From the NCBI RefSeq assembly GCF_016807805.1, contig NZ_CP063362.1, positions 1,426,001 through 1,490,000 on the forward strand: DNA of 64,000 nucleotides, written 5' to 3'. A program made the translations under genes and the position numbers. This DNA is from Xanthobacter dioxanivorans. Its GTDB lineage: Bacteria > Pseudomonadota > Alphaproteobacteria > Rhizobiales > Xanthobacteraceae. The notes under the pieces are model-generated. The model searched no databases. It saw nothing but the letters and a program-made list of their open reading frames with translations, and was not told the origin of the DNA. Positions 1 to 64,000 of this stretch are shown in pieces; the stretch's first letter is position 1; each line of letters starts with the position of its first letter.

Positions 1-431
1 GTGTCGTAGAAGGAGGTGGCGCCGGCCGCGCCCGTGGGCAGCAGCCACGGATTGGGGAAGCGCGGCGTGAAGAAGCCGGGCTGGCCCTGCAGGATGGTGC
101 GGGCGGCACTGAGCTGGTTGCGCCACTGACGGAAGATGTCGCCCTCCATGGCGAACGGCACGAGCCGCCGCGAGGTGATGGTCTCCCAGAACTCCCTGAG
201 CCGCGGCACGCGGTCCTGCGGCGCGTTGCCGGCGATGATGGCGCTGTTGATGGCGCCGATGGAGACGCCCGAGATCCAGTTGGGATCGCAGCCCACCTCG
301 GCGAGGGCCTCGTACACGCCCGCCTGGTAGGCGCCGAGCGCACCGCCGCCCTGGAACACCAGGGCGACGCGCTTGTACTCGTTGATGATGTCGCACAGGT
401 CGGCAGGAAGGTGGTTGGCACGCGCGGTCAT
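1..431 (-). CDS. Patatin-like phospholipase, N-terminal part (runs off the window)
   Basis: Reading the minus strand from the ATG at 429-431 gives an open frame of 143 residues that leaves the window at position 1, so the C-terminus is missing. Residues 28-33 carry the glycine-rich oxyanion-hole motif GGGALG, and residues 55-59 the nucleophile elbow GVSIG with Ser57. Together these define the patatin family of Ser-Asp lipid acyl hydrolases. The catalytic Asp lies outside the window. It sits just downstream of acetoacetate decarboxylase on the same strand with 77 bases between them, so the two probably form an operon. In many alphaproteobacteria these two genes neighbour a 3-hydroxybutyrate dehydrogenase, which would suggest a role in storage-lipid or ketone-body metabolism; that link is inference. 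Confidence 0.85.
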   Translation of the reverse strand, partial: MTARANHLPADLCDIINEYKRVALVFQGGGALGAYQAGVYEALAEVGCDPNWISGVSIGAINSAIIAGNAPQDRVPRLREFWETITSRRLVPFAMEGDIFRQWRNQLSAARTILQGQPGFFTPRFPNPWLLPTGAAGATSFYD

Positions 432-508
432 GGTTCTTGCCTCATGCGTTCGGGCGGGGCGGGCGTCGGGGCGGGACGGCGCGGAACGCGCGCCGCCCCG
501 CGCAGGGC

Positions 509-1258
509 TCAGCCCGCGCCGTCCTTCAGGTAATCGAACACGACCTCGCCGAGGCCGAGGGTGAGGTCCGCCTTGACGTGCAAAGCGGAGACGACCTCGA
601 GCACCGGCAGCTGCGAGACATTGCACAAAGCATGCGGGAACAGGCCGAGCGCGCCCGGGCCGGTCCAGCATTCCTTGATGGTCACGTCCTCCAGGAAATA
701 CCGCACCAGCTCGCAGATGCGCGGGGTCGCGTCCACGTCCGGGATGATCTTGAGCAGGAAGCTCGGCGTCAGCAGCGCGGCGAGCACCTTCTCCTTGTCG
801 CACGCCACGTGCTTGTAGCCCATGGTGGCCGAGGCGCACAGCACGCTGCCATAGTGCAGCGAGCCCACCAGCGTGTCGGTCTCCACCTTCAGCTTGGGAG
901 TGGCGTACTTCTTCGGGAAGCCCCAGAGCTCGCGGCCGCCGGCGATGGGGGATTCGTCGTCGAGATACATGGAGTGGACATAGCCGCCCTCCACCCCGTT
1001 GAACCGCACCGGGATCACCTGTCCGGTCTCGGTGTAGTCGCCGAAGCCGGTGGAATCCGGCATGCGGATGAATTCATACTTCACGATGGGCGCCACGATC
1101 TCGAGCGGTTCCGGCACCACCTTCTCCAGCGCCGCAGGATCGGTGCGGTAGGTGATGATCATGTACTCGCGATCGATGAAGCGATACGGCCCCGGCGGAT
1201 AGGACGGATTCACGAGCGGCATCGAGTAGGCGGTGCGGCGGACGTCTGCGATCTTCAT
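509..1258 (-). CDS. adc: Acetoacetate decarboxylase
   Basis: A protein of 249 residues matching the acetoacetate decarboxylase family (acetoacetate to acetone plus CO2) in length and motifs. The signature [12 protein letters not shown] places the Schiff-base lysine pair at Lys116/Lys117, as in the clostridial enzyme where adjacent lysines form and tune the catalytic amine. I chose the ATG at 1258 (MKIADVRR) over an ATG 12 codons upstream because family members begin close to this point and a GAGAG element lies a short distance before it. It is probably co-transcribed with the downstream patatin-like gene. Its likely physiological context is turnover of acetoacetate from poly-hydroxybutyrate or fatty acids, inferred from neighbours and from the CoA-transferase and hydroxybutyryl-CoA dehydrogenase elsewhere in the window. 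Confidence 0.9.
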
Positions 1259-1444
1259 CGGAAGGTCTCTCGTGCGGCTTTGCCCCCTTCGCACGTGCGA
1301 AGGGGCGGCGCCACGTTAGAACGCGCGCATGCGGGTGAAAAGCGCTTCCGCGCCCGCCCGGGCGGGTTCTTCCGCAACGGCAGATCCTGCCGGTCCGCCG
1401 CTCCGCCGCAGCGCCGGGGCCGACCGCAGGCCTGCCCGGCTCCG

Positions 1445-2455
1445 TCAGAAGGCGAGGACACCGCCCTTGCCGCCGAGCGTGCCGAAAGCCACCGCGCCGC
1501 CGACGCCGTGCCAGGCGATGGCGCTCACCGCATCGGCATCGGGGGCGCGCAGCAGGATCTCGGCGGCATCGGTGATGCGCACCATCATCACCATGCCGTC
1601 CTCGTAGCCCACCGCCAGCACCGGATCCTTCGGGTGGGTCGCCACCGCCGTGACGCGGGACGAGGCCGAGGGCGCCAGCATGGTCGGCTCCTTGCCCATG
1701 GGGCCGTCCTTCGCCTGGAACGGCCAGAGGATGGCCTCGCCCGAGCCGGAGGTGGCGAGCCACTTGCCATCGGCCGTGAAGGCGAACGACTTCACCCGCG
1801 AGGGATAGCCGGACATGCGCATGTGCGCGCCGTCCACCACCCGCCAGCCGTGCAGGGCCGGCTCCTGCATGCTGGAGACCAGGAAGCGGCCATCCGGCGA
1901 GAACACGACGCCGAGATGGGAGCCCTTCCAGCCGTAGAGCTCGGGCTTGGCGCCGGCGGCGTTGGGAAACCAGAGCGTCACCCCGCCATAATGGGCGACG
2001 GCGAGCCGCAGCCCCTTCGGCGCGAAGGCAAGGCCGCCCACGGTGGACGGCAGGTCGAGGCTGCGCGCCTCCCCCTTTGGCTGGAGGACATGAGCGGTCT
2101 TGCCGGCGGAATAGGCGACGACCCCGTCCGGCCCCAGCGCCACGCGGTCGATCCAGCGGCCCTTGTGCGCGGCGAGGGGGCGCGTGGTGCCGTCGGCGAG
2201 GGTCTCCATCACCTGGCCGTCGTCGCCGCCGGTGACGAGGCGCCGGCCGTCCGACGCGGCGGCGAGGACCGCGCCGCCATGGACGGCGCCGTCGCGGACC
2301 GCGCCATCGGCGCCCTCGCCCAGTTCCACCCGGTACACCGCCCCCTCCGCCCCCACGAACGCCGCCGTTCGATCGAGGAACGCGACGGAGACGATCCCCG
2401 TGCCGAAGGTGAAGGGCTGGACCTTGCCGGTGAGACTGGACGGGGCGGAAGACAT
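1445..2455 (-). CDS. WD40-repeat protein
   Basis: A protein of about 336 residues built from repeating blocks such as GVVFSPDGRFLVSS, SFAFTADGKWLATSG and AVATHPKDPVLAVGYEDG. These are typical strands of WD40 beta-propeller blades, with roughly seven blades spread over the whole length. No signal peptide or catalytic motif is visible, so it is probably a cytoplasmic scaffold or binding protein. The start is uncertain: ATG at 2455 (MSSAPSS) is preferred, but ATG at 2494 is in frame 13 codons upstream and neither has a convincing ribosome binding site. Gene order gives no clear functional partner. The substrate or binding partner is unknown. Confidence 0.8.
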   Translation of the reverse strand: MSSAPSSLTGKVQPFTFGTGIVSVAFLDRTAAFVGAEGAVYRVELGEGADGAVRDGAVHGGAVLAAASDGRRLVTGGDDGQVMETLADGTTRPLAAHKGRWIDRVALGPDGVVAYSAGKTAHVLQPKGEARSLDLPSTVGGLAFAPKGLRLAVAHYGGVTLWFPNAAGAKPELYGWKGSHLGVVFSPDGRFLVSSMQEPALHGWRVVDGAHMRMSGYPSRVKSFAFTADGKWLATSGSGEAILWPFQAKDGPMGKEPTMLAPSASSRVTAVATHPKDPVLAVGYEDGMVMMVRITDAAEILLRAPDADAVSAIAWHGVGGAVAFGTLGGKGGVLAF

Positions 2456-2558
2456 GACGCGGGCGTTCCCGGTTGCAAAAGACGGGCGCCTCATAAGGCA
2501 TCGAACGGGCCGGCTGGCAAGGCCGCGCGCGGGCGCGGGGCGGTCCGCCCCGGCCGCG

Positions 2559-3731
2559 TCAGTCCACCTTCACCGGCAGGAAGGCGAAGGGCGCGGCCGG
2601 CTCGAAGCGGGCCGCGGCGTTGCCGGCATAGACCTTGCCGCCGGTGAGGGTGAGCTTCTTCACCGGCGCGCCGGGCTTCAGGTCGAGATCTGACAGCGGC
2701 ACCCAGAAGGTGTTGGGGCTGGTGGCGGAATCGAAGAAGTAGGTGCGGTTCTTCTGGTCGCTCACCGTGCGCCAGATGGTGGAGGCGATGTTGGGCGAGC
2801 CGGGCTCGATGAAGCCCAGCGGCACGCTCACCGCGCGCATGACGCTGGCGACGGAGCCCACCGCCTGGTTGTCGTAGGTCTGGTCGGGCACGGCAGTGAT
2901 GATGGCCGGCTCCGCCTTGGCGGGCAGGGCCTTGATGAGGAAGCTGACGCGGGCGAAGCGGTCCGCTGCCCGGAAGGTGCCGGGCAGGAACACCGTGCCG
3001 CCGATCTGCTCCCAGTAGGAATTGAGGGCAAGCTGCTGGTCGTAGGACGGCGAATTGGTCATCACCTGGTATTGGCGGCCGTGGTGGATCACCAGCTTGC
3101 CGCCCAGATACTCGAAGATGGCGCTGTCGCCGGACGCATCGGAAATGGCGAGGTGGAGCTGGGCCGCCCGCCCGTTCGGCAGCACCGCCGTCACCACCAC
3201 GAACGGCTCCTTCGAGAGCGCCTCCACCGCCTCGCTCACGCTGGCGAAGTTGTCGAGCACGTATTGCGCCCACAGGCTCATGGAGAGCGCCGGGCGGCCT
3301 TCCGGCTTGGGATATTCGGATTCTGCCAGGTAGAGCAGGTTGGCGACGAGGCCCTTCTCGTTCATGCCGTCGGCGGTGCCCACGTCGTAACCCGAGGCGA
3401 TCAGGCTGCCGTATCGGGAAACCCATTTCGGCGTGTTGGCCCCGGCCGCGCCGGTGCGCGCGATCCCGGCGGGGAAGACCCACAAATTGGTGCGCATGTC
3501 CTCCGACCAGTCCATGGAGCGGCCGGTGACCACCACCCCGGCCGAGCCGAGATAGACGGCGCGGGTGCAGGCCTGCGCCAGAGGCGCGCCGACGCCCGCG
3601 AGATAGAGCGCGGTCGCCGCCAGCGCCATCGCGCGGCGCGCTACGCCCGTGACGCGCGGCTTCGGGAGGCGATGCCTCGACATGCCGGGCGCGTTCGGAG
3701 GGACGGGTCGGGAAGAGCGGGATTTCGGCAT
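2559..3731 (-). CDS. Secreted linear amide C-N hydrolase (choloylglycine hydrolase family)
   Basis: A 390-residue protein with an N-terminal export signal (hydrophobic stretch about residues 34-53) ending in AQA, followed directly by Cys55 in CTRAVYLG. In the Ntn-hydrolase family of bile salt/penicillin V acylases the residue exposed by cleavage is this nucleophilic cysteine. The family motifs GRSMDWSEDM and GMNEKGLVANLLYL follow. It should act in the periplasm or outside the cell on an amide bond; the substrate cannot be told from sequence. The start at 3731 has a GGAG ribosome binding site 7 bases upstream. A longer frame continues 90 codons upstream but runs over the divergent thioesterase promoter region and has no such site. 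Confidence 0.88.
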   Translation of the reverse strand: MPKSRSSRPVPPNAPGMSRHRLPKPRVTGVARRAMALAATALYLAGVGAPLAQACTRAVYLGSAGVVVTGRSMDWSEDMRTNLWVFPAGIARTGAAGANTPKWVSRYGSLIASGYDVGTADGMNEKGLVANLLYLAESEYPKPEGRPALSMSLWAQYVLDNFASVSEAVEALSKEPFVVVTAVLPNGRAAQLHLAISDASGDSAIFEYLGGKLVIHHGRQYQVMTNSPSYDQQLALNSYWEQIGGTVFLPGTFRAADRFARVSFLIKALPAKAEPAIITAVPDQTYDNQAVGSVASVMRAVSVPLGFIEPGSPNIASTIWRTVSDQKNRTYFFDSATSPNTFWVPLSDLDLKPGAPVKKLTLTGGKVYAGNAAARFEPAAPFAFLPVKVD

Positions 3732-3796
3732 GAGCGAACTCCGATGCAACGGCCGCTCATCATATCCGGCCGCCCGATGGGCCGGGAAAGGGAGAT

Positions 3797-3830
3797 ACCG
3801 GCTCCGCCCACACAGCAAGGCGGAGCCGGT
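3797..3830. repeat. Perfect 12-bp inverted repeat in a divergent promoter region
   Basis: ACCGGCTCCGCC at 3797-3808 and its exact complement GGCGGAGCCGGT at 3819-3830 flank a 10-base loop. It lies in the 264-base space between the divergent amide hydrolase (starting 3731) and thioesterase (starting 3996) genes. It is not followed by a T-run on the plus strand, so a terminator role is doubtful. It could be an operator or an RNA hairpin in a leader. Confidence 0.6.
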
Positions 3831-3995
3831 CATCCATGCCCTGTCTGCCCCGAAAAGACATGGACGAGCGGAGATAAGCATCCCCTCCCCGGCGATTCTC
3901 TGAGATGGATCAAATTTGGCGGCGCGCCGGGAAAATTTTGCTATTTCCAGTCTGGAACGTCGCCAACGTCGCGCCTCAGGTGCCTGGAGAAATGG

Positions 3996-4394
3996 ATGCA
4001 CGACAAAGAGTCGAACATGCCGGATGGCATTCCGGTCATCCGCACCATCGCCATGCCGGCCGACACCAATCCCAACGGCGACATCTTCGGCGGCTGGCTC
4101 ATGTCGCAGATGGACCTAGCCGCCGGCAACGTGGCGGCGCGGCGCTCCCGCGGGCGGGCGGCCACGGTGGCGGTGGAGGCCATGAGCTTCCTGTCCCCGG
4201 TGGCGGTGGGCGACGAGGTGAGCCTGTTCGGCAAGGTGGTGAAGCTCGGGCGCACCTCCATGCGCATCGAGGTGGAGGCCTGGCGTCGCGCCCGCGCCAG
4301 CGAGGAGACCACCAAGGTGACGGAAGCCGTCTTCACCTTCGTCGCCATCGACGAGGACGGCCGCCCGCGTCCCATCCCCCCGGAAGAGGCCTGA
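3996..4394 (+). CDS. Acyl-CoA thioesterase, YciA type (hotdog fold)
   Basis: A protein of 132 residues that closely follows the E. coli YciA pattern: RTIAMPADTNPNGDIFGGW near the N-terminus, then a second conserved block FLSPVAVGDEV. The N-D-I-F-G-G-W segment holds the catalytic Asp of these hexameric hotdog-fold hydrolases, which release CoA from a broad range of acyl-CoAs in the cytoplasm. The start at 3996 was chosen because GGAG lies 6 bases upstream; an in-frame ATG at 4017 is a weaker alternative. It converges with hrpB, whose stop is only 9 bases away. Confidence 0.92.
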   Translation: MHDKESNMPDGIPVIRTIAMPADTNPNGDIFGGWLMSQMDLAAGNVAARRSRGRAATVAVEAMSFLSPVAVGDEVSLFGKVVKLGRTSMRIEVEAWRRARASEETTKVTEAVFTFVAIDEDGRPRPIPPEEA

Positions 4395-4403
4395 CGGGGG
4401 CGC

Positions 4404-6878
4404 TCAGGTGCCGCGCGGCTTGGCCCGCGTGGTGGGCGGGGCGACGGCCGGGTCTTCCGGCCAGGGGTGCCGGGGATAGCGCCCGCGCATCTCGGTGCGC
4501 ACGTCCCGCCACGAGCCGCGCCAGAATTGCGGCAGGTCCTTCGTCACCTGGATCGGCCGGTGGGCCGGCGACAGCAAGGCGAGCGTCAGCGGCACCCGCC
4601 CGCCGGCAATGGCCGGGTGGGCGGTGAGGCCGAACAATTCCTGCACCCGCACGCTCACCTGCGGCCCGCCTTCCGCCCCATAGTCGATGGGCAGGCGCGA
4701 GCCCGTGGGCGCGGTGAAATGGGTGGGCGCCTCCGCCTCCAGCCGGGCGGCGAGGTCATAGGGAAGGCGCGCGTGGAGCGCGTTCGCCACCTCGGCCGGC
4801 GTGACCTCGGACAAGCTGGTCCGCCCCTCGATAAAAGGAGCGAGCCAGTCGCCGGCGGTGGAAGCCAGCGCGGCATCCGACAGGTCCGGCCACGGCTCCC
4901 CCTCGGCGGCACGCAGGAACTGCACCCGCTCGCGCCATTGCCGCGTGGCCGCGCTCAGCGGCAGGCGATCGAGGCCGAGGCCGGCGATCCCCTCCGCCAG
5001 CACCCGCGCGGTATCCCCGTTGGCCGGCACCGGGCAGGGCGCGGCGGACAGAACCAGCGCCTTCAGCCGGCGCACCGTCCGCCCGCGCACGGCCGCCGCG
5101 TCCAAATCGAAGGCGATCTCGGTGCCGGCGGTGATGCCGGCGGCAAACAGCGTCTCCACCTCGTCCAGGGACAAGGCGGCGGCGAGGCCGATGCGCGCCG
5201 CCTCCGCCCGGCCGCCCACCTCGGCCACGGCGAGGAAGGGCGCGCGGGCCAGCGCCGCCGCCGGGTCCATCACCGCGCCGCGACCGTTGGCAAGCAGAAA
5301 GCGCGTGCCGTCGCCCCGCCCCTTCGCCACCCGGTCGGGAAAGGCCAGGGCCAGCAGCGCGGCCGCCGAGGGCCGCCGGCCCCCCGCCCCGTCCCGCCCG
5401 CCGGCCATCTCGGCCCAGCGGGCGACGAGCCGGCGGGCTTCCTCGGCCCGGCGGGAGCGGTCGCGGCGGAAGCCGTCGAGGCGGTGGACGAGGTCCACGC
5501 CGTCGCCGCCGAGACCGCGCTCGGACAACAGCGCCGCGATCTCCGCCGAAAGGTGCCCCGCGCCGGCGTCGGCGCCCACCGCCACCATGTGGGCGAGGCG
5601 CGGCGGCAGAGGCAGGCGCGCCATGCGGCGGCCGAGGGGGGTGACGGCCCCGTCGGCGTCGAGGGCGTCCAGCAGGCGCAGCAGCGCCTTTGCCTCGGCG
5701 ACGGCGGGGACCGGCGGCGGATCAAGGAACGGCAGAGCCGCCGGGTCGCGCACCCCCACCCGGGCGAGGTCCAGCACCAGCCCGGTCAGGTCGGCGGCGA
5801 GGATCTCGGGCGTGGCGAAGGGCTTGAGGCTCAGGGTCTCGCCCTCGCTCCACAGGCGGTAGCACACCCCCGCCTCGGTGCGGCCGGCGCGGCCCCGGCG
5901 CTGGTCGGCGGCGGCGCGGGAGACGCGCACGGTCTCCAGCCGCGTCAGGCCCACGTCCGGCTCGAAGCGCGGCACGCGGGCAAGGCCGCAATCCACCACC
6001 ACCCGCACGCCCTCGATGGTCAGCGAGGTCTCGGCGATGGAGGTGGAAAGCACCACCTTGCGCCGGCCCGTCGGGGCCGGCAGGACCGCGCGGTCCTGCT
6101 CGGCGGCCTCCAGCGCGCCGTAAAGGGCGACCACGTCGACGGCGGGATCGCGCACCGCCTCGGCGAGAAGATTTTCCGTGCGCCTGATCTCCGCCGCGCC
6201 GGGGAGGAAGGCGAGGACCGACCCGGTCTCCTGCCGCAGCGCGCGCAGGATGGCATCGGCCATCTGCCGGTCGACGGGCATGCGCGGATCCCGGCCGAGA
6301 TAGGCCGTCTCCACCGGGAAGGCGCGGCCCTCGCTCTCGATCACCGGCGCCGGGGCGCCTGTGCCCATCAACGCGGCGACGCGGGCGCCGTCCAGCGTCG
6401 CGGACATGGCCAGGAGCCGCAGGTCCTCGCGCAGCCCGCGCTGGGCGTCGAGAGCCAAAGCGAGGCCGAGGTCGGCATCAAGGCTGCGCTCGTGGAACTC
6501 GTCGAACAGCACGGCGGCGACACCCGAAAGCTCGGGATCGTCCAGCACCATGCGGGTGAAGATGCCCTCGGTGACCACCTCGATGCGGGTGCGGCGCGAG
6601 ACCTCCGAGCCGAGCCGGGTGCGGAAGCCAACCGTTTCGCCGACCCGCTCGCCGAGGCTCTGCGCCATGCGACGGGCGGCAGCGCGGGCGGCGAGGCGGC
6701 GCGGCTCCAGCACCAGGATGCGCCCGCCGGCCTCCCACGGCTCGTTCAGCAGGGCCAGCGGCACCCGCGTGGTCTTGCCCGCGCCCGGCGGCGCCACGAG
6801 CACGGCGCAGGCGGTGGCGCGCAGCGTCGCCTGAAGGTCGCCGAGGACGGCATCGATGGGCAGAGGGGTGTCGAACAT
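4404..6878 (-). CDS. hrpB: ATP-dependent helicase HrpB
   Basis: An 824-residue DEAH/RHA-type helicase, the usual length for HrpB. Visible motifs in order are Walker A APPGAGKTT (residues 29-37), DEFHERS (motif II), MSATLDG (motif III) and QRRGRAGR (motif VI). After these come the helicase-associated segment and the HrpB-specific C-terminus, with family blocks such as PIDYGAEGGPQVSVRVQELFG and QFWRGSWRDVR. The family is thought to remodel RNA or ribonucleoprotein, but the precise role is unsettled. The start at 6878 (MFDTPLPID) fits family starts. The frame stays open much further upstream, but that part would run antisense through rplU and rpmA and is not coding. Confidence 0.93.
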   Translation of the reverse strand: MFDTPLPIDAVLGDLQATLRATACAVLVAPPGAGKTTRVPLALLNEPWEAGGRILVLEPRRLAARAAARRMAQSLGERVGETVGFRTRLGSEVSRRTRIEVVTEGIFTRMVLDDPELSGVAAVLFDEFHERSLDADLGLALALDAQRGLREDLRLLAMSATLDGARVAALMGTGAPAPVIESEGRAFPVETAYLGRDPRMPVDRQMADAILRALRQETGSVLAFLPGAAEIRRTENLLAEAVRDPAVDVVALYGALEAAEQDRAVLPAPTGRRKVVLSTSIAETSLTIEGVRVVVDCGLARVPRFEPDVGLTRLETVRVSRAAADQRRGRAGRTEAGVCYRLWSEGETLSLKPFATPEILAADLTGLVLDLARVGVRDPAALPFLDPPPVPAVAEAKALLRLLDALDADGAVTPLGRRMARLPLPPRLAHMVAVGADAGAGHLSAEIAALLSERGLGGDGVDLVHRLDGFRRDRSRRAEEARRLVARWAEMAGGRDGAGGRRPSAAALLALAFPDRVAKGRGDGTRFLLANGRGAVMDPAAALARAPFLAVAEVGGRAEAARIGLAAALSLDEVETLFAAGITAGTEIAFDLDAAAVRGRTVRRLKALVLSAAPCPVPANGDTARVLAEGIAGLGLDRLPLSAATRQWRERVQFLRAAEGEPWPDLSDAALASTAGDWLAPFIEGRTSLSEVTPAEVANALHARLPYDLAARLEAEAPTHFTAPTGSRLPIDYGAEGGPQVSVRVQELFGLTAHPAIAGGRVPLTLALLSPAHRPIQVTKDLPQFWRGSWRDVRTEMRGRYPRHPWPEDPAVAPPTTRAKPRGT

Positions 6879-6955
6879 GGCCGAGGGCTTTAGAATGGCG
6901 GCGGGCCGGCAGGCAATGCGCCGGTGGCGAGGGCCCGCCGAATGCGGCAGGCGCA

Positions 6956-6985
6956 TTGACTTTTCAGGGCCCCATGGTGTATCGG
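6956..6985 (+). promoter_or_regulatory. Candidate sigma70-type promoter for rplU-rpmA
   Basis: TTGACT at 6956-6961 and TATCGG at 6980-6985 are separated by 18 bases and lie about 95 bases upstream of rplU. They are correctly oriented for the ribosomal protein operon, and their AT content stands out from the surroundings. The -35 box is strong, the -10 box only partial. Confidence 0.55.
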
Positions 6986-7079
6986 ACCCACTTCGCGCGG
7001 GCCCTCGTGCCCGCATTCCCATTCCCGACCGGAAGAAGCCCGCCCTTCGAGGCGCGGCGGAACACGAAAGCGAGACAAG

Positions 7080-7454
7080 ATGTTCGCGGTCATCAAGGCA
7101 AACGGCAAGCAGTATCGCGTTGCCGCGGCTGATGAAATCACCATCGACCACCTCGACGCCGAGGTCGGCTCCATCTTCACCTTCCCGGTGCTGATGCTGG
7201 GCGGCGCCACCGTCGCCATCGGCACGCCCCACGTGGACGGCGCCACCGTCACCGGCGAGATCGTCGAGCAGACCCGCGGCGACAAGGTGATCGCCTTCAA
7301 GAAGCGCCGCCGGCAGAATTCGCGCCGCAAGCGGGGCTTCCGCGCCGACCTCACCGTCGTGCGCATCACCGAGATTTCCGGCCTCGGCGAGAGCGTCAAG
7401 GCTGAACCGAAGACCCAGCGTGCGCCGGCTCCCGCAGCCGCTGCCGACGCCTGA
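7080..7454 (+). CDS. rplU: 50S ribosomal protein L21
   Basis: A 124-residue protein with the universal L21 start MFAVIKANGKQYRV and the basic KKRRRQNSRRKRGFR segment that binds 23S rRNA. It ends in an Ala/Pro-rich tail, which is common in alphaproteobacterial L21. It is followed after 21 bases by rpmA, the conserved L21-L27 pairing. A candidate promoter lies at 6956-6985. Confidence 0.98.
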   Translation: MFAVIKANGKQYRVAAADEITIDHLDAEVGSIFTFPVLMLGGATVAIGTPHVDGATVTGEIVEQTRGDKVIAFKKRRRQNSRRKRGFRADLTVVRITEISGLGESVKAEPKTQRAPAPAAAADA

Positions 7455-7475
7455 TCGAGAACGAGGAGAGCAACA

Positions 7476-7748
7476 ATGGCTCATAAAAAGGCAGGCGGCT
7501 CGTCTCGCAACGGTCGCGATTCCGATGGTCGCCGTCTCGGCGTGAAGCGCTTCGGCGGCCAGGACGTCATCGCCGGCAACATCATCGTGCGCCAGCGCGG
7601 CACCAAGTGGCATCCCGGCACGAATGTGGGCATGGGCAAGGACCATACCCTCTTCGCCCTCGTCGAAGGCAAAGTCGCCTTCCGGACCAAAGCTAACGAC
7701 CGCACCTACGTATCGGTGCTTCCGACCGCCGCCGAGGCGGCTGAATAA
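7476..7748 (+). CDS. rpmA: 50S ribosomal protein L27
   Basis: A 90-residue protein with the L27 signature [16 protein letters not shown] and GVKRFGGQ, and the conserved central block [11 protein letters not shown]. The N-terminal tail reaches the peptidyl-transferase centre of the 50S subunit. An AGGAGAG ribosome binding site lies just upstream. It forms an operon with rplU, and a hairpin terminator at 7833-7865 follows. Confidence 0.98.
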
Positions 7749-7832
7749 ACGGCGAGACCTGAAATGCAGGATCCCGCCGGTCTCGTCGAACCGGTGGGCG
7801 CCTGAGCGGGCCGAACCTCAAGCTCAGACACG

Positions 7833-7865
7833 AACCGGGGAGATGGGACACCTCTCCCCGGTTTT
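7833..7865 (+). terminator. Rho-independent terminator after rplU-rpmA
   Basis: AACCGGGGAGA at 7833-7843 pairs perfectly with TCTCCCCGGTT at 7853-7863 around a 9-base loop, and the T-run continues as TTCGTTT. It lies 85 bases after the rpmA stop and just before the next gene. Confidence 0.85.
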
Positions 7866-7893
7866 CGTTTGTCTGTGCCTCGAGGAGCCCGCC

Positions 7894-8523
7894 ATGACCC
7901 TGTGTGAGACGCCGTCCGGAGCAACCCTGGCGGAGAGCTGTATCCCCGTCCTCGAAACCGACCGGCTCGTGCTCCGCGCGCCGCGCCTCGAGGACGTTGC
8001 CGCTGTCGCGGAGCTCGCCAACAACCGCAAGATCGCGGAGATGACCGCGAACCTGCCCTTTCCCTACAAGCCGTCCGACGCCCACGCCTTCGTCGAGACG
8101 CTGGCGGCGACCCCGCAATCCGCCACCTTCGCCCTGTTCGCCAAGGCCGAGGGCGCCCACGCCTTTGCCGGCATGGTGAGCTTCGGCCGCCGCCCGCCGG
8201 AACCGGCGCCCGAGATCGGCTACTGGATCGGCGAGCCGTTCTGGGGCCGGGGCCTGGCCACCGAGGCGGTGCGCGCCGTCATCGACTACGCCTTCTCCGA
8301 GACCGACCTTTCGCTCCTCGTCGGCTCGGCGCGCGTGGTCAATCCGGGCTCGCGGCGGGTGCTGGAGAAGTGCGGCTTCCAGTGGTCGGGCGTCGGCCTC
8401 ACCCGCGTGAAGGCGCTCGGCGCCTCGGTGCCGGTGGACCGGTTCCAGCTCGACCGGCGCACCTGGGCCTCCATCCGGGCCTGGGGCTCCACCGCGCTAC
8501 CGCGCCACCGCGCGGCCCACTGA
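7894..8523 (+). CDS. GNAT-family N-acetyltransferase (RimJ/RimL-like)
   Basis: A 209-residue protein beginning with the strand-helix pattern [21 protein letters not shown] typical of the RimJ/RimL branch of GNAT enzymes. Near the C-terminus, [20 protein letters not shown] contains the acetyl-CoA pyrophosphate-binding loop (here [10 protein letters not shown]), and [13 protein letters not shown] is the conserved final motif. It should transfer an acetyl group from acetyl-CoA to an amine; the substrate is unknown. The ATG at 7894 is preceded by GAGGAG. The last six codons coincide with the first unit of a short direct repeat (8503-8520). Confidence 0.88.
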
Positions 8524-8643
8524 GAGGCAACTGCACGCCACCGCGCGGCCCACCGAGGCGCCTGCGCGGCGGCCGGCCTGGCCTTGACGGGAGCTTGCGC
8601 GGCGCTGCCGCGGGGAGACGAAAGCTTGCGCGGCGCTGCCGCG
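8503..8643. repeat. Two pairs of short direct repeats spaced 31-33 bp
   Basis: CGCCACCGCGCGGCCCAC occurs at 8503-8520 and again at 8536-8553 (offset 33). A perfect 21-base repeat that starts AGCTTGCGCGGC occurs at 8592-8612 and 8623-8643 (offset 31). The tract begins inside the 3' end of the acetyltransferase gene and fills most of the space before rppH. It looks like local tandem duplication with decay. Confidence 0.75.
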
Positions 8644-8678
8644 CGGGCCATCACGGAAAAGACACATCACCCGTCCGG

Positions 8679-9194
8679 ATGGCGCCGATGAGCAAGCACC
8701 AAGATGCCCCCTACCGTCCCTGCGTCGGCCTCGCCGTGTTCAACGGCGCGGGCAAGGTCTTCCTCGGGCGCCGCATCGGCGGGCCGGAGCATGTGGACGC
8801 GACCCATTCCTGGCAGTTGCCCCAGGGCGGCATCGACAAGGGCGAGGAGCCGTTCGACGCCGCCCTGCGCGAGCTCTACGAGGAGACCTCCATCCGCTCG
8901 GTGACCAGGCTCGGCGAGATCGAGGACTGGCTCACCTACGACCTGCCCGGCCGCATTGCGGGCGAGGCCTGGAAGGGCAAGTATCGCGGCCAGACGCAGA
9001 AATGGTTCGCCTTCCGCTTCACCGGCGTCGACGCCGAGATCAACATCTCGCGGCCCGGCGGCGGCGCCCACAAGCCGGAATTCATGGACTGGCGCTGGGA
9101 AAGCCTCGACAAGGTGACCGAGCTCGTCATCCCCTTCAAGCGCAACGTCTATGCCGAGGTGGTGCGCGGCTTCCGCCGGTTCTCCGAGAGCTGA
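8679..9194 (+). CDS. rppH: RNA pyrophosphohydrolase (Nudix, RppH/NudH)
   Basis: A 171-residue Nudix hydrolase. The Nudix box is [21 protein letters not shown], preceded by the RppH-type WQLPQGG and followed by the family blocks [13 protein letters not shown] and [12 protein letters not shown]. RppH removes pyrophosphate from the 5' end of mRNAs and so starts their decay; related alphaproteobacterial enzymes also cleave dinucleoside polyphosphates. Two ATGs lie close together, at 8679 (MAPMSKH) and 8688 (MSKH), and no ribosome binding site decides between them. Confidence 0.93.
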
Positions 9195-9748
9195 ACTCCG
9201 CGCCGGGGGCGAGGAGGCTTCGACGACCCGGGCGCGGCGCGGGAATAAGGACCCCTGCGCGGGGTGGGCGGATGTTCCGGCTCCAGATGGATGGACACCC
9301 TGCCGCCGCCGGCAACGCCTGCGTCCGGCCCGGCGGCATGCGCCTCATCGACCTGTGCGGCGACGCGGTGCAGACCTGCCCGGATTGAGCCGCCGCCGCG
9401 GCACAGAAGACTCCGGATCACGGAAGAGAACGGTGGCGGATTACATCCCGCTCGGACCGTGAAAACCACCCCGCGGGATGGAGCTCACCACAAGAACGCG
9501 CAAAATATTCGGAAAATACGAAGTTTATAAATCAATTGTGACAGAAACTTCGAGTCGCACCCCCACCAATATCCGGACTACCGCGTCAAACGCCACATGA
9601 TGTCCAGAATATCTGCATCATACCCGACTATTTTGTCTGTGGTATGACAGTCCGGACACCTCTGACTGTTGCCGTAGGGAGACAGTTATTGACAGCGACC
9701 TGCGTTATGACCAGCCATCCTGTTTCATTCGGGGGTGGGGAGCTTTAC
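9195..9748. other. 554-bp non-coding region upstream of the porin gene
   Basis: No convincing gene is seen here. The first half is GC-rich like the rest of the window. The stretch 9480-9650 is clearly AT-richer and probably holds the control region of the porin gene. A perfect TTGACA is at 9689-9694 but has no acceptable -10 box at the right distance. A 38-codon frame at 9272-9388 exists but has no ribosome binding site or recognisable product. Confidence 0.6.
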
Positions 9749-10516
9749 ATGCGCGCGTCGCTGCTGGTTACAAACATTCTCGCCGCGCTGATCGCCGGCG
9801 GCGCCGCCCAGGCGGCCGACCTGGCGTCCAAGCCGGTGACCAAGGCGCCGGTGGCGCCGGTCTTCAGCTGGACCGGCTTCTACGTCGGCGCCCAGGCCGG
9901 CTATGGCTGGGCGCAGAACGACTTCAGCAATTCCGTCGATCCGCTGAACCCGACGACCCTCAGCGTGGCAGATGCCGAGTTCAGCCTCGACGGCGGCTTC
10001 GTCGGCGGCCAGATCGGCTACAACTGGCAGATTTCCAACATCGTCCTCGGTGTCGAGGCGGACGCGGCGTGGGCCGACATTTCCGGCTCCGGCTCCTACT
10101 TCAACGGCGTCGCGCCGAGCTGCATCCAGAGCAACGATGCCTGCTCCTCGAAGATCGACGCGCTCGGCACCATCACCGGCCGCCTGGGCGTCGCCTTCGA
10201 CCGCATCCTGCTCTACGCCAAGGGCGGCGCTGCCTGGGCCACCACCTCGCACACCGCCGGCAACACCGACCTCGCCTTCCCCGCCTTCAGCTACAGCGCC
10301 ACCACCGATTCCACCCGCTGGGGCTGGACCGTGGGCGCCGGTGTCGAGTGGGCCTTCTTCAACAACTGGTCGGCGAAGGTGGAATACAATTACATCGACC
10401 TGGGCAGCAACCAGGTGACCTTCAACTTCACGCCCAACACCTTCATCAATCCCTACCAGGCGACGGTCGACCAGAACGTCCAGCTGGTGAAGGCCGGCAT
10501 CAACTATCGCTTCTGA
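9749..10516 (+). CDS. Omp25/RopB-family outer membrane beta-barrel protein
   Basis: A 255-residue protein with a signal peptide ending around AAQAA. It then has the family start FSWTGFYVGAQAGYGW, repeated alternating strands (GGQIGYNWQ, GRLGVAFDR, GWTVGAGVEWAF) and a C-terminal strand ending in NYRF, whose final Phe is the usual outer-membrane sorting signal. The pattern matches the small eight-stranded Omp25/RopB porin-like proteins of Hyphomicrobiales. The ATG at 9749 has GGGGAG 6 bases upstream. A longer frame upstream is not needed. Two hairpins follow the gene. Confidence 0.92.
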   Translation: MRASLLVTNILAALIAGGAAQAADLASKPVTKAPVAPVFSWTGFYVGAQAGYGWAQNDFSNSVDPLNPTTLSVADAEFSLDGGFVGGQIGYNWQISNIVLGVEADAAWADISGSGSYFNGVAPSCIQSNDACSSKIDALGTITGRLGVAFDRILLYAKGGAAWATTSHTAGNTDLAFPAFSYSATTDSTRWGWTVGAGVEWAFFNNWSAKVEYNYIDLGSNQVTFNFTPNTFINPYQATVDQNVQLVKAGINYRF

Positions 10517-10527
10517 GAACGCCATCA

Positions 10528-10568
10528 CTGCCGGCGGGTTCGCGCGACAGGCGCGGACCCGCCGGCAG
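10528..10568. repeat. Strong 18-bp hairpin just after the porin gene
   Basis: The arms 10528-10545 (starting CTGCCGGCGGGT) and 10551-10568 pair along 18 positions with one G-T wobble, around a 5-base loop. There is no T-run, so it may protect the 3' end of the porin mRNA rather than end transcription. Confidence 0.65.
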
Positions 10569-10607
10569 GGTCCGCCTGGAACGCCCTGTTTGGAGGGCCC
10601 TGTCTGG

Positions 10608-10634
10608 AGAGCCCCGGCATCGCCGGGGCTCTTT
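10608..10634 (+). terminator. Rho-independent terminator after the porin gene
   Basis: AGAGCCCCGGC at 10608-10618 pairs perfectly with GCCGGGGCTCT at 10622-10632 around a 3-base loop and is followed by TTCCATTT. It lies 92 bases after the porin stop. The rest of the space up to 10861 shows no gene. Confidence 0.8.
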
Positions 10635-10861
10635 CCATTTGCGGTCTTCTCACGCGGACGGAAGCGGACGCACCACCGGCCCCTTCGGGCTTACACCGGC
10701 CGGGCGGGACGCCGGCAAGGGGCGGGATGATGCGGGGGCGACGATCACCGCATCGGCCGGCCGACGGCGCAGCGCGACGGGAAAGGTCGACGGGCGCGGC
10801 GGGCCAAGGGGGAGGTGAAGAACGGATCGCAGGCGGGTCCCGCCTGCGGAGCGCCCGGCGG

Positions 10862-11518
10862 TCAGCTCGCGCCGGGCGTCACCAGATGCAGTCCGAGCAC
10901 CATGATGCCCACGGCCGCGACCCAGCTTCCGCCGGCCCGCAGGGCGATGGGGCGCCAGGATCCGGTGGAGGGCACGTCATCGCCCCGTCCGCCGCCGCGC
11001 AGGAAGGCAAGGGCGGCGCCCGTCGCGAGCGTCATCACCACATAGCCTGACGCCATCACTCCGGCGAGAAACAGCACGCGGTCGGTGCTCGCGGCCATGG
11101 CCGCGCCATTCTGGTCGCCGTGCAGCAGGCCCATGATTCCGGCCGTGCCGAGGAGAACCGGAAGCGGAACGCGCAGCGCCGCCGCCACGGCGAGCCCGGT
11201 CGCCGCCACCAGCGCGAGGCCGAGGGCCGGGCCGAACGCCGGCTGCGGCAGCACCAGCGAGAGAAGTCCGCCGGCGAGCAGGGCGAGGGGAAACGCCAGG
11301 ATGACCCAGCGCGCGCGCTGCGCCCCCTGGAAGGCGGCCAGCACCGCGAGGGCGATCCATGGCAGCACCTGCTGGAGATCGGTGAGGGGATGCAGGGCAC
11401 CGCTGTAGAAATCGCCGAGCCGCGTCTCCACCAGATGCGCGTGCGCCGCCGTAGGCGCGCAGGCGAGCGCGGCCCCGGCGGCGGACAAGTGGATCCAGCG
11501 CGTCAAGCGGGCCTTCAT
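10862..11518 (-). CDS. HupE/UreJ-like membrane protein, divergent member
   Basis: A 218-residue membrane protein with a signal peptide and about six transmembrane segments. It resembles HupE/UreJ proteins in size and layout (GALHPLTDLQQ after the signal, later GIMGLLHGDQNG), but the metal-binding HPLTGADH motif of true HupE is replaced by HPLTDLQQ. It may therefore be an accessory subunit or have lost nickel binding. Its ATG overlaps the stop of the upstream HupE gene as ATGA (11515-11518), so the two are translationally coupled. It is the last gene of the PPIase-HupE operon. The HupE assignment is moderate; membrane location is clear. Confidence 0.72.
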   Translation of the reverse strand: MKARLTRWIHLSAAGAALACAPTAAHAHLVETRLGDFYSGALHPLTDLQQVLPWIALAVLAAFQGAQRARWVILAFPLALLAGGLLSLVLPQPAFGPALGLALVAATGLAVAAALRVPLPVLLGTAGIMGLLHGDQNGAAMAASTDRVLFLAGVMASGYVVMTLATGAALAFLRGGGRGDDVPSTGSWRPIALRAGGSWVAAVGIMVLGLHLVTPGAS

Positions 11519-12138
11519 GCGATGATCCCGACGGCGCCGAGGAGGAAATAGAGGCCCACGCAGCCGATGGCGGCGCCGCAGGCGCGCACCGCCCGGGCCC
11601 CGGCCTCCCAGCGCACCAGCACGCCGATCAGGATGCCGGTGAGATGCAGCAGGCCGGTGGCGGCGACGAAGCCGGCGGCGAAGGCCACCGCGTCCGCCGC
11701 ATCGGGCAGCTCGCGGCCGTGGGCATAGCCATGGAAGACCGCGAACACGCCCACCATCACCGCCGCGACCCACAGGGGTGGCCGCGCGGCGAGCGCCACC
11801 ATGACGCCGAGGGCGATGCCCGACAGGGCGATCACTGGCTCGACGAACGGCAGCGGCACGCCGAGCAGGCCGAGGACGCCGCCCACCGCCATCACCAGGG
11901 GAAAGGTGACCGGCAGGACCCAGATCGCCGGGTTGCCGAGCTGCGCCCCCCAAAGCCCCACCGCCACCATGGCCACCAGGTGATCGGCGCCGGTGAGCGG
12001 GTGGAGGAAGCCGCTGACGAGGCCGAGGGCCACGCCGCTGCCGGTATGGGCGAAAGCGGGCGCCAGCGGGACGGCGGCGAAGAGGCCGGCCAGCGCACCG
12101 CAGAGGAGCACGCGGGCGCTGGGGACGAGGTGTTTCAT
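11515..12138 (-). CDS. HupE/UreJ family protein (putative nickel/cobalt permease)
   Basis: A 207-residue protein with a signal peptide (cleaved near PAFA-HTG) and about six transmembrane segments. It carries the family motif HPLTGADHLVAM (residues about 46-57) and FHGYAHGRELP. In HupE of rhizobia the HX5DH motif and the FHGxxHGxE motif are needed for nickel uptake, so a divalent-metal permease is likely. No hydrogenase or urease gene is in the window, so the metal and its user are unknown. Overlaps the next gene by 4 bases; 43 bases separate it from the larger HupE-like gene upstream. Confidence 0.85.
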   Translation of the reverse strand: MKHLVPSARVLLCGALAGLFAAVPLAPAFAHTGSGVALGLVSGFLHPLTGADHLVAMVAVGLWGAQLGNPAIWVLPVTFPLVMAVGGVLGLLGVPLPFVEPVIALSGIALGVMVALAARPPLWVAAVMVGVFAVFHGYAHGRELPDAADAVAFAAGFVAATGLLHLTGILIGVLVRWEAGARAVRACGAAIGCVGLYFLLGAVGIIA

Positions 12139-12181
12139 GGCGGCCTTCCTTGATCGGTTGCGGCGCCCCTCGGCGCCCGGG

Positions 12182-13192
12182 TCAGATGCGGGTGAGGAAC
12201 CAGAACGAGGCGACGGAGCCGATCACGTAGGCGGGGATGGCGGCGCCCCAGCGCGGCAGCAGCGCCTGCGCCTGGCGGTGGGCCCAAAGCAGGGCCAGCA
12301 CCGCCATGACGAAGGTGAGCTGGCCGATCTCCACGCCCACGTTGAAGAAGAAGAGCGCGATGGGCAGCGTCGCCTGGGGAATGCCGAGGGCGGTGAGCGC
12401 GGTGGCGAAGCCGAGCCCGTGCAGGAGGCCGAACGCGAACGCCACGCTCCAGGGATGCCGCGCGGTCAGTCCCGCCTCGCCGCGCTGCAGCTTCACGATC
12501 TCCACGCCGACGAACACGATGGAGAGCGCGATGGCGGCATTCAGCGGCCGCTCCGGCACGCCGACCCAGCCGAAGGTGGCGGCGGCGAGCGACAGGCTGT
12601 GGCCGACGGTGAAGGCGGTGATGGTCTTCACCAGCTTCCAGCCGCCCTTCACCAGCCAGATCAGGCCGAGCACGAACAGGAGATGGTCGATGCCGCGCAG
12701 GATGTGGTCGATGCCGAGATTGGTGTAGGTCTCGGCCAGATCGCGCCAGACCGCCATGTCGGTGCCCGGATCACGCGCGGCGGTGACGGTGGGCTTGGCG
12801 GCGCTCACCGTATAGACCTCCATCGGCCCCTCGTGGGGGATCACCCGGATGGTGGCCACCGACTGCCGGCTGCCGAGGCCCTGGAAGCTCAGCTGGCCGG
12901 TGATGCCGCGCGCGCCGCAGACGAGCTCCGGCGGCTCCCATGTGCAGTGGGGCGGGAAGATGGGCTGGAGCGTCATGTCCACCGGCGGCATGGTCCACTG
13001 GCCGATGAAGCGGCCCGGCGCGATCTCGCGCAGGGTGATCACCGCCATGGTGGCCTCGTGCGCCCGCGCCCCCGACGCCGGCGCCAGCACCGCCACGACG
13101 AGGCAGACGAGCGCCGCCACGAGGCCGCCCAGCGCGGCGAGGGCGCGACGGCGGACGGGGGCTTGCCCGCAGGGAGGCTGCGAGGGGTTCAT
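12182..13192 (-). CDS. HupE/UreJ-like protein with a large periplasmic domain
   Basis: A 336-residue protein. Residues 1-45 form a long signal region ending GARA-HEA. About 130 residues of periplasmic domain follow, then six or seven transmembrane segments with GIDHILRGIDHLLFVLGL, VGHSLSLAAATFG and FGLLHGLGFA. This fits the second HupE/UreJ family (an extra extracytoplasmic domain ahead of the membrane core). The conserved His and Asp residues in the membrane part are candidates for metal contacts. Its start overlaps the stop of the PPIase gene as ATGA (13189-13192). Such a protein beside a PPIase is a recurring pairing in proteobacteria, but its substrate is not established. Confidence 0.8.
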   Translation of the reverse strand: MNPSQPPCGQAPVRRRALAALGGLVAALVCLVVAVLAPASGARAHEATMAVITLREIAPGRFIGQWTMPPVDMTLQPIFPPHCTWEPPELVCGARGITGQLSFQGLGSRQSVATIRVIPHEGPMEVYTVSAAKPTVTAARDPGTDMAVWRDLAETYTNLGIDHILRGIDHLLFVLGLIWLVKGGWKLVKTITAFTVGHSLSLAAATFGWVGVPERPLNAAIALSIVFVGVEIVKLQRGEAGLTARHPWSVAFAFGLLHGLGFATALTALGIPQATLPIALFFFNVGVEIGQLTFVMAVLALLWAHRQAQALLPRWGAAIPAYVIGSVASFWFLTRI

Positions 13193-14070
13193 GGCTCGCT
13201 GCGCCGGATCACATAGGCCTTGCCGAGGTCGCGGGTGGCGGCGATGGCGAGCACGCGCCGCCGCTCGTCCTTCCAGGCCTGCGCCACCTGGGAGCCCACC
13301 TCGTCCAGCTCCACCCGCCGGCCGGGCGTGAAGGTGTCGCGGCGCACCACGTGCCAGCCCGACGCGGACGGCAGGACCTGCCATTCCCCCGCCGGGGCCT
13401 CCACCAGCTGGTCGACGAAGTCCTTGCCGAAGGACGGCTCCAGCGTCTGCCGCGGCCGCTGCCCGAAGATGAGGGCGCGCAGCTGCACCTCCTCGGGCTC
13501 GGTGCCGGCGCGGATCTGCTCCAGCACGGCGCGGCTCTGCGCCTCGGCGTCCGGGCCGGTGAACGGCACGTCGATGAAGCTGACGAGGTCGGGAATGTCG
13601 TAGTTGGCGCGGCGCTTCTCGTACCAGGCGGCCAGCTCCGCCTGGCTCGGCTCGCTCACCTCGACGCCGTTGAAGATGAGCAGGCGCATCTTGTGGGTGA
13701 TCCGGTCGCGGATCATCTCGTCGCCCTTGTCGAGCCCTTGCGCCAGCGCCTCGCGGAAGGTGATCTCGTTGAGGAGCCACACGTCGACCAGCTTGGCGAG
13801 CTCGTCGGCTCCCGGCGCGCGTCCCTCGTGCGTGCCCTTGAAGGCGTCCACGATGGATTGGCGCACCTCGGGGGTCACCTCGATCAGCCGCTCCTTGCTC
13901 ACCGAGGGCGTGACGGCGGCATGCACGGCGAAGATCACCGCCCCCAACGCCATGAACTGGACCAGCGGCTCGCGCACGAAGCGCCGCGCCCAACCCGGCG
14001 GCGTATGGCCCGCTTCCCTGCGATCGCCCCCGGCCGCCCCGGCGGCCGGCTCCAAACCCGATGACGTCAA
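13189..14070 (-). CDS. Membrane-anchored peptidyl-prolyl cis-trans isomerase (parvulin/PpiC type)
   Basis: The protein has a short cytoplasmic start, one transmembrane segment (REPLVQFMALGAVIFAVHAA), a SurA/PpiC-like helical region and a degenerate parvulin domain near the C-terminus with FGKDFVDQLVEAPAGEWQ and SGWHVVRRD. It should assist folding of exported proteins. The start is uncertain. TTG at 14070 with a GGGGGA element upstream gives 293 residues and puts the membrane anchor near the N-terminus; an ATG at 14196 and an ATG at 14445 are in frame but add low-complexity Arg/Gly/Ala sequence. It is the first gene of an operon with three HupE-like proteins, which suggests it helps assemble or mature them or their periplasmic partner. 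Confidence 0.8.
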   Translation of the reverse strand: MTSSGLEPAAGAAGGDRREAGHTPPGWARRFVREPLVQFMALGAVIFAVHAAVTPSVSKERLIEVTPEVRQSIVDAFKGTHEGRAPGADELAKLVDVWLLNEITFREALAQGLDKGDEMIRDRITHKMRLLIFNGVEVSEPSQAELAAWYEKRRANYDIPDLVSFIDVPFTGPDAEAQSRAVLEQIRAGTEPEEVQLRALIFGQRPRQTLEPSFGKDFVDQLVEAPAGEWQVLPSASGWHVVRRDTFTPGRRVELDEVGSQVAQAWKDERRRVLAIAATRDLGKAYVIRRSEP

Positions 14071-14527
14071 ATCCCGTCCCCCGCGCCGCTCTCGCCTGAG
14101 TCGGATCGCCGATGCGGAGGCGCTGGCCTCGTCGGCGTTCCGGCCCTGGAATCCATCAAGGCGCACGCCTTGTCCGAAAGGCCTGCCCCGCGCCATCCGG
14201 CGCGTGCGCCAGACGCCGGTCCGAGGCCGCCCAAATGCCGGCGAGAGACCGGCGGACGCCCCTGCCGTTTCTCGCGGCGCTTCTCCTACGGGCCGGGTGG
14301 TGTCGGGTTGATGACAGCGCCACAGAAATCTCACCTCGTCCTGCCGCGGGCCTTGCGGGAAATCCTTTGTCTGTAAAGAGCCGCCCTCGACTTTCCGCCG
14401 GCTGAACAGTTCTGTTATTCGGCTCACATCCTCCAGCGTCATCAAAGGTTCAGGAAGCGGTCACAGAACACCGGTAGTAGACCGCCATCGGATTCTGGAC
14501 ATCCGTTGTCAGCTGAGGGGTTGCAGA
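14071..14527. other. Divergent control region between the PPIase operon and the DUF3604 gene
   Basis: 457 bases without a convincing gene, although open frames run through it on both strands. Both flanking operons should have their promoters here. The last ~200 bases are less GC-rich than average. I could not identify a well-matched promoter. Confidence 0.5.
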
Positions 14528-16438
14528 ATGAAGAGCGGGGTGCTGGCGCATCAGTTGTTCGCGGGAGCTTCGGTTCTCGCGGTGGCCGGCGGAATGGGGG
14601 CTCTGCCGTCCACGCCGTCTTTCGCCGACAGCTACATGGCGGGCGACTTTCACAATCACACGCCGTGCTCGGACGGCCGGTCTTCCGTCGAGACGATGGT
14701 GAAGAAGGCGGTGCAGAGCTACGGCCTCGAATGGCTCGGAGCCGCGGACCACGGCGGCTCCAGCCCACGCGACTGCCGCGTGGACGACCCCGAGGGCGAC
14801 GGCTCCACCACCGGCACGGGCAAGTTCTGGGACGTGGCGCCGGTGACCGTCGTCAAGGGCGACGTGGCCACCTCGCAGGGCCACCGTTCCATGTGGCGCT
14901 GGCAGAGCGCCGAAGAAATCATCTATCCCGAGCTGGCGCGCCTCGCGAAGCAGCTCAACAAGCCCATGCTCTACGCCGGCATCGAGACCAACGTGCCGGG
15001 CCACGAGCACACCTCGATGACCGTCATCGGCAACCAGAAGCCGCAGAATTTCGGCGGCAACACCGGTGATGCCAGCGGCGTGGCCGAGTTCGAATACCGC
15101 TTCGACCGCTCCGACACCGACTTCTCCAAGGGTGCGCCGAACCACAGCTGGGAAGGCAAGGTGGCGAACGCGTCGGGCTCCGGTTCCGGCACCGCCAACC
15201 ACCAGAACAAGGCCGTCCCCAGCGTCCAGTGGCTGCAGAAATACTATCCCCTCGACAGCTACTACGTCCCCGCCCACCTGGAACGCGCCGGCGTGTTCAA
15301 CCCGAACGGCAACAACGGGTTCAACATCGAGCATCTCCGCGACTTCAACAATGCGGGTCCCACCGTCGCGGTCGGCTTCGAGAGCCAGCCCGGCCACCAG
15401 GCCTCCAACAATCGCGGCGAATACCGCGCCGGCTTCTGCGGCACGGGCTGCGACTCGGTGGGCGTGACCACCTTCGGCGGCACCGGCATCTACGCCGCCA
15501 AGATCGGCGGCGTGTGGGACGCGCTCCTCGGTGAAGGCCGCAACTGGTTCTTCTATGCCAGCTCCGACTGGCACAATCGCGGCGCGTTCAGCATCTACGA
15601 GACGGGCTCGACCAACGATTTCTATCCCGGCGAGTACCAGAAGCTGTACATCCCGCGCCCGGCGACCGGCACGACCCTGCGCCCGCAGGTGGTGGTTGAC
15701 GGCGTGCGTTCCGGCAACTCCTTCTCGGTCATGGGCGACCTGATCACCGGGGAGCTCTCCTACAAGGCCGAGGTCATCGGCTATGCGGCGGCCGGCTCGG
15801 CCAAGATGGGCCAGACCCTGGTGGTTCCACGTGGCCGCTCGGTCAAGCTCACCCTCGAGGTGAACGTGCCCACCGGCACCAACCACTCGCCGTACAGCTT
15901 CAACAACCCGTCGCTGGCCCAGATCGGCATCAAGGAGCCGCTCAACCGGCCGACCCTGCGCCAGGTGCAGTTCATCAAGGGCAACGTCTCCGGCGTGGTG
16001 GCGCCGACCAACGCCAATTACACCAGCGGCACCAACACCACCGCTGCGACCTTCGCCACCTTCAGCCCGAGCACCTGGACCGCGAACGGCACCAAGCGGA
16101 CCATGGTGGTCACCATCCAGAACGTGCAGAACAACATGTACGTCCGGGCCCGCGGCAGCAACCTGCCGGCGTCCACGCCGGCCGAGACCGACGCCCAGGG
16201 CAACCCGCTCAACGACTGGGATCCGGAAAACGGCGCCCAGGGCCCCTACGTGCCTTGCACCGATGCCGCCTGCCCCTCGCACATGGTGGTGCGCGACGGC
16301 CAGAAGATCTCCAGCTACGACGTGGCCGGCTGGTCCGACCTGTGGTTCTACGTCAACCCCATCTTCATCCGCGTCGCCGACCAGCCGAAGCTGCTGGTGG
16401 AGACCAACGGCGCCCTCGCCGTGGCGCTGAAGAAGTGA
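14528..16438 (+). CDS. Exported DUF3604 protein with PHP-like metal-binding motifs
   Basis: A 636-residue protein with a signal peptide (about residues 1-33, ending SFAD). Directly after it, GDFHNHTPCSDGR and GLEWLGAADHGGS resemble motifs I and II of the PHP phosphoesterase superfamily, whose His/Asp residues bind metal ions. Further conserved histidines occur in PAHLERAG and SSDWHNRG. The domain belongs to the DUF3604 family, found mostly in environmental bacteria and without a known function. A metal-dependent hydrolase in the periplasm is a reasonable inference. GAGGGG precedes the ATG. It is transcribed away from the PPIase-HupE operon. DUF3604 genes next to HupE-like and PPIase genes seem to recur, which hints at a shared process. 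Confidence 0.85.
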   Translation: MKSGVLAHQLFAGASVLAVAGGMGALPSTPSFADSYMAGDFHNHTPCSDGRSSVETMVKKAVQSYGLEWLGAADHGGSSPRDCRVDDPEGDGSTTGTGKFWDVAPVTVVKGDVATSQGHRSMWRWQSAEEIIYPELARLAKQLNKPMLYAGIETNVPGHEHTSMTVIGNQKPQNFGGNTGDASGVAEFEYRFDRSDTDFSKGAPNHSWEGKVANASGSGSGTANHQNKAVPSVQWLQKYYPLDSYYVPAHLERAGVFNPNGNNGFNIEHLRDFNNAGPTVAVGFESQPGHQASNNRGEYRAGFCGTGCDSVGVTTFGGTGIYAAKIGGVWDALLGEGRNWFFYASSDWHNRGAFSIYETGSTNDFYPGEYQKLYIPRPATGTTLRPQVVVDGVRSGNSFSVMGDLITGELSYKAEVIGYAAAGSAKMGQTLVVPRGRSVKLTLEVNVPTGTNHSPYSFNNPSLAQIGIKEPLNRPTLRQVQFIKGNVSGVVAPTNANYTSGTNTTAATFATFSPSTWTANGTKRTMVVTIQNVQNNMYVRARGSNLPASTPAETDAQGNPLNDWDPENGAQGPYVPCTDAACPSHMVVRDGQKISSYDVAGWSDLWFYVNPIFIRVADQPKLLVETNGALAVALKK

Positions 16439-16455
16439 GGTTCTGAAGATGTGAG

Positions 16456-16528
16456 GCGGGCCCGGCCGCGCGCCGGGCCCGCTCTCGTCCCGCGTTCCGC
16501 CGGGGGCCGTCAGGGCCCCCGGTTCGCT
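16456..16528 (+). terminator. Tandem hairpins after the DUF3604 gene
   Basis: A first 11-bp hairpin has arms 16456-16466 (GCGGGCCCGGC) and 16472-16482. A second has arms 16500-16508 (CCGGGGGCC) and 16514-16522 around a 5-base loop and is followed by TTCGCTTT. The second has the form of a rho-independent terminator; the first may stabilise the 3' end. Confidence 0.65.
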
Positions 16529-16553
16529 TTGTGCCGAGGCTCCAGGCTTGCCC

Positions 16554-19226
16554 ATGTCCGATGCCAGCGCGGCCCCGGCCGCCACCGCCCGCGTCCGCCC
16601 GCGCCATATCCTCGCCGTCACCGCCATCGCCGCGCTGTCGGGCTTTGCCGGGCTCGGCTACGAGATCGTCTGGGCGCGGATGCTCGCCGTCGCCCTCGGG
16701 CATGAGATCGTCGCGGTGCTCGGGGTGGTCTCGGCGCTGTTCGCCGGCCTCGCGCTCGGCAGCCTGCTGCTCGGCCGCCGCATCGCCCGCAGCCCGCGGC
16801 CGGCGGCCTGGTATGCCGGCCTGGAGCTCGCCATCGGCCTGTGGGCGCTCTGCCTCATCCCGCTGGCGCCGCGCGCCGGCGACCTCGTCGCCGCGCTGGT
16901 GCCGGTGGATGCGGACGGGCTGCGGCAGTGGAGCATCGCCTTCGCCCTGCCCTTCGTGCTGCTGCTGCCGGCGACCCTCGCCATGGGCGCCACCCTGCCG
17001 GCGCTGGAGGCGGTGCTCGCGCCCCTCCTCGCCGCGCGGGCCGCCGTGGGGCGGGTCTATGCGGCGAACACGGCGGGCGCCGTGGCCGGTACCCTCGCCA
17101 CCGCCTTCCTGATCATCCCCGCCCTCGGCCTGTCGGCGACGCTGCTGGTGTGCGCGGCGCTCAATTTCGCCTGCGCGGCGCTGATGGTTGCCGGCGCGGC
17201 GACCCCGCTCGCGGATGGCGCCCCGCCGGACCGGGCCGGCCCCCCGAGGGTTGCCCCGGACGTTTCCCGGCGCGCCTCCCGGAGCGCCTCTTCGCCCGCC
17301 GCTTGGCGCGCCTCTTGGCGCGGGCTCGCGCCACTGTTCGTCACCGGCCTCCTCGGCATCGGCTACGAGGTGCTCACCGTCCGGGTGCTGAGCCAGATCC
17401 TCGAAAACACCATCTACACCTTCGCCATCCTCCTTTCCGCCTACCTCGCCGGCACGGCGCTGGGCGCGGGGGTGCGCAACCGGATGGCTCGGACCTCCGA
17501 CACGGCCGCGCTCACCCGCACCCTGGTCACGGCGACCGGCCTCGCCTGCCTCGCCGGAGCCGCGCTTCTCGGCGTCTCGGACGACGCGTTGGCCGGACTG
17601 CGGGCGTGGCTGCCGGCGACGATGGAAGGCCGCCTCCTCGCCGAGCTCGGCATCGCGGCGCTGGCCTTCCTGCCGCCCACCGTCGCCATGGGCGCGCTGT
17701 TCACCCAGCTGGCCCAGGACGCCAGCGACAGGGCCGGCGGCGTCGGCCCCGCGCTCGCCGCCAACACGCTGGGGGCGGCGCTGGCGCCGATCCTGTTCGG
17801 CCCGCTCCTGCTGCCGCTGATCGGCGCCAAGCTCGCCTTCGCCCTCATCGCCTTCGCCTACCTGCTGGCGCTGCCGGACCTGCGGCGGCCGAGCGTCTCC
17901 GCGGCGGCCCTCCTCGGCGCCGCGACGCTCGCCCTGGTGCTCGCCCCCGTGTCGCTGCGGCTGGTGCGCATCCCGCCGGGCGGGGCGCTGCTGTGGCACC
18001 GGGACGGGGTGATGGCGGCGGTGAGCGTGGTGCGCAACGGCGCGGGCGATCAATATCTCCAGGTGAACAACCATTTCCGCATGGGCGGCAGCAGCTCCGC
18101 GCGATCGGACCAGCGGCAGGCGCACATTCCGCTGCTGCTGCATCCGGACCCCAGGCGGGCGTTGTTCCTCGGCCTCGGCACCGGGGCCACCCTGTCGGCG
18201 GCCGGCGACCATCCGGGCCTGGTGGCGGACGGGGTGGAGCTGGTGCCGGAAGTGGTGGAGGCGTTCGCGCTGTTCGACCGCTCGGCCCCGCAGATCGGCC
18301 GCAATGGCGACATCCGGACCCACGTGGCCGACGCCCGCCGCTTCGTGCGCGCGCCGGGCGAAGCCTATGACGTGATCGTCGCCGACCTCTACCACCCCTC
18401 GGTGGATGGCTCTGGCGCGCTCTATGCCCGCGAGCATTTCGCCGCCGTCCGCGCGCGCCTCGCCGAGGGCGGCCTGTTCTGCCAGTGGCTGCCGCTGCAC
18501 CAGCTCGATCTGGCCACCCTGCGCGTCATCGTGCGCACCTTCCTCGACACCTTCCCCGATGCCAGCGCCTATCTCGCGCAGTTCAGCGTGGAGACGCCGC
18601 TGATCGCCCTCGTCGGCCGGAAGGCGCCGACGACCTATCCGGCCGACTGGCTCGCCCGCCGCGTCGCCGACCGCGCCCTCGGCGCCCGTCTCTCGGCCCT
18701 CGACATGGACGACCGCTTCTCCCTGTTCGGCCTCTATCTCGCCGGCGCCGATGCCCTGCGCGCCTTCGCCGGGCCGGGACGGCTCAACACCGACGACCGC
18801 CCGGTGGTGACCACGCAGGCGCCACGCGTCGCCTATGCCGAGGCCGACACCCCCGCCGACCGCCTCGTCGCGCTGCTCGCGGCGCTCAAGGCAGATCCGG
18901 CGGACCTGCTCCAGCCGGCGGACGCGGAGGCCCGCCGCCACCTCGCCGCCTATTGGCAGGCCCGCGACGGCTACCTGCGGATGGGCGCGCGCACGCTGGC
19001 GGCGAAGGGCCCGCGCAACCTCATCGGCGACATCGCGCCCCGCCTCGTGGAGCTGGTGCGGATGAGCCCGGATTTCGAGGCCGCCTACCTGCCGGTGCTG
19101 GCCATGGCGCGGCAGCTCGCGATCAGCGACCCGGCGGCGGCGCGCCGGCTCCTAGAAGCGCTGGATAGCGCAAATCCGAACCGATCCGAGGCGCGGCGCC
19201 TGCGGGCGGCGCTGCCGCCGGGCTAG
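16554..19226 (+). CDS. Fused MFS-like membrane / spermidine synthase-like protein
   Basis: An 890-residue protein. The first ~480 residues form many transmembrane helices in two bundles (start IAALSGFAGLGYEIVWARML, second bundle FVTGLLGIGYEVLTVRVLSQ), split by a Pro/Arg-rich linker. The C-terminal part has the Rossmann fold of spermidine synthase-type methyltransferase relatives: ALFLGLGTGATLS, then VADARRFVRA and DVIVADLYHPS. The organisation matches the annotated fused MFS/spermidine synthase family, whose activity is untested in most members; polyamine synthesis should not be assumed. ATG at 16554 is preferred to a TTG two codons earlier. Its last 104 bases overlap the convergent CopC-like gene. 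Confidence 0.85.
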   Translation: MSDASAAPAATARVRPRHILAVTAIAALSGFAGLGYEIVWARMLAVALGHEIVAVLGVVSALFAGLALGSLLLGRRIARSPRPAAWYAGLELAIGLWALCLIPLAPRAGDLVAALVPVDADGLRQWSIAFALPFVLLLPATLAMGATLPALEAVLAPLLAARAAVGRVYAANTAGAVAGTLATAFLIIPALGLSATLLVCAALNFACAALMVAGAATPLADGAPPDRAGPPRVAPDVSRRASRSASSPAAWRASWRGLAPLFVTGLLGIGYEVLTVRVLSQILENTIYTFAILLSAYLAGTALGAGVRNRMARTSDTAALTRTLVTATGLACLAGAALLGVSDDALAGLRAWLPATMEGRLLAELGIAALAFLPPTVAMGALFTQLAQDASDRAGGVGPALAANTLGAALAPILFGPLLLPLIGAKLAFALIAFAYLLALPDLRRPSVSAAALLGAATLALVLAPVSLRLVRIPPGGALLWHRDGVMAAVSVVRNGAGDQYLQVNNHFRMGGSSSARSDQRQAHIPLLLHPDPRRALFLGLGTGATLSAAGDHPGLVADGVELVPEVVEAFALFDRSAPQIGRNGDIRTHVADARRFVRAPGEAYDVIVADLYHPSVDGSGALYAREHFAAVRARLAEGGLFCQWLPLHQLDLATLRVIVRTFLDTFPDASAYLAQFSVETPLIALVGRKAPTTYPADWLARRVADRALGARLSALDMDDRFSLFGLYLAGADALRAFAGPGRLNTDDRPVVTTQAPRVAYAEADTPADRLVALLAALKADPADLLQPADAEARRHLAAYWQARDGYLRMGARTLAAKGPRNLIGDIAPRLVELVRMSPDFEAAYLPVLAMARQLAISDPAAARRLLEALDSANPNRSEARRLRAALPPG

Positions 19227-19614
19227 GCTCGGGCGGCGCGTCCCCGGCCGCCGCCACGGTGAAGGGGATGGACCCGCCATCGGCATGGAAGTGGCGGCGC
19301 AGATAGCCGTTCCATTCGATCAGGTACTTGCCCGGCGGCAGGGGTTCGGTGACGCGGAACGACGTCGCCCGCACCTGCGCCGCCGGACGCGTCCAGTCGG
19401 TCGGCCGCAGGCTGTTGTCGGCCAGCGCCACCACCCGCACCTCGTTGAGCTCGAACTCGTCGGTGAAGTCGATGCTCACCGCCGGCCGCGGGTCGTCCAG
19501 CACGGCGTTGGCGTTGGGGACGGACTGGTCGAAGGCGCACTGGGCCCGCGCCATGCTGCCCGTGCCCGCCATCAGGCCGGCGAGCAGCGCCGCGCCGAGG
19601 AAGAGCGATTTCAT
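19123..19614 (-). CDS. CopC-like periplasmic protein
   Basis: A 163-residue protein with a signal peptide (MKSLFLGAALLAGLMAG, cleaved near ARAQ). The next ~100 residues follow the CopC/YobA beta-sandwich pattern: SVPNANAVLDDPRPAVSIDF, then LPPGKYLIEWNGYLRRHFHA and a final ADGGSIPFTV. The N-terminal His used by copper-binding CopC proteins is replaced by QCAF, so tight copper binding by that route is doubtful. The Pro/Ala-rich tail runs antisense into the end of the MFS/spermidine synthase-like gene, giving a 104-base convergent overlap. The tail may be an artefact if one base is missing (see findings). It lies 14 bases downstream of the oxygenase-like gene. Confidence 0.72.
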   Translation of the reverse strand: MKSLFLGAALLAGLMAGTGSMARAQCAFDQSVPNANAVLDDPRPAVSIDFTDEFELNEVRVVALADNSLRPTDWTRPAAQVRATSFRVTEPLPPGKYLIEWNGYLRRHFHADGGSIPFTVAAAGDAPPEPSPAAAPPAGAAPRIGSDLRYPALLGAGAPPPGR

Positions 19615-19628
19615 CGTCGTCTCCGAGA

Positions 19629-20294
19629 TCACGAGAAGCGGATGGCGTAGCCGAAATTGTCGAGCCGGTCGGGGATCGCGTTGAAGGCGATGGAGATGCG
19701 CCGGGCACCTTGGTTCACCGGCACCTCGTGCAGCAGATGGCTCGGGAACATCACGAGATCGCCGGCATTCGTCTGCGGCATGGCCCATTTTCCGCCATTG
19801 AAGGCGTTGATGCGGGCGTTCGGGTTGGTATTGCCGAAGATGAAGCCGGTGCCGCCCAGGGCCTTGTGGAACACGAGGTTCGCGGACGGGTGCGCCGGGG
19901 TCAGGTAGATCACCCCGGAGATGAAGCTGTTGGCATGGGTGTGGATGGCCTGGCGCCCGCCGGGCTCCAGCACGTTCACCCAGATCTCCTTGATCTGCCA
20001 GTTGAGCGCCTCGCCGAACAGCACCTCGCCGAATTCCACCACCTTCGGCAGCACCCGGCCACCCAGCGTCGCGAACAGGCTGTTCGTCTCCGCGCCGGCC
20101 ACCGGCGTGTGGGAGAGGAGGTCCGAATAGGCGTTGGTGAGGGTGGTGGCCTCGACCGCCTCGGCGGCCAGGGCGGAGGCCTCCGGCGCCTCCAGCAGGC
20201 CCTCCACCCGCATCACGGGCGTCGGGAACAATCCGATGATCTGGCTCACGCTGTCCGGTCCGGCAAGGGGAAGGATGGCGCGCACTTTCCTCAC
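19629..20294 (-). CDS. Putative 2OG-Fe(II) oxygenase (TIGR02466-type)
   Basis: A 221-residue protein with the double-stranded beta-helix features of 2-oxoglutarate/iron oxygenases. There is an IHTHANSFISGVIYL segment with candidate iron ligands, GDLVMFPSHLLHEVP with the distal His, and a following Arg (GARRISIAFN) that would bind 2-oxoglutarate. This fits the uncharacterised TIGR02466 group, related in style to prolyl hydroxylases. The start is a GTG at 20294; a GTG three codons later is also possible, and no strong ribosome binding site decides. It is followed closely by the CopC-like gene on the same strand. Substrate unknown. Confidence 0.78.
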   Translation of the reverse strand: MRKVRAILPLAGPDSVSQIIGLFPTPVMRVEGLLEAPEASALAAEAVEATTLTNAYSDLLSHTPVAGAETNSLFATLGGRVLPKVVEFGEVLFGEALNWQIKEIWVNVLEPGGRQAIHTHANSFISGVIYLTPAHPSANLVFHKALGGTGFIFGNTNPNARINAFNGGKWAMPQTNAGDLVMFPSHLLHEVPVNQGARRISIAFNAIPDRLDNFGYAIRFS

Positions 20295-20343
20295 CCCCCA
20301 TGACCGCCCGATGACGACCGCCCGATGACGACCGCCCCCGGCG

Positions 20344-21006
20344 TCAATGGCTGGACTCCAGATCGGCCGGCGACGGCCGGGAGCGGCGCGGGGCGATGAT
20401 GTGGTCCGCCGTCGCCCGCATCCCCGCGGGGCGGGCGGGGGCCCCGTCCGGCTGGCGCCCCGCCGGCGCGGCGAGGCCGCCGCCGTCGCGCTGTGGCAGC
20501 GCCAGGATCGCGGAGGCGCGCCCGCTTTGCAGCAGGGTATCGCGCAGGCTGACGGTGCGCAGCACCCACCCCTCGTGCGCCTCCCCGGCCCTGAGCCGGA
20601 TCACGCCGCCGGTCGCCGGATCGAGGAAAATGGCATAGCCCTCGCCGGTGCCGACCACGGTGCCGATCAGGGTCAGACGCGGCTGCGCCGGCGCGGCGGC
20701 GACCGGCACCGGCACATCGGGCGGCGGCGGCGGCGCACCCTCCGGTGGCGCCGGGGGGCGCCGGGTGGGGGAGAAGATCGGCCGCTCCCGCGTGGCGGAG
20801 AGGGCGTCGAGCGGCACCGACCACAGGGGATTGCCCCGCGGCGCCGGCATCCGGCCCGGCGCGCCCGCGCCCGCTTCGCCCGCGCGCAGCTCCGCCGTGC
20901 CGGCGGGCGGCGCCGGCAGGTCGAGATCCTCGGCGCCGACGGGCGTGGCAAGGCCGGCGAGGAGCGCCCCGATCAGGCCCGCGAGCATCCGCCGGATCCG
21001 CTTCAT
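20344..21006 (-). CDS. GspC/GspN-like type II secretion protein
   Basis: A 220-residue protein with an N-terminal hydrophobic segment (RMLAGLIGALLAGLATPVGA). A Pro-rich stretch follows, then a beta-rich domain TLIGTVVGTGEGYAIFLDP ending in WVLRTVSLRDTLLQSG. This resembles the homology region of GspC or the compact N-type protein of alphaproteobacterial secretion clusters, which links the inner-membrane platform to the secretin. The C-terminal ~60 residues are low-complexity. It is the last gene of the minus-strand gsp operon and overlaps gspM as ATGA (21003-21006). That overlap is why I start it at 21006 rather than at the ATG at 21021. Whether it is the functional GspC cannot be settled here. 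Confidence 0.72.
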   Translation of the reverse strand: MKRIRRMLAGLIGALLAGLATPVGAEDLDLPAPPAGTAELRAGEAGAGAPGRMPAPRGNPLWSVPLDALSATRERPIFSPTRRPPAPPEGAPPPPPDVPVPVAAAPAQPRLTLIGTVVGTGEGYAIFLDPATGGVIRLRAGEAHEGWVLRTVSLRDTLLQSGRASAILALPQRDGGGLAAPAGRQPDGAPARPAGMRATADHIIAPRRSRPSPADLESSH

Positions 21007-21560
21007 CGCACGCTCCGCCATTGGCCATAAACGGTCAGCGTGACCTGCAGGCGCCCGCCCTCGCGCGTCTCGCCGGCGCCGGAGGCCACCGACCCCTGGG
21101 CCACGAGCTGGTCCACGAACAGGAACGGCTGGCCCGCCTCCAGGTCGTAGAGCAGCTTCTGCAAGTCCGCCTGCCCGATCTCGAGGCTGGCGGCCAACGC
21201 CAGGAAGCCGGCGCCGTAGGGGGTCCCCTCCAGCTCGACACGGGAGGAGGTGATGCGGCCGCCGCAGCGTGCCACTGCCGCCGCCACCCGCTGCATCAGG
21301 TCGGCGCCGGCCACCGTCACCGACGGCCCTTCCAGGAACGGCGAGCCGGCCGCGACGTCCGGGGTGCCGTCCGCCCCCGCGCGCGCCGGTCCCCGGCCCT
21401 GCATCCGGTCGAGGCGCGCGCGCGCCTCCTCCACCGCCGCCCGCCGCGCCAGGAGATCGCCCACCGCGCCGCAGGCGACGAGCACCAGCACCGCCACCAG
21501 GGCCCCATAGGCCAGCGTGGCGAGGAGCGCGGCGGGGCGGGAGGCCGGCGCGGCGCTCAC
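21003..21560 (-). CDS. gspM: Type II secretion protein GspM
   Basis: A 185-residue protein with one N-terminal transmembrane segment (LLATLAYGALVAVLVLVACGAV), a helical stretch, and a ferredoxin-like periplasmic domain (QRVAAAVARCGGRITSS... and ASLEIGQADLQKLLYDLE). This matches the GspM-type inner-membrane platform subunits, which pair with GspL. The start is GTG at 21560, overlapping the gspL stop as GTGA. Its position between gspL and the GspC/N-like gene supports the call. Confidence 0.82.
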   Translation of the reverse strand: MSAAPASRPAALLATLAYGALVAVLVLVACGAVGDLLARRAAVEEARARLDRMQGRGPARAGADGTPDVAAGSPFLEGPSVTVAGADLMQRVAAAVARCGGRITSSRVELEGTPYGAGFLALAASLEIGQADLQKLLYDLEAGQPFLFVDQLVAQGSVASGAGETREGGRLQVTLTVYGQWRSVR

Positions 21561-22645
21561 CGGGCCCCCTCGGGCGGGACGGCGATGCGGGCCTCGATCT
21601 CGAAGCGCTCGCCGGCCTCGCCCGGCTGGCGGGTGGTCGGCGCGACGAAGGTGGCCTGGGTGAAGGCGCGCGATTGCTCCATCAGCCGGACGAGGGCGGG
21701 CGCCTCGCGTGAAATCCCCGCCACCTGCACCCTGTCCCCGTCCATCTGCCAGGCGGTGACATGGGTGTCGTCGGGCAGCACCCGCGACAGGGCCTCCAGC
21801 ACCAGCACGGTGGGCTGGCTTTCGCGCTTGCGCTGCTCGAGCGCCCGCAACGCCGCGCCCCCGGCCCCCTGCGCCGCGCCGCCGGCGGTGAGGGCGCGGC
21901 GATGGGCGGCGATGCGCGCGTCGATGTCGTCGCGCTCGGCATCAAGGCCGCCGCCGGCGATCTCCGAGGCGGCGAGGGCGAGCGTGGCCAGCACCGCCGC
22001 CGCCGCGAGCACGGCGAGGAGCGCGCGACGCACCCGCGCCAGCCCGGATACGCCCGCCATGGCCGGATCGAGACCGCGCAGCAGGACCGGCCCCGCGCCG
22101 CCGACCGCCGCGACGGTGACGGCGACGGAGCCCGCGCCCATCGTCCTGAGGCAATGGAGAGGCGGTTCGACCCGCGCGCGGGGCGCCGCCAGGACGGTGA
22201 GGCGCAGGCGCTCGTCCGGCATCATCACGGGCGGCGTCCAGCCATAAACCGCCTCGCCCGCCGTCCAGGGCGTCAGGCGGTCGATCTGCGCCCGCACGAT
22301 GCCATCGAGAAAGGGCGCCGCCCCGGCCGGAAGCTCCAGGGGGCGTGACAGGAAGCGGGCGGGATCGAGGGCGAGCTCGACCGCGCGCCCCTTCACCCGC
22401 GCGGCGACCTCCGGAGACGGAGCGTCCGGTGGCCCGGCGAGCGGAAAGCCCGTCGCGCCCCCGTCCGGGCCGGCGAGGCTGAACATGCCGGCCGCGCTTT
22501 CGCCGATCCGCACCGCCCGCAGGGGCCGCAGGCCGGCGAGGACGGCGGCGACGACGCCGGCCACCGTGTCGATCCAGCGCGAGAAGGCGTCGAGGGCACG
22601 GTCGAGGATCGCCGGGGCGGGCGGGCGGGCGCCGGTTCGGGTCAT
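21557..22645 (-). CDS. gspL: Type II secretion protein GspL
   Basis: A 362-residue protein. The N-terminal half is an actin-like cytoplasmic domain (LELPAGAAPFLDGIVRAQID, RLTPWTAGEAVYGW). It is followed by one transmembrane helix (LLAVLAAAAVLATLALAASE), a coiled-coil region and a PilN-like periplasmic domain (LEALSRVLPDDTHVTAWQMD). GspL links the GspE ATPase to the inner-membrane platform. ATG at 22645 overlaps the gspK stop by 4 bases. An upstream continuation of the frame is antisense shadow and not coding. Confidence 0.85.
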   Translation of the reverse strand: MTRTGARPPAPAILDRALDAFSRWIDTVAGVVAAVLAGLRPLRAVRIGESAAGMFSLAGPDGGATGFPLAGPPDAPSPEVAARVKGRAVELALDPARFLSRPLELPAGAAPFLDGIVRAQIDRLTPWTAGEAVYGWTPPVMMPDERLRLTVLAAPRARVEPPLHCLRTMGAGSVAVTVAAVGGAGPVLLRGLDPAMAGVSGLARVRRALLAVLAAAAVLATLALAASEIAGGGLDAERDDIDARIAAHRRALTAGGAAQGAGGAALRALEQRKRESQPTVLVLEALSRVLPDDTHVTAWQMDGDRVQVAGISREAPALVRLMEQSRAFTQATFVAPTTRQPGEAGERFEIEARIAVPPEGAR

Positions 22646-23541
22646 GGCCTGCGTGCCTTTTCGGCGCGGGGCGGAAGCTCCATCGGCCCGTCGAGATCCT
22701 CGCGCCACGACAGCACGCGGTAGGGATCGGTGCCGAAGTCGCGCACCAGGATCACCGCCTCGGCGGCGCGCTGGCGGCCGCCGTCGAAGGCGATGCGCAC
22801 GCTCACCCGCACCGCGTCGCTGCGCTCGGCGGGCGGCGCGGCCGGGGCGGTGCCGGCCGGCACGGCGGCCGGCGCGGAGACGGCGGGACGCAGCGCATCG
22901 GGCAAGGCGGCGCGCACCACCGGATCGGCCTCGTCGGCATTGACCGCGCCGCGCCCGCTGAACACCGTCACGTGGGCCAGCGCGGCGCCAACCAGGGCGG
23001 GCGGCAGGCCGGCCACCCGCCAGATCTCGTCCACATGGACGAACGGCGCGCCGCGCGGGCCGTGACCGAGGCCGGCATCCCGGTAGATCGCCGCCTCGGC
23101 CTCCTGCGCGCCGGAGGGCGGTGAGCGGAAGGCGAGGATGCGGTCGGCGTAGCCATCCGCCGCCTCCGGCTGTGCCCCGAGGGCGACGAACAGCCCGGCG
23201 AGCAGCTCGCGCGGCGCCGCGTTGAGGTCGATGCGTGCCGCCTCGTCCCGGAACTCGGCGACGACGGAGGCCCGCCCCATCCGCAGGCTGACCTCGCCGT
23301 GGGTGGGGCGCCGGTCCTTGGGCACGGACACCAGCCGGTAGGCCGAGAGCTCGACGGCGGCGGTGGCAAGGCTGCGGGCAAGGTGGCCCTCGTCCCGCGC
23401 CGCCGACGCCATGGCGGTGCCGGAGACGTAGACGGAATAGACCGCGACGAAGCCGGCCAGCGCCGCGAGGATCCACAGCACGGCGACGAGGATGAAGCCC
23501 CGCGTTCCCTGGCGTGGCGGCGGCCGGTGAGGGGCGCTCAT
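22642..23541 (-). CDS. gspK: Type II secretion minor pseudopilin GspK
   Basis: A 299-residue protein starting with a basic leader and the prepilin site G-FILVAVLWILAALAGF. As usual for GspK, the Glu at mature position 5 is missing. The large globular domain contains the family pattern RIDLNAAPRELLAGLF and a second helix-hairpin region FVHVDEIWRVAGLPPALV. GspK sits at the tip of the pseudopilus with GspI and GspJ. ATGA overlaps on both sides show translational coupling. Confidence 0.88.
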   Translation of the reverse strand: MSAPHRPPPRQGTRGFILVAVLWILAALAGFVAVYSVYVSGTAMASAARDEGHLARSLATAAVELSAYRLVSVPKDRRPTHGEVSLRMGRASVVAEFRDEAARIDLNAAPRELLAGLFVALGAQPEAADGYADRILAFRSPPSGAQEAEAAIYRDAGLGHGPRGAPFVHVDEIWRVAGLPPALVGAALAHVTVFSGRGAVNADEADPVVRAALPDALRPAVSAPAAVPAGTAPAAPPAERSDAVRVSVRIAFDGGRQRAAEAVILVRDFGTDPYRVLSWREDLDGPMELPPRAEKARRP

Positions 23542-24263
23542 GGCGGCCCCCCCGGTCCGGCGGCCGCGCCGTCGCCCGGCGCCGTGGCGCCGATGGGCTG
23601 CGCCTTGCCGCAGATGCGCAGCGTCTCCTCGCCCGCGCAGGCCGCCGGCAACTCGGCCCGGATGACGACGGCGGTGGAGGCGTCGAGGACGCGGCCGGTG
23701 CGGGTGTCGCGGACCACGATCCGCACCGCGCGCGGCAGCACGTCGGCGCCGGTCCAGCGGTCGATCCACACGCCGTCGCGGCCTGAGAAGGAGAAGGAGG
23801 CCCGGTAGGCGGCGGCGAGCAGCCCCACCGGCGGGCCGAACGGCGGGGCTCCCGCCTCGGCGAGGCGCGGCACGAACGCCGCCGTGCGGCGGACGAGGCC
23901 GGCGCCCCGGGCCTCGTCCGCCGCCGCGAACGCGACGATCTCCAGCCCCGGCCCCGCATTGGGGCCGAACGCCGTGCGCACGAAGGTCACCGCGGAGGCC
24001 GAGCCCTCGAACAGCGGCCGGCGGCTGTCGAGGCTGGCCGGCACGAACTCGGCCGCGGCAATGTCGGCGGCGAGGCGGTCGACGGCGAGGGCGAGCAGCT
24101 CGCCCGCCTCCACGCGGGCGAAGCCGCGCCGCCACTGGGGCAGCCACTGGGCAGTCACCATGGCCACCGCGCCCACCACGAGGCCCGCCAGGACCAGGGC
24201 GACCAGCACCTCCACCAGGGTGAAGCCGGCGGTGGCCCGGCGGGAGCGCGGAACGACCCTCAT
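23538..24263 (-). CDS. gspJ: Type II secretion minor pseudopilin GspJ
   Basis: A 241-residue protein with a short basic leader and the prepilin cleavage motif G-FTLVEVLVALVLAGLVVG, including Glu5. The globular part is typical of GspJ in length. It joins GspI and GspK in the pseudopilus tip complex. ATG at 24263 overlaps the gspI stop by 4 bases. The last ~20 residues are Gly/Ala/Pro-rich. Confidence 0.86.
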   Translation of the reverse strand: MRVVPRSRRATAGFTLVEVLVALVLAGLVVGAVAMVTAQWLPQWRRGFARVEAGELLALAVDRLAADIAAAEFVPASLDSRRPLFEGSASAVTFVRTAFGPNAGPGLEIVAFAAADEARGAGLVRRTAAFVPRLAEAGAPPFGPPVGLLAAAYRASFSFSGRDGVWIDRWTGADVLPRAVRIVVRDTRTGRVLDASTAVVIRAELPAACAGEETLRICGKAQPIGATAPGDGAAAGPGGPP

Positions 24264-24751
24264 TCGGCGGCGGCCCGCACCAGGCGGACGGTCTCGATCA
24301 CCAGCAGGGCGCCGGAGGGCGCGCGCACGCGGATCAGCACGTCCATGGGCGCCCAGCGCCCGCCCCCGGGGCCGCCGGCCGCATCCGGGCCGCTCCCCTT
24401 CCCGCCATCGCCGCCGCCATCTTCGCCACCGACGGCGAGGGGCCGCACGTCCATGCGCCAGCGATGGCCGGCCACCTCCCCGTCGGTGCGGCCAACCGCG
24501 AGGTCGCCACGGGCGGGGATGCCGGTCTCGACGGCGCGCGCGGTCTGCAGCAGGCCCACATGGGCGTCGAGGGCCCGCGAGCCCCGCGCGCTGGTGCCGG
24601 ACACCTGGGCGATGGCGCCGAGGCAGGCCGCCGCGACCGCCAGCGCCACCAGCACCTCGATGAGGGTGAAGCCGGCCCGGCCCCCGGCGCCGGTGCGCGG
24701 CGCGCGCGCCGACCCGTCGGGGCAACGCTCAGGAGCTGCGACGCGGGACAA
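24260..24751 (-). CDS. gspI: Type II secretion minor pseudopilin GspI
   Basis: A 163-residue protein with the prepilin motif G-FTLIEVLVALAVAAACLG (Glu5 present) after a 27-residue leader. The conserved GspI block RWRMDVRPL follows. A Gly/Asp-rich insertion lies at about residues 108-131. The only in-frame start before the prepilin site is TTG at 24751, which overlaps the end of gspH by 23 bases. Given other one-base deletions in this assembly, this unusual start deserves a check. Family assignment is secure from motif and gene order. Confidence 0.82.
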   Translation of the reverse strand: MSRVAAPERCPDGSARAPRTGAGGRAGFTLIEVLVALAVAAACLGAIAQVSGTSARGSRALDAHVGLLQTARAVETGIPARGDLAVGRTDGEVAGHRWRMDVRPLAVGGEDGGGDGGKGSGPDAAGGPGGGRWAPMDVLIRVRAPSGALLVIETVRLVRAAAE

Positions 24752-25223
24752 TCTCGACCCCTCCGGTGAGCCAGTTCACCCGCACCTCGTAGGCCGCGCC
24801 GTTCCGCGCCAGGGTGAGGACGCCGCCGCACGACAGGCCGGACGGCAGGAAGCCGATGGCCCCGCGCACCGCCCTGCCATTGCAGTATTGCGGCAGCACC
24901 GCCTGCATGCGCACGTCGGCGGGAATGCGGACCGTGCGCCCGCTCGATCCCGAGCGGATGCGCCCGGACGGGGCGTCGACCTCGGTGGCGACCGGGGCGC
25001 CGCGGCGGATGGCGGCGGTGCGGTCGGCTTTCAGCAGCGCCGCCGTCTCCACCGCGAAGGCCTCGAGCCTCGGCCGCGAGGTGCCCAGCGGCAGGCGCGG
25101 CAGGGCGATGGCCGCGATGGCCGCCACGATGGCGAGCGCGCACACCACCTCCAGGAGGCTGAACCCGGCTTCCCCCGGCGTGGGGGCCATGCCAATGGGG
25201 GCCATGCCGCGCCGGCGTCTCAC
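24729..25223 (-). CDS. gspH: Type II secretion minor pseudopilin GspH
   Basis: A protein of about 164 residues with the prepilin motif G-FSLLEVVCALAIVAAIAAI, Glu5 present. It ends with a GspH-like beta-rich domain including SCGGVLTLARNGAAYEVRVN. I placed the start at GTG 25223, because it overlaps the gspG stop as GTGA like the other junctions of this operon and gives a basic leader (RRRRG). ATG at 25205 is the alternative and shortens the leader by 6 residues. Confidence 0.83.
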   Translation of the reverse strand: MRRRRGMAPIGMAPTPGEAGFSLLEVVCALAIVAAIAAIALPRLPLGTSRPRLEAFAVETAALLKADRTAAIRRGAPVATEVDAPSGRIRSGSSGRTVRIPADVRMQAVLPQYCNGRAVRGAIGFLPSGLSCGGVLTLARNGAAYEVRVNWLTGGVEIVPRRSS

Positions 25224-25678
25224 CGCACAGCGCTCGTGATGTCGGCGGCGGTGCCGGTGCCGCCCTCCTGCCCGTCCGAGCCGCGCGAGACGATGTCGTA
25301 GGGCGCGCCCTGGCCGGGAGCGCGATAGACATAGGCCTTGCCCCACGGATCAAGGGGCAGGGTGCCGCCCTTCAGGTACGGCCCGTTCCAGGCGGCGACG
25401 CCGGGCGGGCGCTGGACCAGGGCGTTGAGGCCCTCCGACGAGGTCGGGTAGCGGCCGGCGTCGAGGTAGAACAGGTCGAGGGCGCTGGCGAAGCCCTGGA
25501 TCTGGATCTTCGCCGTCTTCACCTTGGAATCGCCGAGATAGCCGAGCACCCGCGGCCCGACGAGGGCGACGATGAGGCCGATGATGGTGATGACCACCAG
25601 CAGCTCCACCAGGGTGTAGCCGGCCGTGCTGCGCCGGCGGCGGCGCTTGGACCCCGTTGGGAAACTCAGGAATGGCAT
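25220..25678 (-). CDS. gspG: Type II secretion major pseudopilin GspG
   Basis: A 152-residue protein with the leader KRRRRRSTAG and prepilin motif G-YTLVELLVVITIIGLIVAL (Glu5 present). It has the GspG signature FYLDAGRYPTSSEGLNALVQ and the calcium-site region near the C-terminus (DIVSRGSDGQEGG). GspG forms the bulk of the pseudopilus. Start ATG 25678; an ATG 7 codons upstream (25699) falls inside a repeat and is less likely. A 180-base gap with an inverted-repeat element separates it from gspF. Confidence 0.95.
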   Translation of the reverse strand: MPFLSFPTGSKRRRRRSTAGYTLVELLVVITIIGLIVALVGPRVLGYLGDSKVKTAKIQIQGFASALDLFYLDAGRYPTSSEGLNALVQRPPGVAAWNGPYLKGGTLPLDPWGKAYVYRAPGQGAPYDIVSRGSDGQEGGTGTAADITSAVR

Positions 25679-25694
25679 TGCCGCAATCACTTTC

Positions 25695-25803
25695 GTCATG
25701 CCCGGCCTGGTGCCGGGTATCCACGCCGAACCACATGGGACACCGTGCGTAAACCCGTCCCGGCCGCCCCGCCTGGATGGCCGGGACACGCCCGGGCATG
25801 GCG
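25695..25803. repeat. Inverted-repeat element between gspF and gspG
   Basis: The left arm at about 25695-25726 begins GTCATGCCCGGCCTGG. The right arm at about 25772-25803, read on the minus strand, begins GCCATGCCCGGGCGTG. The two 32-base arms match at about three quarters of positions and enclose about 45 bases. This form (GTCATGCCCGG...CCGGG.ATCCACG) is a common dispersed intergenic palindrome in Hyphomicrobiales. It sits inside the gsp operon. Confidence 0.75.
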
Positions 25804-25858
25804 GCGGTGACGTGCCGGAGCGGATGCGACCGCCGGAAAACGAGGTCTTCACGTTCGT

Positions 25859-27070
25859 TCATCCGATGCTTTGGCTGACCGACAGCAGGGCGGTCATGAC
25901 CGAGACGATGAGCCCGCCCACCACGACGGAGATGGTGACGATGGCGGCCGGGCCGATGACCGCCACCACCTTGCCGAGGGCGCGCTGGAGCTTTTCCTCG
26001 TAGAAATCGGCGATGCGGCCGGAGAGCAGCGCGAGCTGCCCGGTCTCCTCGCCGAGGCGCAGCATGCGGATCGCCATGGGCGGCAGGGCATCGCCCTGCG
26101 CGAAGGCGTCCGACAGCCGCCCGCCGTGGCGCACCTTGTCGGAGGCCGTCGCCCAGGCGGAGGCGTCGTCGCCCGCCGCCATCACCTCGACGATGATGCG
26201 CAGCGCCGTCGTCAGCGTCACGCCGTTGCCGAGCAGGATCGAGAGGTTGCGGCAGAACACCGCCGAGCGGCGGAACTGGAGCACCGTGCGCACCAGCGGC
26301 AGGCGGGCCAGCGCCCCGAGGAGGCCGGCCCGCGTCGCCGGCCGGCGCAGCACCGCCCATCCCGCGAGCGGCAGCAGCGCCATGCCGGCCGCGACCGCGC
26401 CCGCATGGGCCTGCAGGATGTCCGACAGGTCGAGCAGCACCTCCACCGCCGGATCGAGCTTGGCCCCCATGTCGCGCAGCACGCTGGAGAATTGCGGCAT
26501 CACGAACAGCAGGAAGAACACCAGCACGCCGCCGGCCGCGACCAGGACGAAGGCGGGATATTGCAGCGCCTCGAGCAGCTTGCGGCGCAGCTCCTCGGCC
26601 CGGGCGCGCTCCTGCGCGAGCAGTTCGAGCACCCGGTCCAGCGTGCCGGACGCTTCTCCCACCCGCACCAGGGCCACATAGACCGGGGGAAACAGCTTCG
26701 GCTGGGCGGCGACCGCCTCGGCGAAGCCGGCGCCGGAGAGCACCTCGGCCCGGATGCCCGCCGCCACGGCGCGCATGCGGCCGAGGTCGGCGTCGCCGCA
26801 CAGGAGCTCGAGGGCCTCGTCCAGCCGCGCCCCCGCCTTGAGCAGCAAGGCGAGGTCGCGGGTGAACAAGGTCACGTCGGCCGCGCGCGGGGCGCCGAAG
26901 GACAAGCCGAAGCGGCCGGCCGATGCCGCCTCCCGTGCCGGTGCCGTCTCCACCGGCACGAGGCCGAGAAACTCGATGCGCTGGCGCACCTCCGCCTCGG
27001 TGGTGCCGGCGATCCGCCCGGTGACGAGCTGGCCGGCCTGGGTCAAGGCCCTGTAGGTGAAGTCGGCCAT
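25859..27070 (-). CDS. gspF: Type II secretion inner-membrane platform protein GspF
   Basis: A 403-residue protein with the two repeated GspF domains (first around FTRDLALLLKAGARLDEALE, second around FCRNLSILLGNGVTLTTALR). It has three hydrophobic segments, including FVLVAAGGVLVFFLLFVMPQF and the C-terminal IVTISVVVGGLIVSVMTALL. It is the polytopic core of the secretion platform. ATG 27070 lies 5 bases after the gspE stop. The family length is about 400, so the gene is complete. Confidence 0.95.
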   Translation of the reverse strand: MADFTYRALTQAGQLVTGRIAGTTEAEVRQRIEFLGLVPVETAPAREAASAGRFGLSFGAPRAADVTLFTRDLALLLKAGARLDEALELLCGDADLGRMRAVAAGIRAEVLSGAGFAEAVAAQPKLFPPVYVALVRVGEASGTLDRVLELLAQERARAEELRRKLLEALQYPAFVLVAAGGVLVFFLLFVMPQFSSVLRDMGAKLDPAVEVLLDLSDILQAHAGAVAAGMALLPLAGWAVLRRPATRAGLLGALARLPLVRTVLQFRRSAVFCRNLSILLGNGVTLTTALRIIVEVMAAGDDASAWATASDKVRHGGRLSDAFAQGDALPPMAIRMLRLGEETGQLALLSGRIADFYEEKLQRALGKVVAVIGPAAIVTISVVVGGLIVSVMTALLSVSQSIG

Positions 27071-27075
27071 GGCTC

Positions 27076-28761
27076 TCAGCGCACCGTGGTGACGCGCAGC
27101 ACCTCGGCGGCCGAGGTGATGCCCGCCCGGCACTTGGCGATGCCGTCATCGAGCATGGTGGTCATGCCTCCCGCGATGGCGGCCCGGTCGAGCACGCTGG
27201 CGCCGGCATGGCGGTCGATCATCTCGCGGAGCGTGTCCGACAGGGTGAGGATCTCGAACACCCCCACGCGGCCGCGATAGCCGGAGCCGCCGCAGCGCTC
27301 GCAGCCCGCCGGCTCATGGACGGTCTCCCCCGCCTCAAGCCCCAGCGCGGCATAGCGCGGGTCGTCTTCGATGTCGCGGGCCCGGAGCGTGTGCGGCCGC
27401 TTGCAGCGGTCGCAGAGCTGGCGCACCAGCCGCTGGGCGATCACCGCCCTTAGCGTCGACTTCAGCAGGAAGCCCTCCACCCCGAGGTCGAGCAGGCGCG
27501 GCACCGACGCGGCGGCGGTGTCGGTGTGGAGGGTGGTGAGCACCAGGTGGCCGGTCAGGGCGGCGTGCACGGCGATGTGCGCCGTCTCCGGATCGCGCAC
27601 CTCGCCCACCATGATCACGTCCGGATCGTGCCGCAGGAAGGCGCGCAGCGCGGTGGCGAAGGTCAGGCCGATGGCCGGGCGCACCTGCGACTGGTAGATG
27701 CCGCGGATCTCGTACTCCACCGGGTCCTCGATGGTGAGGATCTTGCGCGAGGGATCGTTGAGGATCGACAGAAGGGTGGCCAGCGTCGTGGTCTTGCCCG
27801 AGCCGGTGGGGCCGGTGACGACGATCATGCCGTGCGGCAGGGCGAGCAGGCGGGCGAGGGTCTCGGCGTCGCCGGGCGACAGGCCCAGCCGGTCCACGGT
27901 CAGCAGGCCCCGGTCGCGCGGCAGCAGGCGGATGACGGCGGCCTCCCCGTGCTGGGTCGGCATGATGGCGACGCGCACGTCGATCTCGCCGCGCCCCAGC
28001 CCCAGCCGCGCCGCGCCGTCCTGGGGCAGGCGGCGCTCGGCGATGTCGAGGCCGGCGAGGATCTTGATGCGGGAGATCACCGCCTGCGGCAGCACGTCGG
28101 CCGGGGCCGCCACCGGGCGCAGCAGGCCGTCGATGCGCATGCGCACCTCCATGGAGCCGCGGAAGGGGCCCACATGGATGTCGCTGGCGCGCAGCTCCAC
28201 CGCCTTTTCCAGCAGGTCGTTCACCGCGCGCACCACCGGGGCGCCGCTGGCGAGGTCGCGCAGGCTGTCGATGTCGTCGGCGGCGCGCGCATCGCCGGGC
28301 CCCGCGGCCGCCGCCGCCTGCGCCTCGTCCGCCCCCAGCCGCTCGGCGAGAACCGTGGCGATGTCCTCGAACGAGGCCACAGCCAGCGCCACCTTCTCCC
28401 CGAGCACGATCTCGGCGGCCTGCACCACCGATGCGTCGGTGGGATCGCCCACGGCGAGGCACGCCGCTCCCCCGGCCGCCCGGTGGGGCAGGGCCGCCAC
28501 CTCGCGCAGGAAGCGCGGCGAGAAGGCGGAGACCAGCGGCGCCGCCGCCATCAGCTCCGCAAGGCCAACGCGCGGCAGGCAATAGAAGGCCGCAACCGCA
28601 TCGGCAAAGTCGCCGGCGGTCAGCTCGCTCGCCTCCCAGACCCGCCGCAGCGCCCCGCCCGCCGCCGGCCCCGCGGCTTCGCCCGACGGCGCCGGGCCCG
28701 GACGCCCGTGCCCGCCACGCGCCAGATAGCTCATGAAGTCGCCGGCGCCCTCGGCCGTCAT
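27076..28761 (-). CDS. gspE: Type II secretion ATPase GspE
   Basis: A 561-residue traffic ATPase. An N-terminal MshEN-like domain (residues about 40-160) is followed by the ATPase core with Walker A VVTGPTGSGKTTTL, the Asp box TIEDPVEYEI, Walker B DPDVIMVGEVRDPET and the His box GHLVLTTLHTDTA. The zinc-binding tetracysteine LCDRCKRPH...CERCGGSGYRGR lies near the C-terminus. It powers pseudopilus assembly from the cytoplasmic face. Start ATG 28761 is preferred; ATG 28734 is in frame. The frame stays open far upstream, but only as antisense of gspD. First gene of the minus-strand operon. Confidence 0.94.
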   Translation of the reverse strand: MTAEGAGDFMSYLARGGHGRPGPAPSGEAAGPAAGGALRRVWEASELTAGDFADAVAAFYCLPRVGLAELMAAAPLVSAFSPRFLREVAALPHRAAGGAACLAVGDPTDASVVQAAEIVLGEKVALAVASFEDIATVLAERLGADEAQAAAAAGPGDARAADDIDSLRDLASGAPVVRAVNDLLEKAVELRASDIHVGPFRGSMEVRMRIDGLLRPVAAPADVLPQAVISRIKILAGLDIAERRLPQDGAARLGLGRGEIDVRVAIMPTQHGEAAVIRLLPRDRGLLTVDRLGLSPGDAETLARLLALPHGMIVVTGPTGSGKTTTLATLLSILNDPSRKILTIEDPVEYEIRGIYQSQVRPAIGLTFATALRAFLRHDPDVIMVGEVRDPETAHIAVHAALTGHLVLTTLHTDTAAASVPRLLDLGVEGFLLKSTLRAVIAQRLVRQLCDRCKRPHTLRARDIEDDPRYAALGLEAGETVHEPAGCERCGGSGYRGRVGVFEILTLSDTLREMIDRHAGASVLDRAAIAGGMTTMLDDGIAKCRAGITSAAEVLRVTTVR

Positions 28762-29211
28762 GCCCCGTGTCCCTACCACCGGAAAGGTGCCCAGAAAGAT
28801 CCAGTCGCCGCGCGTGCGCCCCGCCGGATCCGCCGCGCCCGGCCGCCGGCGGCGAAACTCCGCCCGGCCAAGACCTTGCCCGGCCAAGACCTTGCCCGAC
28901 CAAGACTCCGCCCCGCCGAGTCTCCGCCCGTCCGGGACTGCGCGCTGCAATGCGGACGAGGCGAGGCCCGCCCCGGCACCGCCGACGCACCGCGCGCATA
29001 ATCGTGCCGCCTCATGAAGGTTTCGCGGCATCCAGATGACAATGGCGCTACAACGCCATTTCGCGCCAGCGTTGAGGAAGCACCGCCCGGCACCCGGCGA
29101 CACCCCCCTAATATTTCTGTCATACGCCGCCGATACTAGACATTTACCGTCGGGAGTTCGGGGCCATCCACCTCGACTGGCAGCCGATTGATCGAGGCAT
29201 CGGGGTGGAGT
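28762..29211. other. Divergent control region between gspE and gspD with a 16-bp tandem repeat
   Basis: A 450-base region without a gene. At 28863-28942 there are five head-to-tail 16-base units. Units 1 and 2 (28863-28878 and 28879-28894) are identical CCCGGCCAAGACCTTG; units 3-5 are increasingly diverged (CCCGACCAAGACTCCG, CCCCGCCGAGTCTCCG, CCCGTCCGGGACTGCG). A possible further degenerate unit lies at 28847-28862. The unit length is not a multiple of three, which argues against coding. The segment 29090-29160 is AT-richer and is the likely gspD promoter zone. Confidence 0.7.
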
Positions 29212-31514
29212 GTGCGCAAAGTTCGGCCCAACCGGTTCGGGTTCCGACCGGTCCGTATCCGCTTGGTCTGTGCGGCCCTCCTCGCCGGCGCGCTCGGCGC
29301 GTGCTCCTTCGTGCCGGAAGACACCCGCTCGCCCGGGGTCTTCGAGCAGGTGCGTTCGCTGGACCTGTCCCCGCGCCAGACCCGGCCCGTGCCCGCGACG
29401 CAGGAGATCCCCGACGATCGCCGGGCGGTCGAATATTACGCCACCAACGCCGGCCCGCCGGTCTCCGATCCTTCCGAAACCGGGGTGGCCGGCCGCGCCG
29501 GAACCGGCGCCGGGCCTGACGGCTACGACCTCAATTTCGACAACACGCCGGTGACCACGGTGGCCAAGGTGGTGCTCGGCGACATCCTCGGGGTGGGCTA
29601 CGTGATCGACCCGCGCGTGCAGGGAACGGTCAGCCTCGCCTCGGCCCGGCCGGTGCCGAAGGCCGACCTGCTCTACGTGCTGGAAAGCGCGCTCCGGTCC
29701 AACGCCGTGGCCATGATCCGCGACGCCGCGGGCTATCGCCTCGTGCCCCTCTCCGAAGCCGCCGGCGGCACCACCGAGGTCGGCGCCGCGCGCGCCGAGC
29801 CTGGCTTCGGACTGTCGGTGGTCCCTCTGCGCTACGTCTCGGCCGAGGCCCTCATGCCACTTCTGGACAGCTTCGCCACCCGCGCCGGCGCGGTGCGCGC
29901 CGATCCCGGCCGCAACCTGCTGCTCATCCAGGGCACGGGCGCCGAGCGGCAGGCGGCCATCAACACCGCCCTGTCCTTCGACGCCGACTGGATGCGCGGC
30001 CAGTCGGTGGGCATCTATCCCGTGCGCAACGGCACCCCCGAGCCGCTCATCTCCGAGCTGGAGAGCCTGATGGATGCGGGCGAGAGCGGGCTGAGCCACA
30101 AGCTCGTCAAGTTCCAGGCCATCGGCCGGCTCAACTCCATCATGGTCGTGGCCCGCAAGCCCGAGCTGCTCAAGACGGCGGCCACCTGGATCACCCGCCT
30201 CGACCGCTCCGACACCACGGTCGGGGTGCGCGTCTATCGCCTGCGCTACGGCGAGGCGAAGCAGACGGCGAAAGTGCTCAACGACCTGTTCATGGGCGGC
30301 GGGTCGAGCGGCCTCGACCAGGCGGCGAGCCAGATCGCCCCCGGCTCCGGCGCGTCCCTCACCTCCGGCGGCGGGGCGGATGGCGATGGCACGGGCGGCG
30401 GCGGAACGAGCCCCTCGGTGCAACAGCGGCTCGGCATCACCCCGCCAGCGCAGGCGCCCGGCACCGCCGGGGCGAAATCCACCGGCACGGACGCGGAGGG
30501 GCCCCTTCGGGCACGGGACAAGGCACCGGATCAGGCGGCGGAACCGCCCTGCTCCCCGGCGTGAGGATCACCGCCGATACGGTGAACAACTCGCTGCTGA
30601 TCTTCGCCAGCCAGGAACATTACCGCATCATCGAGCGCACGCTGATGCAGCTCGACCAGCCGCAGCTCCAGGTGGCCATCGAGGCCACCGTGGCCGAGGT
30701 GACGCTGAACGACACGCTGGCCTACGGCGTGCAGTTCTATCTCACCTCCAACAATCTCGGCCTCGGCAGCAACAACGGCTCGGTGCTGAACACCTTGTCC
30801 AGCACCGTCACCGACCAGGCCATCAACCGCGTGCTGCCCGGCTTCAACCTGCTCATCGGCCGCGAGAACCAGCCGAGGGCCATCCTCGACGCCCTGCACA
30901 CGGTCACCGACGTGAAGGTGCTGTCCAACCCCTCGGTGGTCGTGGTGGACAACCAGAAGGCGACGCTGCAGGTGGGCGACGAGGTCCCGGTCTCCACCGG
31001 CAGCGCCACCGTGCTGACCTCGTCCAACACGGTGGTCAACACCATCGAGTACAAGAACACCGGCATCATCCTGCACGTGATGCCGCGGGTGAACGTGAAC
31101 GGCCAGGTGCGCCTCGACATCGAGCAGGAGATCTCCAACGTCACCCAGACCCAGGCCACCGGCTCGTCGAGCTCCAGCAGCTCGACGCTCACCCCCACCG
31201 TGTCCCAGCGCAAGGTAAAGAGCACCATCGCCGTGGCCAGCGGCCAGACGGTGCTGCTGGCCGGCCTCATCAGCGAGCGCCGCGATGGCGTGCGCCAGGG
31301 CGTGCCCATCCTCGACCAGATCCCCGGCGTCGGCGACGCCTTCGCCCATACCACCGGCACGGTGAAGCGCACCGAGCTCATCATCTTCATCCGCCCGCAG
31401 ATCATCCGCGACAACACCGACGCCCACACGGTGGCGGAGGAGCTGCGCGCCAAGCTGCGCGGCACCATCGGCACCCTGCCGGGCGGGCCGCAGCCGCCCT
31501 TGCTGAACCGATGA
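29212..31514 (+). pseudogene. gspD: Type II secretion secretin GspD, interrupted by a one-base frameshift
   Basis: Two adjoining frames together encode a normal secretin: 29212-30564 (signal and N domains) and the frame ending at 31514 (secretin channel). The N-terminal part has lipobox LLAGALGAC (Cys31), suggesting a lipidated secretin, then the N0 domain NFDNTPVTTVAKVVLGDILG and repeated N1-N3 folds. The C-terminal part has the secretin core (LSNPSVVVVDNQKATLQVGDEVP, VLLAGLISER). The break lies in the Gly-rich linker before the channel. Adding one G to the run at 30498-30501 gives ...DAEGAPSGTGQGT... and a 767-residue protein, so an assembly error is likelier than gene loss. The start is GTG 29212; TTG 29188 is possible. 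It overlaps the Sel1 gene as ATGA. Confidence 0.88.
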
Positions 31515-32086
31515 GCGCCGGAATGGACATTCCTCCCGGCCCCGGCCCGAAGCGGCGCGAGGGGCGCCGGCGGCTTCCGGCGCGCGCAACGGTGCTGACG
31601 GCGGTGCTGGCCGTGGCGCTGGCTCTCCCGGCGGCGCCGGCCGCGCAGGCCGGCTCGGCGGCCCGGGCCTTCGCGCTCTATGCCCGTGGCGACTATCGCG
31701 CCGCGGCGACGCTCCTGACCCCGCTGGCCTTCGCCGGCGAGGCCCGCGCCCAGGGGCTCCTCGGCTTCCTCTATGAATACGGCAAGGGCGTGCCGCAGAA
31801 TTACGGGCTCGCCGCCCAATGGTACATGTGCGCGGCCGAGCAGGGCGAAGCAACGGCGCAGTACCTGCTCGGCCTCCTGTACGACAAGGGGCACGGCGTG
31901 CCGCGCGACGTGGTGCTGTCGCAGAAATGGCTGATCCTCGCCGCCGCCCGGGCCGACCGGCACGAGCGCGACGTCTTCACGCGCCTGCGCGACGCGGTGG
32001 CCACCAAGATGAGCCCGGCGCAGCGCGCCGTCGCCCAGGAGCTCGCCATCCGATGGGTCCCGGCGCCGCCCCTGCCGATGCCCTGA
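31511..32086 (+). CDS. Exported Sel1-repeat protein linked to the secretion cluster
   Basis: A 191-residue protein with a signal peptide (AVLAVALALPAAPAAQAG). It has at least two Sel1-like repeats: ARAQGLLGFLYEYGKGVPQNYGLAAQWYMCAAEQGEA and the next unit starting TAQYLLGLLYDKGHGVPRD. Such repeats form alpha-solenoid protein-binding surfaces. Its ATG overlaps the gspD stop as ATGA, so the two are translated together. A role in secretin assembly or in pilotin-like escort is an inference from coupling only; no lipobox is visible. Confidence 0.82.
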   Translation: MSAGMDIPPGPGPKRREGRRRLPARATVLTAVLAVALALPAAPAAQAGSAARAFALYARGDYRAAATLLTPLAFAGEARAQGLLGFLYEYGKGVPQNYGLAAQWYMCAAEQGEATAQYLLGLLYDKGHGVPRDVVLSQKWLILAAARADRHERDVFTRLRDAVATKMSPAQRAVAQELAIRWVPAPPLPMP

Positions 32087-32138
32087 AGGCGTCCGCCGAG
32101 GCCGGGTTCAGCCGTGGCCGCGCTCGGTGCAGCCCCGC

Positions 32139-33722
32139 TCAGTGACCGCCGCCGCCTCCCCCGCCGCGCGCCGGGCGGCGCATGAGCGGGGTCGCCACCA
32201 CCAGGGCCAGGAACAGGAAGGTGAGCAGGTAGAACACGTCGGCGAACGACATCACCAGCGCCTCGCGCCGCACCAGCAGCGACATCTGCTTCAGGCCGGC
32301 GGACGCCGCCTGCGAGCCGAGGCCGGAGAAGGCGGCGGTCATGGAATCGATCCGCTCCAGCGCCGCCGCGCTGCCCCACTGCACATGCTCGTGCAGCCGG
32401 GCGAGATGCAGGTCCCAGCGATTGTTGAGCACGGTGTTGATGACGGCGAGCCCCACCGCGCCGCCGAGGTTGCGCGTGAGGTTGAACAGGCCGGAGGCGT
32501 TCTTCAGGTGCGCCGGGGGCAGGGTGCCCAGCGACAGGTTGTTGATGGGGATCATCGCCATCATCAGCGAGACGCCGCGCAGGATCTGCGGAATGAACAG
32601 CTCCCAGAAGTCCCAGTCCTTGGTGATGTCGGTGACCCACCAGGTGCCGAGCCCGAAGCCGACGAAGCCCAGGCCGATCATCACCCGCGGGTCGAGCTTC
32701 GTCATCAGCCGCCCGGCGATGGGGGCGGTGAGGAACATGGCGATGCCGGTGACGAACATGGTCTCGCCGATCTGCAGCGCCGAATAGCCCCGCACCCGGC
32801 CGAGATAGATGGGATAGAGATAGGTCAGCCCGTAGAGCCCGATGCCCATGATGAAGCTGAAGGCCGAGCCGATGGCGAAGTTGCGGTTCTCGAAGGCGCG
32901 GATGTCCACCACCGGCTCCTTCGCCATCAGCACCCGGGCGAAGAAGGCGATGGCCGAAACGCCGCAGAGCACGGCGAAGGCGATGATGTACCGGTCCTCG
33001 AACCAGTCGTTGGTCGGGCCTTCCTCCAGCACGAACTCGAGGCTGCCGAGGAAGCCGGCCATGAACAAAAGGCCCCACCAGTCGAAGCGGTCGAGCAGGC
33101 CGAAGTCCGGCTCGTCGAAGTCGATCAGGGTCACGGCGGCGAGCACCACGAAGATGCCGGGGATGACGTTGATCAGGAACAGCCAGTGCCAGGAGAACAG
33201 GTCGGTGAGATAGCCCCCCACCGTGGGGCCGATGGTGGGGGCGAGCGTCGCCACGAGGCCGATCATCGGCGCGACGATGGGCTGCTTCTCCTTCGGGAAC
33301 ACCGCATAGGCGGAGGCGAACACGGTGGGGATCATGCCGCCGCCGAGGAAGCCCTGGAGCGCGCGGTAGGCGATCATCTGCTCGATGGAGGTGGCGGTGG
33401 CACACATGAAGCTCATGAGCGTGAACCCCGCCGCCGAGGCCGCGAACAGCCAGCGGGTAGACAGCGCCCGCGACAGGAAGCCCGAGAGCGGGATCATCAC
33501 CACCTCGGCGATGAGGTAGCTGGTCTGCACCCAGGAGATCTCGTCGGACGAGGCGGCAAGGCCCGCCTGGATCTCGGCGAGGGAGGCGGAGACGATCTGG
33601 ATGTCCAGGATCGCCATGAACATGCCGAACACCATGCACAGGAAGGCGAACATGCGCCGCCCCTCCACCCCCGGGGCGGCGGATGCATGGGTCGCGCTGG
33701 TCGACGTGATGCTGGCTGACAT
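32139..33722 (-). CDS. emrB: DHA2-family MFS drug efflux transporter (EmrB/QacA type)
   Basis: A 527-residue protein with 14 predicted transmembrane segments. It has the DHA2 signature LDIQIVSASLAEIQ in helix 1, the motif-A region PLSGFLSRALSTRWLF and motif C GPTVGGYLTD. It should export hydrophobic compounds by proton antiport together with the adjoining HlyD-type adaptor. The ATG at 33722 is chosen because GGAGGG lies 6 bases upstream; a GTG two codons earlier would sit right on that site. It is 27 bases downstream of emrA. Control is probably by the divergent TetR protein. Confidence 0.9.
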   Translation of the reverse strand: MSASITSTSATHASAAPGVEGRRMFAFLCMVFGMFMAILDIQIVSASLAEIQAGLAASSDEISWVQTSYLIAEVVMIPLSGFLSRALSTRWLFAASAAGFTLMSFMCATATSIEQMIAYRALQGFLGGGMIPTVFASAYAVFPKEKQPIVAPMIGLVATLAPTIGPTVGGYLTDLFSWHWLFLINVIPGIFVVLAAVTLIDFDEPDFGLLDRFDWWGLLFMAGFLGSLEFVLEEGPTNDWFEDRYIIAFAVLCGVSAIAFFARVLMAKEPVVDIRAFENRNFAIGSAFSFIMGIGLYGLTYLYPIYLGRVRGYSALQIGETMFVTGIAMFLTAPIAGRLMTKLDPRVMIGLGFVGFGLGTWWVTDITKDWDFWELFIPQILRGVSLMMAMIPINNLSLGTLPPAHLKNASGLFNLTRNLGGAVGLAVINTVLNNRWDLHLARLHEHVQWGSAAALERIDSMTAAFSGLGSQAASAGLKQMSLLVRREALVMSFADVFYLLTFLFLALVVATPLMRRPARGGGGGGGH

Positions 33723-33749
33723 GGACACCCCTCCGACAAGGCCCGACGT

Positions 33750-34946
33750 TCAGGTGTCGGCCCGCATGTCGGCCCGCGTGTCGACCACGGCGGTCACCGA
33801 CATGCCCGGCCGCAGCTCGCGGGCGGCGAGCGCCCCCCGATCGAGGACGATGCGCACCGGGATGCGCTGGACGATCTTGGTGAAGTTGCCGGTGGCGTTC
33901 TCCGGCGGCAAAAGGCTGAACACCGAGCCCGAGGCCGGGGACACGCTGAGCACGGTGCCTGCGAAGTCGTGGTCCGGATAGGCATCCACGAAGACGCGCA
34001 CCTTCTGGCCCGGATGCAGGCGGCCGAGCTGGGTCTCCTTGAAGTTGGCATCCACATAGACGCCTTCCAGCGGCACGATGGCCGCAAGGCGCGTGCCCGG
34101 CTGGACCAGCTGGCCGACCTGGACCGCGCGGTTGCCCACCACCCCGTCGATGGGCGCGCGCACGATGGTGAAGTCGAGGTCGCGCCGGGCCTGGTCGCGG
34201 GCGGTGCGGTACTCGTCGAGCACGTGCGCCGCCTCGATCCGCTGGGCCTTCAGCACCGCGATGGCCGCTTTGGCGGAGGCGACCTGCGCCTTCCCGGCCT
34301 CCACGCTCGCCTGCGTCTTGTCGCGGTCGGCGCGGGCGTTGTCGAGGGTGGCGCGGCTGGCATAATTGGAGCTGGCGAGCTTGTCCTGGCGCTCGAACTC
34401 GAGGCCCGCCCGCAGCAGATCCGCCCTGGAGGCGGAAAGCTGCGCCTCCGCCTGGTCTACCGCTGCCTCGGCGGCTTTCTCCTGCTCGTCGAAGCGGGAG
34501 AGAGCGGCTTCCTGGGTGGCGATCTTGTTCTCGGCGCCGCGCAGGGCCAGCACATAGTCCCCGTCGTCGATGCGCGCGATGACGTCGCCCGCCTTCACCC
34601 ACTGGTTCGCGGCCACCTCCACGCTGCGCACATAGCCGCCCACCTTGGCGGCGAGCACCGAGGTATCGGCGCTCACATAGGCGTCGTCGGTGGAGATGTT
34701 GAACCGGCCGAAGCGCCACCAGTCGAGGCCGTACCAGCCGCCGCCGGCGAGCAGCAGCACCGCGATGGCGCCGAGCACCAGCGACCGCCGTGAGCGCTTC
34801 TTCTCCGGCGCTGCGGGCGCGGCCGGCGGGGCCTCCGGGGGCATGCCCTCGACGTGCCGGCTCTTGAGAACGGTGATGGGCGCGGGCGCGGAATCCGCCT
34901 TCTGCGGCTCCTTCGGTCCCGCAGGAATCTGCTCTGCCTGTGCCAC
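33750..34946 (-). CDS. emrA: HlyD-family membrane fusion protein (EmrA type)
   Basis: A 398-residue adaptor. It has a Pro/Ala-rich cytoplasmic N-terminus, one transmembrane segment (SLVLGAIAVLLLAGGGWYGL) and a lipoyl half (NISTDDAYVSADTSVLAAKV). A long alpha-helical hairpin (about residues 140-240, rich in Ala/Glu/Lys) and a second lipoyl half with DFTIVRAPIDGVVGN follow. It bridges EmrB to an outer-membrane channel. The GTG start at 34946 has GGAGG 5 bases upstream; a GTG four codons earlier overlaps that site and is less likely. First gene of the emrAB operon. Confidence 0.9.
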   Translation of the reverse strand: MAQAEQIPAGPKEPQKADSAPAPITVLKSRHVEGMPPEAPPAAPAAPEKKRSRRSLVLGAIAVLLLAGGGWYGLDWWRFGRFNISTDDAYVSADTSVLAAKVGGYVRSVEVAANQWVKAGDVIARIDDGDYVLALRGAENKIATQEAALSRFDEQEKAAEAAVDQAEAQLSASRADLLRAGLEFERQDKLASSNYASRATLDNARADRDKTQASVEAGKAQVASAKAAIAVLKAQRIEAAHVLDEYRTARDQARRDLDFTIVRAPIDGVVGNRAVQVGQLVQPGTRLAAIVPLEGVYVDANFKETQLGRLHPGQKVRVFVDAYPDHDFAGTVLSVSPASGSVFSLLPPENATGNFTKIVQRIPVRIVLDRGALAARELRPGMSVTAVVDTRADMRADT

Positions 34947-34973
34947 GGCACCCTCCACATGTGCACCGCTTGA

Positions 34974-35030
34974 AACTGAACGGTTCAGTTCTATGCTGGG
35001 CGACCATAGATTGAACTGAACGGTTTAGTC
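34974..35030. promoter_or_regulatory. Two TetR operators in the emrA/tetR intergenic region
   Basis: A perfect 17-base palindrome AACTGAACGGTTCAGTT lies at 34974-34990, and a near copy AACTGAACGGTTTAGTC at 35014-35030. Their centres are 40 bases apart, about four helical turns. They lie between the divergent emrA (start 34946) and tetR (start 35087) genes. The CTGAAC-G-GTT(C/T)AG form is typical of operators of TetR/AcrR repressors of efflux pumps. Confidence 0.88.
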
Positions 35031-35086
35031 AAATTCTTTGACAGCGGGGGCTGAGGTCCCTATGCAAAGGGATCAGGACGGTAGAC

Positions 35087-35761
35087 ATGAGCCATTCCAG
35101 CATGAGCAGCGCGGCACCGGATTCCGGACCGGTGGCGGACGCGCCGGAGATGCGCGAGCCCGAGGCCAGGAAACGCCGCGAGATCATCGACGGCGCGCGC
35201 CGCGTGTTCTTCGACAAGGGCTTCGACGGCGCCAGCATGGACGAGATCGCCCGCGCCAGCAGCGTCTCGAAGGCAACCATCTACGTCTATTTCGACAGCA
35301 AGGAAGGCTTGTTCCAGGCGCTGGTGGAAACCGACCGCCGGAAGTCCGCCGAGCGCCTGTTCGAGTTCGACGACAACGACCCCGATACCGAGGCCCTGCT
35401 GCGCCGCATCGGCGTCTCCTTCATGACCATGATGGTGCAGCCGGACCATATCCGGCTGGTTCGCATGGTGATCGGCGCCGCCGAGAAATTCCCCGCCGTG
35501 GGCCGCACTTTCTTCGAGACCGGCCCCTGCCACGGCGGGCGGCGCCTTGCCGCGCTGTTCGCCCGGCAGACGCAGCTCGGCCACCTCGCCGTGGAGGATT
35601 GCGAGGCCGCCGCCTTCCAGTTCTTCAACCTGTGCCAGGGCAACCTCGCCAAGGGGCTGCTGTTCGGCCTCGACGAGCAGCCGACGCCGGAGCAGATCCA
35701 GGCCACCGTCTTTGGCGCGATCCGCGTGTTCCTCGCCGCCTACGGGGTGAAGCGGGACTGA
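35087..35761 (+). CDS. TetR/AcrR-family repressor of the emrAB operon
   Basis: A 224-residue protein with an N-terminal helix-turn-helix domain, RREIIDGARRVFFDKGFDGA then MDEIARASSVSKATIYVYF, and a TetR C-terminal ligand domain typical of AcrR relatives. It is divergent from emrA, with two matching palindromic operators at 34974-34990 and 35014-35030, so it most likely represses both emrAB and itself until a pump substrate binds. An AGGACGG element precedes the ATG. The ligand is unknown. Confidence 0.92.
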   Translation: MSHSSMSSAAPDSGPVADAPEMREPEARKRREIIDGARRVFFDKGFDGASMDEIARASSVSKATIYVYFDSKEGLFQALVETDRRKSAERLFEFDDNDPDTEALLRRIGVSFMTMMVQPDHIRLVRMVIGAAEKFPAVGRTFFETGPCHGGRRLAALFARQTQLGHLAVEDCEAAAFQFFNLCQGNLAKGLLFGLDEQPTPEQIQATVFGAIRVFLAAYGVKRD

Positions 35762-35777
35762 CGCCGCGCGAAGGGCC

Positions 35778-36638
35778 TCAGAACGGGAGCCCGCCGAACC
35801 ACGCCCCGAAGAAGCCGGCGTAAAGCTCCGGCGCCTCGAGATTCATGGAATGGCCGATGCCCGGCACCGCGATGAAGCGGCAGTCCGGCATCCGCTCCGC
35901 CATCTCCTTCAGGTCGCGCTCCGCGATCACGCCGTCCAGCATGCCCCAGACCACCAGATGGGGATGGATGATGCTGCCCATCTGCGCCGCCAGCGCCCCG
36001 CTCCTCGCCTCCTTCGTCAGCGTGTCCGGCGTGCCGAACCAGATGCCGTCGGAGACCGCGAACACCTGGTCGATGATGCGCTCGAACAGCGGCCCGCGGG
36101 CGCCCGCGTCGGGCCGGAAACGGGCCGGCCCCTCGACGAGGCTTTCCGGCACGAACAGGCTCGGGGCGGTATAGGCCATGATCTGCCGGGTCAGGTCCCG
36201 GCTCTTCTTCATCTCGCCGAAGAAGGCCGTCTTCTCCGGCGGGAAATCGATGCCCTGCGGCCCCACCGGCGACAGGGAGAAGACCCGGCCGAACCGGCCC
36301 GGCTGCTTCAGGATCATCCGGGTGGAGATGATGCCGCCCGTGGAATGGGTGGCGAGATGGCAGAAATCCACCCCCAGCACGTCCAGCGCCGCCAGCATGT
36401 CGTCCGCATGCCGGGCGATGGAATAATTGGAGAAATCGGGCAGCGGGTCCGGCTTGTCGCTGTCCCCGCACCCGCGCCAGTCGATGGCGATGGTGCGCAC
36501 GCCGCGCGGGAAGTGCGGCGCGGCGAGCTCGATCCACTCCTTGCTGGCGAGGTTGCCGTGGATGAAGAGGACGACGGTGTCGCCCTCCCCCCATTCGCGA
36601 AAGGCGAGCTCCAGCTCGCCGACCCGCAGCTTCCGCAT
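35778..36638 (-). CDS. Alpha/beta hydrolase with an unusual nucleophile elbow
   Basis: A 286-residue alpha/beta-hydrolase fold protein: oxyanion motif VVLFIHGNLASKEW, then IDWRGCGDSDKP, and the catalytic His in PGIGHSMNLEAP. The nucleophile elbow reads ATHSTGG, so the usual first Gly of GxSxG is replaced by Thr while the Ser and second Gly remain. No signal peptide. The start at 36638 has GGAG 6 bases upstream, overlapping the stop of the previous gene (8 bases apart), so it is probably co-translated with the two-domain hydrolase. Substrate unknown. Confidence 0.87.
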   Translation of the reverse strand: MRKLRVGELELAFREWGEGDTVVLFIHGNLASKEWIELAAPHFPRGVRTIAIDWRGCGDSDKPDPLPDFSNYSIARHADDMLAALDVLGVDFCHLATHSTGGIISTRMILKQPGRFGRVFSLSPVGPQGIDFPPEKTAFFGEMKKSRDLTRQIMAYTAPSLFVPESLVEGPARFRPDAGARGPLFERIIDQVFAVSDGIWFGTPDTLTKEARSGALAAQMGSIIHPHLVVWGMLDGVIAERDLKEMAERMPDCRFIAVPGIGHSMNLEAPELYAGFFGAWFGGLPF

Positions 36639-36646
36639 GGCCGCTC

Positions 36647-39160
36647 CTACTTGTTGAGGCCGGTGGGCGCGGCGGCGGTGGCCGCCGGCGCCGGCCCCTC
36701 GGCCGGCGCGCCGTGGATCAGCCTGTCGACGCTCGCCGGCGCGCCGGTGGCGACCCGCCCCGTCTCCACGAAATCCACCACGTCCTGCGCGAACGCCACC
36801 GGCTCGTCGGTGTGGATGAAATGGGCGGTGCCGGGATAGATCTTGAGCTGCACGTCCCGTCCGGCCGCATTCATACGCCGCATGAACGGCAGGATGAGCT
36901 GGCGGGAGAGGTCGTTCAAACCGTTGAAGGCCGTTCCGGGGATGAACGGCTCCTTGTCGCCGAAGGCGAGGAAGATCGGGATCTTGATGTCGGTGAGCCT
37001 TTTGTAGAGGCTCTGCGGATCCTTCTCCTGCAATTCAGAGACCATGGCGTAGATGTCGAAGATGAAGACGTCCACCCATTGCTGGAACTCGCGCGGATCC
37101 CCCTTGATCATGCCGATGCGCTGGGCGGTGTGGAGGCGGGCATACTCGCTGTCGCGCACGAAGTAGCCCGAGCGCTGGGGCGTGACCGCGCCGGTCACCG
37201 GATCGCGACGGCGGAAATGGAAGAAGTCGTCCACCTGCTGGGCGGTGAGGCTCTTCTCCCGCTCACGCAGGCCGGTCTGGTCCCAGGTGGCCTTCCACTT
37301 GTCGAAGTCATGGGCGAAGGCCGGATCGAACAGGTCCAGCTTCTTGCCCGGCGCCACCGTGACCTCGCGCGGATATTCCTCCAGGCCGGCGGGGGCTTCG
37401 AGGATCAGCCTGGTCACCGCCTCGGGCCAGGTGAGGGCATAGCCGAGCACGATCTGCCCACCCATGGAATGGCCGAGATAGGCGGCTTTTTGCACCTTGA
37501 GCTGGTTGACCACCACCTCGTGCACCACCTCACGCATCTCCTGCATGGTGCGGGCGGGGCTCTTGTCGAGATTGCCGGGGCCGGACATGCCGTAATGCGG
37601 CAGGTCCACCGCGATCACCCGCAGGCCCCGCTCCAGCGCGATGCGCATGATGTTGCCGTAGTGCCCGCCGAACGCGCCCTTGCCATGGATGATCACCAGC
37701 ACGTCGGGGTCCTTCGCCGTGCCGGCATATTCGTCCATGTAGCCGATGTCCCAGGCGATGCCACGGGAGTCCTTCGCCGTCGTCTTCTTCACCGGGAAGG
37801 GATAGGTGACGAAGCTGTTCCAGAACGACTTGTCCGGCGTGATGTCGGCGGCGACGGACGGCGTGCGGTAGCTCTTCGCCGTCAGTTCCTGGTTCCGGGT
37901 GAGCCGCGAGACGTCGCCGAGGAAGGCGGCGACGGTGGGATCGAACTCCCGGTTCTTCAGGATGGAGAAGACGCCGTAATGGGCGACGGGGCTCGTCTCA
38001 TGGACGAAGTCCGCGCCCGGCACCCGCTCCACCGTCCGCTTGGCGCGGTCGAAGGTGAGCCACTGGTCGTTCTCGATGTGCATGACCAGCGTGCGCGCCC
38101 TGATGCGCTTCAGCTCGTCATTGATGTTGTACTGCTCGCCGGCGCGGTTGCGCCACAGGAGGTCCACCGCATCGAACAACAGCGCGCGCTTGTTGACCGA
38201 CGCGCCCGCCTGCGGGGTGGGCGGGTTCCAGTAGAAGATGTCGGGCTGGACCTTGGCCCAGTCCTGCTGCGAGCGGAAATCGAAGTCGAAACCGGTGAGC
38301 AGCAGCACCGACCAGCCGAAGGCCACCCCCTGATTGGGGTGCTTGTCCTTGGGCAGGGCGTAGTAATTGCCCCCGGTCGCCCGCCACTGGGGATCGGATT
38401 CGATGGCGGCCGACATGAGCTGGAACGTCCAGTTGCCCACCGGGTCGCCGCCATCCGACTGGCTGGTGCCGCCCACGGGCATGAGGCCGTTCATGAAATC
38501 GGGATGCATGACGCCCCAGACATAGGTCTGCGTCGCACCCATGGACGCGCCGGTGACGAGGGCGAGCCGGGCGACCTTCAGGTGGTCCCGCAGCATGCGG
38601 TAATTGGCCTGCACCATGTCCTGGTAGCTATATTGCGGGAACTTCTGCCCGAGCCCGTCCGAGGGCTTGCTGGTGCCCCACAGGCCGAGGGCGTCGAGGA
38701 TCACCACATAATATTGGTTGGTGTCGATGGCCTTGCCCGGGCCGATCACCGCACCGCCGGAGAGCGGGGTGCCCTCCACCCACTGGGCGTACATGTCGGT
38801 GGCGTCACCGGAATAGAAGGCGTTGACGATCACCGCATTGGTGATTTCCCCGGCCGCGTTCCGCACTGGGGTGCCGAGCGCGATGTAGGCGGTCTTCAGC
38901 GGGCCGGCGCCCAGCGATTCGAGCGTGGTTCCGCCCTCCCCGCCTTGGGCCCACTTGTCGGGCGCGGACAGCTCATAGGTGCCGCCGATGCGGAAATTGG
39001 GCACCTCATAGAAGCGCTTCAGCTGGCACAGGCGTTCCTGCGAGCAGGCGCCGGTGATCTTCAGCGGCTGCATCGGAACGGGGGCCGGGGGCAGGGTCTG
39101 GGCTTGCGCGGCGGAGAGAGGGAGCAGCAAGGCAAGCCCGAGCACGAAGGCACGCATCAT
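36647..39160 (-). CDS. Exported two-domain alpha/beta hydrolase (MetX-like domain fused to a second hydrolase)
   Basis: An 837-residue protein with a signal peptide (residues 1-20). Domain 1 (about 30-430) resembles homoserine O-acetyltransferase-type hydrolases: AVIVNAFYSGDATDM, GLWGTSKPSDGLG and the elbow GASMG with Ser206. Domain 2 (about 470-795) is a canonical hydrolase: LVIIHGKGAFGGH, IAVDLPHYGMSGPG, elbow GHSMGG with Ser565, FGDKEPFI with the Asp and PGTAHFIH with the His. Being exported, it is unlikely to make methionine precursors; a double esterase or acyltransferase in the periplasm is more plausible. Start 39160 has GGAGG 8 bases upstream. It is followed by another hydrolase gene 8 bases on. 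Confidence 0.86.
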   Translation of the reverse strand: MMRAFVLGLALLLPLSAAQAQTLPPAPVPMQPLKITGACSQERLCQLKRFYEVPNFRIGGTYELSAPDKWAQGGEGGTTLESLGAGPLKTAYIALGTPVRNAAGEITNAVIVNAFYSGDATDMYAQWVEGTPLSGGAVIGPGKAIDTNQYYVVILDALGLWGTSKPSDGLGQKFPQYSYQDMVQANYRMLRDHLKVARLALVTGASMGATQTYVWGVMHPDFMNGLMPVGGTSQSDGGDPVGNWTFQLMSAAIESDPQWRATGGNYYALPKDKHPNQGVAFGWSVLLLTGFDFDFRSQQDWAKVQPDIFYWNPPTPQAGASVNKRALLFDAVDLLWRNRAGEQYNINDELKRIRARTLVMHIENDQWLTFDRAKRTVERVPGADFVHETSPVAHYGVFSILKNREFDPTVAAFLGDVSRLTRNQELTAKSYRTPSVAADITPDKSFWNSFVTYPFPVKKTTAKDSRGIAWDIGYMDEYAGTAKDPDVLVIIHGKGAFGGHYGNIMRIALERGLRVIAVDLPHYGMSGPGNLDKSPARTMQEMREVVHEVVVNQLKVQKAAYLGHSMGGQIVLGYALTWPEAVTRLILEAPAGLEEYPREVTVAPGKKLDLFDPAFAHDFDKWKATWDQTGLREREKSLTAQQVDDFFHFRRRDPVTGAVTPQRSGYFVRDSEYARLHTAQRIGMIKGDPREFQQWVDVFIFDIYAMVSELQEKDPQSLYKRLTDIKIPIFLAFGDKEPFIPGTAFNGLNDLSRQLILPFMRRMNAAGRDVQLKIYPGTAHFIHTDEPVAFAQDVVDFVETGRVATGAPASVDRLIHGAPAEGPAPAATAAAPTGLNK

Positions 39161-39432
39161 TCTTGTTTCCTCCCGGCGGGTTGGTTCGCCGCCGGTGAGA
39201 ACAGCACGCGGATGCCACGGACGGAAGGGGGATGCGGCCCCGGCTCGATCCCCGTGGGCGCGGGCGATCCGCAAGCCCACGCCCGCCGATACCGCGTCGG
39301 CGCTGGCCGCGGCCCCGGCTGAAAAGCGCGGCATCCCCCCGCGGGCCCGGCACATGCCGATGCGGACATGGCGGTGCGGACATGGCGGCGCCTTAACCGC
39401 TTCGCAACGCGGTGTCCGCCAAGGTGCCGGCC
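39161..39432. other. Divergent intergenic region with a 14-bp tandem duplication
   Basis: 272 bases between the two-domain hydrolase (minus) and the extensin-like gene (plus). TGCGGACATGGCGG is repeated head to tail at 39361-39374 and 39375-39388. No clear promoter or gene is seen. Confidence 0.55.
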
Positions 39433-40584
39433 ATGGCGCGCGGCTCCTATTGGCTCCTCATCGCTCCGCTGCTGCTTGCGGGGCTCCTTTCCGGCTGTCG
39501 TTTCGGCTTCGAAACGCGGGACCCCTGGCGTGCCGAGGAGGAGGAGAAGTGCCTTTCGGCCAAGGGCGTGGTGCCCTCGCCGTTCGTGGAACCGCTTCCC
39601 GCCATCGACGGGCCGGGCATGTGCGGCATGGAGCATCCGTTCCGGGTCAGCGCCCTGGCCCAGGGCAACGTGGTGGTGGAGCCGGCGGCCAAGCTCGCCT
39701 GTCCGGTGATCTATGAAACCGAGCGCTGGATGCAGGAGGTGGTGCAGCCGGCGGCCATGGCCTGGCTCGGCGAGCCCATCGTCGCCATCAGCCAGATGTC
39801 GTCCTATTCCTGCCGCGGCATGAACGGCAATCCGAACGCCAAGATCTCCGAGCACGCCTTCGGCAACGCCCTCGACGTGGGCGCCTTCCGCACCGCGGAC
39901 GGCCGCTGGATCACCGTCAAGACCGGCTGGAAGGGCCCGCCCAACGATCGCGGCTTCCTGCTGCAGGTGCAGGCGGGCGCCTGCGAGCGCTTCACCACCG
40001 TGCTGGCGCCCGGCTCCAACGTGTTCCACTACGACCACATCCACGTGGACCTGATGCGGCACGAGAAGGGCCGCACCATCTGCAAGCCCGCGCCCCGGCC
40101 CATGCCCGCGCCGTTCGCCCCGCCCATGGTGGAGAAGGCCCCGCCCATGGCGGTGTCCCTGCCCGAGCCGGCGCCGGAGCCGGCCGCGGCGCCGCCCCCG
40201 CAGGCGCCCCCGTCCTTCCTGTCCACCCTCTTCGCCCCGCGGCCGGCGCCGGCCCAGGCCCAGCCGACCCAGGCCCAGCCGCCCCTGCCGGAAGCCGAGC
40301 CGCCGTCGTCCGCCGCCCTGCCAAGGCCGGCGGCGCCCATCATCGCCTCGCCGGCGCCGCCTCCGCCGCCGTCGAGCCGCGCGCCGGCCCCGACCCCAGC
40401 CGGCCACCAGCCGCCGCCGCAGGGCCTTCCGCCCGGCTGGCAGGTGGGCCCCCAGGGCGTGCCCATGTCCTATGGGCCGGCCGGAAACATCGAGACCGGT
40501 TCGGTGAAGCGCAAATACTACTCGGCGCCCATGCCGCAGCCGTCCACCATCCCCCTGCCATCCGCCAAGCCCGGTGAGGACTGA
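39433..40584 (+). CDS. Extensin-like domain lipoprotein (VanY-type metallopeptidase fold)
   Basis: A 383-residue protein with a lipobox (LLAGLLSGC, Cys about residue 22). The extensin-like domain extends to about residue 215. It has SEHAFGNALDVGAF and FHYDHIHVDL, the paired His/Asp motifs of the D-Ala-D-Ala carboxypeptidase/VanY metal site, plus conserved cysteines (KCL, MCG, LACP, SYSCRG, ACERF). The last ~165 residues are a Pro/Ala-rich disordered tail. A cell-wall peptidase role at the outer membrane is inferred; the family is mostly untested. The ATG at 39433 is preferred to a GTG 7 codons upstream. It overlaps the next gene by 11 bases. Confidence 0.88.
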   Translation: MARGSYWLLIAPLLLAGLLSGCRFGFETRDPWRAEEEEKCLSAKGVVPSPFVEPLPAIDGPGMCGMEHPFRVSALAQGNVVVEPAAKLACPVIYETERWMQEVVQPAAMAWLGEPIVAISQMSSYSCRGMNGNPNAKISEHAFGNALDVGAFRTADGRWITVKTGWKGPPNDRGFLLQVQAGACERFTTVLAPGSNVFHYDHIHVDLMRHEKGRTICKPAPRPMPAPFAPPMVEKAPPMAVSLPEPAPEPAAAPPPQAPPSFLSTLFAPRPAPAQAQPTQAQPPLPEAEPPSSAALPRPAAPIIASPAPPPPPSSRAPAPTPAGHQPPPQGLPPGWQVGPQGVPMSYGPAGNIETGSVKRKYYSAPMPQPSTIPLPSAKPGED

Positions 40585-41347
40585 CGGCGCCCCCCGCCGG
40601 CGCTTCGCCGGGCTCGACGGCTGCCGCGGCGGCTGGATCCTGGCGCAATGGGACGGCGCCGGGCAGTTGCATCTCGCGCGCCTCCCCTCGGTCGCCGGCC
40701 TGTTCGAGGGCCCGGATGCGCCGGACATCGCCGCCATCGACATGCCCATCGGGCTGCCGGACCGGGTCGGCCCCCGCGGGCGGGCCCCCGAACGGCTGGT
40801 GCGGCCACTGCTCGGGCTCCGGCAATCCTCGGTCTTTTCCGTGCCGGCGCGGGCCGCGGTGATGGCGGGCCTCGGCGACGGACCCGAGCCGCAGCGCTAC
40901 CGCGCCGCCTGCGCCGCCGCCCGCGCCACGTCCGATCCGCCGCGGGCGGTGGCCAAGCAGTGCTTCCACCTCTTCCCCAAGATCGGCGAGGTCGACGCCC
41001 TCCTGCGCCGCCGGCCGGATTTGTCCGGACGGCTGCTGGAATGTCACCCCGAGGTCGCCTTCTGGGCGATGAATGGCCAGCAGCCGCTCGACCTGCCGAA
41101 GAAGGTGAAGAACCGCCCCTTCCCGCCCGGCCTCGACCTGCGCCGCCGGCTGCTGGGCGCATGGGGCGTGCCGCTGGATCTGCTTGACGAGCAGAACGCC
41201 CGTGCGCTCGGCGCAGGGCTGGACGACCTGATCGATGCCTGCGCCTGCGTCGTGACGGCGAAAAGAGTGGCTTGCGGCAAGGCCTTGTGCTTTCCCGACC
41301 CGGCGGAACGCGATGCCTTCGGCCTGCCGATCGCCATCGTCGCCTGA
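40574..41347 (+). CDS. DUF429 protein (predicted RNase H-like fold)
   Basis: A 257-residue protein with the DUF429 pattern: FAGLDGCRGGWILA near the N-terminus, AIDMPIGLPD, the SSVFSVPARAAV block and ECHPEVAFWAMNG, ending with DDLIDACACVVTAKR. The family is predicted to have an RNase H-like nuclease fold, with acidic residues in these motifs as candidates for metal binding, but no function is proven. It starts with GTG at 40574, overlapping the extensin gene by 11 bases, so it is probably translated from the same mRNA. Confidence 0.87.
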   Translation: MRTDGAPRRRFAGLDGCRGGWILAQWDGAGQLHLARLPSVAGLFEGPDAPDIAAIDMPIGLPDRVGPRGRAPERLVRPLLGLRQSSVFSVPARAAVMAGLGDGPEPQRYRAACAAARATSDPPRAVAKQCFHLFPKIGEVDALLRRRPDLSGRLLECHPEVAFWAMNGQQPLDLPKKVKNRPFPPGLDLRRRLLGAWGVPLDLLDEQNARALGAGLDDLIDACACVVTAKRVACGKALCFPDPAERDAFGLPIAIVA

Positions 41348-41433
41348 TCAGGTTTTTCTCTTAAGTCGAATTTCAGCCCGACACGCCCTCTGGCTATGCG
41401 CGGGGGATGTGCCCAAGAAACGGACGGCCCATC

Positions 41434-42960
41434 ATGCCTCACGCGCGTATTCGACTGTCTTCCCTGTGCGACAAGATCGTCTCCGCGGAAGAAGCGGCCG
41501 GGCACATCCAGAACGGCATGATCGTCGGCATGAGCGGCTTTACCCGCGCCGGCGAGGCGAAGGCGGTGCCGCTCGCCCTCGCCGCCCGGGCCAAGAAGGC
41601 GCACGAGGCCGGCGAAGAGCTGAAGATCACCCTGATCACCGGCGCCTCGCTGGGCAACGACCTCGACAAGCAGATGGCCGAGGCGCACCTCCTGTCGCGC
41701 CGCATCCCGTTCCAGTCCGACCCCGCCTTGCGCAAGGCCATCAATGCGGGGGAGGTCATGTTCGTGGACCAGCACCTCAGCGAGACGGTGGAGCACCTGC
41801 GCACCAACCAGCTCGGACCGGTGGACGTGGCGGTCATCGAGGCGGTGGGCATCACCGCCCAGGGCGGCATCATCCCCACCACTTCGGTGGGCAATTCGGC
41901 CACCTTCGCCATCCTCGCCAAAAAGGTGATCGTCGAGATCAACCTCACCCAGCCGGCGGAGCTGGAGGGGCTGCACGACATCTACATCCCCACCCGCCGG
42001 CCGTTCCGCGAGCCCATTCCGGTGGTGGCGCCGGAGAGCCGGGCGGGGCTGCCCTTCATCCCGATCCCGCCGGAGAAGATCACCGCCATCGTGGTGACGG
42101 AGAAGCTGGATTCCGCCTCCACCGTCCTGCCGCCGGACGCGGAGACGGCGGCCATCGCCTCCCACCTCATGGAGTTCCTGAAGCACGAGGTGAAGATCGG
42201 CCGGCTGACCAACCGCCTCCAGCCGCTCCAGGCCGGCATCGGCACCATCGCCAACGCGGTCATGCACGGCTTCATCGACAGCCCGTTCGGCGATCTCACC
42301 ATGTATTCGGAGGTGCTGCAGGATTCCACCTTCGACCTGTTCGACGCCGGCAAGCTCAATTTCGCCTCCGGCTCGTCCATCACCCTGTCACAGGCGAAAT
42401 ACCACGACGTGATGCCGCGCATCGGCGACTACAAATCCAGGCTGATCCTGCGGCCGCAGGAGATCTCCAACCATCCCGAGATCATCCGCCGGCTCGGCAT
42501 CATCGGCATCAACACGGCGCTGGAATTCGACATCTACGGCAACGTCAATTCAACCCATGTGGGCGGCACCCACATGATGAACGGCATCGGCGGCTCGGGC
42601 GACTTCGCGCGCAATGCGTACCTGTCGGTCTTCGTCACCAAGTCCATCGCCAAGGGGGGCGCCATCTCCTCGGTGGTGCCCATGGTGAGCCATGTGGACC
42701 ATACCGAGCATGACGTGGACATCCTGGTGACCGAGGTGGGCCTCGCCGACCTGCGCGAGCTCGCCCCCCGTGAGCGGGCGCGGGTGATCATCGCCAACTG
42801 CGTCCACCCGCTCTACCGCGATGCGCTGGAGGATTATTTCGATCGGGCGAGCGCGCGCGGCGGCCACACGCCGCATCTCATCGAGGAGGCGCTCTCCTGG
42901 CATGTCCGTGCGCGGGAGACCGGCTCGATGCGGGCCGAGGCGGAACTGAAGAGCGCCTGA
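41434..42960 (+). CDS. Acetyl-CoA hydrolase/transferase (succinate CoA-transferase type)
   Basis: A 508-residue class I CoA-transferase-fold protein of the acetyl-CoA hydrolase group. It has the start RIRLSSLCDKIVSAEEAA and VGMSGFTRAGEAKAVP. The catalytic glutamate region is NTALEFDIYGNVNSTHV, and the characteristic glycine loop NGIGGSGDFARNAYLS follows. Enzymes of this type move CoA between acetate and succinate. In this setting it could channel acetyl-CoA between fermentation/PHB metabolism and the TCA cycle (inference). ATG 41434 is preferred; ATG 41407 is in frame. It converges with the cbb operon, ending 34 bases from cbbE. Confidence 0.9.
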   Translation: MPHARIRLSSLCDKIVSAEEAAGHIQNGMIVGMSGFTRAGEAKAVPLALAARAKKAHEAGEELKITLITGASLGNDLDKQMAEAHLLSRRIPFQSDPALRKAINAGEVMFVDQHLSETVEHLRTNQLGPVDVAVIEAVGITAQGGIIPTTSVGNSATFAILAKKVIVEINLTQPAELEGLHDIYIPTRRPFREPIPVVAPESRAGLPFIPIPPEKITAIVVTEKLDSASTVLPPDAETAAIASHLMEFLKHEVKIGRLTNRLQPLQAGIGTIANAVMHGFIDSPFGDLTMYSEVLQDSTFDLFDAGKLNFASGSSITLSQAKYHDVMPRIGDYKSRLILRPQEISNHPEIIRRLGIIGINTALEFDIYGNVNSTHVGGTHMMNGIGGSGDFARNAYLSVFVTKSIAKGGAISSVVPMVSHVDHTEHDVDILVTEVGLADLRELAPRERARVIIANCVHPLYRDALEDYFDRASARGGHTPHLIEEALSWHVRARETGSMRAEAELKSA

Positions 42961-42994
42961 ACGCGGCTGTCACCGAGCGGATGCGCCGGCAGGC

Positions 42995-43687
42995 TCACGC
43001 CGCCGCGGCGGCCCCGGTGGCGGCCGCGATCTCGCGCTTCATGGCGGCGATGGTCGCGGCATAGTCCCTGGCACCGAAAATGGCGCTGCCGGCGACGAAC
43101 GTGTCCGCCCCCGCCGCCGCGATGGCGCCGATATTGTCCACCTTCACCCCCCCGTCCACCTCCAGGCGGATGTCGCGGCCAGAGGCCTCGATGCGGGTGC
43201 GGATGGCCTTGAGCTTGTCGAGGGCGCCGGGAATGAAGGCCTGCCCGCCGAAACCGGGGTTCACCGACATGACCAGCACCAGGTCCAGGTGCTCCAGCGT
43301 GTAGTCGAGCACCGAGAGCGGCGTCGCCGGGTTGAGCACCAGGCCCGCCTTCACCCCCTTGGAGCGGATGAGCTGGAGCGAGCGGTCCACGTGCTCGCTC
43401 GCCTCCGGATGGAAGGAGATGAGATCGGCGCCGGCGCCCGAGAAGGCCTCGATCATCCCGTCCACCGGCTTCACCATCAGGTGCACGTCCACGAAGGCCT
43501 GGGTGACCTTGCGCAGGGACTGGAGCACCAGCGGGCCGATGGTGAGGTTGGGGACGTAATGGTTGTCCATCACGTCGAAATGGATCCACTCGGCCCCGCC
43601 CGAAAGCACCGCCTCCACCTCGGCGCCGAGCCGGGTGAAATCGGCCGACAGGATCGACGGGGCGATGATGGGATGGGCGCGGGCCAT
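42995..43687 (-). CDS. cbbE: Ribulose-phosphate 3-epimerase
   Basis: A 230-residue TIM-barrel enzyme that interconverts ribulose 5-phosphate and xylulose 5-phosphate in the Calvin and pentose phosphate pathways. Signature segments are [34 protein letters not shown] (metal-binding His and Asp), [13 protein letters not shown] and [17 protein letters not shown] precedes the ATG. It is the last gene of the cbb operon seen here, separated from cbbA by a 271-base gap that holds an intergenic repeat. Confidence 0.96.
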
Positions 43688-43726
43688 GGGGATCTCCTCA
43701 ACGTCTGGATGGGACGGGGCGGTGTC

Positions 43727-43891
43727 TTGCCCCGGCCGACTGGAGCGTCAGCGGAAGGAGAGCCGGGGCCCAGCGCAAGCGTGCGCCGCAGGCGGCTCCC
43801 TTCATGACCGTCGCAGAAAGAGCCTGCTGCGCAGGACCTTTCCCTGGCCCCCGGATCGGCGCTCCAGCAGCGCTGTCGCTGGTCCGGGGAA
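43727..43891 (+). repeat. Intergenic palindromic repeat, copy 1 (between cbbA and cbbE)
   Basis: The left arm 43727-43778 contains CCCCGGCCGACTGGAGCGTC and GGAGAGCCGGGGCCCAGCG. The right arm, about 43839-43891, is an imperfect inverted copy (CCTGGCCCCCGGATCGGCGC...). The same left arm recurs at 57174 and, inverted, at 45061. It lies in the mRNA between two Calvin cycle genes and could fold as a long stem. Confidence 0.78.
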
Positions 43892-43958
43892 GAAGGCGGC
43901 CGAGCCGCCTCGCGCACTTCTATACGTCACGGCGCCGCGTTGGCACCAGCGGACGTCC

Positions 43959-45023
43959 TCAATGCACCACCTGCTTGAGCTCCCCGCTCGCATAGCGCTT
44001 CGCCATGTCGTCCAGCTCGATGGGGCGGATCTTCTCGGCCTTGCCGGCGGAGCCGAAGGCCTCGAAGCGATTGATGCACACTTTCTTGGCCTCTTCCATG
44101 GCGGCGGTGAGGAACTTGCGCGGGTCGAACTCCGACCGGTTCTTCGCCCCCACCCGGCGGAAGGCGGCGGTCATGGCGAGGCGGATGTCGGTATCGATGT
44201 TCACCTTGCGCACGCCATAGCGGATGCCTTCCTGGATCTCCTCCACCGGCACGCCGTAGGTCTCCTTGATGTCGCCCCCATAGGTGCGGATCTCCTCCAG
44301 CAGCTCCTGCGGCACCGAGGAGGAGCCGTGCATCACCAGGTGGGTGGTGGGGATGCGCTGGTGGATGGCCTTGATGCGGTCGATGGCGAGGATGTCGCCG
44401 GTGGGCTTGCGGGTGAACTTGTAGGCGCCGTGCGAGGTGCCGATGGCGATGGCCAGCGCGTCGCACTGGGTCGCCTTCACGAACTCAGCCGCCTCGTCCG
44501 GATCGGTGAGCAGCTTGTCGTGGTCGAGGGCCCCTTCGGCGCCGTGGCCGTCCTCGGCCTCCCCCTTGCCGGTCTCCAGCGAGCCGAGGCAGCCGAGCTC
44601 GCCTTCCACCGAGACGCCCACCGCGTGCGCCAGCTCCACCACCCTGGCGGTGACGGCGGTGTTGTAATCATAGTCGGCCGGCGTCTTGCCGTCCTCCTTC
44701 AGGGAGCCGTCCATCATCACCGAGGAAAAGCCGGACTTGATGGCGCCCATGCACACGGCGGGCGAGGCGCCGTGGTCCTGGTGCATCACCACCGGGATTT
44801 CCGGATAGGCCTCCACCGCCGCGGCGATGAGGTGGCGCAGGAACGGCTCGCCGGCATATTTGCGCGCGCCGGCCGACCCCTGGAGGATCACCGGCGAGGA
44901 CGTGGCGCGGGCCGCGTCCATGATCGCCTTCACCTGCTCCATGTTGTTCACGTTGAAGGCCGGCAGGCCGTAGGAAAGCTCCGCCGCGTGGTCGAGCAGC
45001 TGGCGCATGGAAACGAGGGCCAT
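43959..45023 (-). CDS. cbbA: Fructose/sedoheptulose-bisphosphate aldolase, class II
   Basis: A 354-residue zinc-dependent aldolase. Signature stretches are [11 protein letters not shown] (zinc His), [39 protein letters not shown] and [11 protein letters not shown] (further zinc His residues), and [15 protein letters not shown]. In the Calvin cycle it joins triose phosphates with each other or with erythrose 4-phosphate. The ATG at 45023 has AAGGAGAGG upstream; a start seven codons earlier is not supported. It lies between cbbT and cbbE with repeat elements on both sides. Confidence 0.97.
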
Positions 45024-45060
45024 CGTCCTCTCCTTGTGGGTCAAATCCTGATGTCTGTGT

Positions 45061-45233
45061 TCCCCGGCCCGGCGACGGCGGAGCCGGAGCGCCGGGCCGG
45101 GGCCCAGCGCAAAGCGTCTGCGCTGCAGTCATGACCGGCGGCGGAAACCGCGGATGCCGCCTTCGGCGTACCTTTGCGCTGGATCCCGGCTCTCCTTCCA
45201 CGTCGCTTGCGCTCCGTTTCAGTCGGCCGGGAT
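45061..45233 (-). repeat. Intergenic palindromic repeat, copy 2, inverted (between cbbT and cbbA)
   Basis: Read on the minus strand, the right part of this gap begins ATCCCGGCCGACTGAAACGG and continues to GGAAGGAGAGCCGGGATCC and CAGCGCAAAG, matching the left arm of the copies at 43727 and 57174. The opposite arm starts TCCCCGGCCCGGCG at 45061. The copy is therefore in the opposite orientation to the other two. Confidence 0.75.
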
Positions 45234-45241
45234 GCAAACCT

Positions 45242-47311
<2,070 letters not shown>

Positions 47312-47416
47312 GGCACTTCTCCCTTCTCGGCAGAGTTTCCGCCCGGTCGGGGCGGCTCTCGCCATCGGTTCATTCCCGGTCGTCCTGCCCGCCCCGGGGC
47401 CCCCGCAGGCACAGGC

Positions 47417-47514
47417 GGGGGGAGGGCGGCAGCCACGCGTCCGAAGGGCCCGGGCTGAGGCGCCCAAGGACGTGCCGCCCTCCCCCCTTGCCCCTCCCCC
47501 GGCGCGGGGGAGGG
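47417..47514. repeat. Large intra-operon hairpin region between cbbP and cbbT
   Basis: A perfect 15-base inverted repeat pairs 47417-47431 (GGGGGGAGGGCGGCA) with 47473-47487 (TGCCGCCCTCCCCCC). Directly beside it is a 9-bp hairpin, 47492-47500 (CCCTCCCCC) with 47506-47514 (GGGGGAGGG). The 240-base gap between cbbP and cbbT contains no gene. These structures could affect mRNA stability or read-through inside the cbb operon. Confidence 0.75.
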
Positions 47515-47551
47515 AACCTCTTGTGCCCGCCGCAACGGGAGACCTCGTGCC

Positions 47552-48427
47552 TCAGCCGGCGCGGCGCTTCCTGTCCATCAGCTTCATGATGAGCGGCGTC
47601 AGCAGGAGCTGCATGGCGAGGTCCTGCTTGTTGCCCGGGATGACGATGGAATTCGCCCGCGACATGAAGCTGTTGTGGATCATCGACAGCAGGTAGGGAA
47701 AATCGATGCCGTGCGGGTCGCGGAAGCGGATCACCACCATCGACTCGTCCGGCGTCGGGATCCAGCGGGCGGCGAACGGGTTGGAGGTGTCCACCGTCGG
47801 CACGCGCTGGAAGTTGATGTCGGTCTCGGTGAATTGCGGGCAGATGTAGCGCACGTAATCGGGCATGCGCCGCAGGATCGTGTCGGTCACGTCTTCCGTG
47901 GAATAGCCGCGGGTGGACTTGTCGCGATGGATCTTCTGGATCCATTCGAGGTTGATCACCGGCACCACGCCGATCTTCAGGTCGGCATAGCGGGCGAGGT
48001 TGAGGTCGTCCGCCACCACCGCGCCGTGCAGGCCCTCGTAGAAGAGCAGGTCGGTGCCGCCTTCCACGTCTTCCCAGCCGGTGAAGCGGCCGGGCTCGGT
48101 GCCGTAGCACTTGGCCTCGTCGGCATCATGGACATAGTGGCGGAAGCGGCCGGAACCGGTCGAGCCATAGTCCTTGAACAGGCTTTCCAGCTCGCCCAGG
48201 AGGTTGGTGTCCGGCGAGAAATGGCTGAAATGGCGGTTGCCCTTGGCGCCCTCGGCGGCCATCAGCTCGCGCATCTCGTAGCGGTCGTAGCGGTGGAAGG
48301 CGTCGCCCTCCACATAGGCGGCCTTCACCCCCTCGCGGCGGAAGATCTGGTCGAAGGTGCGCTTCACGGACGTGGTCCCGGCCCCCGACGACCCGGTGAC
48401 GACGATGATGGGATGCTTGATGGACAT
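47552..48427 (-). CDS. cbbP: Phosphoribulokinase
   Basis: A 291-residue class I bacterial phosphoribulokinase, which makes ribulose 1,5-bisphosphate from ribulose 5-phosphate and ATP. The P-loop is VVTGSSGAGTTSVKRTF (residues about 9-25). It is followed by EGDAFHRYDRYEM, HFSPDTNLLGELE and the conserved EGLHG segment, in the usual order for the proteobacterial octameric enzyme. It starts at ATG 48427, 22 bases after cbbF. Together with RuBisCO it is diagnostic of a Calvin cycle. Confidence 0.97.
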   Translation of the reverse strand: MSIKHPIIVVTGSSGAGTTSVKRTFDQIFRREGVKAAYVEGDAFHRYDRYEMRELMAAEGAKGNRHFSHFSPDTNLLGELESLFKDYGSTGSGRFRHYVHDADEAKCYGTEPGRFTGWEDVEGGTDLLFYEGLHGAVVADDLNLARYADLKIGVVPVINLEWIQKIHRDKSTRGYSTEDVTDTILRRMPDYVRYICPQFTETDINFQRVPTVDTSNPFAARWIPTPDESMVVIRFRDPHGIDFPYLLSMIHNSFMSRANSIVIPGNKQDLAMQLLLTPLIMKLMDRKRRAG

Positions 48428-48449
48428 AGGCGTTGGCCTTCGGTCGGGG

Positions 48450-49510
48450 TCAGATGAACAGGCCGCGCCGCGCGAACAGCGGCGAGCGCTCGCCGTGGCC
48501 GGCGGGCTCGAGGTGATAGCGGGCGACCCGCGCCACCTCGTCGCGCGAGCCGAAGACGAACGGCACGCGCTGATGCAGGCTGGTGGCGCAGAGGTCGAGG
48601 ATGGCCCCCCGCCCGTCGATGGCCGTGCCCTGGGCCTGCTCCATCAGGAAGGCCACCGGAAAGCCTCGTAGAGCAGGCGCAGGCGGCCGTGGGTGTAGCC
48701 CTTCCGCCCGTCGCCGGGATAAAGATAGATGCCGCCGCGCTGGAAGATGCGGTGCGCGTCGGCCACCATGGAGGCCACCCAGCGCATGTTGAAGTCGCGC
48801 TCGCGCGGGCCCTTCCGGCCGGCGAGGCAGTCATCCACATAGGCGCGGACGGGGTCGTCCCAGTGGTGGTAGTTCGACATGTTGATGGCGAACTCGGCCG
48901 CCCCTTCCTTCACCTTCACGTCGGCATTCACGAGGCGGAACGTGTCGGTGCGATCGAGGGCGAAATGCCAGGTGCCGGCACCCACGGTGAGCATCAGCGC
49001 CGTGTGCGGACCATAGACCACGTAGCCGGCGGCGAGCATGTCGCGCCCGTTCTGCAGGAAGGCGGCCACCTCGCCCGCGGCCGATCCGTCCCGGCGCGGG
49101 AAGACGGCGAAGATGGTGCCCACCGAGATGCAGGTGTCGATGTTGGACGAGCCGTCCAGCGGATCGATGGCCACCAGCAGCGGCGCGTCCGCGTCGAGCA
49201 GCACCGGCGCGTCGTTCTCCTCCGAGGCCACAGCGGCCACCGGGGCCTGCCTCAGGGCGTCGATGACCATGTCGTTGGAGATGATGTCGAGCGCCTTCTG
49301 CCCCTCCCCGGCCTCGCCCGACGACAGCGTGCGGGCGAAATCGCCGGCGAGCGGACCCTCGGCGATGCGCCGGGCGAGCTGGGTCGCGCCGACGGCAAGA
49401 GCCGCGAGGGTCGTGGCGACATCGCGGCGGCGCGCGTCCTCCCCCGCCCATTCCTCGAGGGCGCAGGCAAGTGTGATTCCCGGTGCGGCGCGATGATCGG
49501 CGGTGGGCAT
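48450..49510 (-). pseudogene. cbbF: Fructose-1,6-bisphosphatase, interrupted by a one-base frameshift
   Basis: The first frame (49510 down to 48644) encodes the bulk of a class I FBPase: [11 protein letters not shown], the metal/active-site motif [12 protein letters not shown], and [17 protein letters not shown]. It then ends abruptly in FRWPS. The second frame (48656 to 48450) supplies the missing C-terminus, [16 protein letters not shown] and [17 protein letters not shown]. Restoring one C on the coding strand (the GG at 48658-48659 should be GGG) joins them as [13 protein letters not shown] and gives 353 residues, the family length. An active Calvin operon needs this enzyme, so an assembly error is the better explanation. 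ATG 49510 has GGGAGACG upstream. Confidence 0.9.
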
Positions 49511-49587
49511 GGCGGTCGTCTCCCTGAGGGTCTTCTCCGCGCGACCCGTTCGGCGGGTCGTCATCGGCGTTTTTGGTCCCGCCGCCT

Positions 49588-50541
49588 CTACGCGTTGCGG
49601 GGCTTGTAGTCGGGGGCGTCGATGCCCCCGGAGAACACACGGCTGGCGCGCACGTCGCCTTCGGTGATGGTCGAAAGCGCGGCGCGGTCGGCAAGGCCCC
49701 CTTGCTCGAACAGGCGCAGCGACAGGCGCAGGCGCATGCGGTCGAGGGCGTTGCGGATGGACCGCGCATTGGCGAAATTGGGCTGCGCGCGGCGCTTGGT
49801 GACATATTCCTCCAGCGCCACCTCGGCCTCGGGACTGAAGGTGTAATCCGCCGCCTGCGCCATGGTCCTGGCGATCTGCACCAGCTCGGCGTCCTCGTAG
49901 TCGGGGAAGTCGATGTGGTGAGCGATGCGCGAGCGGAAGCCGGGATTGCTCTCGAAGAAGCGGTCCATGCGGTCCTTGTAGCCGGCCAGGATCACGACGA
50001 GATCGTCCCGCTGGTTCTCCATCACCTGGAGCAGGATCTCGATGGCTTCCTGTCCGTAATCCCGCTCGTTCTCGGGCCGGTACAGATAATAAGCCTCGTC
50101 TATGAAAAGGACCCCGCCCATGGCCTTCTTGAGAATCTCTTTGGTCTTCGGTGCCGTGTGGCCGATATACTGCCCCACCAGGTCATCCCGCGTCACCGAG
50201 ACAAGATGACCCCGGCGCACATATCCCAGCCGGTGGAGGATCTGCGCCATCTTGAGGGCGACGGTGGTCTTGCCGGTGCCGGGATTGCCGGTGAACGCCA
50301 TATGCAGGGTCGGCGCGCCGGAGGTCAGGCCCAGGCTCTCGCGGGCGCGGCCGATGACCAGGTGCGCGGCGATCTCGCGGATGCGGCGCTTGACCGGCTT
50401 CAGGCCGATGAGGTCGGCCTCCAGCTCGGCCAGGAATTCAGGGACTTCGCTCTCGGTGAAGAGAGCGCCGAGGTCGAGTCCGCCCGCTGCTGCCTTTGCC
50501 GGCAACGCGGCGGACGGTGCGGAAAAGGCGACATCGAGCAT
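49588..50541 (-). CDS. cbbX: RuBisCO activase CbbX (AAA+ ATPase)
   Basis: A 317-residue AAA+ protein that remodels inhibited red-type RuBisCO, releasing tightly bound sugar phosphates. Visible motifs are Walker [18 protein letters not shown], pore loop [14 protein letters not shown], Walker [14 protein letters not shown], sensor 1 [12 protein letters not shown] and an arginine-finger region [15 protein letters not shown]. It follows cbbS and precedes cbbF, the usual place in form IC operons. Activity in the family is stimulated by ribulose bisphosphate. Confidence 0.97.
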
Positions 50542-50611
50542 GACTCGAACCTCGGCGTTAAGTGGCGCGGTGGGAACGTCCGCGCTGGTGAAGCTTGGGC
50601 AAGGGGGCCGG

Positions 50612-51013
50612 TCAGCCGGCGGCGTACTGCCGGTGCTGGAGGGCGTAGCGCTGGGTGCGGCCGGGGCCTTCGGTGCGCTCCAGGCGGAAGCCGTCCTCGA
50701 CGGCCGGTCGCTGGACGATGAAGGACAGGCGTACGGTCTCCCAGCCGCGGGTGGAATCGAAGGCGTTCACCCGCACATAGAGCCCGGGATTGGCGCTCCG
50801 GCAGGCTTCGACCTCGCCGTAGACGCCGGCGGAGTCGCGCAGGTCGAACATGGGCGGGCCCCACATTTCCCAGTAGGTGTTCCGGGGGTGCGGGTCGTCC
50901 GTGTATTCCACCGAGACCGCCCAGCCCTGATCCAACGCATACTGGATCTGGGCCTTGACCTGGGTCGGGGTGAGGTCCGGCAGAAAGGAGAAGGTGCCCT
51001 GGGTGATGCGCAT
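50612..51013 (-). CDS. cbbS: RuBisCO small subunit (form IC)
   Basis: A 133-residue small subunit with the red-type start [15 protein letters not shown]. It has the family blocks [19 protein letters not shown] and [14 protein letters not shown], and the extended C-terminal beta-hairpin of form IC/ID proteins. It caps the L8S8 holoenzyme. GGAGGACACC precedes the ATG, which is 11 bases after the cbbL stop. Confidence 0.98.
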
Positions 51014-51024
51014 GGTGTCCTCCT

Positions 51025-52586
<1,562 letters not shown>

Positions 52587-53582
52587 GTGGCTCACCACTG
52601 GACCCTCAAGCAGCTGCGGCTCGTGGCCCTCGCCGCCGCCTCCGGCTCCTACGCCAAAGCCGCGCAGGACATGGGTTTGAGCCCGCCCGCGGTGACCGCG
52701 CAGATGAAGGCGCTGGAGGAAGATCTGGGGGTCCCGGTGTTCGAGCGGGCCGACGGCCGCCTGCGACCGACCGCCGCTGGCAAGGAGCTGCTCGCCGCCC
52801 AGCAGCGCATCGCCAATGCCCTCGTGGAGGCGGAGCGGGCCATCGCGGCCCTGAAAAGCCCGGAGGCCGGCTCGGTGGTCGTGGGGGTCGTCTCCACGGC
52901 GAAGTATTTCGCGCCCATGGCCCTCGCCGCCTTCCGCAAGCGCCGGCCCGAGATCGAGCTGAAGCTGATGATCGGCAACCGCGAGGACATCATCGGCGGC
53001 CTCGTCAGCCTCGATCTCGACCTCGCCGTCATGGGCCGCCCGCCGCCGGACCTGGAGGCGCAGACCCAGGTGATCGGCGACCACCCGCACGTGATCATCG
53101 CCCCGCCGGCGCACCGCCTCATCGGCTGCCGCCTCGATCCGGCGGACCTGGCGAAGGAGCCCTTCCTGGTGCGCGAGCCGGGCTCGGGTACGCGCATCCT
53201 GATGGAACGGGTATTCGGGGAGGCCGGCGTGCCGCAGCCCCCCATCGCCATGGAGATCGGCTCCAACGAGACCATCAAGCAGGCGGTGATGGCCGGCCTC
53301 GGGCTGAGCTTCATCTCCGCCCACACGGTGGCCGCCGAGGTGGCGGACGGGCGGCTGGAGGTGCTGGACGTGGCCGGGCTGCCGGCGGTGCGGCAATGGC
53401 TCGTGGTGCGGGCGCGGGACAAGCGCCTGCTGCCGGCGGGGCTCGCCCTCCAGGATTTCCTGGCGCGGGAGGGCGGCAGCTTCCTGCCGAAGATGCCGGC
53501 CGGCGAAGGCGGAAGGTGCTTCCTGCCCCCGCCGTCGCCGGCCTCGTCCGGGGGATCCGCCGGGCCGAAGCGCCGGCGGTAG
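52587..53582 (+). CDS. cbbR: LysR-type regulator CbbR of the Calvin cycle operon
   Basis: A 331-residue LysR protein. It has the helix-turn-helix WTLKQLRLVALAAASGSYAKAAQDMGLSPPAVTAQMKALEEDLG, and an effector domain with GVVSTAKYFAPMALAAF, the conserved EPGSGTR loop and SNETIKQAVMAGLGLSFIS. It is divergent from cbbL. CbbR proteins sense NADPH or Calvin cycle metabolites and activate cbb genes. I start it at GTG 52587 (MAHHWTLKQL), because the dyad TTCAGG-AAA-CCTGAA ends right before it and an operator inside the coding region would be odd. TTG 52551 and GTG 52560 are in frame. The last ~25 residues are a low-complexity extension. Confidence 0.94.
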   Translation: MAHHWTLKQLRLVALAAASGSYAKAAQDMGLSPPAVTAQMKALEEDLGVPVFERADGRLRPTAAGKELLAAQQRIANALVEAERAIAALKSPEAGSVVVGVVSTAKYFAPMALAAFRKRRPEIELKLMIGNREDIIGGLVSLDLDLAVMGRPPPDLEAQTQVIGDHPHVIIAPPAHRLIGCRLDPADLAKEPFLVREPGSGTRILMERVFGEAGVPQPPIAMEIGSNETIKQAVMAGLGLSFISAHTVAAEVADGRLEVLDVAGLPAVRQWLVVRARDKRLLPAGLALQDFLAREGGSFLPKMPAGEGGRCFLPPPSPASSGGSAGPKRRR

Positions 53583-53615
53583 GGCGCGCGTTCCCGCGCC
53601 GTCCGCTGCGCCGCG

Positions 53616-54434
53616 TCAGCCGGCGATGGCGCGGCCATCCGGCCCGAAGAAGGGAAAAGGCCCTGGAAATGCGCCGATGAAGCTCCTGTGCGTCACCAGC
53701 CGCCCCTCCGCGAACCGGTGCAGCGACAGGCTCGGCGGCTCCATGTGGAAGGTGGGCGGGGCTGCGGGATCGAGGGCGAGGCTCACGGAATGGGCGGGCG
53801 CCGGCGCGATGGTGGCCGCAAGCCCGGCGAAGGTGGTCGTCACCGCCCGGTGCACATGGCCGCAGGTGTAGGCCAGCACCTGCGGATGGCGTCGCAGCAC
53901 CGCCTCCAGCGCCGCCGCGTCGAAGAGGTTCTGCACATCCATGTGGCGGATGCCGGTGAGGAAGGGCGGATGATGGGCGCACACCAGCGCAGGCGTGCCC
54001 GGCGCCGCGCCCAGCGCCCGGTCGAGGAAGTCGAGCCCCTCCGCCCCGAGCGTGCCGTGCGGACGGCCATGGACGGTGGAATCCAGCATCACGATGCGGA
54101 GCGGAAGATCCTCGACCACATAGTTCACCCGGCCGCCCGCGCAGCGGCCGGCGATCTCGGGAAAGGCGGCGAGGAGGCCGGCCGAGCTGTCGTGGTTGCC
54201 GGGAATGGGGAAGACCGGCATGGGCAGCGCCGCCGTGATCTGCCGGAAGCGGGCATGCTCCTGCGGGTCGTCGAAATCGGTGAGGTCGCCGGTGACGATG
54301 ACCGCATCCGGCCGCGGATCGAGCGCCAGCAGGTGCGCCACGGCGGCTTCGAGGAAAATGGCGGTGTCCACCACGCCATAAGCCAGGCTGCCGGGGCGGC
54401 GGATGTGGGTGTCGGTGAGCTGGGCGATGAGCAT
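53616..54434 (-). CDS. Metallophosphoesterase (CpdA-like phosphodiesterase)
   Basis: A 272-residue calcineurin-like phosphoesterase with the full set of metal motifs: AQLTDTHIR (DxH), VIVTGDLTDF (GDxxD), PIPGNHDS (GNHD), VCAHHPP (H) and TCGHVHR (GHxH). Such enzymes cleave phosphodiesters, including cyclic AMP or glycerophosphodiesters. It ends the ABC transporter operon (4 bases after the ATPase), which suggests that the imported compound is a phosphodiester and that this enzyme processes it in the cytoplasm; that is inference. Converges with cbbR. Confidence 0.9.
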   Translation of the reverse strand: MLIAQLTDTHIRRPGSLAYGVVDTAIFLEAAVAHLLALDPRPDAVIVTGDLTDFDDPQEHARFRQITAALPMPVFPIPGNHDSSAGLLAAFPEIAGRCAGGRVNYVVEDLPLRIVMLDSTVHGRPHGTLGAEGLDFLDRALGAAPGTPALVCAHHPPFLTGIRHMDVQNLFDAAALEAVLRRHPQVLAYTCGHVHRAVTTTFAGLAATIAPAPAHSVSLALDPAAPPTFHMEPPSLSLHRFAEGRLVTHRSFIGAFPGPFPFFGPDGRAIAG

Positions 54435-54438
54435 GGGG

Positions 54439-55479
54439 TCAGACCAGCGCTATGCGGGCGGGATCAAGGATAAGACCCACCGCCGCCCCGGGGGCGAGGA
54501 GCATGTCGGCGGGCGCCTCGGCGACGATGCGGACGCCGCCCGTGCCGGCGAGGATCACACGCTGGCGCGCGCCCTGGAACTCCACCTGCCGGACCTCGAA
54601 CACCAGCCCGGCTTCAGGCGGCGGGCACAGCCGCGCGGCTTCCGGGCGGAACAGCAGGCGGGCGACGGGCCGGTCCGGCCCCGCGACCGGGACGATGCCC
54701 GCCTCCGTCGCGAACCGGCCGCCCTTCACCGCCCCGTCGAGCCGGTTGGTGATGCCGACGAAATCGGCGACGAAATCATCGGCCGGCTGGAAATAGACCT
54801 CCCGCGGCGTGCCCACCTGGGCGATGGCGCCGTTGCGCATGACCACGATGCGATCCCCCAGCGCCAGCGCCTCCGCCTGGTCGTGGGTGACGTAGACGGC
54901 GGTGATGGCGAGGCGCCGGAGCAAGGCGTCGATCTCGCCGCGCAAATGCTCGCGCAAGGCCGCGTCGAGCGCGGTGAGCGGCTCGTCGAGCAGGATCGCC
55001 CGCGGCCGCACCGCCAGCGCGCGGGCCAGCGCCACCCGCTGGCGCTGGCCGCCGGAGAGCTGGTCGATGCGCCGCTCGGAAAGCTGGCCGATGCGCATCA
55101 TCTCCAGCACGCCGGCCGCCTGCGCCCGCCGCTCCGCCGGGCCGACGCCGCGCACCCTCAGCCCATAGGCCACGTTGTCGACGACGCTCATGTTGGGAAA
55201 CAGGGCATAGGACTGGAACACCATGCCCACGTTGCGCTTCTCGATGGGCAGAGCGGTGACGTCCACCCCGTCGAACAGAATGCGCCCACCGGCATCGGGC
55301 GTCTCCAGCCCGGCGATGAGGCGCAGCAGCGTCGTCTTCCCGCAGCCGGACGGGCCGAGCAGCACCAGCGTCTCCCCCGCCCTCACCTTGAGGTCGAGGG
55401 GGGTGAGCGCGCGGGTGCCGTCGGCGAAGGTCTTGCCGCATCCCGAAACGGTGATGGCGGCGCCGGATGCGGCGGTCAT
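54439..55479 (-). CDS. ABC importer ATPase (PotA/FbpC/PhnT-like)
   Basis: A 346-residue ATP-binding subunit with Walker A LLGPSGCGKTTLLRLIAGL, Q-loop MVFQSYALFPNMSV, signature LSGGQRQRVALARAL, Walker B AILLDEPLTALDA and switch His VYVTHDQAEAL. A C-terminal TOBE domain starts around residue 270. It drives uptake with the two permeases upstream. Its ATG overlaps the permease stop as ATGA (55476-55479). Confidence 0.93.
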   Translation of the reverse strand: MTAASGAAITVSGCGKTFADGTRALTPLDLKVRAGETLVLLGPSGCGKTTLLRLIAGLETPDAGGRILFDGVDVTALPIEKRNVGMVFQSYALFPNMSVVDNVAYGLRVRGVGPAERRAQAAGVLEMMRIGQLSERRIDQLSGGQRQRVALARALAVRPRAILLDEPLTALDAALREHLRGEIDALLRRLAITAVYVTHDQAEALALGDRIVVMRNGAIAQVGTPREVYFQPADDFVADFVGITNRLDGAVKGGRFATEAGIVPVAGPDRPVARLLFRPEAARLCPPPEAGLVFEVRQVEFQGARQRVILAGTGGVRIVAEAPADMLLAPGAAVGLILDPARIALV

Positions 55480-56282
55480 TTCGTCCCTCCCGAGGTTGCG
55501 CGGCCGAACACCTGGAGGGCGACGAGGAGGGGAACGATCATGACGAAGAAGACCAGGGTATAGGCGCTCGCGATCTCGAGGCGCATGGAGGCATAGCTGT
55601 CGGCAAGGCCCACCGGCAGCGTCTTGGTGAGCGGCGTGTGCAGCATCCAGGTGAGGTTGAACTCGCCGATGGAGAGCGTCACCACCATCAGCGCCCCGGC
55701 AAGGATGCCGCCCCGCGCATTGGGCACCACCACATGGAAGAAGCGCTGCAACGGCGAGGCGCCGAGCGAGGCCGCCCCCTCCTCCAGCGTGCGCACGTCG
55801 ACGGCGGCGAGCACCGCCATCACCGCCCGCAGCATGAAGGGCAGCGTGTAGAGCACGTGGCCGGTGAGGATGAAGAGCGGGCTCATGCGGAAGTCGCGGA
55901 AGCCGCCATAGGCCAGGATCAAGGCGAGGGCCAAAGCGAGGCCCGGAATGGCGACGGGCAGCGTCACCACCTCCTCCACCAGGCGCGACAGGCGCGAGGG
56001 CCGCCGCGCCAGCGCCCAGGCGGCGGGCACGCCGAGCAGCAGCGTCACCCCCAGCGTCCCGAGGGCGATGGCGATGGAGAGCGCAATGGTGCCGGAATAG
56101 AGATTCAGCACCTCGCCGATCCAGTTCAGCGTCAGGCCGGAGGAGGGCCCGCGGAAATAGCTCACCGTGAATCCGGCGAGAATGGACGCCCCCGCCGGCA
56201 CCATCAGGAAAGCGCACGCCAGGAGGGTGACGAGCAGCTGGAAGGCGAAGGTGAGGCGGTGGGGCGGAAGGCCGGATCTCAT
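55476..56282 (-). CDS. ABC importer permease 2
   Basis: A 268-residue membrane protein with six predicted helices and the permease coupling (EAA) loop, here EEGAASLGASPLQRFFHVVVPNARGGI. It belongs to the type I importer permeases of the polyamine/iron/phosphonate group. It overlaps the ATPase gene by 4 bases and starts 4 bases after the first permease. Confidence 0.9.
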   Translation of the reverse strand: MRSGLPPHRLTFAFQLLVTLLACAFLMVPAGASILAGFTVSYFRGPSSGLTLNWIGEVLNLYSGTIALSIAIALGTLGVTLLLGVPAAWALARRPSRLSRLVEEVVTLPVAIPGLALALALILAYGGFRDFRMSPLFILTGHVLYTLPFMLRAVMAVLAAVDVRTLEEGAASLGASPLQRFFHVVVPNARGGILAGALMVVTLSIGEFNLTWMLHTPLTKTLPVGLADSYASMRLEIASAYTLVFFVMIVPLLVALQVFGRATSGGTK

Positions 56283-56286
56283 GGCA

Positions 56287-57105
56287 TCACCCCGCCGCCG
56301 CGACGCCGGAGCCGGCGAAGTTGCGGGCCAGCGCCAGCACCGCCCAGGTGATGGCGCCGAGGGCGAGGGACAGAGCGGCGGCGGTGGCGAAGTTCGCGTT
56401 GAGGGTGAACTCCGTATAGATGGTCATGGCCAGCACATCGATGCGCGTGGCCAGGGTGAAGGCGGTGCCGAAGGCGCCCATGGCAGTGGCGAAGGCGATG
56501 GCACCGGAGGCCATGAGCGCCGGCGCGATCCCCGGCAGGGTCACGTCGCGCAGCACCTCCAGCCGGCCGGCGCCGAGCGAGCGCGCCGCTTCCTCCAGCG
56601 CCGGATCGAGCTTCTCCGCCGCCGCCATGAGGGTCACCAGCACCCGCGGCAGGGAGAAATAGACATAGCCGGCGAAGAGGCCCGCCATGGAATAGGCGAA
56701 CACCCAGCGCCCGAGCCCAAGGCTCATGGAGAGGCTGGACAAAAGCCCCTGCCGCCCCGCCAGCAGGATGACCATGAAGCCCACCACCACGCCGGGGAAG
56801 GCGAGGGGCAGGGTGAGCAGGGAGACGAGGAGCGCGCGACCGGGGAAACGGTTGCGCGCCAGGAACAGGGCCACCACCGTGCCGGCGGCCAGCGTCGCCG
56901 CCGTCACCGCCGCCGACAGGAGCAGGGTGGCGACGAGGGTCGCGAGGTGCCGTGGATTGGTGAGGATGGCAACGTATTCCGCCAGGCCGTTCGGCCCCGC
57001 GCCGGCGACGCCCACGAGCCGCACCAGGGGCAGCACGAAGAAGGCCGCCACGAACAGGAACAGCGGCAGCAGGAACAGGCGGGCGAGGCGGTCGGCGCTA
57101 TGCAT
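56287..57105 (-). CDS. ABC importer permease 1
   Basis: A 272-residue membrane protein with six predicted helices and the EAA loop EEAARSLGAGRLEVLRDVTLPGIAPAL. It pairs with the second permease downstream (4-base gap). It is separated from the binding-protein gene by a 252-base space holding an intergenic repeat. Confidence 0.9.
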   Translation of the reverse strand: MHSADRLARLFLLPLFLFVAAFFVLPLVRLVGVAGAGPNGLAEYVAILTNPRHLATLVATLLLSAAVTAATLAAGTVVALFLARNRFPGRALLVSLLTLPLAFPGVVVGFMVILLAGRQGLLSSLSMSLGLGRWVFAYSMAGLFAGYVYFSLPRVLVTLMAAAEKLDPALEEAARSLGAGRLEVLRDVTLPGIAPALMASGAIAFATAMGAFGTAFTLATRIDVLAMTIYTEFTLNANFATAAALSLALGAITWAVLALARNFAGSGVAAAG

Positions 57106-57173
57106 GGCGGTCTTTCGATGGATGCCATGCCCGGCGGGTCAGGGCATGCGGTGTTCGAGCGGGGCCGCGTCCC

Positions 57174-57342
57174 GTGCCCCGGCCGACCGGAGCGTCAGCG
57201 GAGGGAGAGCCGGGACCCAGCGCAACGAACCGCCGAAGGCCTGCCGAACCCGCCGCTGCCGGGGATACGGTCTGCTCCGCAGGATTCGTGTGCTGGGTCC
57301 CGGCTCGGCGCTCCGCCTTCGGCTGCGCTTGGCCGGGACATG
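57174..57342 (+). repeat. Intergenic palindromic repeat, copy 3 (inside the ABC operon)
   Basis: The left arm, 57174-57224, contains CCCCGGCCGACCGGAGCGTC and GGAGAGCCGGGACCCAGCGC. The right arm, about 57289-57342, is an imperfect inverted copy with GCTGGGTCCCGG (57292-57303) exactly complementary to CCGGGACCCAGC (57210-57221). Same family and orientation as 43727-43891. Confidence 0.8.
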
Positions 57343-57357
57343 CGGGCGTTTCTGTTC

Positions 57358-58380
57358 TTACTTCACCGCGTTCAGATACGCTTCCGAGAACGCCTTCTGG
57401 GCGGCTTCCATCTTGGCATAGTCCACCGGCTTGGCGCGGGCATAGTCGGAGGCCGGGAGGAAGCGGCTGGCCACGTCCTTCGGCAGCTCGATGTTGCGCG
57501 CCGGGCGCAGATAGGCCTTCGCCCACATGCCCTGCCCCTTGTCGGAGAGCACGTAGTCCAACACCTTCTTCGCCGCCTCGGGATGCGGCGCGCCCTTCAC
57601 CATGCTCATGACGTAGGGCACCACCACCGTGCCCTCGCACGGAATGACGAAGACGAAATTGCCCATGTCCGAGTAGCGGGCGCGGTAGGCGTTGAAATCG
57701 TAGTCGAACAGGATCGGGATCTCGCCCGAGACCACGCGGGCGTAGGAGGTCTGCTTCGGCACGATGGGCTGGTTCGCCTGCAGCTTGCGGAAATATTCGA
57801 TGCCCGGCCTGAAGTCGTCGAGGGTGCCGCCCAGCGCGCCATTCACCGCCACCGCGCCCACATAGCCGACGAAGGCGGAGGTGGGATCGAGGTAGCCGAC
57901 GAGGCCCTTGTATTCGCTCTTCAGGAGGTCCGCCCAGCAGGCCGGTACCGGCGTCTTGCCGAGCGCGTCCTTGTTCACGAACAGGCCGAGGGTGCCCGAA
58001 TGGATGGTGAACCAGTTGCCGTCCGGATCCTTCAGGCCCGCCGGGATGTCGGCAAAACCCTTCGGCTCGTAGGGCTGGGTGACGCCCGCATCCTTCGCCT
58101 TGATGCCGAAGGTGACGCCCAGATAGGCCACGTCCGCCACCGGGCTCGCCTTCTCCGCGATGATCTGGGTCAGGGACTGGCCGGAATTCTTGTTGTCCTG
58201 CGGCACGTCAATGCCGAGGTCGGCCTTGATCGCCTTCAGCATGCCGCCCCAGTCGGCCCATTCGGGCGGGCAATTGTAGCAGATGGCGTCCGCCGCCACG
58301 GCCGGGCGCGCCGGCACGAGGGCGACGGACACGGCGGCAAGGGCACTCGCGGCGAGAACACGGGTCAGGATGCGGCGCAT
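57358..58380 (-). CDS. ABC importer periplasmic substrate-binding protein
   Basis: A 340-residue protein with a signal peptide (LAASALAAVSVALVPARPAVA) and the fold pattern of extracellular solute-binding proteins of the iron/polyamine/phosphonate group: LTQIIAEKASPVADVAYLG, ACWADLLKSEYKGLVGYLDP, and the final DYVLSDKGQGMWAKAYLRPAR. The two cysteines in ICYNCPPEW may form a disulfide. It is the first structural gene of the importer operon, following the LacI regulator by 4 bases. Ligand unknown; the linked phosphodiesterase suggests an organophosphate. Confidence 0.9.
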   Translation of the reverse strand: MRRILTRVLAASALAAVSVALVPARPAVAADAICYNCPPEWADWGGMLKAIKADLGIDVPQDNKNSGQSLTQIIAEKASPVADVAYLGVTFGIKAKDAGVTQPYEPKGFADIPAGLKDPDGNWFTIHSGTLGLFVNKDALGKTPVPACWADLLKSEYKGLVGYLDPTSAFVGYVGAVAVNGALGGTLDDFRPGIEYFRKLQANQPIVPKQTSYARVVSGEIPILFDYDFNAYRARYSDMGNFVFVIPCEGTVVVPYVMSMVKGAPHPEAAKKVLDYVLSDKGQGMWAKAYLRPARNIELPKDVASRFLPASDYARAKPVDYAKMEAAQKAFSEAYLNAVK

Positions 58381-58384
58381 GGCG

Positions 58385-59452
58385 TCAGCCTCGCGGGTTG
58401 GGGGTCGGGGGTGAAGGCGGGTTGCGCGGGACGGCCCGCTTGGGCGCGGCGGCGAGCGTGCCGCCGGGGCGCAGGGTGAAGGGCAGGCGCTCGACGCGCG
58501 GTCCCTCGCCCTCCTCCAGCATGGCGAAGAGCATCTCCACGGCGCGCTCGCCCATCCGCCGGGTGGGGGTGTCCACGGTGGCGAGGCTGGGGTTCATGGC
58601 CCGCCCCAGGGCGATGCCGTCGAAGCCGGCGAGGGACACGTCGCGCGGCACCGCGAGGCCGAGCTCGCGCAGCGCGCCCGCCACCGAGAGGGCCAGCAGG
58701 TCGTTGGAGCACAGGGCCGCGGTGGGCCGGCCGGCGCCGGCGAACAGCCCGGCGAGGGCGGCGGCGTGGCTCGGGGCGTCGCCCAGATAATCGAGCTCCA
58801 CCGGCGCCTCGGGAGCGAGGCCGGCGGCTTCCATGGCGGCGCGGTAGCCCTCATGGCGGCGCCGCGAGCGGTCGGAGGTGGAGAAGCGGCCGGCGAGATA
58901 GGCGATGCGGCGGTGCCCGGCGGCGATCATCGCCCCGGTCAGCGCATGGGTTGCGGCCGCATTGTCCACGCACACCGCCGCGCGGGCGTCCGCGGCCGGC
59001 TCATTGTGGATGAGCACGTAGGCGATGCCCTCGGCGTCGAGCAAGTCGAGGGTGGGATTGTGATCGGCGTCGGCGACGGTGAGGAGCAGCCCGGCCACGT
59101 TCTGCGCCACCAGCGTTTCCACCAGCTCCGCCTCGCGGCCGGGCTCGTAGTCCGTGGCGGTAAGCAGCAGGGTATGGCCGCGCCGCCGCGCCTCGCCCTC
59201 CATGCCGGCGACGGAGGCCGCGAAGACCGGGTTGGTGAGGCTGGGAATGACCACGCCCAGGGTGCGCATGCGCAGGGTCTTCAGCGCCCGGCCGATCTCG
59301 CTGGGGCGGAAGCCGAGCTCGGCGACGGCCGTCCGCACCCGCGCTTCCACCTCGGAGCTGGTGGGGGCGGAGCGGTTGATGACGCGGCTCACCGTCGCGA
59401 TGGAGCAGCCGGCGCGTTCGGCAACCGTGCGGATGGTGACGATGCGGGCCAT
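58385..59452 (-). CDS. LacI-family regulator of the ABC importer operon
   Basis: A 355-residue LacI/GalR protein with the helix-turn-helix TIRTVAERAGCSIATVSRVIN and a hinge with LKTLRMRTLGVVIPSL. The periplasmic-binding-protein-like effector domain contains FDGIALGRAMNPSLATVDTP. It starts the operon (the binding-protein gene follows 4 bases later), so it probably controls itself and the importer. ATG 59452 has AGGA upstream, and a LacI-type half-palindrome lies at 59489-59502. The C-terminus is Pro-rich. Confidence 0.92.
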   Translation of the reverse strand: MARIVTIRTVAERAGCSIATVSRVINRSAPTSSEVEARVRTAVAELGFRPSEIGRALKTLRMRTLGVVIPSLTNPVFAASVAGMEGEARRRGHTLLLTATDYEPGREAELVETLVAQNVAGLLLTVADADHNPTLDLLDAEGIAYVLIHNEPAADARAAVCVDNAAATHALTGAMIAAGHRRIAYLAGRFSTSDRSRRRHEGYRAAMEAAGLAPEAPVELDYLGDAPSHAAALAGLFAGAGRPTAALCSNDLLALSVAGALRELGLAVPRDVSLAGFDGIALGRAMNPSLATVDTPTRRMGERAVEMLFAMLEEGEGPRVERLPFTLRPGGTLAAAPKRAVPRNPPSPPTPNPRG

Positions 59453-59488
59453 GATCGATCCTGCGGCGGGCGATGCCGGATGACAACG

Positions 59489-59502
59489 CGAAACCGTTTT
59501 CA
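59489..59502 (-). promoter_or_regulatory. Candidate LacI-family operator
   Basis: Read on the minus strand the site is TGAAAACGGTTTCG, an imperfect palindrome (TGAAA...TTTCG) of the kind bound by LacI/GalR proteins. It lies 37 bases before the start of the lacI-type gene, in the right place for autoregulation. Confidence 0.55.
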
Positions 59503-59631
59503 GGATCGATACCCACCCCACGCGACGGGCGTGTGACGGCGGGCCCAAAGGCAACAGCGGGCGTGCCGAGGCACGCCCGCTGCGGGGAAGGGACAATCAA
59601 GGGCGGCGAGCATCCCTTCCTTCGCGTGGCC

Positions 59632-60305
59632 TCACCGGGGCGGGAGGCGATCATCCTTCGGTTCGTGGGGCGGACCCATCGGCGGCGGGCCCATGGGAAG
59701 AGGCGGGGGCAGGAGAGGCGGGGGCAGGAGCGTCGGCTCGATGCGCGCCAGACGCTCCAGCTGATCCGGTGTCAGCCGCGCTTTCAGAACCTCCACCGCC
59801 TGCGCCAGCCGGACACCGGCCTGGCCGGCCTCTGCCACCCGCGCGGCAAAGGCCGAGGTCAGGGCGAAGGCATCCGCCGGCGAAGCCGCGCCAACCCGGT
59901 CGGGCGGCGGCGGGGCCACGGCGGGCGGACCGGGCGGCGGCGGAACCGCCGCCTGCAGCGCATCGGTGAAGTCGCGCCACGCATCGAGCTGTCCGGCGCG
60001 GATCCCGATCGCGGTTTCCGCCGAGGCGAGGCTGCGGGCGAGGGCCAGCGGACCCGGCGGCGGCCGGCGTCCATCATGGGGGCCGCGCGGCCCCGGCGGG
60101 CGGGACGCTTCTTGCGGGCGGGCCTCGGCCGAAGCTCCCTGCATCTCCAGCGCAGCCATGCGCACGGGCTCCTCGCCCGAGGCCTGCGGCAGCCGGTCCT
60201 GACTCTTCCTCATGGGCGCCGCGGGCGCGGCGAGAAGGCCCGCCCCAGAAGGGGGAGGATGAGCGCCCCGGCGAGGATCGCCTTGCGGAGTGGTGTCTGC
60301 GGCAT
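59632..60305 (-). pseudogene. Spy/CpxP-like (LTXXQ) periplasmic protein, interrupted by a one-base frameshift
   Basis: The frame from ATG 60305 encodes a signal peptide ([20 protein letters not shown]) but stops at 60210. The body continues in another frame down to 59632, with the helical region [20 protein letters not shown] and the LTxxQ motif [15 protein letters not shown], then a Pro-rich tail. Adding one base to the C-run at 60243-60246 fuses them as [17 protein letters not shown], a perfect signal-peptide end, and gives 224 residues. Without it, only a 193-residue protein from ATG 60213 lacking an export signal can be read. It is divergent from an OmpR-type two-component system, as cpxP is from cpxRA, so it may be a periplasmic sensor-inhibitor. 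Confidence 0.75.
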
Positions 60306-60536
60306 CGAGTGCCTCCTCAGAACCGTTGATGGGGGCACTGTGGCGGGCGCAGGTTGCTGCCGAAGGTCTCCATATGTCCAAAAGTCACGGCAGCGCCCGG
60401 ATTTGTGACGCAATGTTGCTGGACTGCGGTGGGCAATATTCGGATGCACGGCAAGCGCGCCGCGTCGGCCGGCTCCTTTATTCTCGAAGGCGCTGCGGCT
60501 TCGGCCGCCGGTCCAGGAAGCGGGAGGAGCAAGCGG

Positions 60537-61256
60537 GTGGAGGCGGGTGCGCACATCCTCGTCGTCGACGACGATCTCGAAATCCGCCGGCTGCTCGGGC
60601 GCTACCTGGCGGCGCAGGGCTTCCGGGTGACGACGGCGGGCGACGGGCGCGAGATGCAGGAGAAGCTCGCCACCCAGCGCATCGACCTGGTGGTGCTCGA
60701 CCTCATGCTGCCCGACGCCTCCGGGCTCGACCTGTGCCGCGGCCTCCAGGCCGGCCCGCGCACGCCGGTGATCCTGCTGACCGCCCTCAAGGAGGACGTG
60801 GACCGTATCATCGGCCTCGAGATCGGCGCCGACGACTATCTCGGCAAGCCCTTCAACCCGCGCGAACTGGTGGCGCGCATCCGCGCCGTGCTGCGCCGCT
60901 CCGGCCCGCCGGAGGCGACGCCCGCCGATACCCGGGCCTACCGCTTCGCCCGCTTCCGCGCCGAGCCGGAACTGCGCCGGGTCACCGACGAGGCAGGCAG
61001 CGAGATACCCCTCACCGGCGCCGAGTTCGACCTGCTCATGGCCTTCCTGGAGCGGCCGGGGCGCATCCTGTCCCGCGACCAGCTGCTCGACATCACCAAG
61101 GGCCGCGAGGCCGGCCCCTTCGACCGCTCGGTGGACGTGCTGGTCAGTCGCCTGCGGCGCAAGCTCGGTGACCAGGGGACGTTCCAGATCCTGAAGACCC
61201 TGCGCAACGGCGGCTACCAGCTCGCGGTGCGGGTGGAACAGGAGGACGCGGTGTGA
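60537..61256 (+). CDS. OmpR-family two-component response regulator
   Basis: A 239-residue protein, the standard OmpR length. Its receiver domain starts HILVVDDDLEIRRLLG and contains the phosphorylated Asp in VVLDLMLPDASG and the conserved Lys in YLGKPFNPREL. The C-terminal winged helix contains GAEFDLLMAFLERPGRILSRDQLL and RSVDVLVSRLRRKL. The GTG start at 60537 is well supported by GGGAGGAG 7 bases upstream; longer frames have no such site. It overlaps the kinase gene as GTGA. Confidence 0.94.
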   Translation: MEAGAHILVVDDDLEIRRLLGRYLAAQGFRVTTAGDGREMQEKLATQRIDLVVLDLMLPDASGLDLCRGLQAGPRTPVILLTALKEDVDRIIGLEIGADDYLGKPFNPRELVARIRAVLRRSGPPEATPADTRAYRFARFRAEPELRRVTDEAGSEIPLTGAEFDLLMAFLERPGRILSRDQLLDITKGREAGPFDRSVDVLVSRLRRKLGDQGTFQILKTLRNGGYQLAVRVEQEDAV

Positions 61257-62535
61257 GAACCCTGCGCGCGCAGGTCACCGCCATCCTCGTGGTGGCGGTC
61301 CTGGTGGTGATCGCCCTCGCCAACAGCGCGTCCTTCTTCCTCTCCCGGCCGCCCGAGCTGCCCTTCGGCGGCATCGGCGCGATCGCCCGCCACGTCGCCG
61401 AGACCGCCGACCTGGCCGCCGCCGTGCCCGCCGGCACGCCGGCTCCCGGCCTCTCGACCGCCCCCCGGCCGGCGCGATCGCCGAGGAGCCCACCCGCCGC
61501 CTCGCGGAGGCCCTCGCCCAGAACGGCCGGAGCCTTCGGGTGCGCGTGGTGCATCCCGAGGGCGGCGGCCCGCTGGTGACCGCGGCCGGCCTGCCGGACG
61601 GACGCTGGCTGGTGATCCGGGATGCCGGTGGCCTGCCGCCGCTGCCGCCCGGCCCGCCCGGAGGCCCCTTCGGCTTTGCCATCTGGCTCACCTGCATGGT
61701 GGCGGGCGTGACCGGCGTGGTTGTCCTCGTCGTGCGGCGGCTGACCAAGCCGCTCTCGCTGATCGAGGAGGCGGTGACCCGCATCGGTCCGGACGGCGAG
61801 CCGCCGGTGCTGCCGGAGGAAGGCCCGGCGGAGGTCCGTGCCGCCGCCGCGGCCATCAACCGCCTGTCGGCCCGCCTCAAGTCGGCCATGGACAGCCGCA
61901 TGCGCATCGTGGCCGGCGCGGCGCACGATCTGCGCACGCCGCTGACCCGCATGCGCCTGCGGGCCGAGTTCATCCCCGACGACGAGGAACGGGTCCAGTG
62001 GCTCGCCGACCTCGCCGAGCTCGACCGCATCGCCGACAGCGCCATCCGCCTGGTGCGCGAGGAGGTGGAAGGCGGGCCGGAGGAGGTGGTGCGCCTCGAT
62101 GTGCTGGTGGAGGGGGTCGTCGCCGAGGTGGAGGAAGCCCGCTGCCCGGTCCGCCTCGTGGACGCCGAACCGGCAAGCGTGCGCGGGCGCCCGCTCTCGC
62201 TGCGGCGCGCGACGCGCAACCTGGTGGTGAACGCGGCGACCCACGGCGGCGGCGCCCGGGTGGCGGTGCGGCAGGACAACGGCCGCGCGCTGCTGCTCAT
62301 CGAGGATGACGGGCCGGGCATTCCCGAGGCCCTCATGGGGCAGGTGTTCGAGCCGTTCTTCCGGGTGGACCCGGCGCGCCACGTGAAGATTCCCGGCGCG
62401 GGCCTCGGGCTTGCCATCGCCAACGAGATCATCTCGCGGCATGGCGGGCGCCTCGTGCTCGCCAACCGGCCGGGGGGCGGCCTGCTTCAGCAGGTGGAGC
62501 TGCCGGCGGTGACGCGGGACGGGGCCGGCGGCTGA
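61253..62535 (+). pseudogene. Two-component sensor histidine kinase, interrupted by a one-base frameshift
   Basis: The first frame (from GTG 61253) encodes a transmembrane helix (TAILVVAVLVVIALANSASFF) and the start of a periplasmic domain, then drifts out of phase and ends at 61579. The second frame, ending at 62535, has a second transmembrane helix and HAMP linker (VVVLVVRRLTKPLSLIEEAV). It also has H-box GAAHDLRTPLTRMR, N-box RNLVVNAATHG, G1 EDDGPGIP, F-box FEPFFRVD and G2 GLGLAIAN. Making the C-run at 61461-61466 seven bases instead of six joins them (...LSTAPPAGAIAEEP...) as a 427-residue EnvZ/CpxA-type kinase. It is coupled to the response regulator by GTGA. The signal sensed is unknown. 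Confidence 0.9.
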
Positions 62536-62584
62536 CGCCCCGGCCCGCGACGCACGGGCAGGGCCCGCCGGCTCAGGCTCAGGC

Positions 62585-63466
62585 TCAGCGGGTCGGCACC
62601 GGCTTCTCGCCGCGATAGTCGTAGAAGCCACGCTGGGTCTTGCGGCCGAGCCAGCCGGCCTCGACATACTTCACCAGCAGCGGGCAGGGGCGGTACTTGG
62701 AATCCGCCAGTCCCTCGTGCAGCACCTGCATGACCGCGAGGCAGGTGTCGAGGCCGATGAAGTCGGCGAGCTGCAGCGGGCCCATGGGATGGTTGGCGCC
62801 GAGCTTCATGGCCCGGTCGATGGAATCCACGCTGCCGACGCCCTCGTAGAGGGTGTAGATGGCCTCGTTGATCATGGGCAGCAGGATGCGGTTGACGATG
62901 AAGGCCGGGAAGTCCTCGGCCACCGCATAGGTCTTGTGCAGGCGGGTGACGAACTGCTTGGAGCTCTCGAAGGTGTCGTCGTCGGTGGCGATGCCGCGCA
63001 CCAGCTCCACCAGCTCCATCAGCGGCACCGGATTCATGAAGTGAATGCCGATGAAGCGCTCCGGCCGGTCGGTGGAGGCGGCGAGCCGGGTGATGGAGAT
63101 GGACGAGGTGTTGGAGGCGAGCATCGCCTCCGGCTTCACCACCGCGCAGAGGCCGGCGAAGATCTTGCGCTTCACCTCCTCCTTCTCGGTGGCGGATTCG
63201 ATCACGAGATCGCACTCGGACAGGCCCTCGACCTTCTCCGCCGCAACGATGCGGCCGAGCGCCTCGTGCCGGGCCTCCTCGGTCACCACGCCCCTGGACA
63301 CCTGCTTGGCCATGTTGCCGTTGATGGTGGCAAGGCCCGAGCGGATGCGGTCGGGATCCGCGTCGTGGAGGGCCACGTCATAGCCGGCGAGGGCGCAGAC
63401 GTGCGCGATGCCGTTGCCCATCTGGCCAGCGCCGATGACCCCGACCTTCTTGATCTCGAGCGGCAT
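62585..63466 (-). CDS. hbd: 3-hydroxybutyryl-CoA dehydrogenase
   Basis: A 293-residue NAD(P)-dependent dehydrogenase with the Rossmann motif GVIGAGQMGNGIAHVCALAGYDV and the active-site segment FIGIHFMNPVPLMELVE (catalytic His). The C-terminal dimer domain has NRILLPMINEAIY and DFIGLDTCLAVMQVLH. It interconverts acetoacetyl-CoA and 3-hydroxybutyryl-CoA in butyrate/PHB metabolism. Coming after etfA on the same strand (89 bases) is a widely conserved order. The stop lies in a GCTCAG triplet repeat (62571-62588) that separates it from the convergent kinase gene. Confidence 0.95.
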   Translation of the reverse strand: MPLEIKKVGVIGAGQMGNGIAHVCALAGYDVALHDADPDRIRSGLATINGNMAKQVSRGVVTEEARHEALGRIVAAEKVEGLSECDLVIESATEKEEVKRKIFAGLCAVVKPEAMLASNTSSISITRLAASTDRPERFIGIHFMNPVPLMELVELVRGIATDDDTFESSKQFVTRLHKTYAVAEDFPAFIVNRILLPMINEAIYTLYEGVGSVDSIDRAMKLGANHPMGPLQLADFIGLDTCLAVMQVLHEGLADSKYRPCPLLVKYVEAGWLGRKTQRGFYDYRGEKPVPTR

Positions 63467-63555
63467 GATTCTCTCGTTTTTCGCCTGTAAGCCGGGGGGA
63501 GAGCCGGCGCCCTGGTGGCCGCGGCCGGGATGCGCCCGGCCGCCTGCTCCTGATC

Positions 63556-64000
63556 CTATCCCTTCGCCTTGGCGATTTCCGCCTTGAGCTCGGGGATGAC
63601 GGTGTTGATGTCGCCGACGAGGCCGTAGTCGGCCACCTGGAAGATGGGGGCCTCCTCATCCTTGTTGACGGCGACGATGACCTTGGAATCCTTCATGCCG
63701 GCCAGGTGCTGGATCGCTCCGGAGATGCCCAGGGCGATGTACAGCTCGGGGGCCACCACCTTGCCGGTCTGGCCCACCTGCCAGTCGTTCGGGGCATAGC
63801 CCGCGTCCACCGCGGCGCGCGAGGCGCCCACCGCCGCGCCCAGCACGTCGGCCAGGGGCTCGATCAGCTCGGCGAACTTCTCCCGCGAGCCCAAAGCGCG
63901 GCCGCCGGAGACGATGATCTTCGCCGCGGTCAGCTCCGGGCGGTCGGAGGCGGCGATGCTCTCTTCCACGAAAGTGGAGATACCGGGATCGGCCACCGCC
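63556..64000 (-). CDS. etfA: Electron transfer flavoprotein alpha subunit, C-terminal part (runs off the window)
   Basis: 148 residues of the EtfA FAD-binding domain, entering from beyond position 64000. Diagnostic stretches are [41 protein letters not shown] and [21 protein letters not shown], and the C-terminal DKEEAP-type segment reads [15 protein letters not shown]. EtfAB carries electrons from acyl-CoA dehydrogenases to the quinone pool. The GTG at 63994-63996 is an internal valine, not a start. Upstream parts, and presumably etfB, lie outside the window. Confidence 0.96.

Follow-up and report, generated by a model that had tools for sequence, protein, structure and literature searches.

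Four genes split by single missing bases on a Xanthobacter chromosome probably reflect scattered under-calling at short G/C runs

Four genes in one stretch of a Xanthobacter chromosome, namely gspD, cbbF, a Spy-like gene, and a sensor kinase gene, are each split over two reading frames, and we consider it highly probable that all four are whole in the living bacterium and that the breaks stem from G/C runs under-called by one base at scattered places in the assembly. The stretch, referred to here as the window, comprises 64,000 nucleotides (C1:1426001-1490000) of a genome of 6.65 Mb in five contigs, which we assign to the environmental genus Xanthobacter. According to this explanation, a consensus caller would read a short G/C run one base short, which would leave each of the four sites lacking one base in the given sequence, mostly beside short G/C runs, and the slip would be scattered over the chromosome, affecting a small share of the G/C runs in genes of many functions. 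We infer base calling rather than real mutation as the cause. Since breaks of this kind are also present in other parts of the assembly, sequencing error is their most likely origin, which would make them a sequence-quality artefact and not a biological novelty.

A sequence-only reading of the window had proposed that each of the four genes lies in two frames with one base missing and a total length of 3n+2, and this was confirmed by the spans, by Pfam, and by the relatives. The length from start to final stop equals 2 modulo 3 in all four cases, with 2327 bases for gspD (29188-31514), 1115 for cbbF (48450-49564, minus strand), 674 for the Spy-like gene (59632-60305, minus strand), and 1283 for the kinase gene (61253-62535), and apart from the single break in each gene the pieces are open. 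The comparison of the four sites with close relatives, which had also been suggested, was made at the protein level, and at every site the Xanthobacter relatives have a single uninterrupted frame. The assertion that each break sits at a G/C run was correct for three genes only: within 12 bases of the break, G/C runs reach 4 bases in gspD, 5 in the Spy-like gene, and 6 in the kinase gene, but only 2 in cbbF.

The upstream frame of gspD (29188-30564, plus strand; ORF list, Pfam, and relatives) encodes the N0 domain and Secretin_N, and the downstream frame (30561-31514, plus strand; Pfam and relatives) encodes the remaining Secretin_N and the Secretin domain. The break, located by relatives and DNA alignments at 30495-30505 on the plus strand, adjoins the G/C run of 4. 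Matches in the gspD search included named Xanthobacter records with 80-90% protein identity. One frame crosses the break in 22 of 22 Xanthobacter-type loci of the query set, which correspond by matching to about 12 genomes, several of them present twice. Of 11 DNA alignments, 9 gave a net -1 modulo 3 within 60 bp, the exceptions being L103 and L108, and the region of the break has many other indels. A second gspD copy (C1:5193716-5195912, L115) has an open frame of 767 amino acids and 85% DNA identity to the window copy; in none of the relatives compared was there more than one long gspD match.

In cbbF, the upstream frame (48644-49564, minus strand; Pfam) contains the FBPase N-terminal domain and the start of the C-terminal domain, and the downstream frame (48450-48662, minus strand; Pfam and relatives) contains the rest, with FBPase_C positions 3-77 in one frame and 77-126 in the other. 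The break, located by DNA alignments at 48656-48668 on the minus strand, has no G/C run longer than 2 within 16 bases. It is crossed by one frame in 11 relative loci (trimmed ORFs). Two cbbF copies in the relative G012 (L008 and L161) yielded no cross-frame pair in the protein scan, of which L161 agrees at the DNA level. The window cbbF is one base short against all 25 aligned sequences that span the site, a set that includes paralogues. A second cbbF-like gene is located at C1:5156155.

Because Pfam assigned no family to the upstream 108 amino acids of the kinase or to the Spy-like frame, the splits of these two genes were judged from relatives. The upstream frame of the kinase gene (61253-61579, plus strand) was recognized from relatives, and the downstream frame (61540-62535, plus strand) has Pfam matches to HAMP, HisKA, and HATPase_c, all in the downstream half of the protein. 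The break coincides with the G/C run of 6 at 61461-61466 (plus strand, from relatives), and it is crossed by one open frame in 6 distinct relatives and at 3 loci in a second scan, the remaining relatives lacking coverage of the upstream part. The adjoining response regulator gene (60537-61256, plus strand; Pfam) is intact. In the Spy-like gene, the body lies in a frame listed as open from 59632 to 60381 (minus strand) and a signal-like N-terminus lies in the other frame at 60225-60305 (minus strand), with the break near the G/C run of 5; in at least 4 distinct relatives, body and signal-like N-terminus form one ORF.

No further frame breaks were found in the homology-covered part of the window (47.5 kb and 50.6 kb of 64 kb in two scans). 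Cross-frame pairs near 50.6 and 51.0 kb, each with one supporting locus, were read as gene junctions. The sequence-only reading had also suspected the starts of gspI and of a PPIase gene of being misplaced, and this found no backing, as no cross-frame homology was detected at either start: the alignment of the PPIase ORF with its relative begins at the same trimmed start in both, and the first 10 residues of gspI are unaligned to its relative, so that the gspI start may still be off.

If homopolymers were systematically under-called, as that reading had also proposed, more breaks should be present elsewhere in the assembly and fewer in relatives; both were found, which supports the interpretation. 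We examined 796 kb from other parts of this chromosome (the genome being G000) and, as controls, 1,590 kb from three relatives (1,190 kb from G012, 200 kb from G001, and 200 kb from G003) with a frame-switch model for which long ORFs from the four genomes served as training set (20 stretches in the case of G012) and which was run on all stretches; the window was left out of the counts because it had been chosen for its breaks. At a score of at least 20, there were 16 clean switches in our genome and 7 in the controls (binomial p = 0.0004), corresponding to 2.0 versus 0.44 per 100 kb, some of the counted switches being pairs within one gene. When only stretches with a single switch were counted, the numbers were 7 and 2 (p = 0.008). 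At a score of at least 8, 27 clean switches in our genome compare with 24 in the controls, weak calls being common everywhere. The scan still calls real gene overlaps, and its counts are low, because only one of the four window breaks was caught at score 20, and two of the four as clean at score 8. At L139:3113 (plus strand) in G000 and at L207:17824 (plus strand) in G012, one and the same frame switch occurs in almost identical sequence context; it could represent a conserved shift or simply two genes that overlap.

Among clean switches with a score of at least 12, 14 of 20 in our genome and 3 of 18 in the controls have a G/C run of at least 4 within 12 bases (Fisher p = 0.001), compared with a fraction of 0.149 for random positions; this count is unpicked, and the 18-site table that provided the run lengths for individual breaks is hand-picked. 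The one-base-short class makes up 13 of the 16 clean switches with a score of at least 20, versus 3 of 7 in the controls. Overall, G/C runs are not shorter in our genome than in the relatives, which is as expected if only a small share of them is misread, and this test is therefore unhelpful. The breaks thus have the marks of under-calling: a net one-base change in an otherwise intact gene, an association with homopolymers to which cbbF is the exception, a bias toward missing bases, and a spread over the genome that is rarer in other genomes, with controls that are not zero.

From homology searches with tblastn alone, the case would be thin. With stop-to-stop ORFs as queries, a first scan gave 10 clusters in G000, 6 in G012, none in G001, and 1 in G003; in many of these clusters, the first piece was located at the N-terminal end of the query and was taken as sequence before the gene start. 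With start-trimmed queries at 60% identity, there were 6 clusters in 174 kb of G000, a length that includes 47.5 kb of the window, and none in 191 kb of G012. These 6 clusters correspond to three window breaks, a homospermidine synthase gene, a gspO gene, and one gene-junction call; start trimming lost a break in trbB that is visible in the untrimmed scan. With looser identity and a stricter E-value, 7 clusters were obtained in G000 and none in G012, G001, or G003, the homospermidine synthase break of the 60% scan being absent from this one. Clusters dropped from the G000 results were L134 (sequence before a start), window position 50613 (a gene junction), and L133 (a true remnant).

Several breaks outside the window were followed individually. 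In DNA alignments, cobN (L158, near 16324) is one base short against 11 of 11 relatives, and net changes of -1 modulo 3 were found in 13 of 13 alignments for gspO, which belongs to a second gsp cluster and is broken by a one-base-net shift (L156:15902-16530, near 16215), in the one aligned relative for the homospermidine synthase gene, and in the one aligned relative for trbB. The break in an aceE-like gene was unconfirmed by the sole aligned relative (net +1, 70% identity). According to Pfam, a protein is split over two frames at 8 of 19 picked frame-switch sites outside the window and at none of 5 picked control sites in G012. All 24 sites were hand-picked, partly by eye for readable protein ends, and because of this, 8 of 19 is not a rate. 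At seven of the 8 sites, a single Pfam family extends over two frames (chromate transporter, acyl-CoA dehydrogenase, gspO, hydantoinase B, cobN, the aceE-like gene, and an OYE-like oxidoreductase), with one of the two pieces of gspO and of the aceE-like gene under the Pfam cut-off; at the eighth, TetR_N and TetR_C_2 occupy different frames. Two of the 19 sites proved to be two different adjoining genes (NicO with an AraC regulator, and DAGK with TerC), and at several sites no family was found on one or both sides. The acyl-CoA dehydrogenase gene (L160:4480-4647, plus strand) has two opposite, mutually offsetting frame switches 167 bases apart.

In cysE, positions 1-152 of the 162 of TIGR01172 were matched before the frame was left; since a second full-length cysE copy is present in the genome, this break is no proof from essentiality. 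The second frame of the cysE tail, and likewise those of degP, mltG, and an HMG-CoA lyase-like gene, was recognized from residues read by eye. A survey of tRNA synthetases, which covered few genes, showed no break, and a survey of ABC transporters, in which 150 of 335 candidates were scored, was unable to show broken members.

The density of breaks in the window, 4 in 64 kb, is higher than the 2.0 clean switches per 100 kb (score of at least 20) outside it, or about 1.6 per 100 kb after subtraction of the control rate. If the density were 1.5 to 2.5 per 100 kb, a random stretch of 64 kb would contain four breaks with a probability of 0.02 to 0.08, and it is the windows in which breaks are visible that a reader reports. 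By a rough estimate, the same densities would amount to about 100 to 170 breaks in the genome.

Real loss had to be weighed against under-calling. Both gspD and cbbF have relatives in this genome, so the bacterium could tolerate a real loss, and the second copies (the long gspD frame, the cbbF-like gene, and the full-length cysE) are what an ordinary decay of spare genes would lead one to expect, with one gspD or cbbF copy dying. Decay of this kind would bring several lesions and relaxed selection, and we found one break per gene, with the pieces otherwise open, and low dN/dS in the pieces compared, on either side of the cbbF and gspD breaks. Compared with five relatives, dN/dS was 0.16-0.18 upstream and 0.23-0.30 downstream of the break in cbbF, 0.30-0.33 and 0.26-0.33 in the two pieces of gspD, and 0.19-0.22 in the downstream part of the kinase gene; the comparison covered both pieces of gspD and cbbF and the downstream part of the kinase gene. 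Intact neighbouring genes gave 0.07-0.25, gspD evolving somewhat faster than those compared. The separated pieces with dN/dS values therefore evolve under selection. In addition, the second gsp cluster has a break of its own, in gspO. True decay in this genome is seen, by contrast, in the remnant of a periplasmic binding protein (L133:14789-15564, minus strand), in which a frame break is accompanied by a stop and by a gap of about 16 residues. We regard decay of spare genes as quite improbable for the four genes.

That the sequenced clone really underwent a recent burst in which G/C runs lost single bases, for example as a mutator or in laboratory culture, is improbable as well, if a little less so. 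Replication slippage also makes one-base losses at G/C runs, and the low dN/dS of the compared pieces fits such a burst, since it implies that the breaks, if real, are recent; on the other hand, such a burst would require numerous null mutations at once, in genes that have nothing to do with each other. Mutators deficient in mismatch repair are known for slippage with one-base changes at mononucleotide runs, a feature that the breaks described here share. Unlike in those mutators, mutS and mutL look whole: each has one match, in open frames of 990 and 710 amino acids, respectively, neither gene being found broken, and a mismatch-repair mutator is therefore unlikely. There is a small chance that dozens of short G/C runs in this strain have truly and freshly lost one base despite whole-looking mutS and mutL; a high-G+C autotroph would then be prone to slippage in a way that has gone unrecognised. 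Phase variation or programmed frameshifting at G/C tracts, which the short runs beside three of the four breaks might suggest, has a negligible probability: the runs are short, the genes are unrelated, and no relative compared at the protein level has the break in common.

Under-calling, the reading that we favour, has precedents in long-read assemblies, in which homopolymer indels turn genes into apparent pseudogenes, with 1101 frameshifted pseudogenes in the worst draft (PMC12007338). As in such assemblies, bases are mostly missing beside homopolymers, the effect is scattered over the genome, conserved genes are hit, and relatives are whole; compared with the worst draft, the density here is far lower, at about 2 clean switches per 100 kb. 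If the breaks are errors, annotators would wrongly call dead cbbF of the Calvin cycle, gspD of type II secretion, the sensor kinase gene, cobN, and others, and caution is advised: gene loss, lost autotrophy, or lost secretion should not be read from this assembly without reads.

Another secretin gene is present on a 51 kb contig (C4; L003 and L004), where matches at C4:23793-23990 and C4:23951-24304 lie in two frames by coordinates. It gave one plasmid match, to a secretin and CpaD-type pilus region of Ancylobacter pratisalsi, which is distant, with 76% identity.
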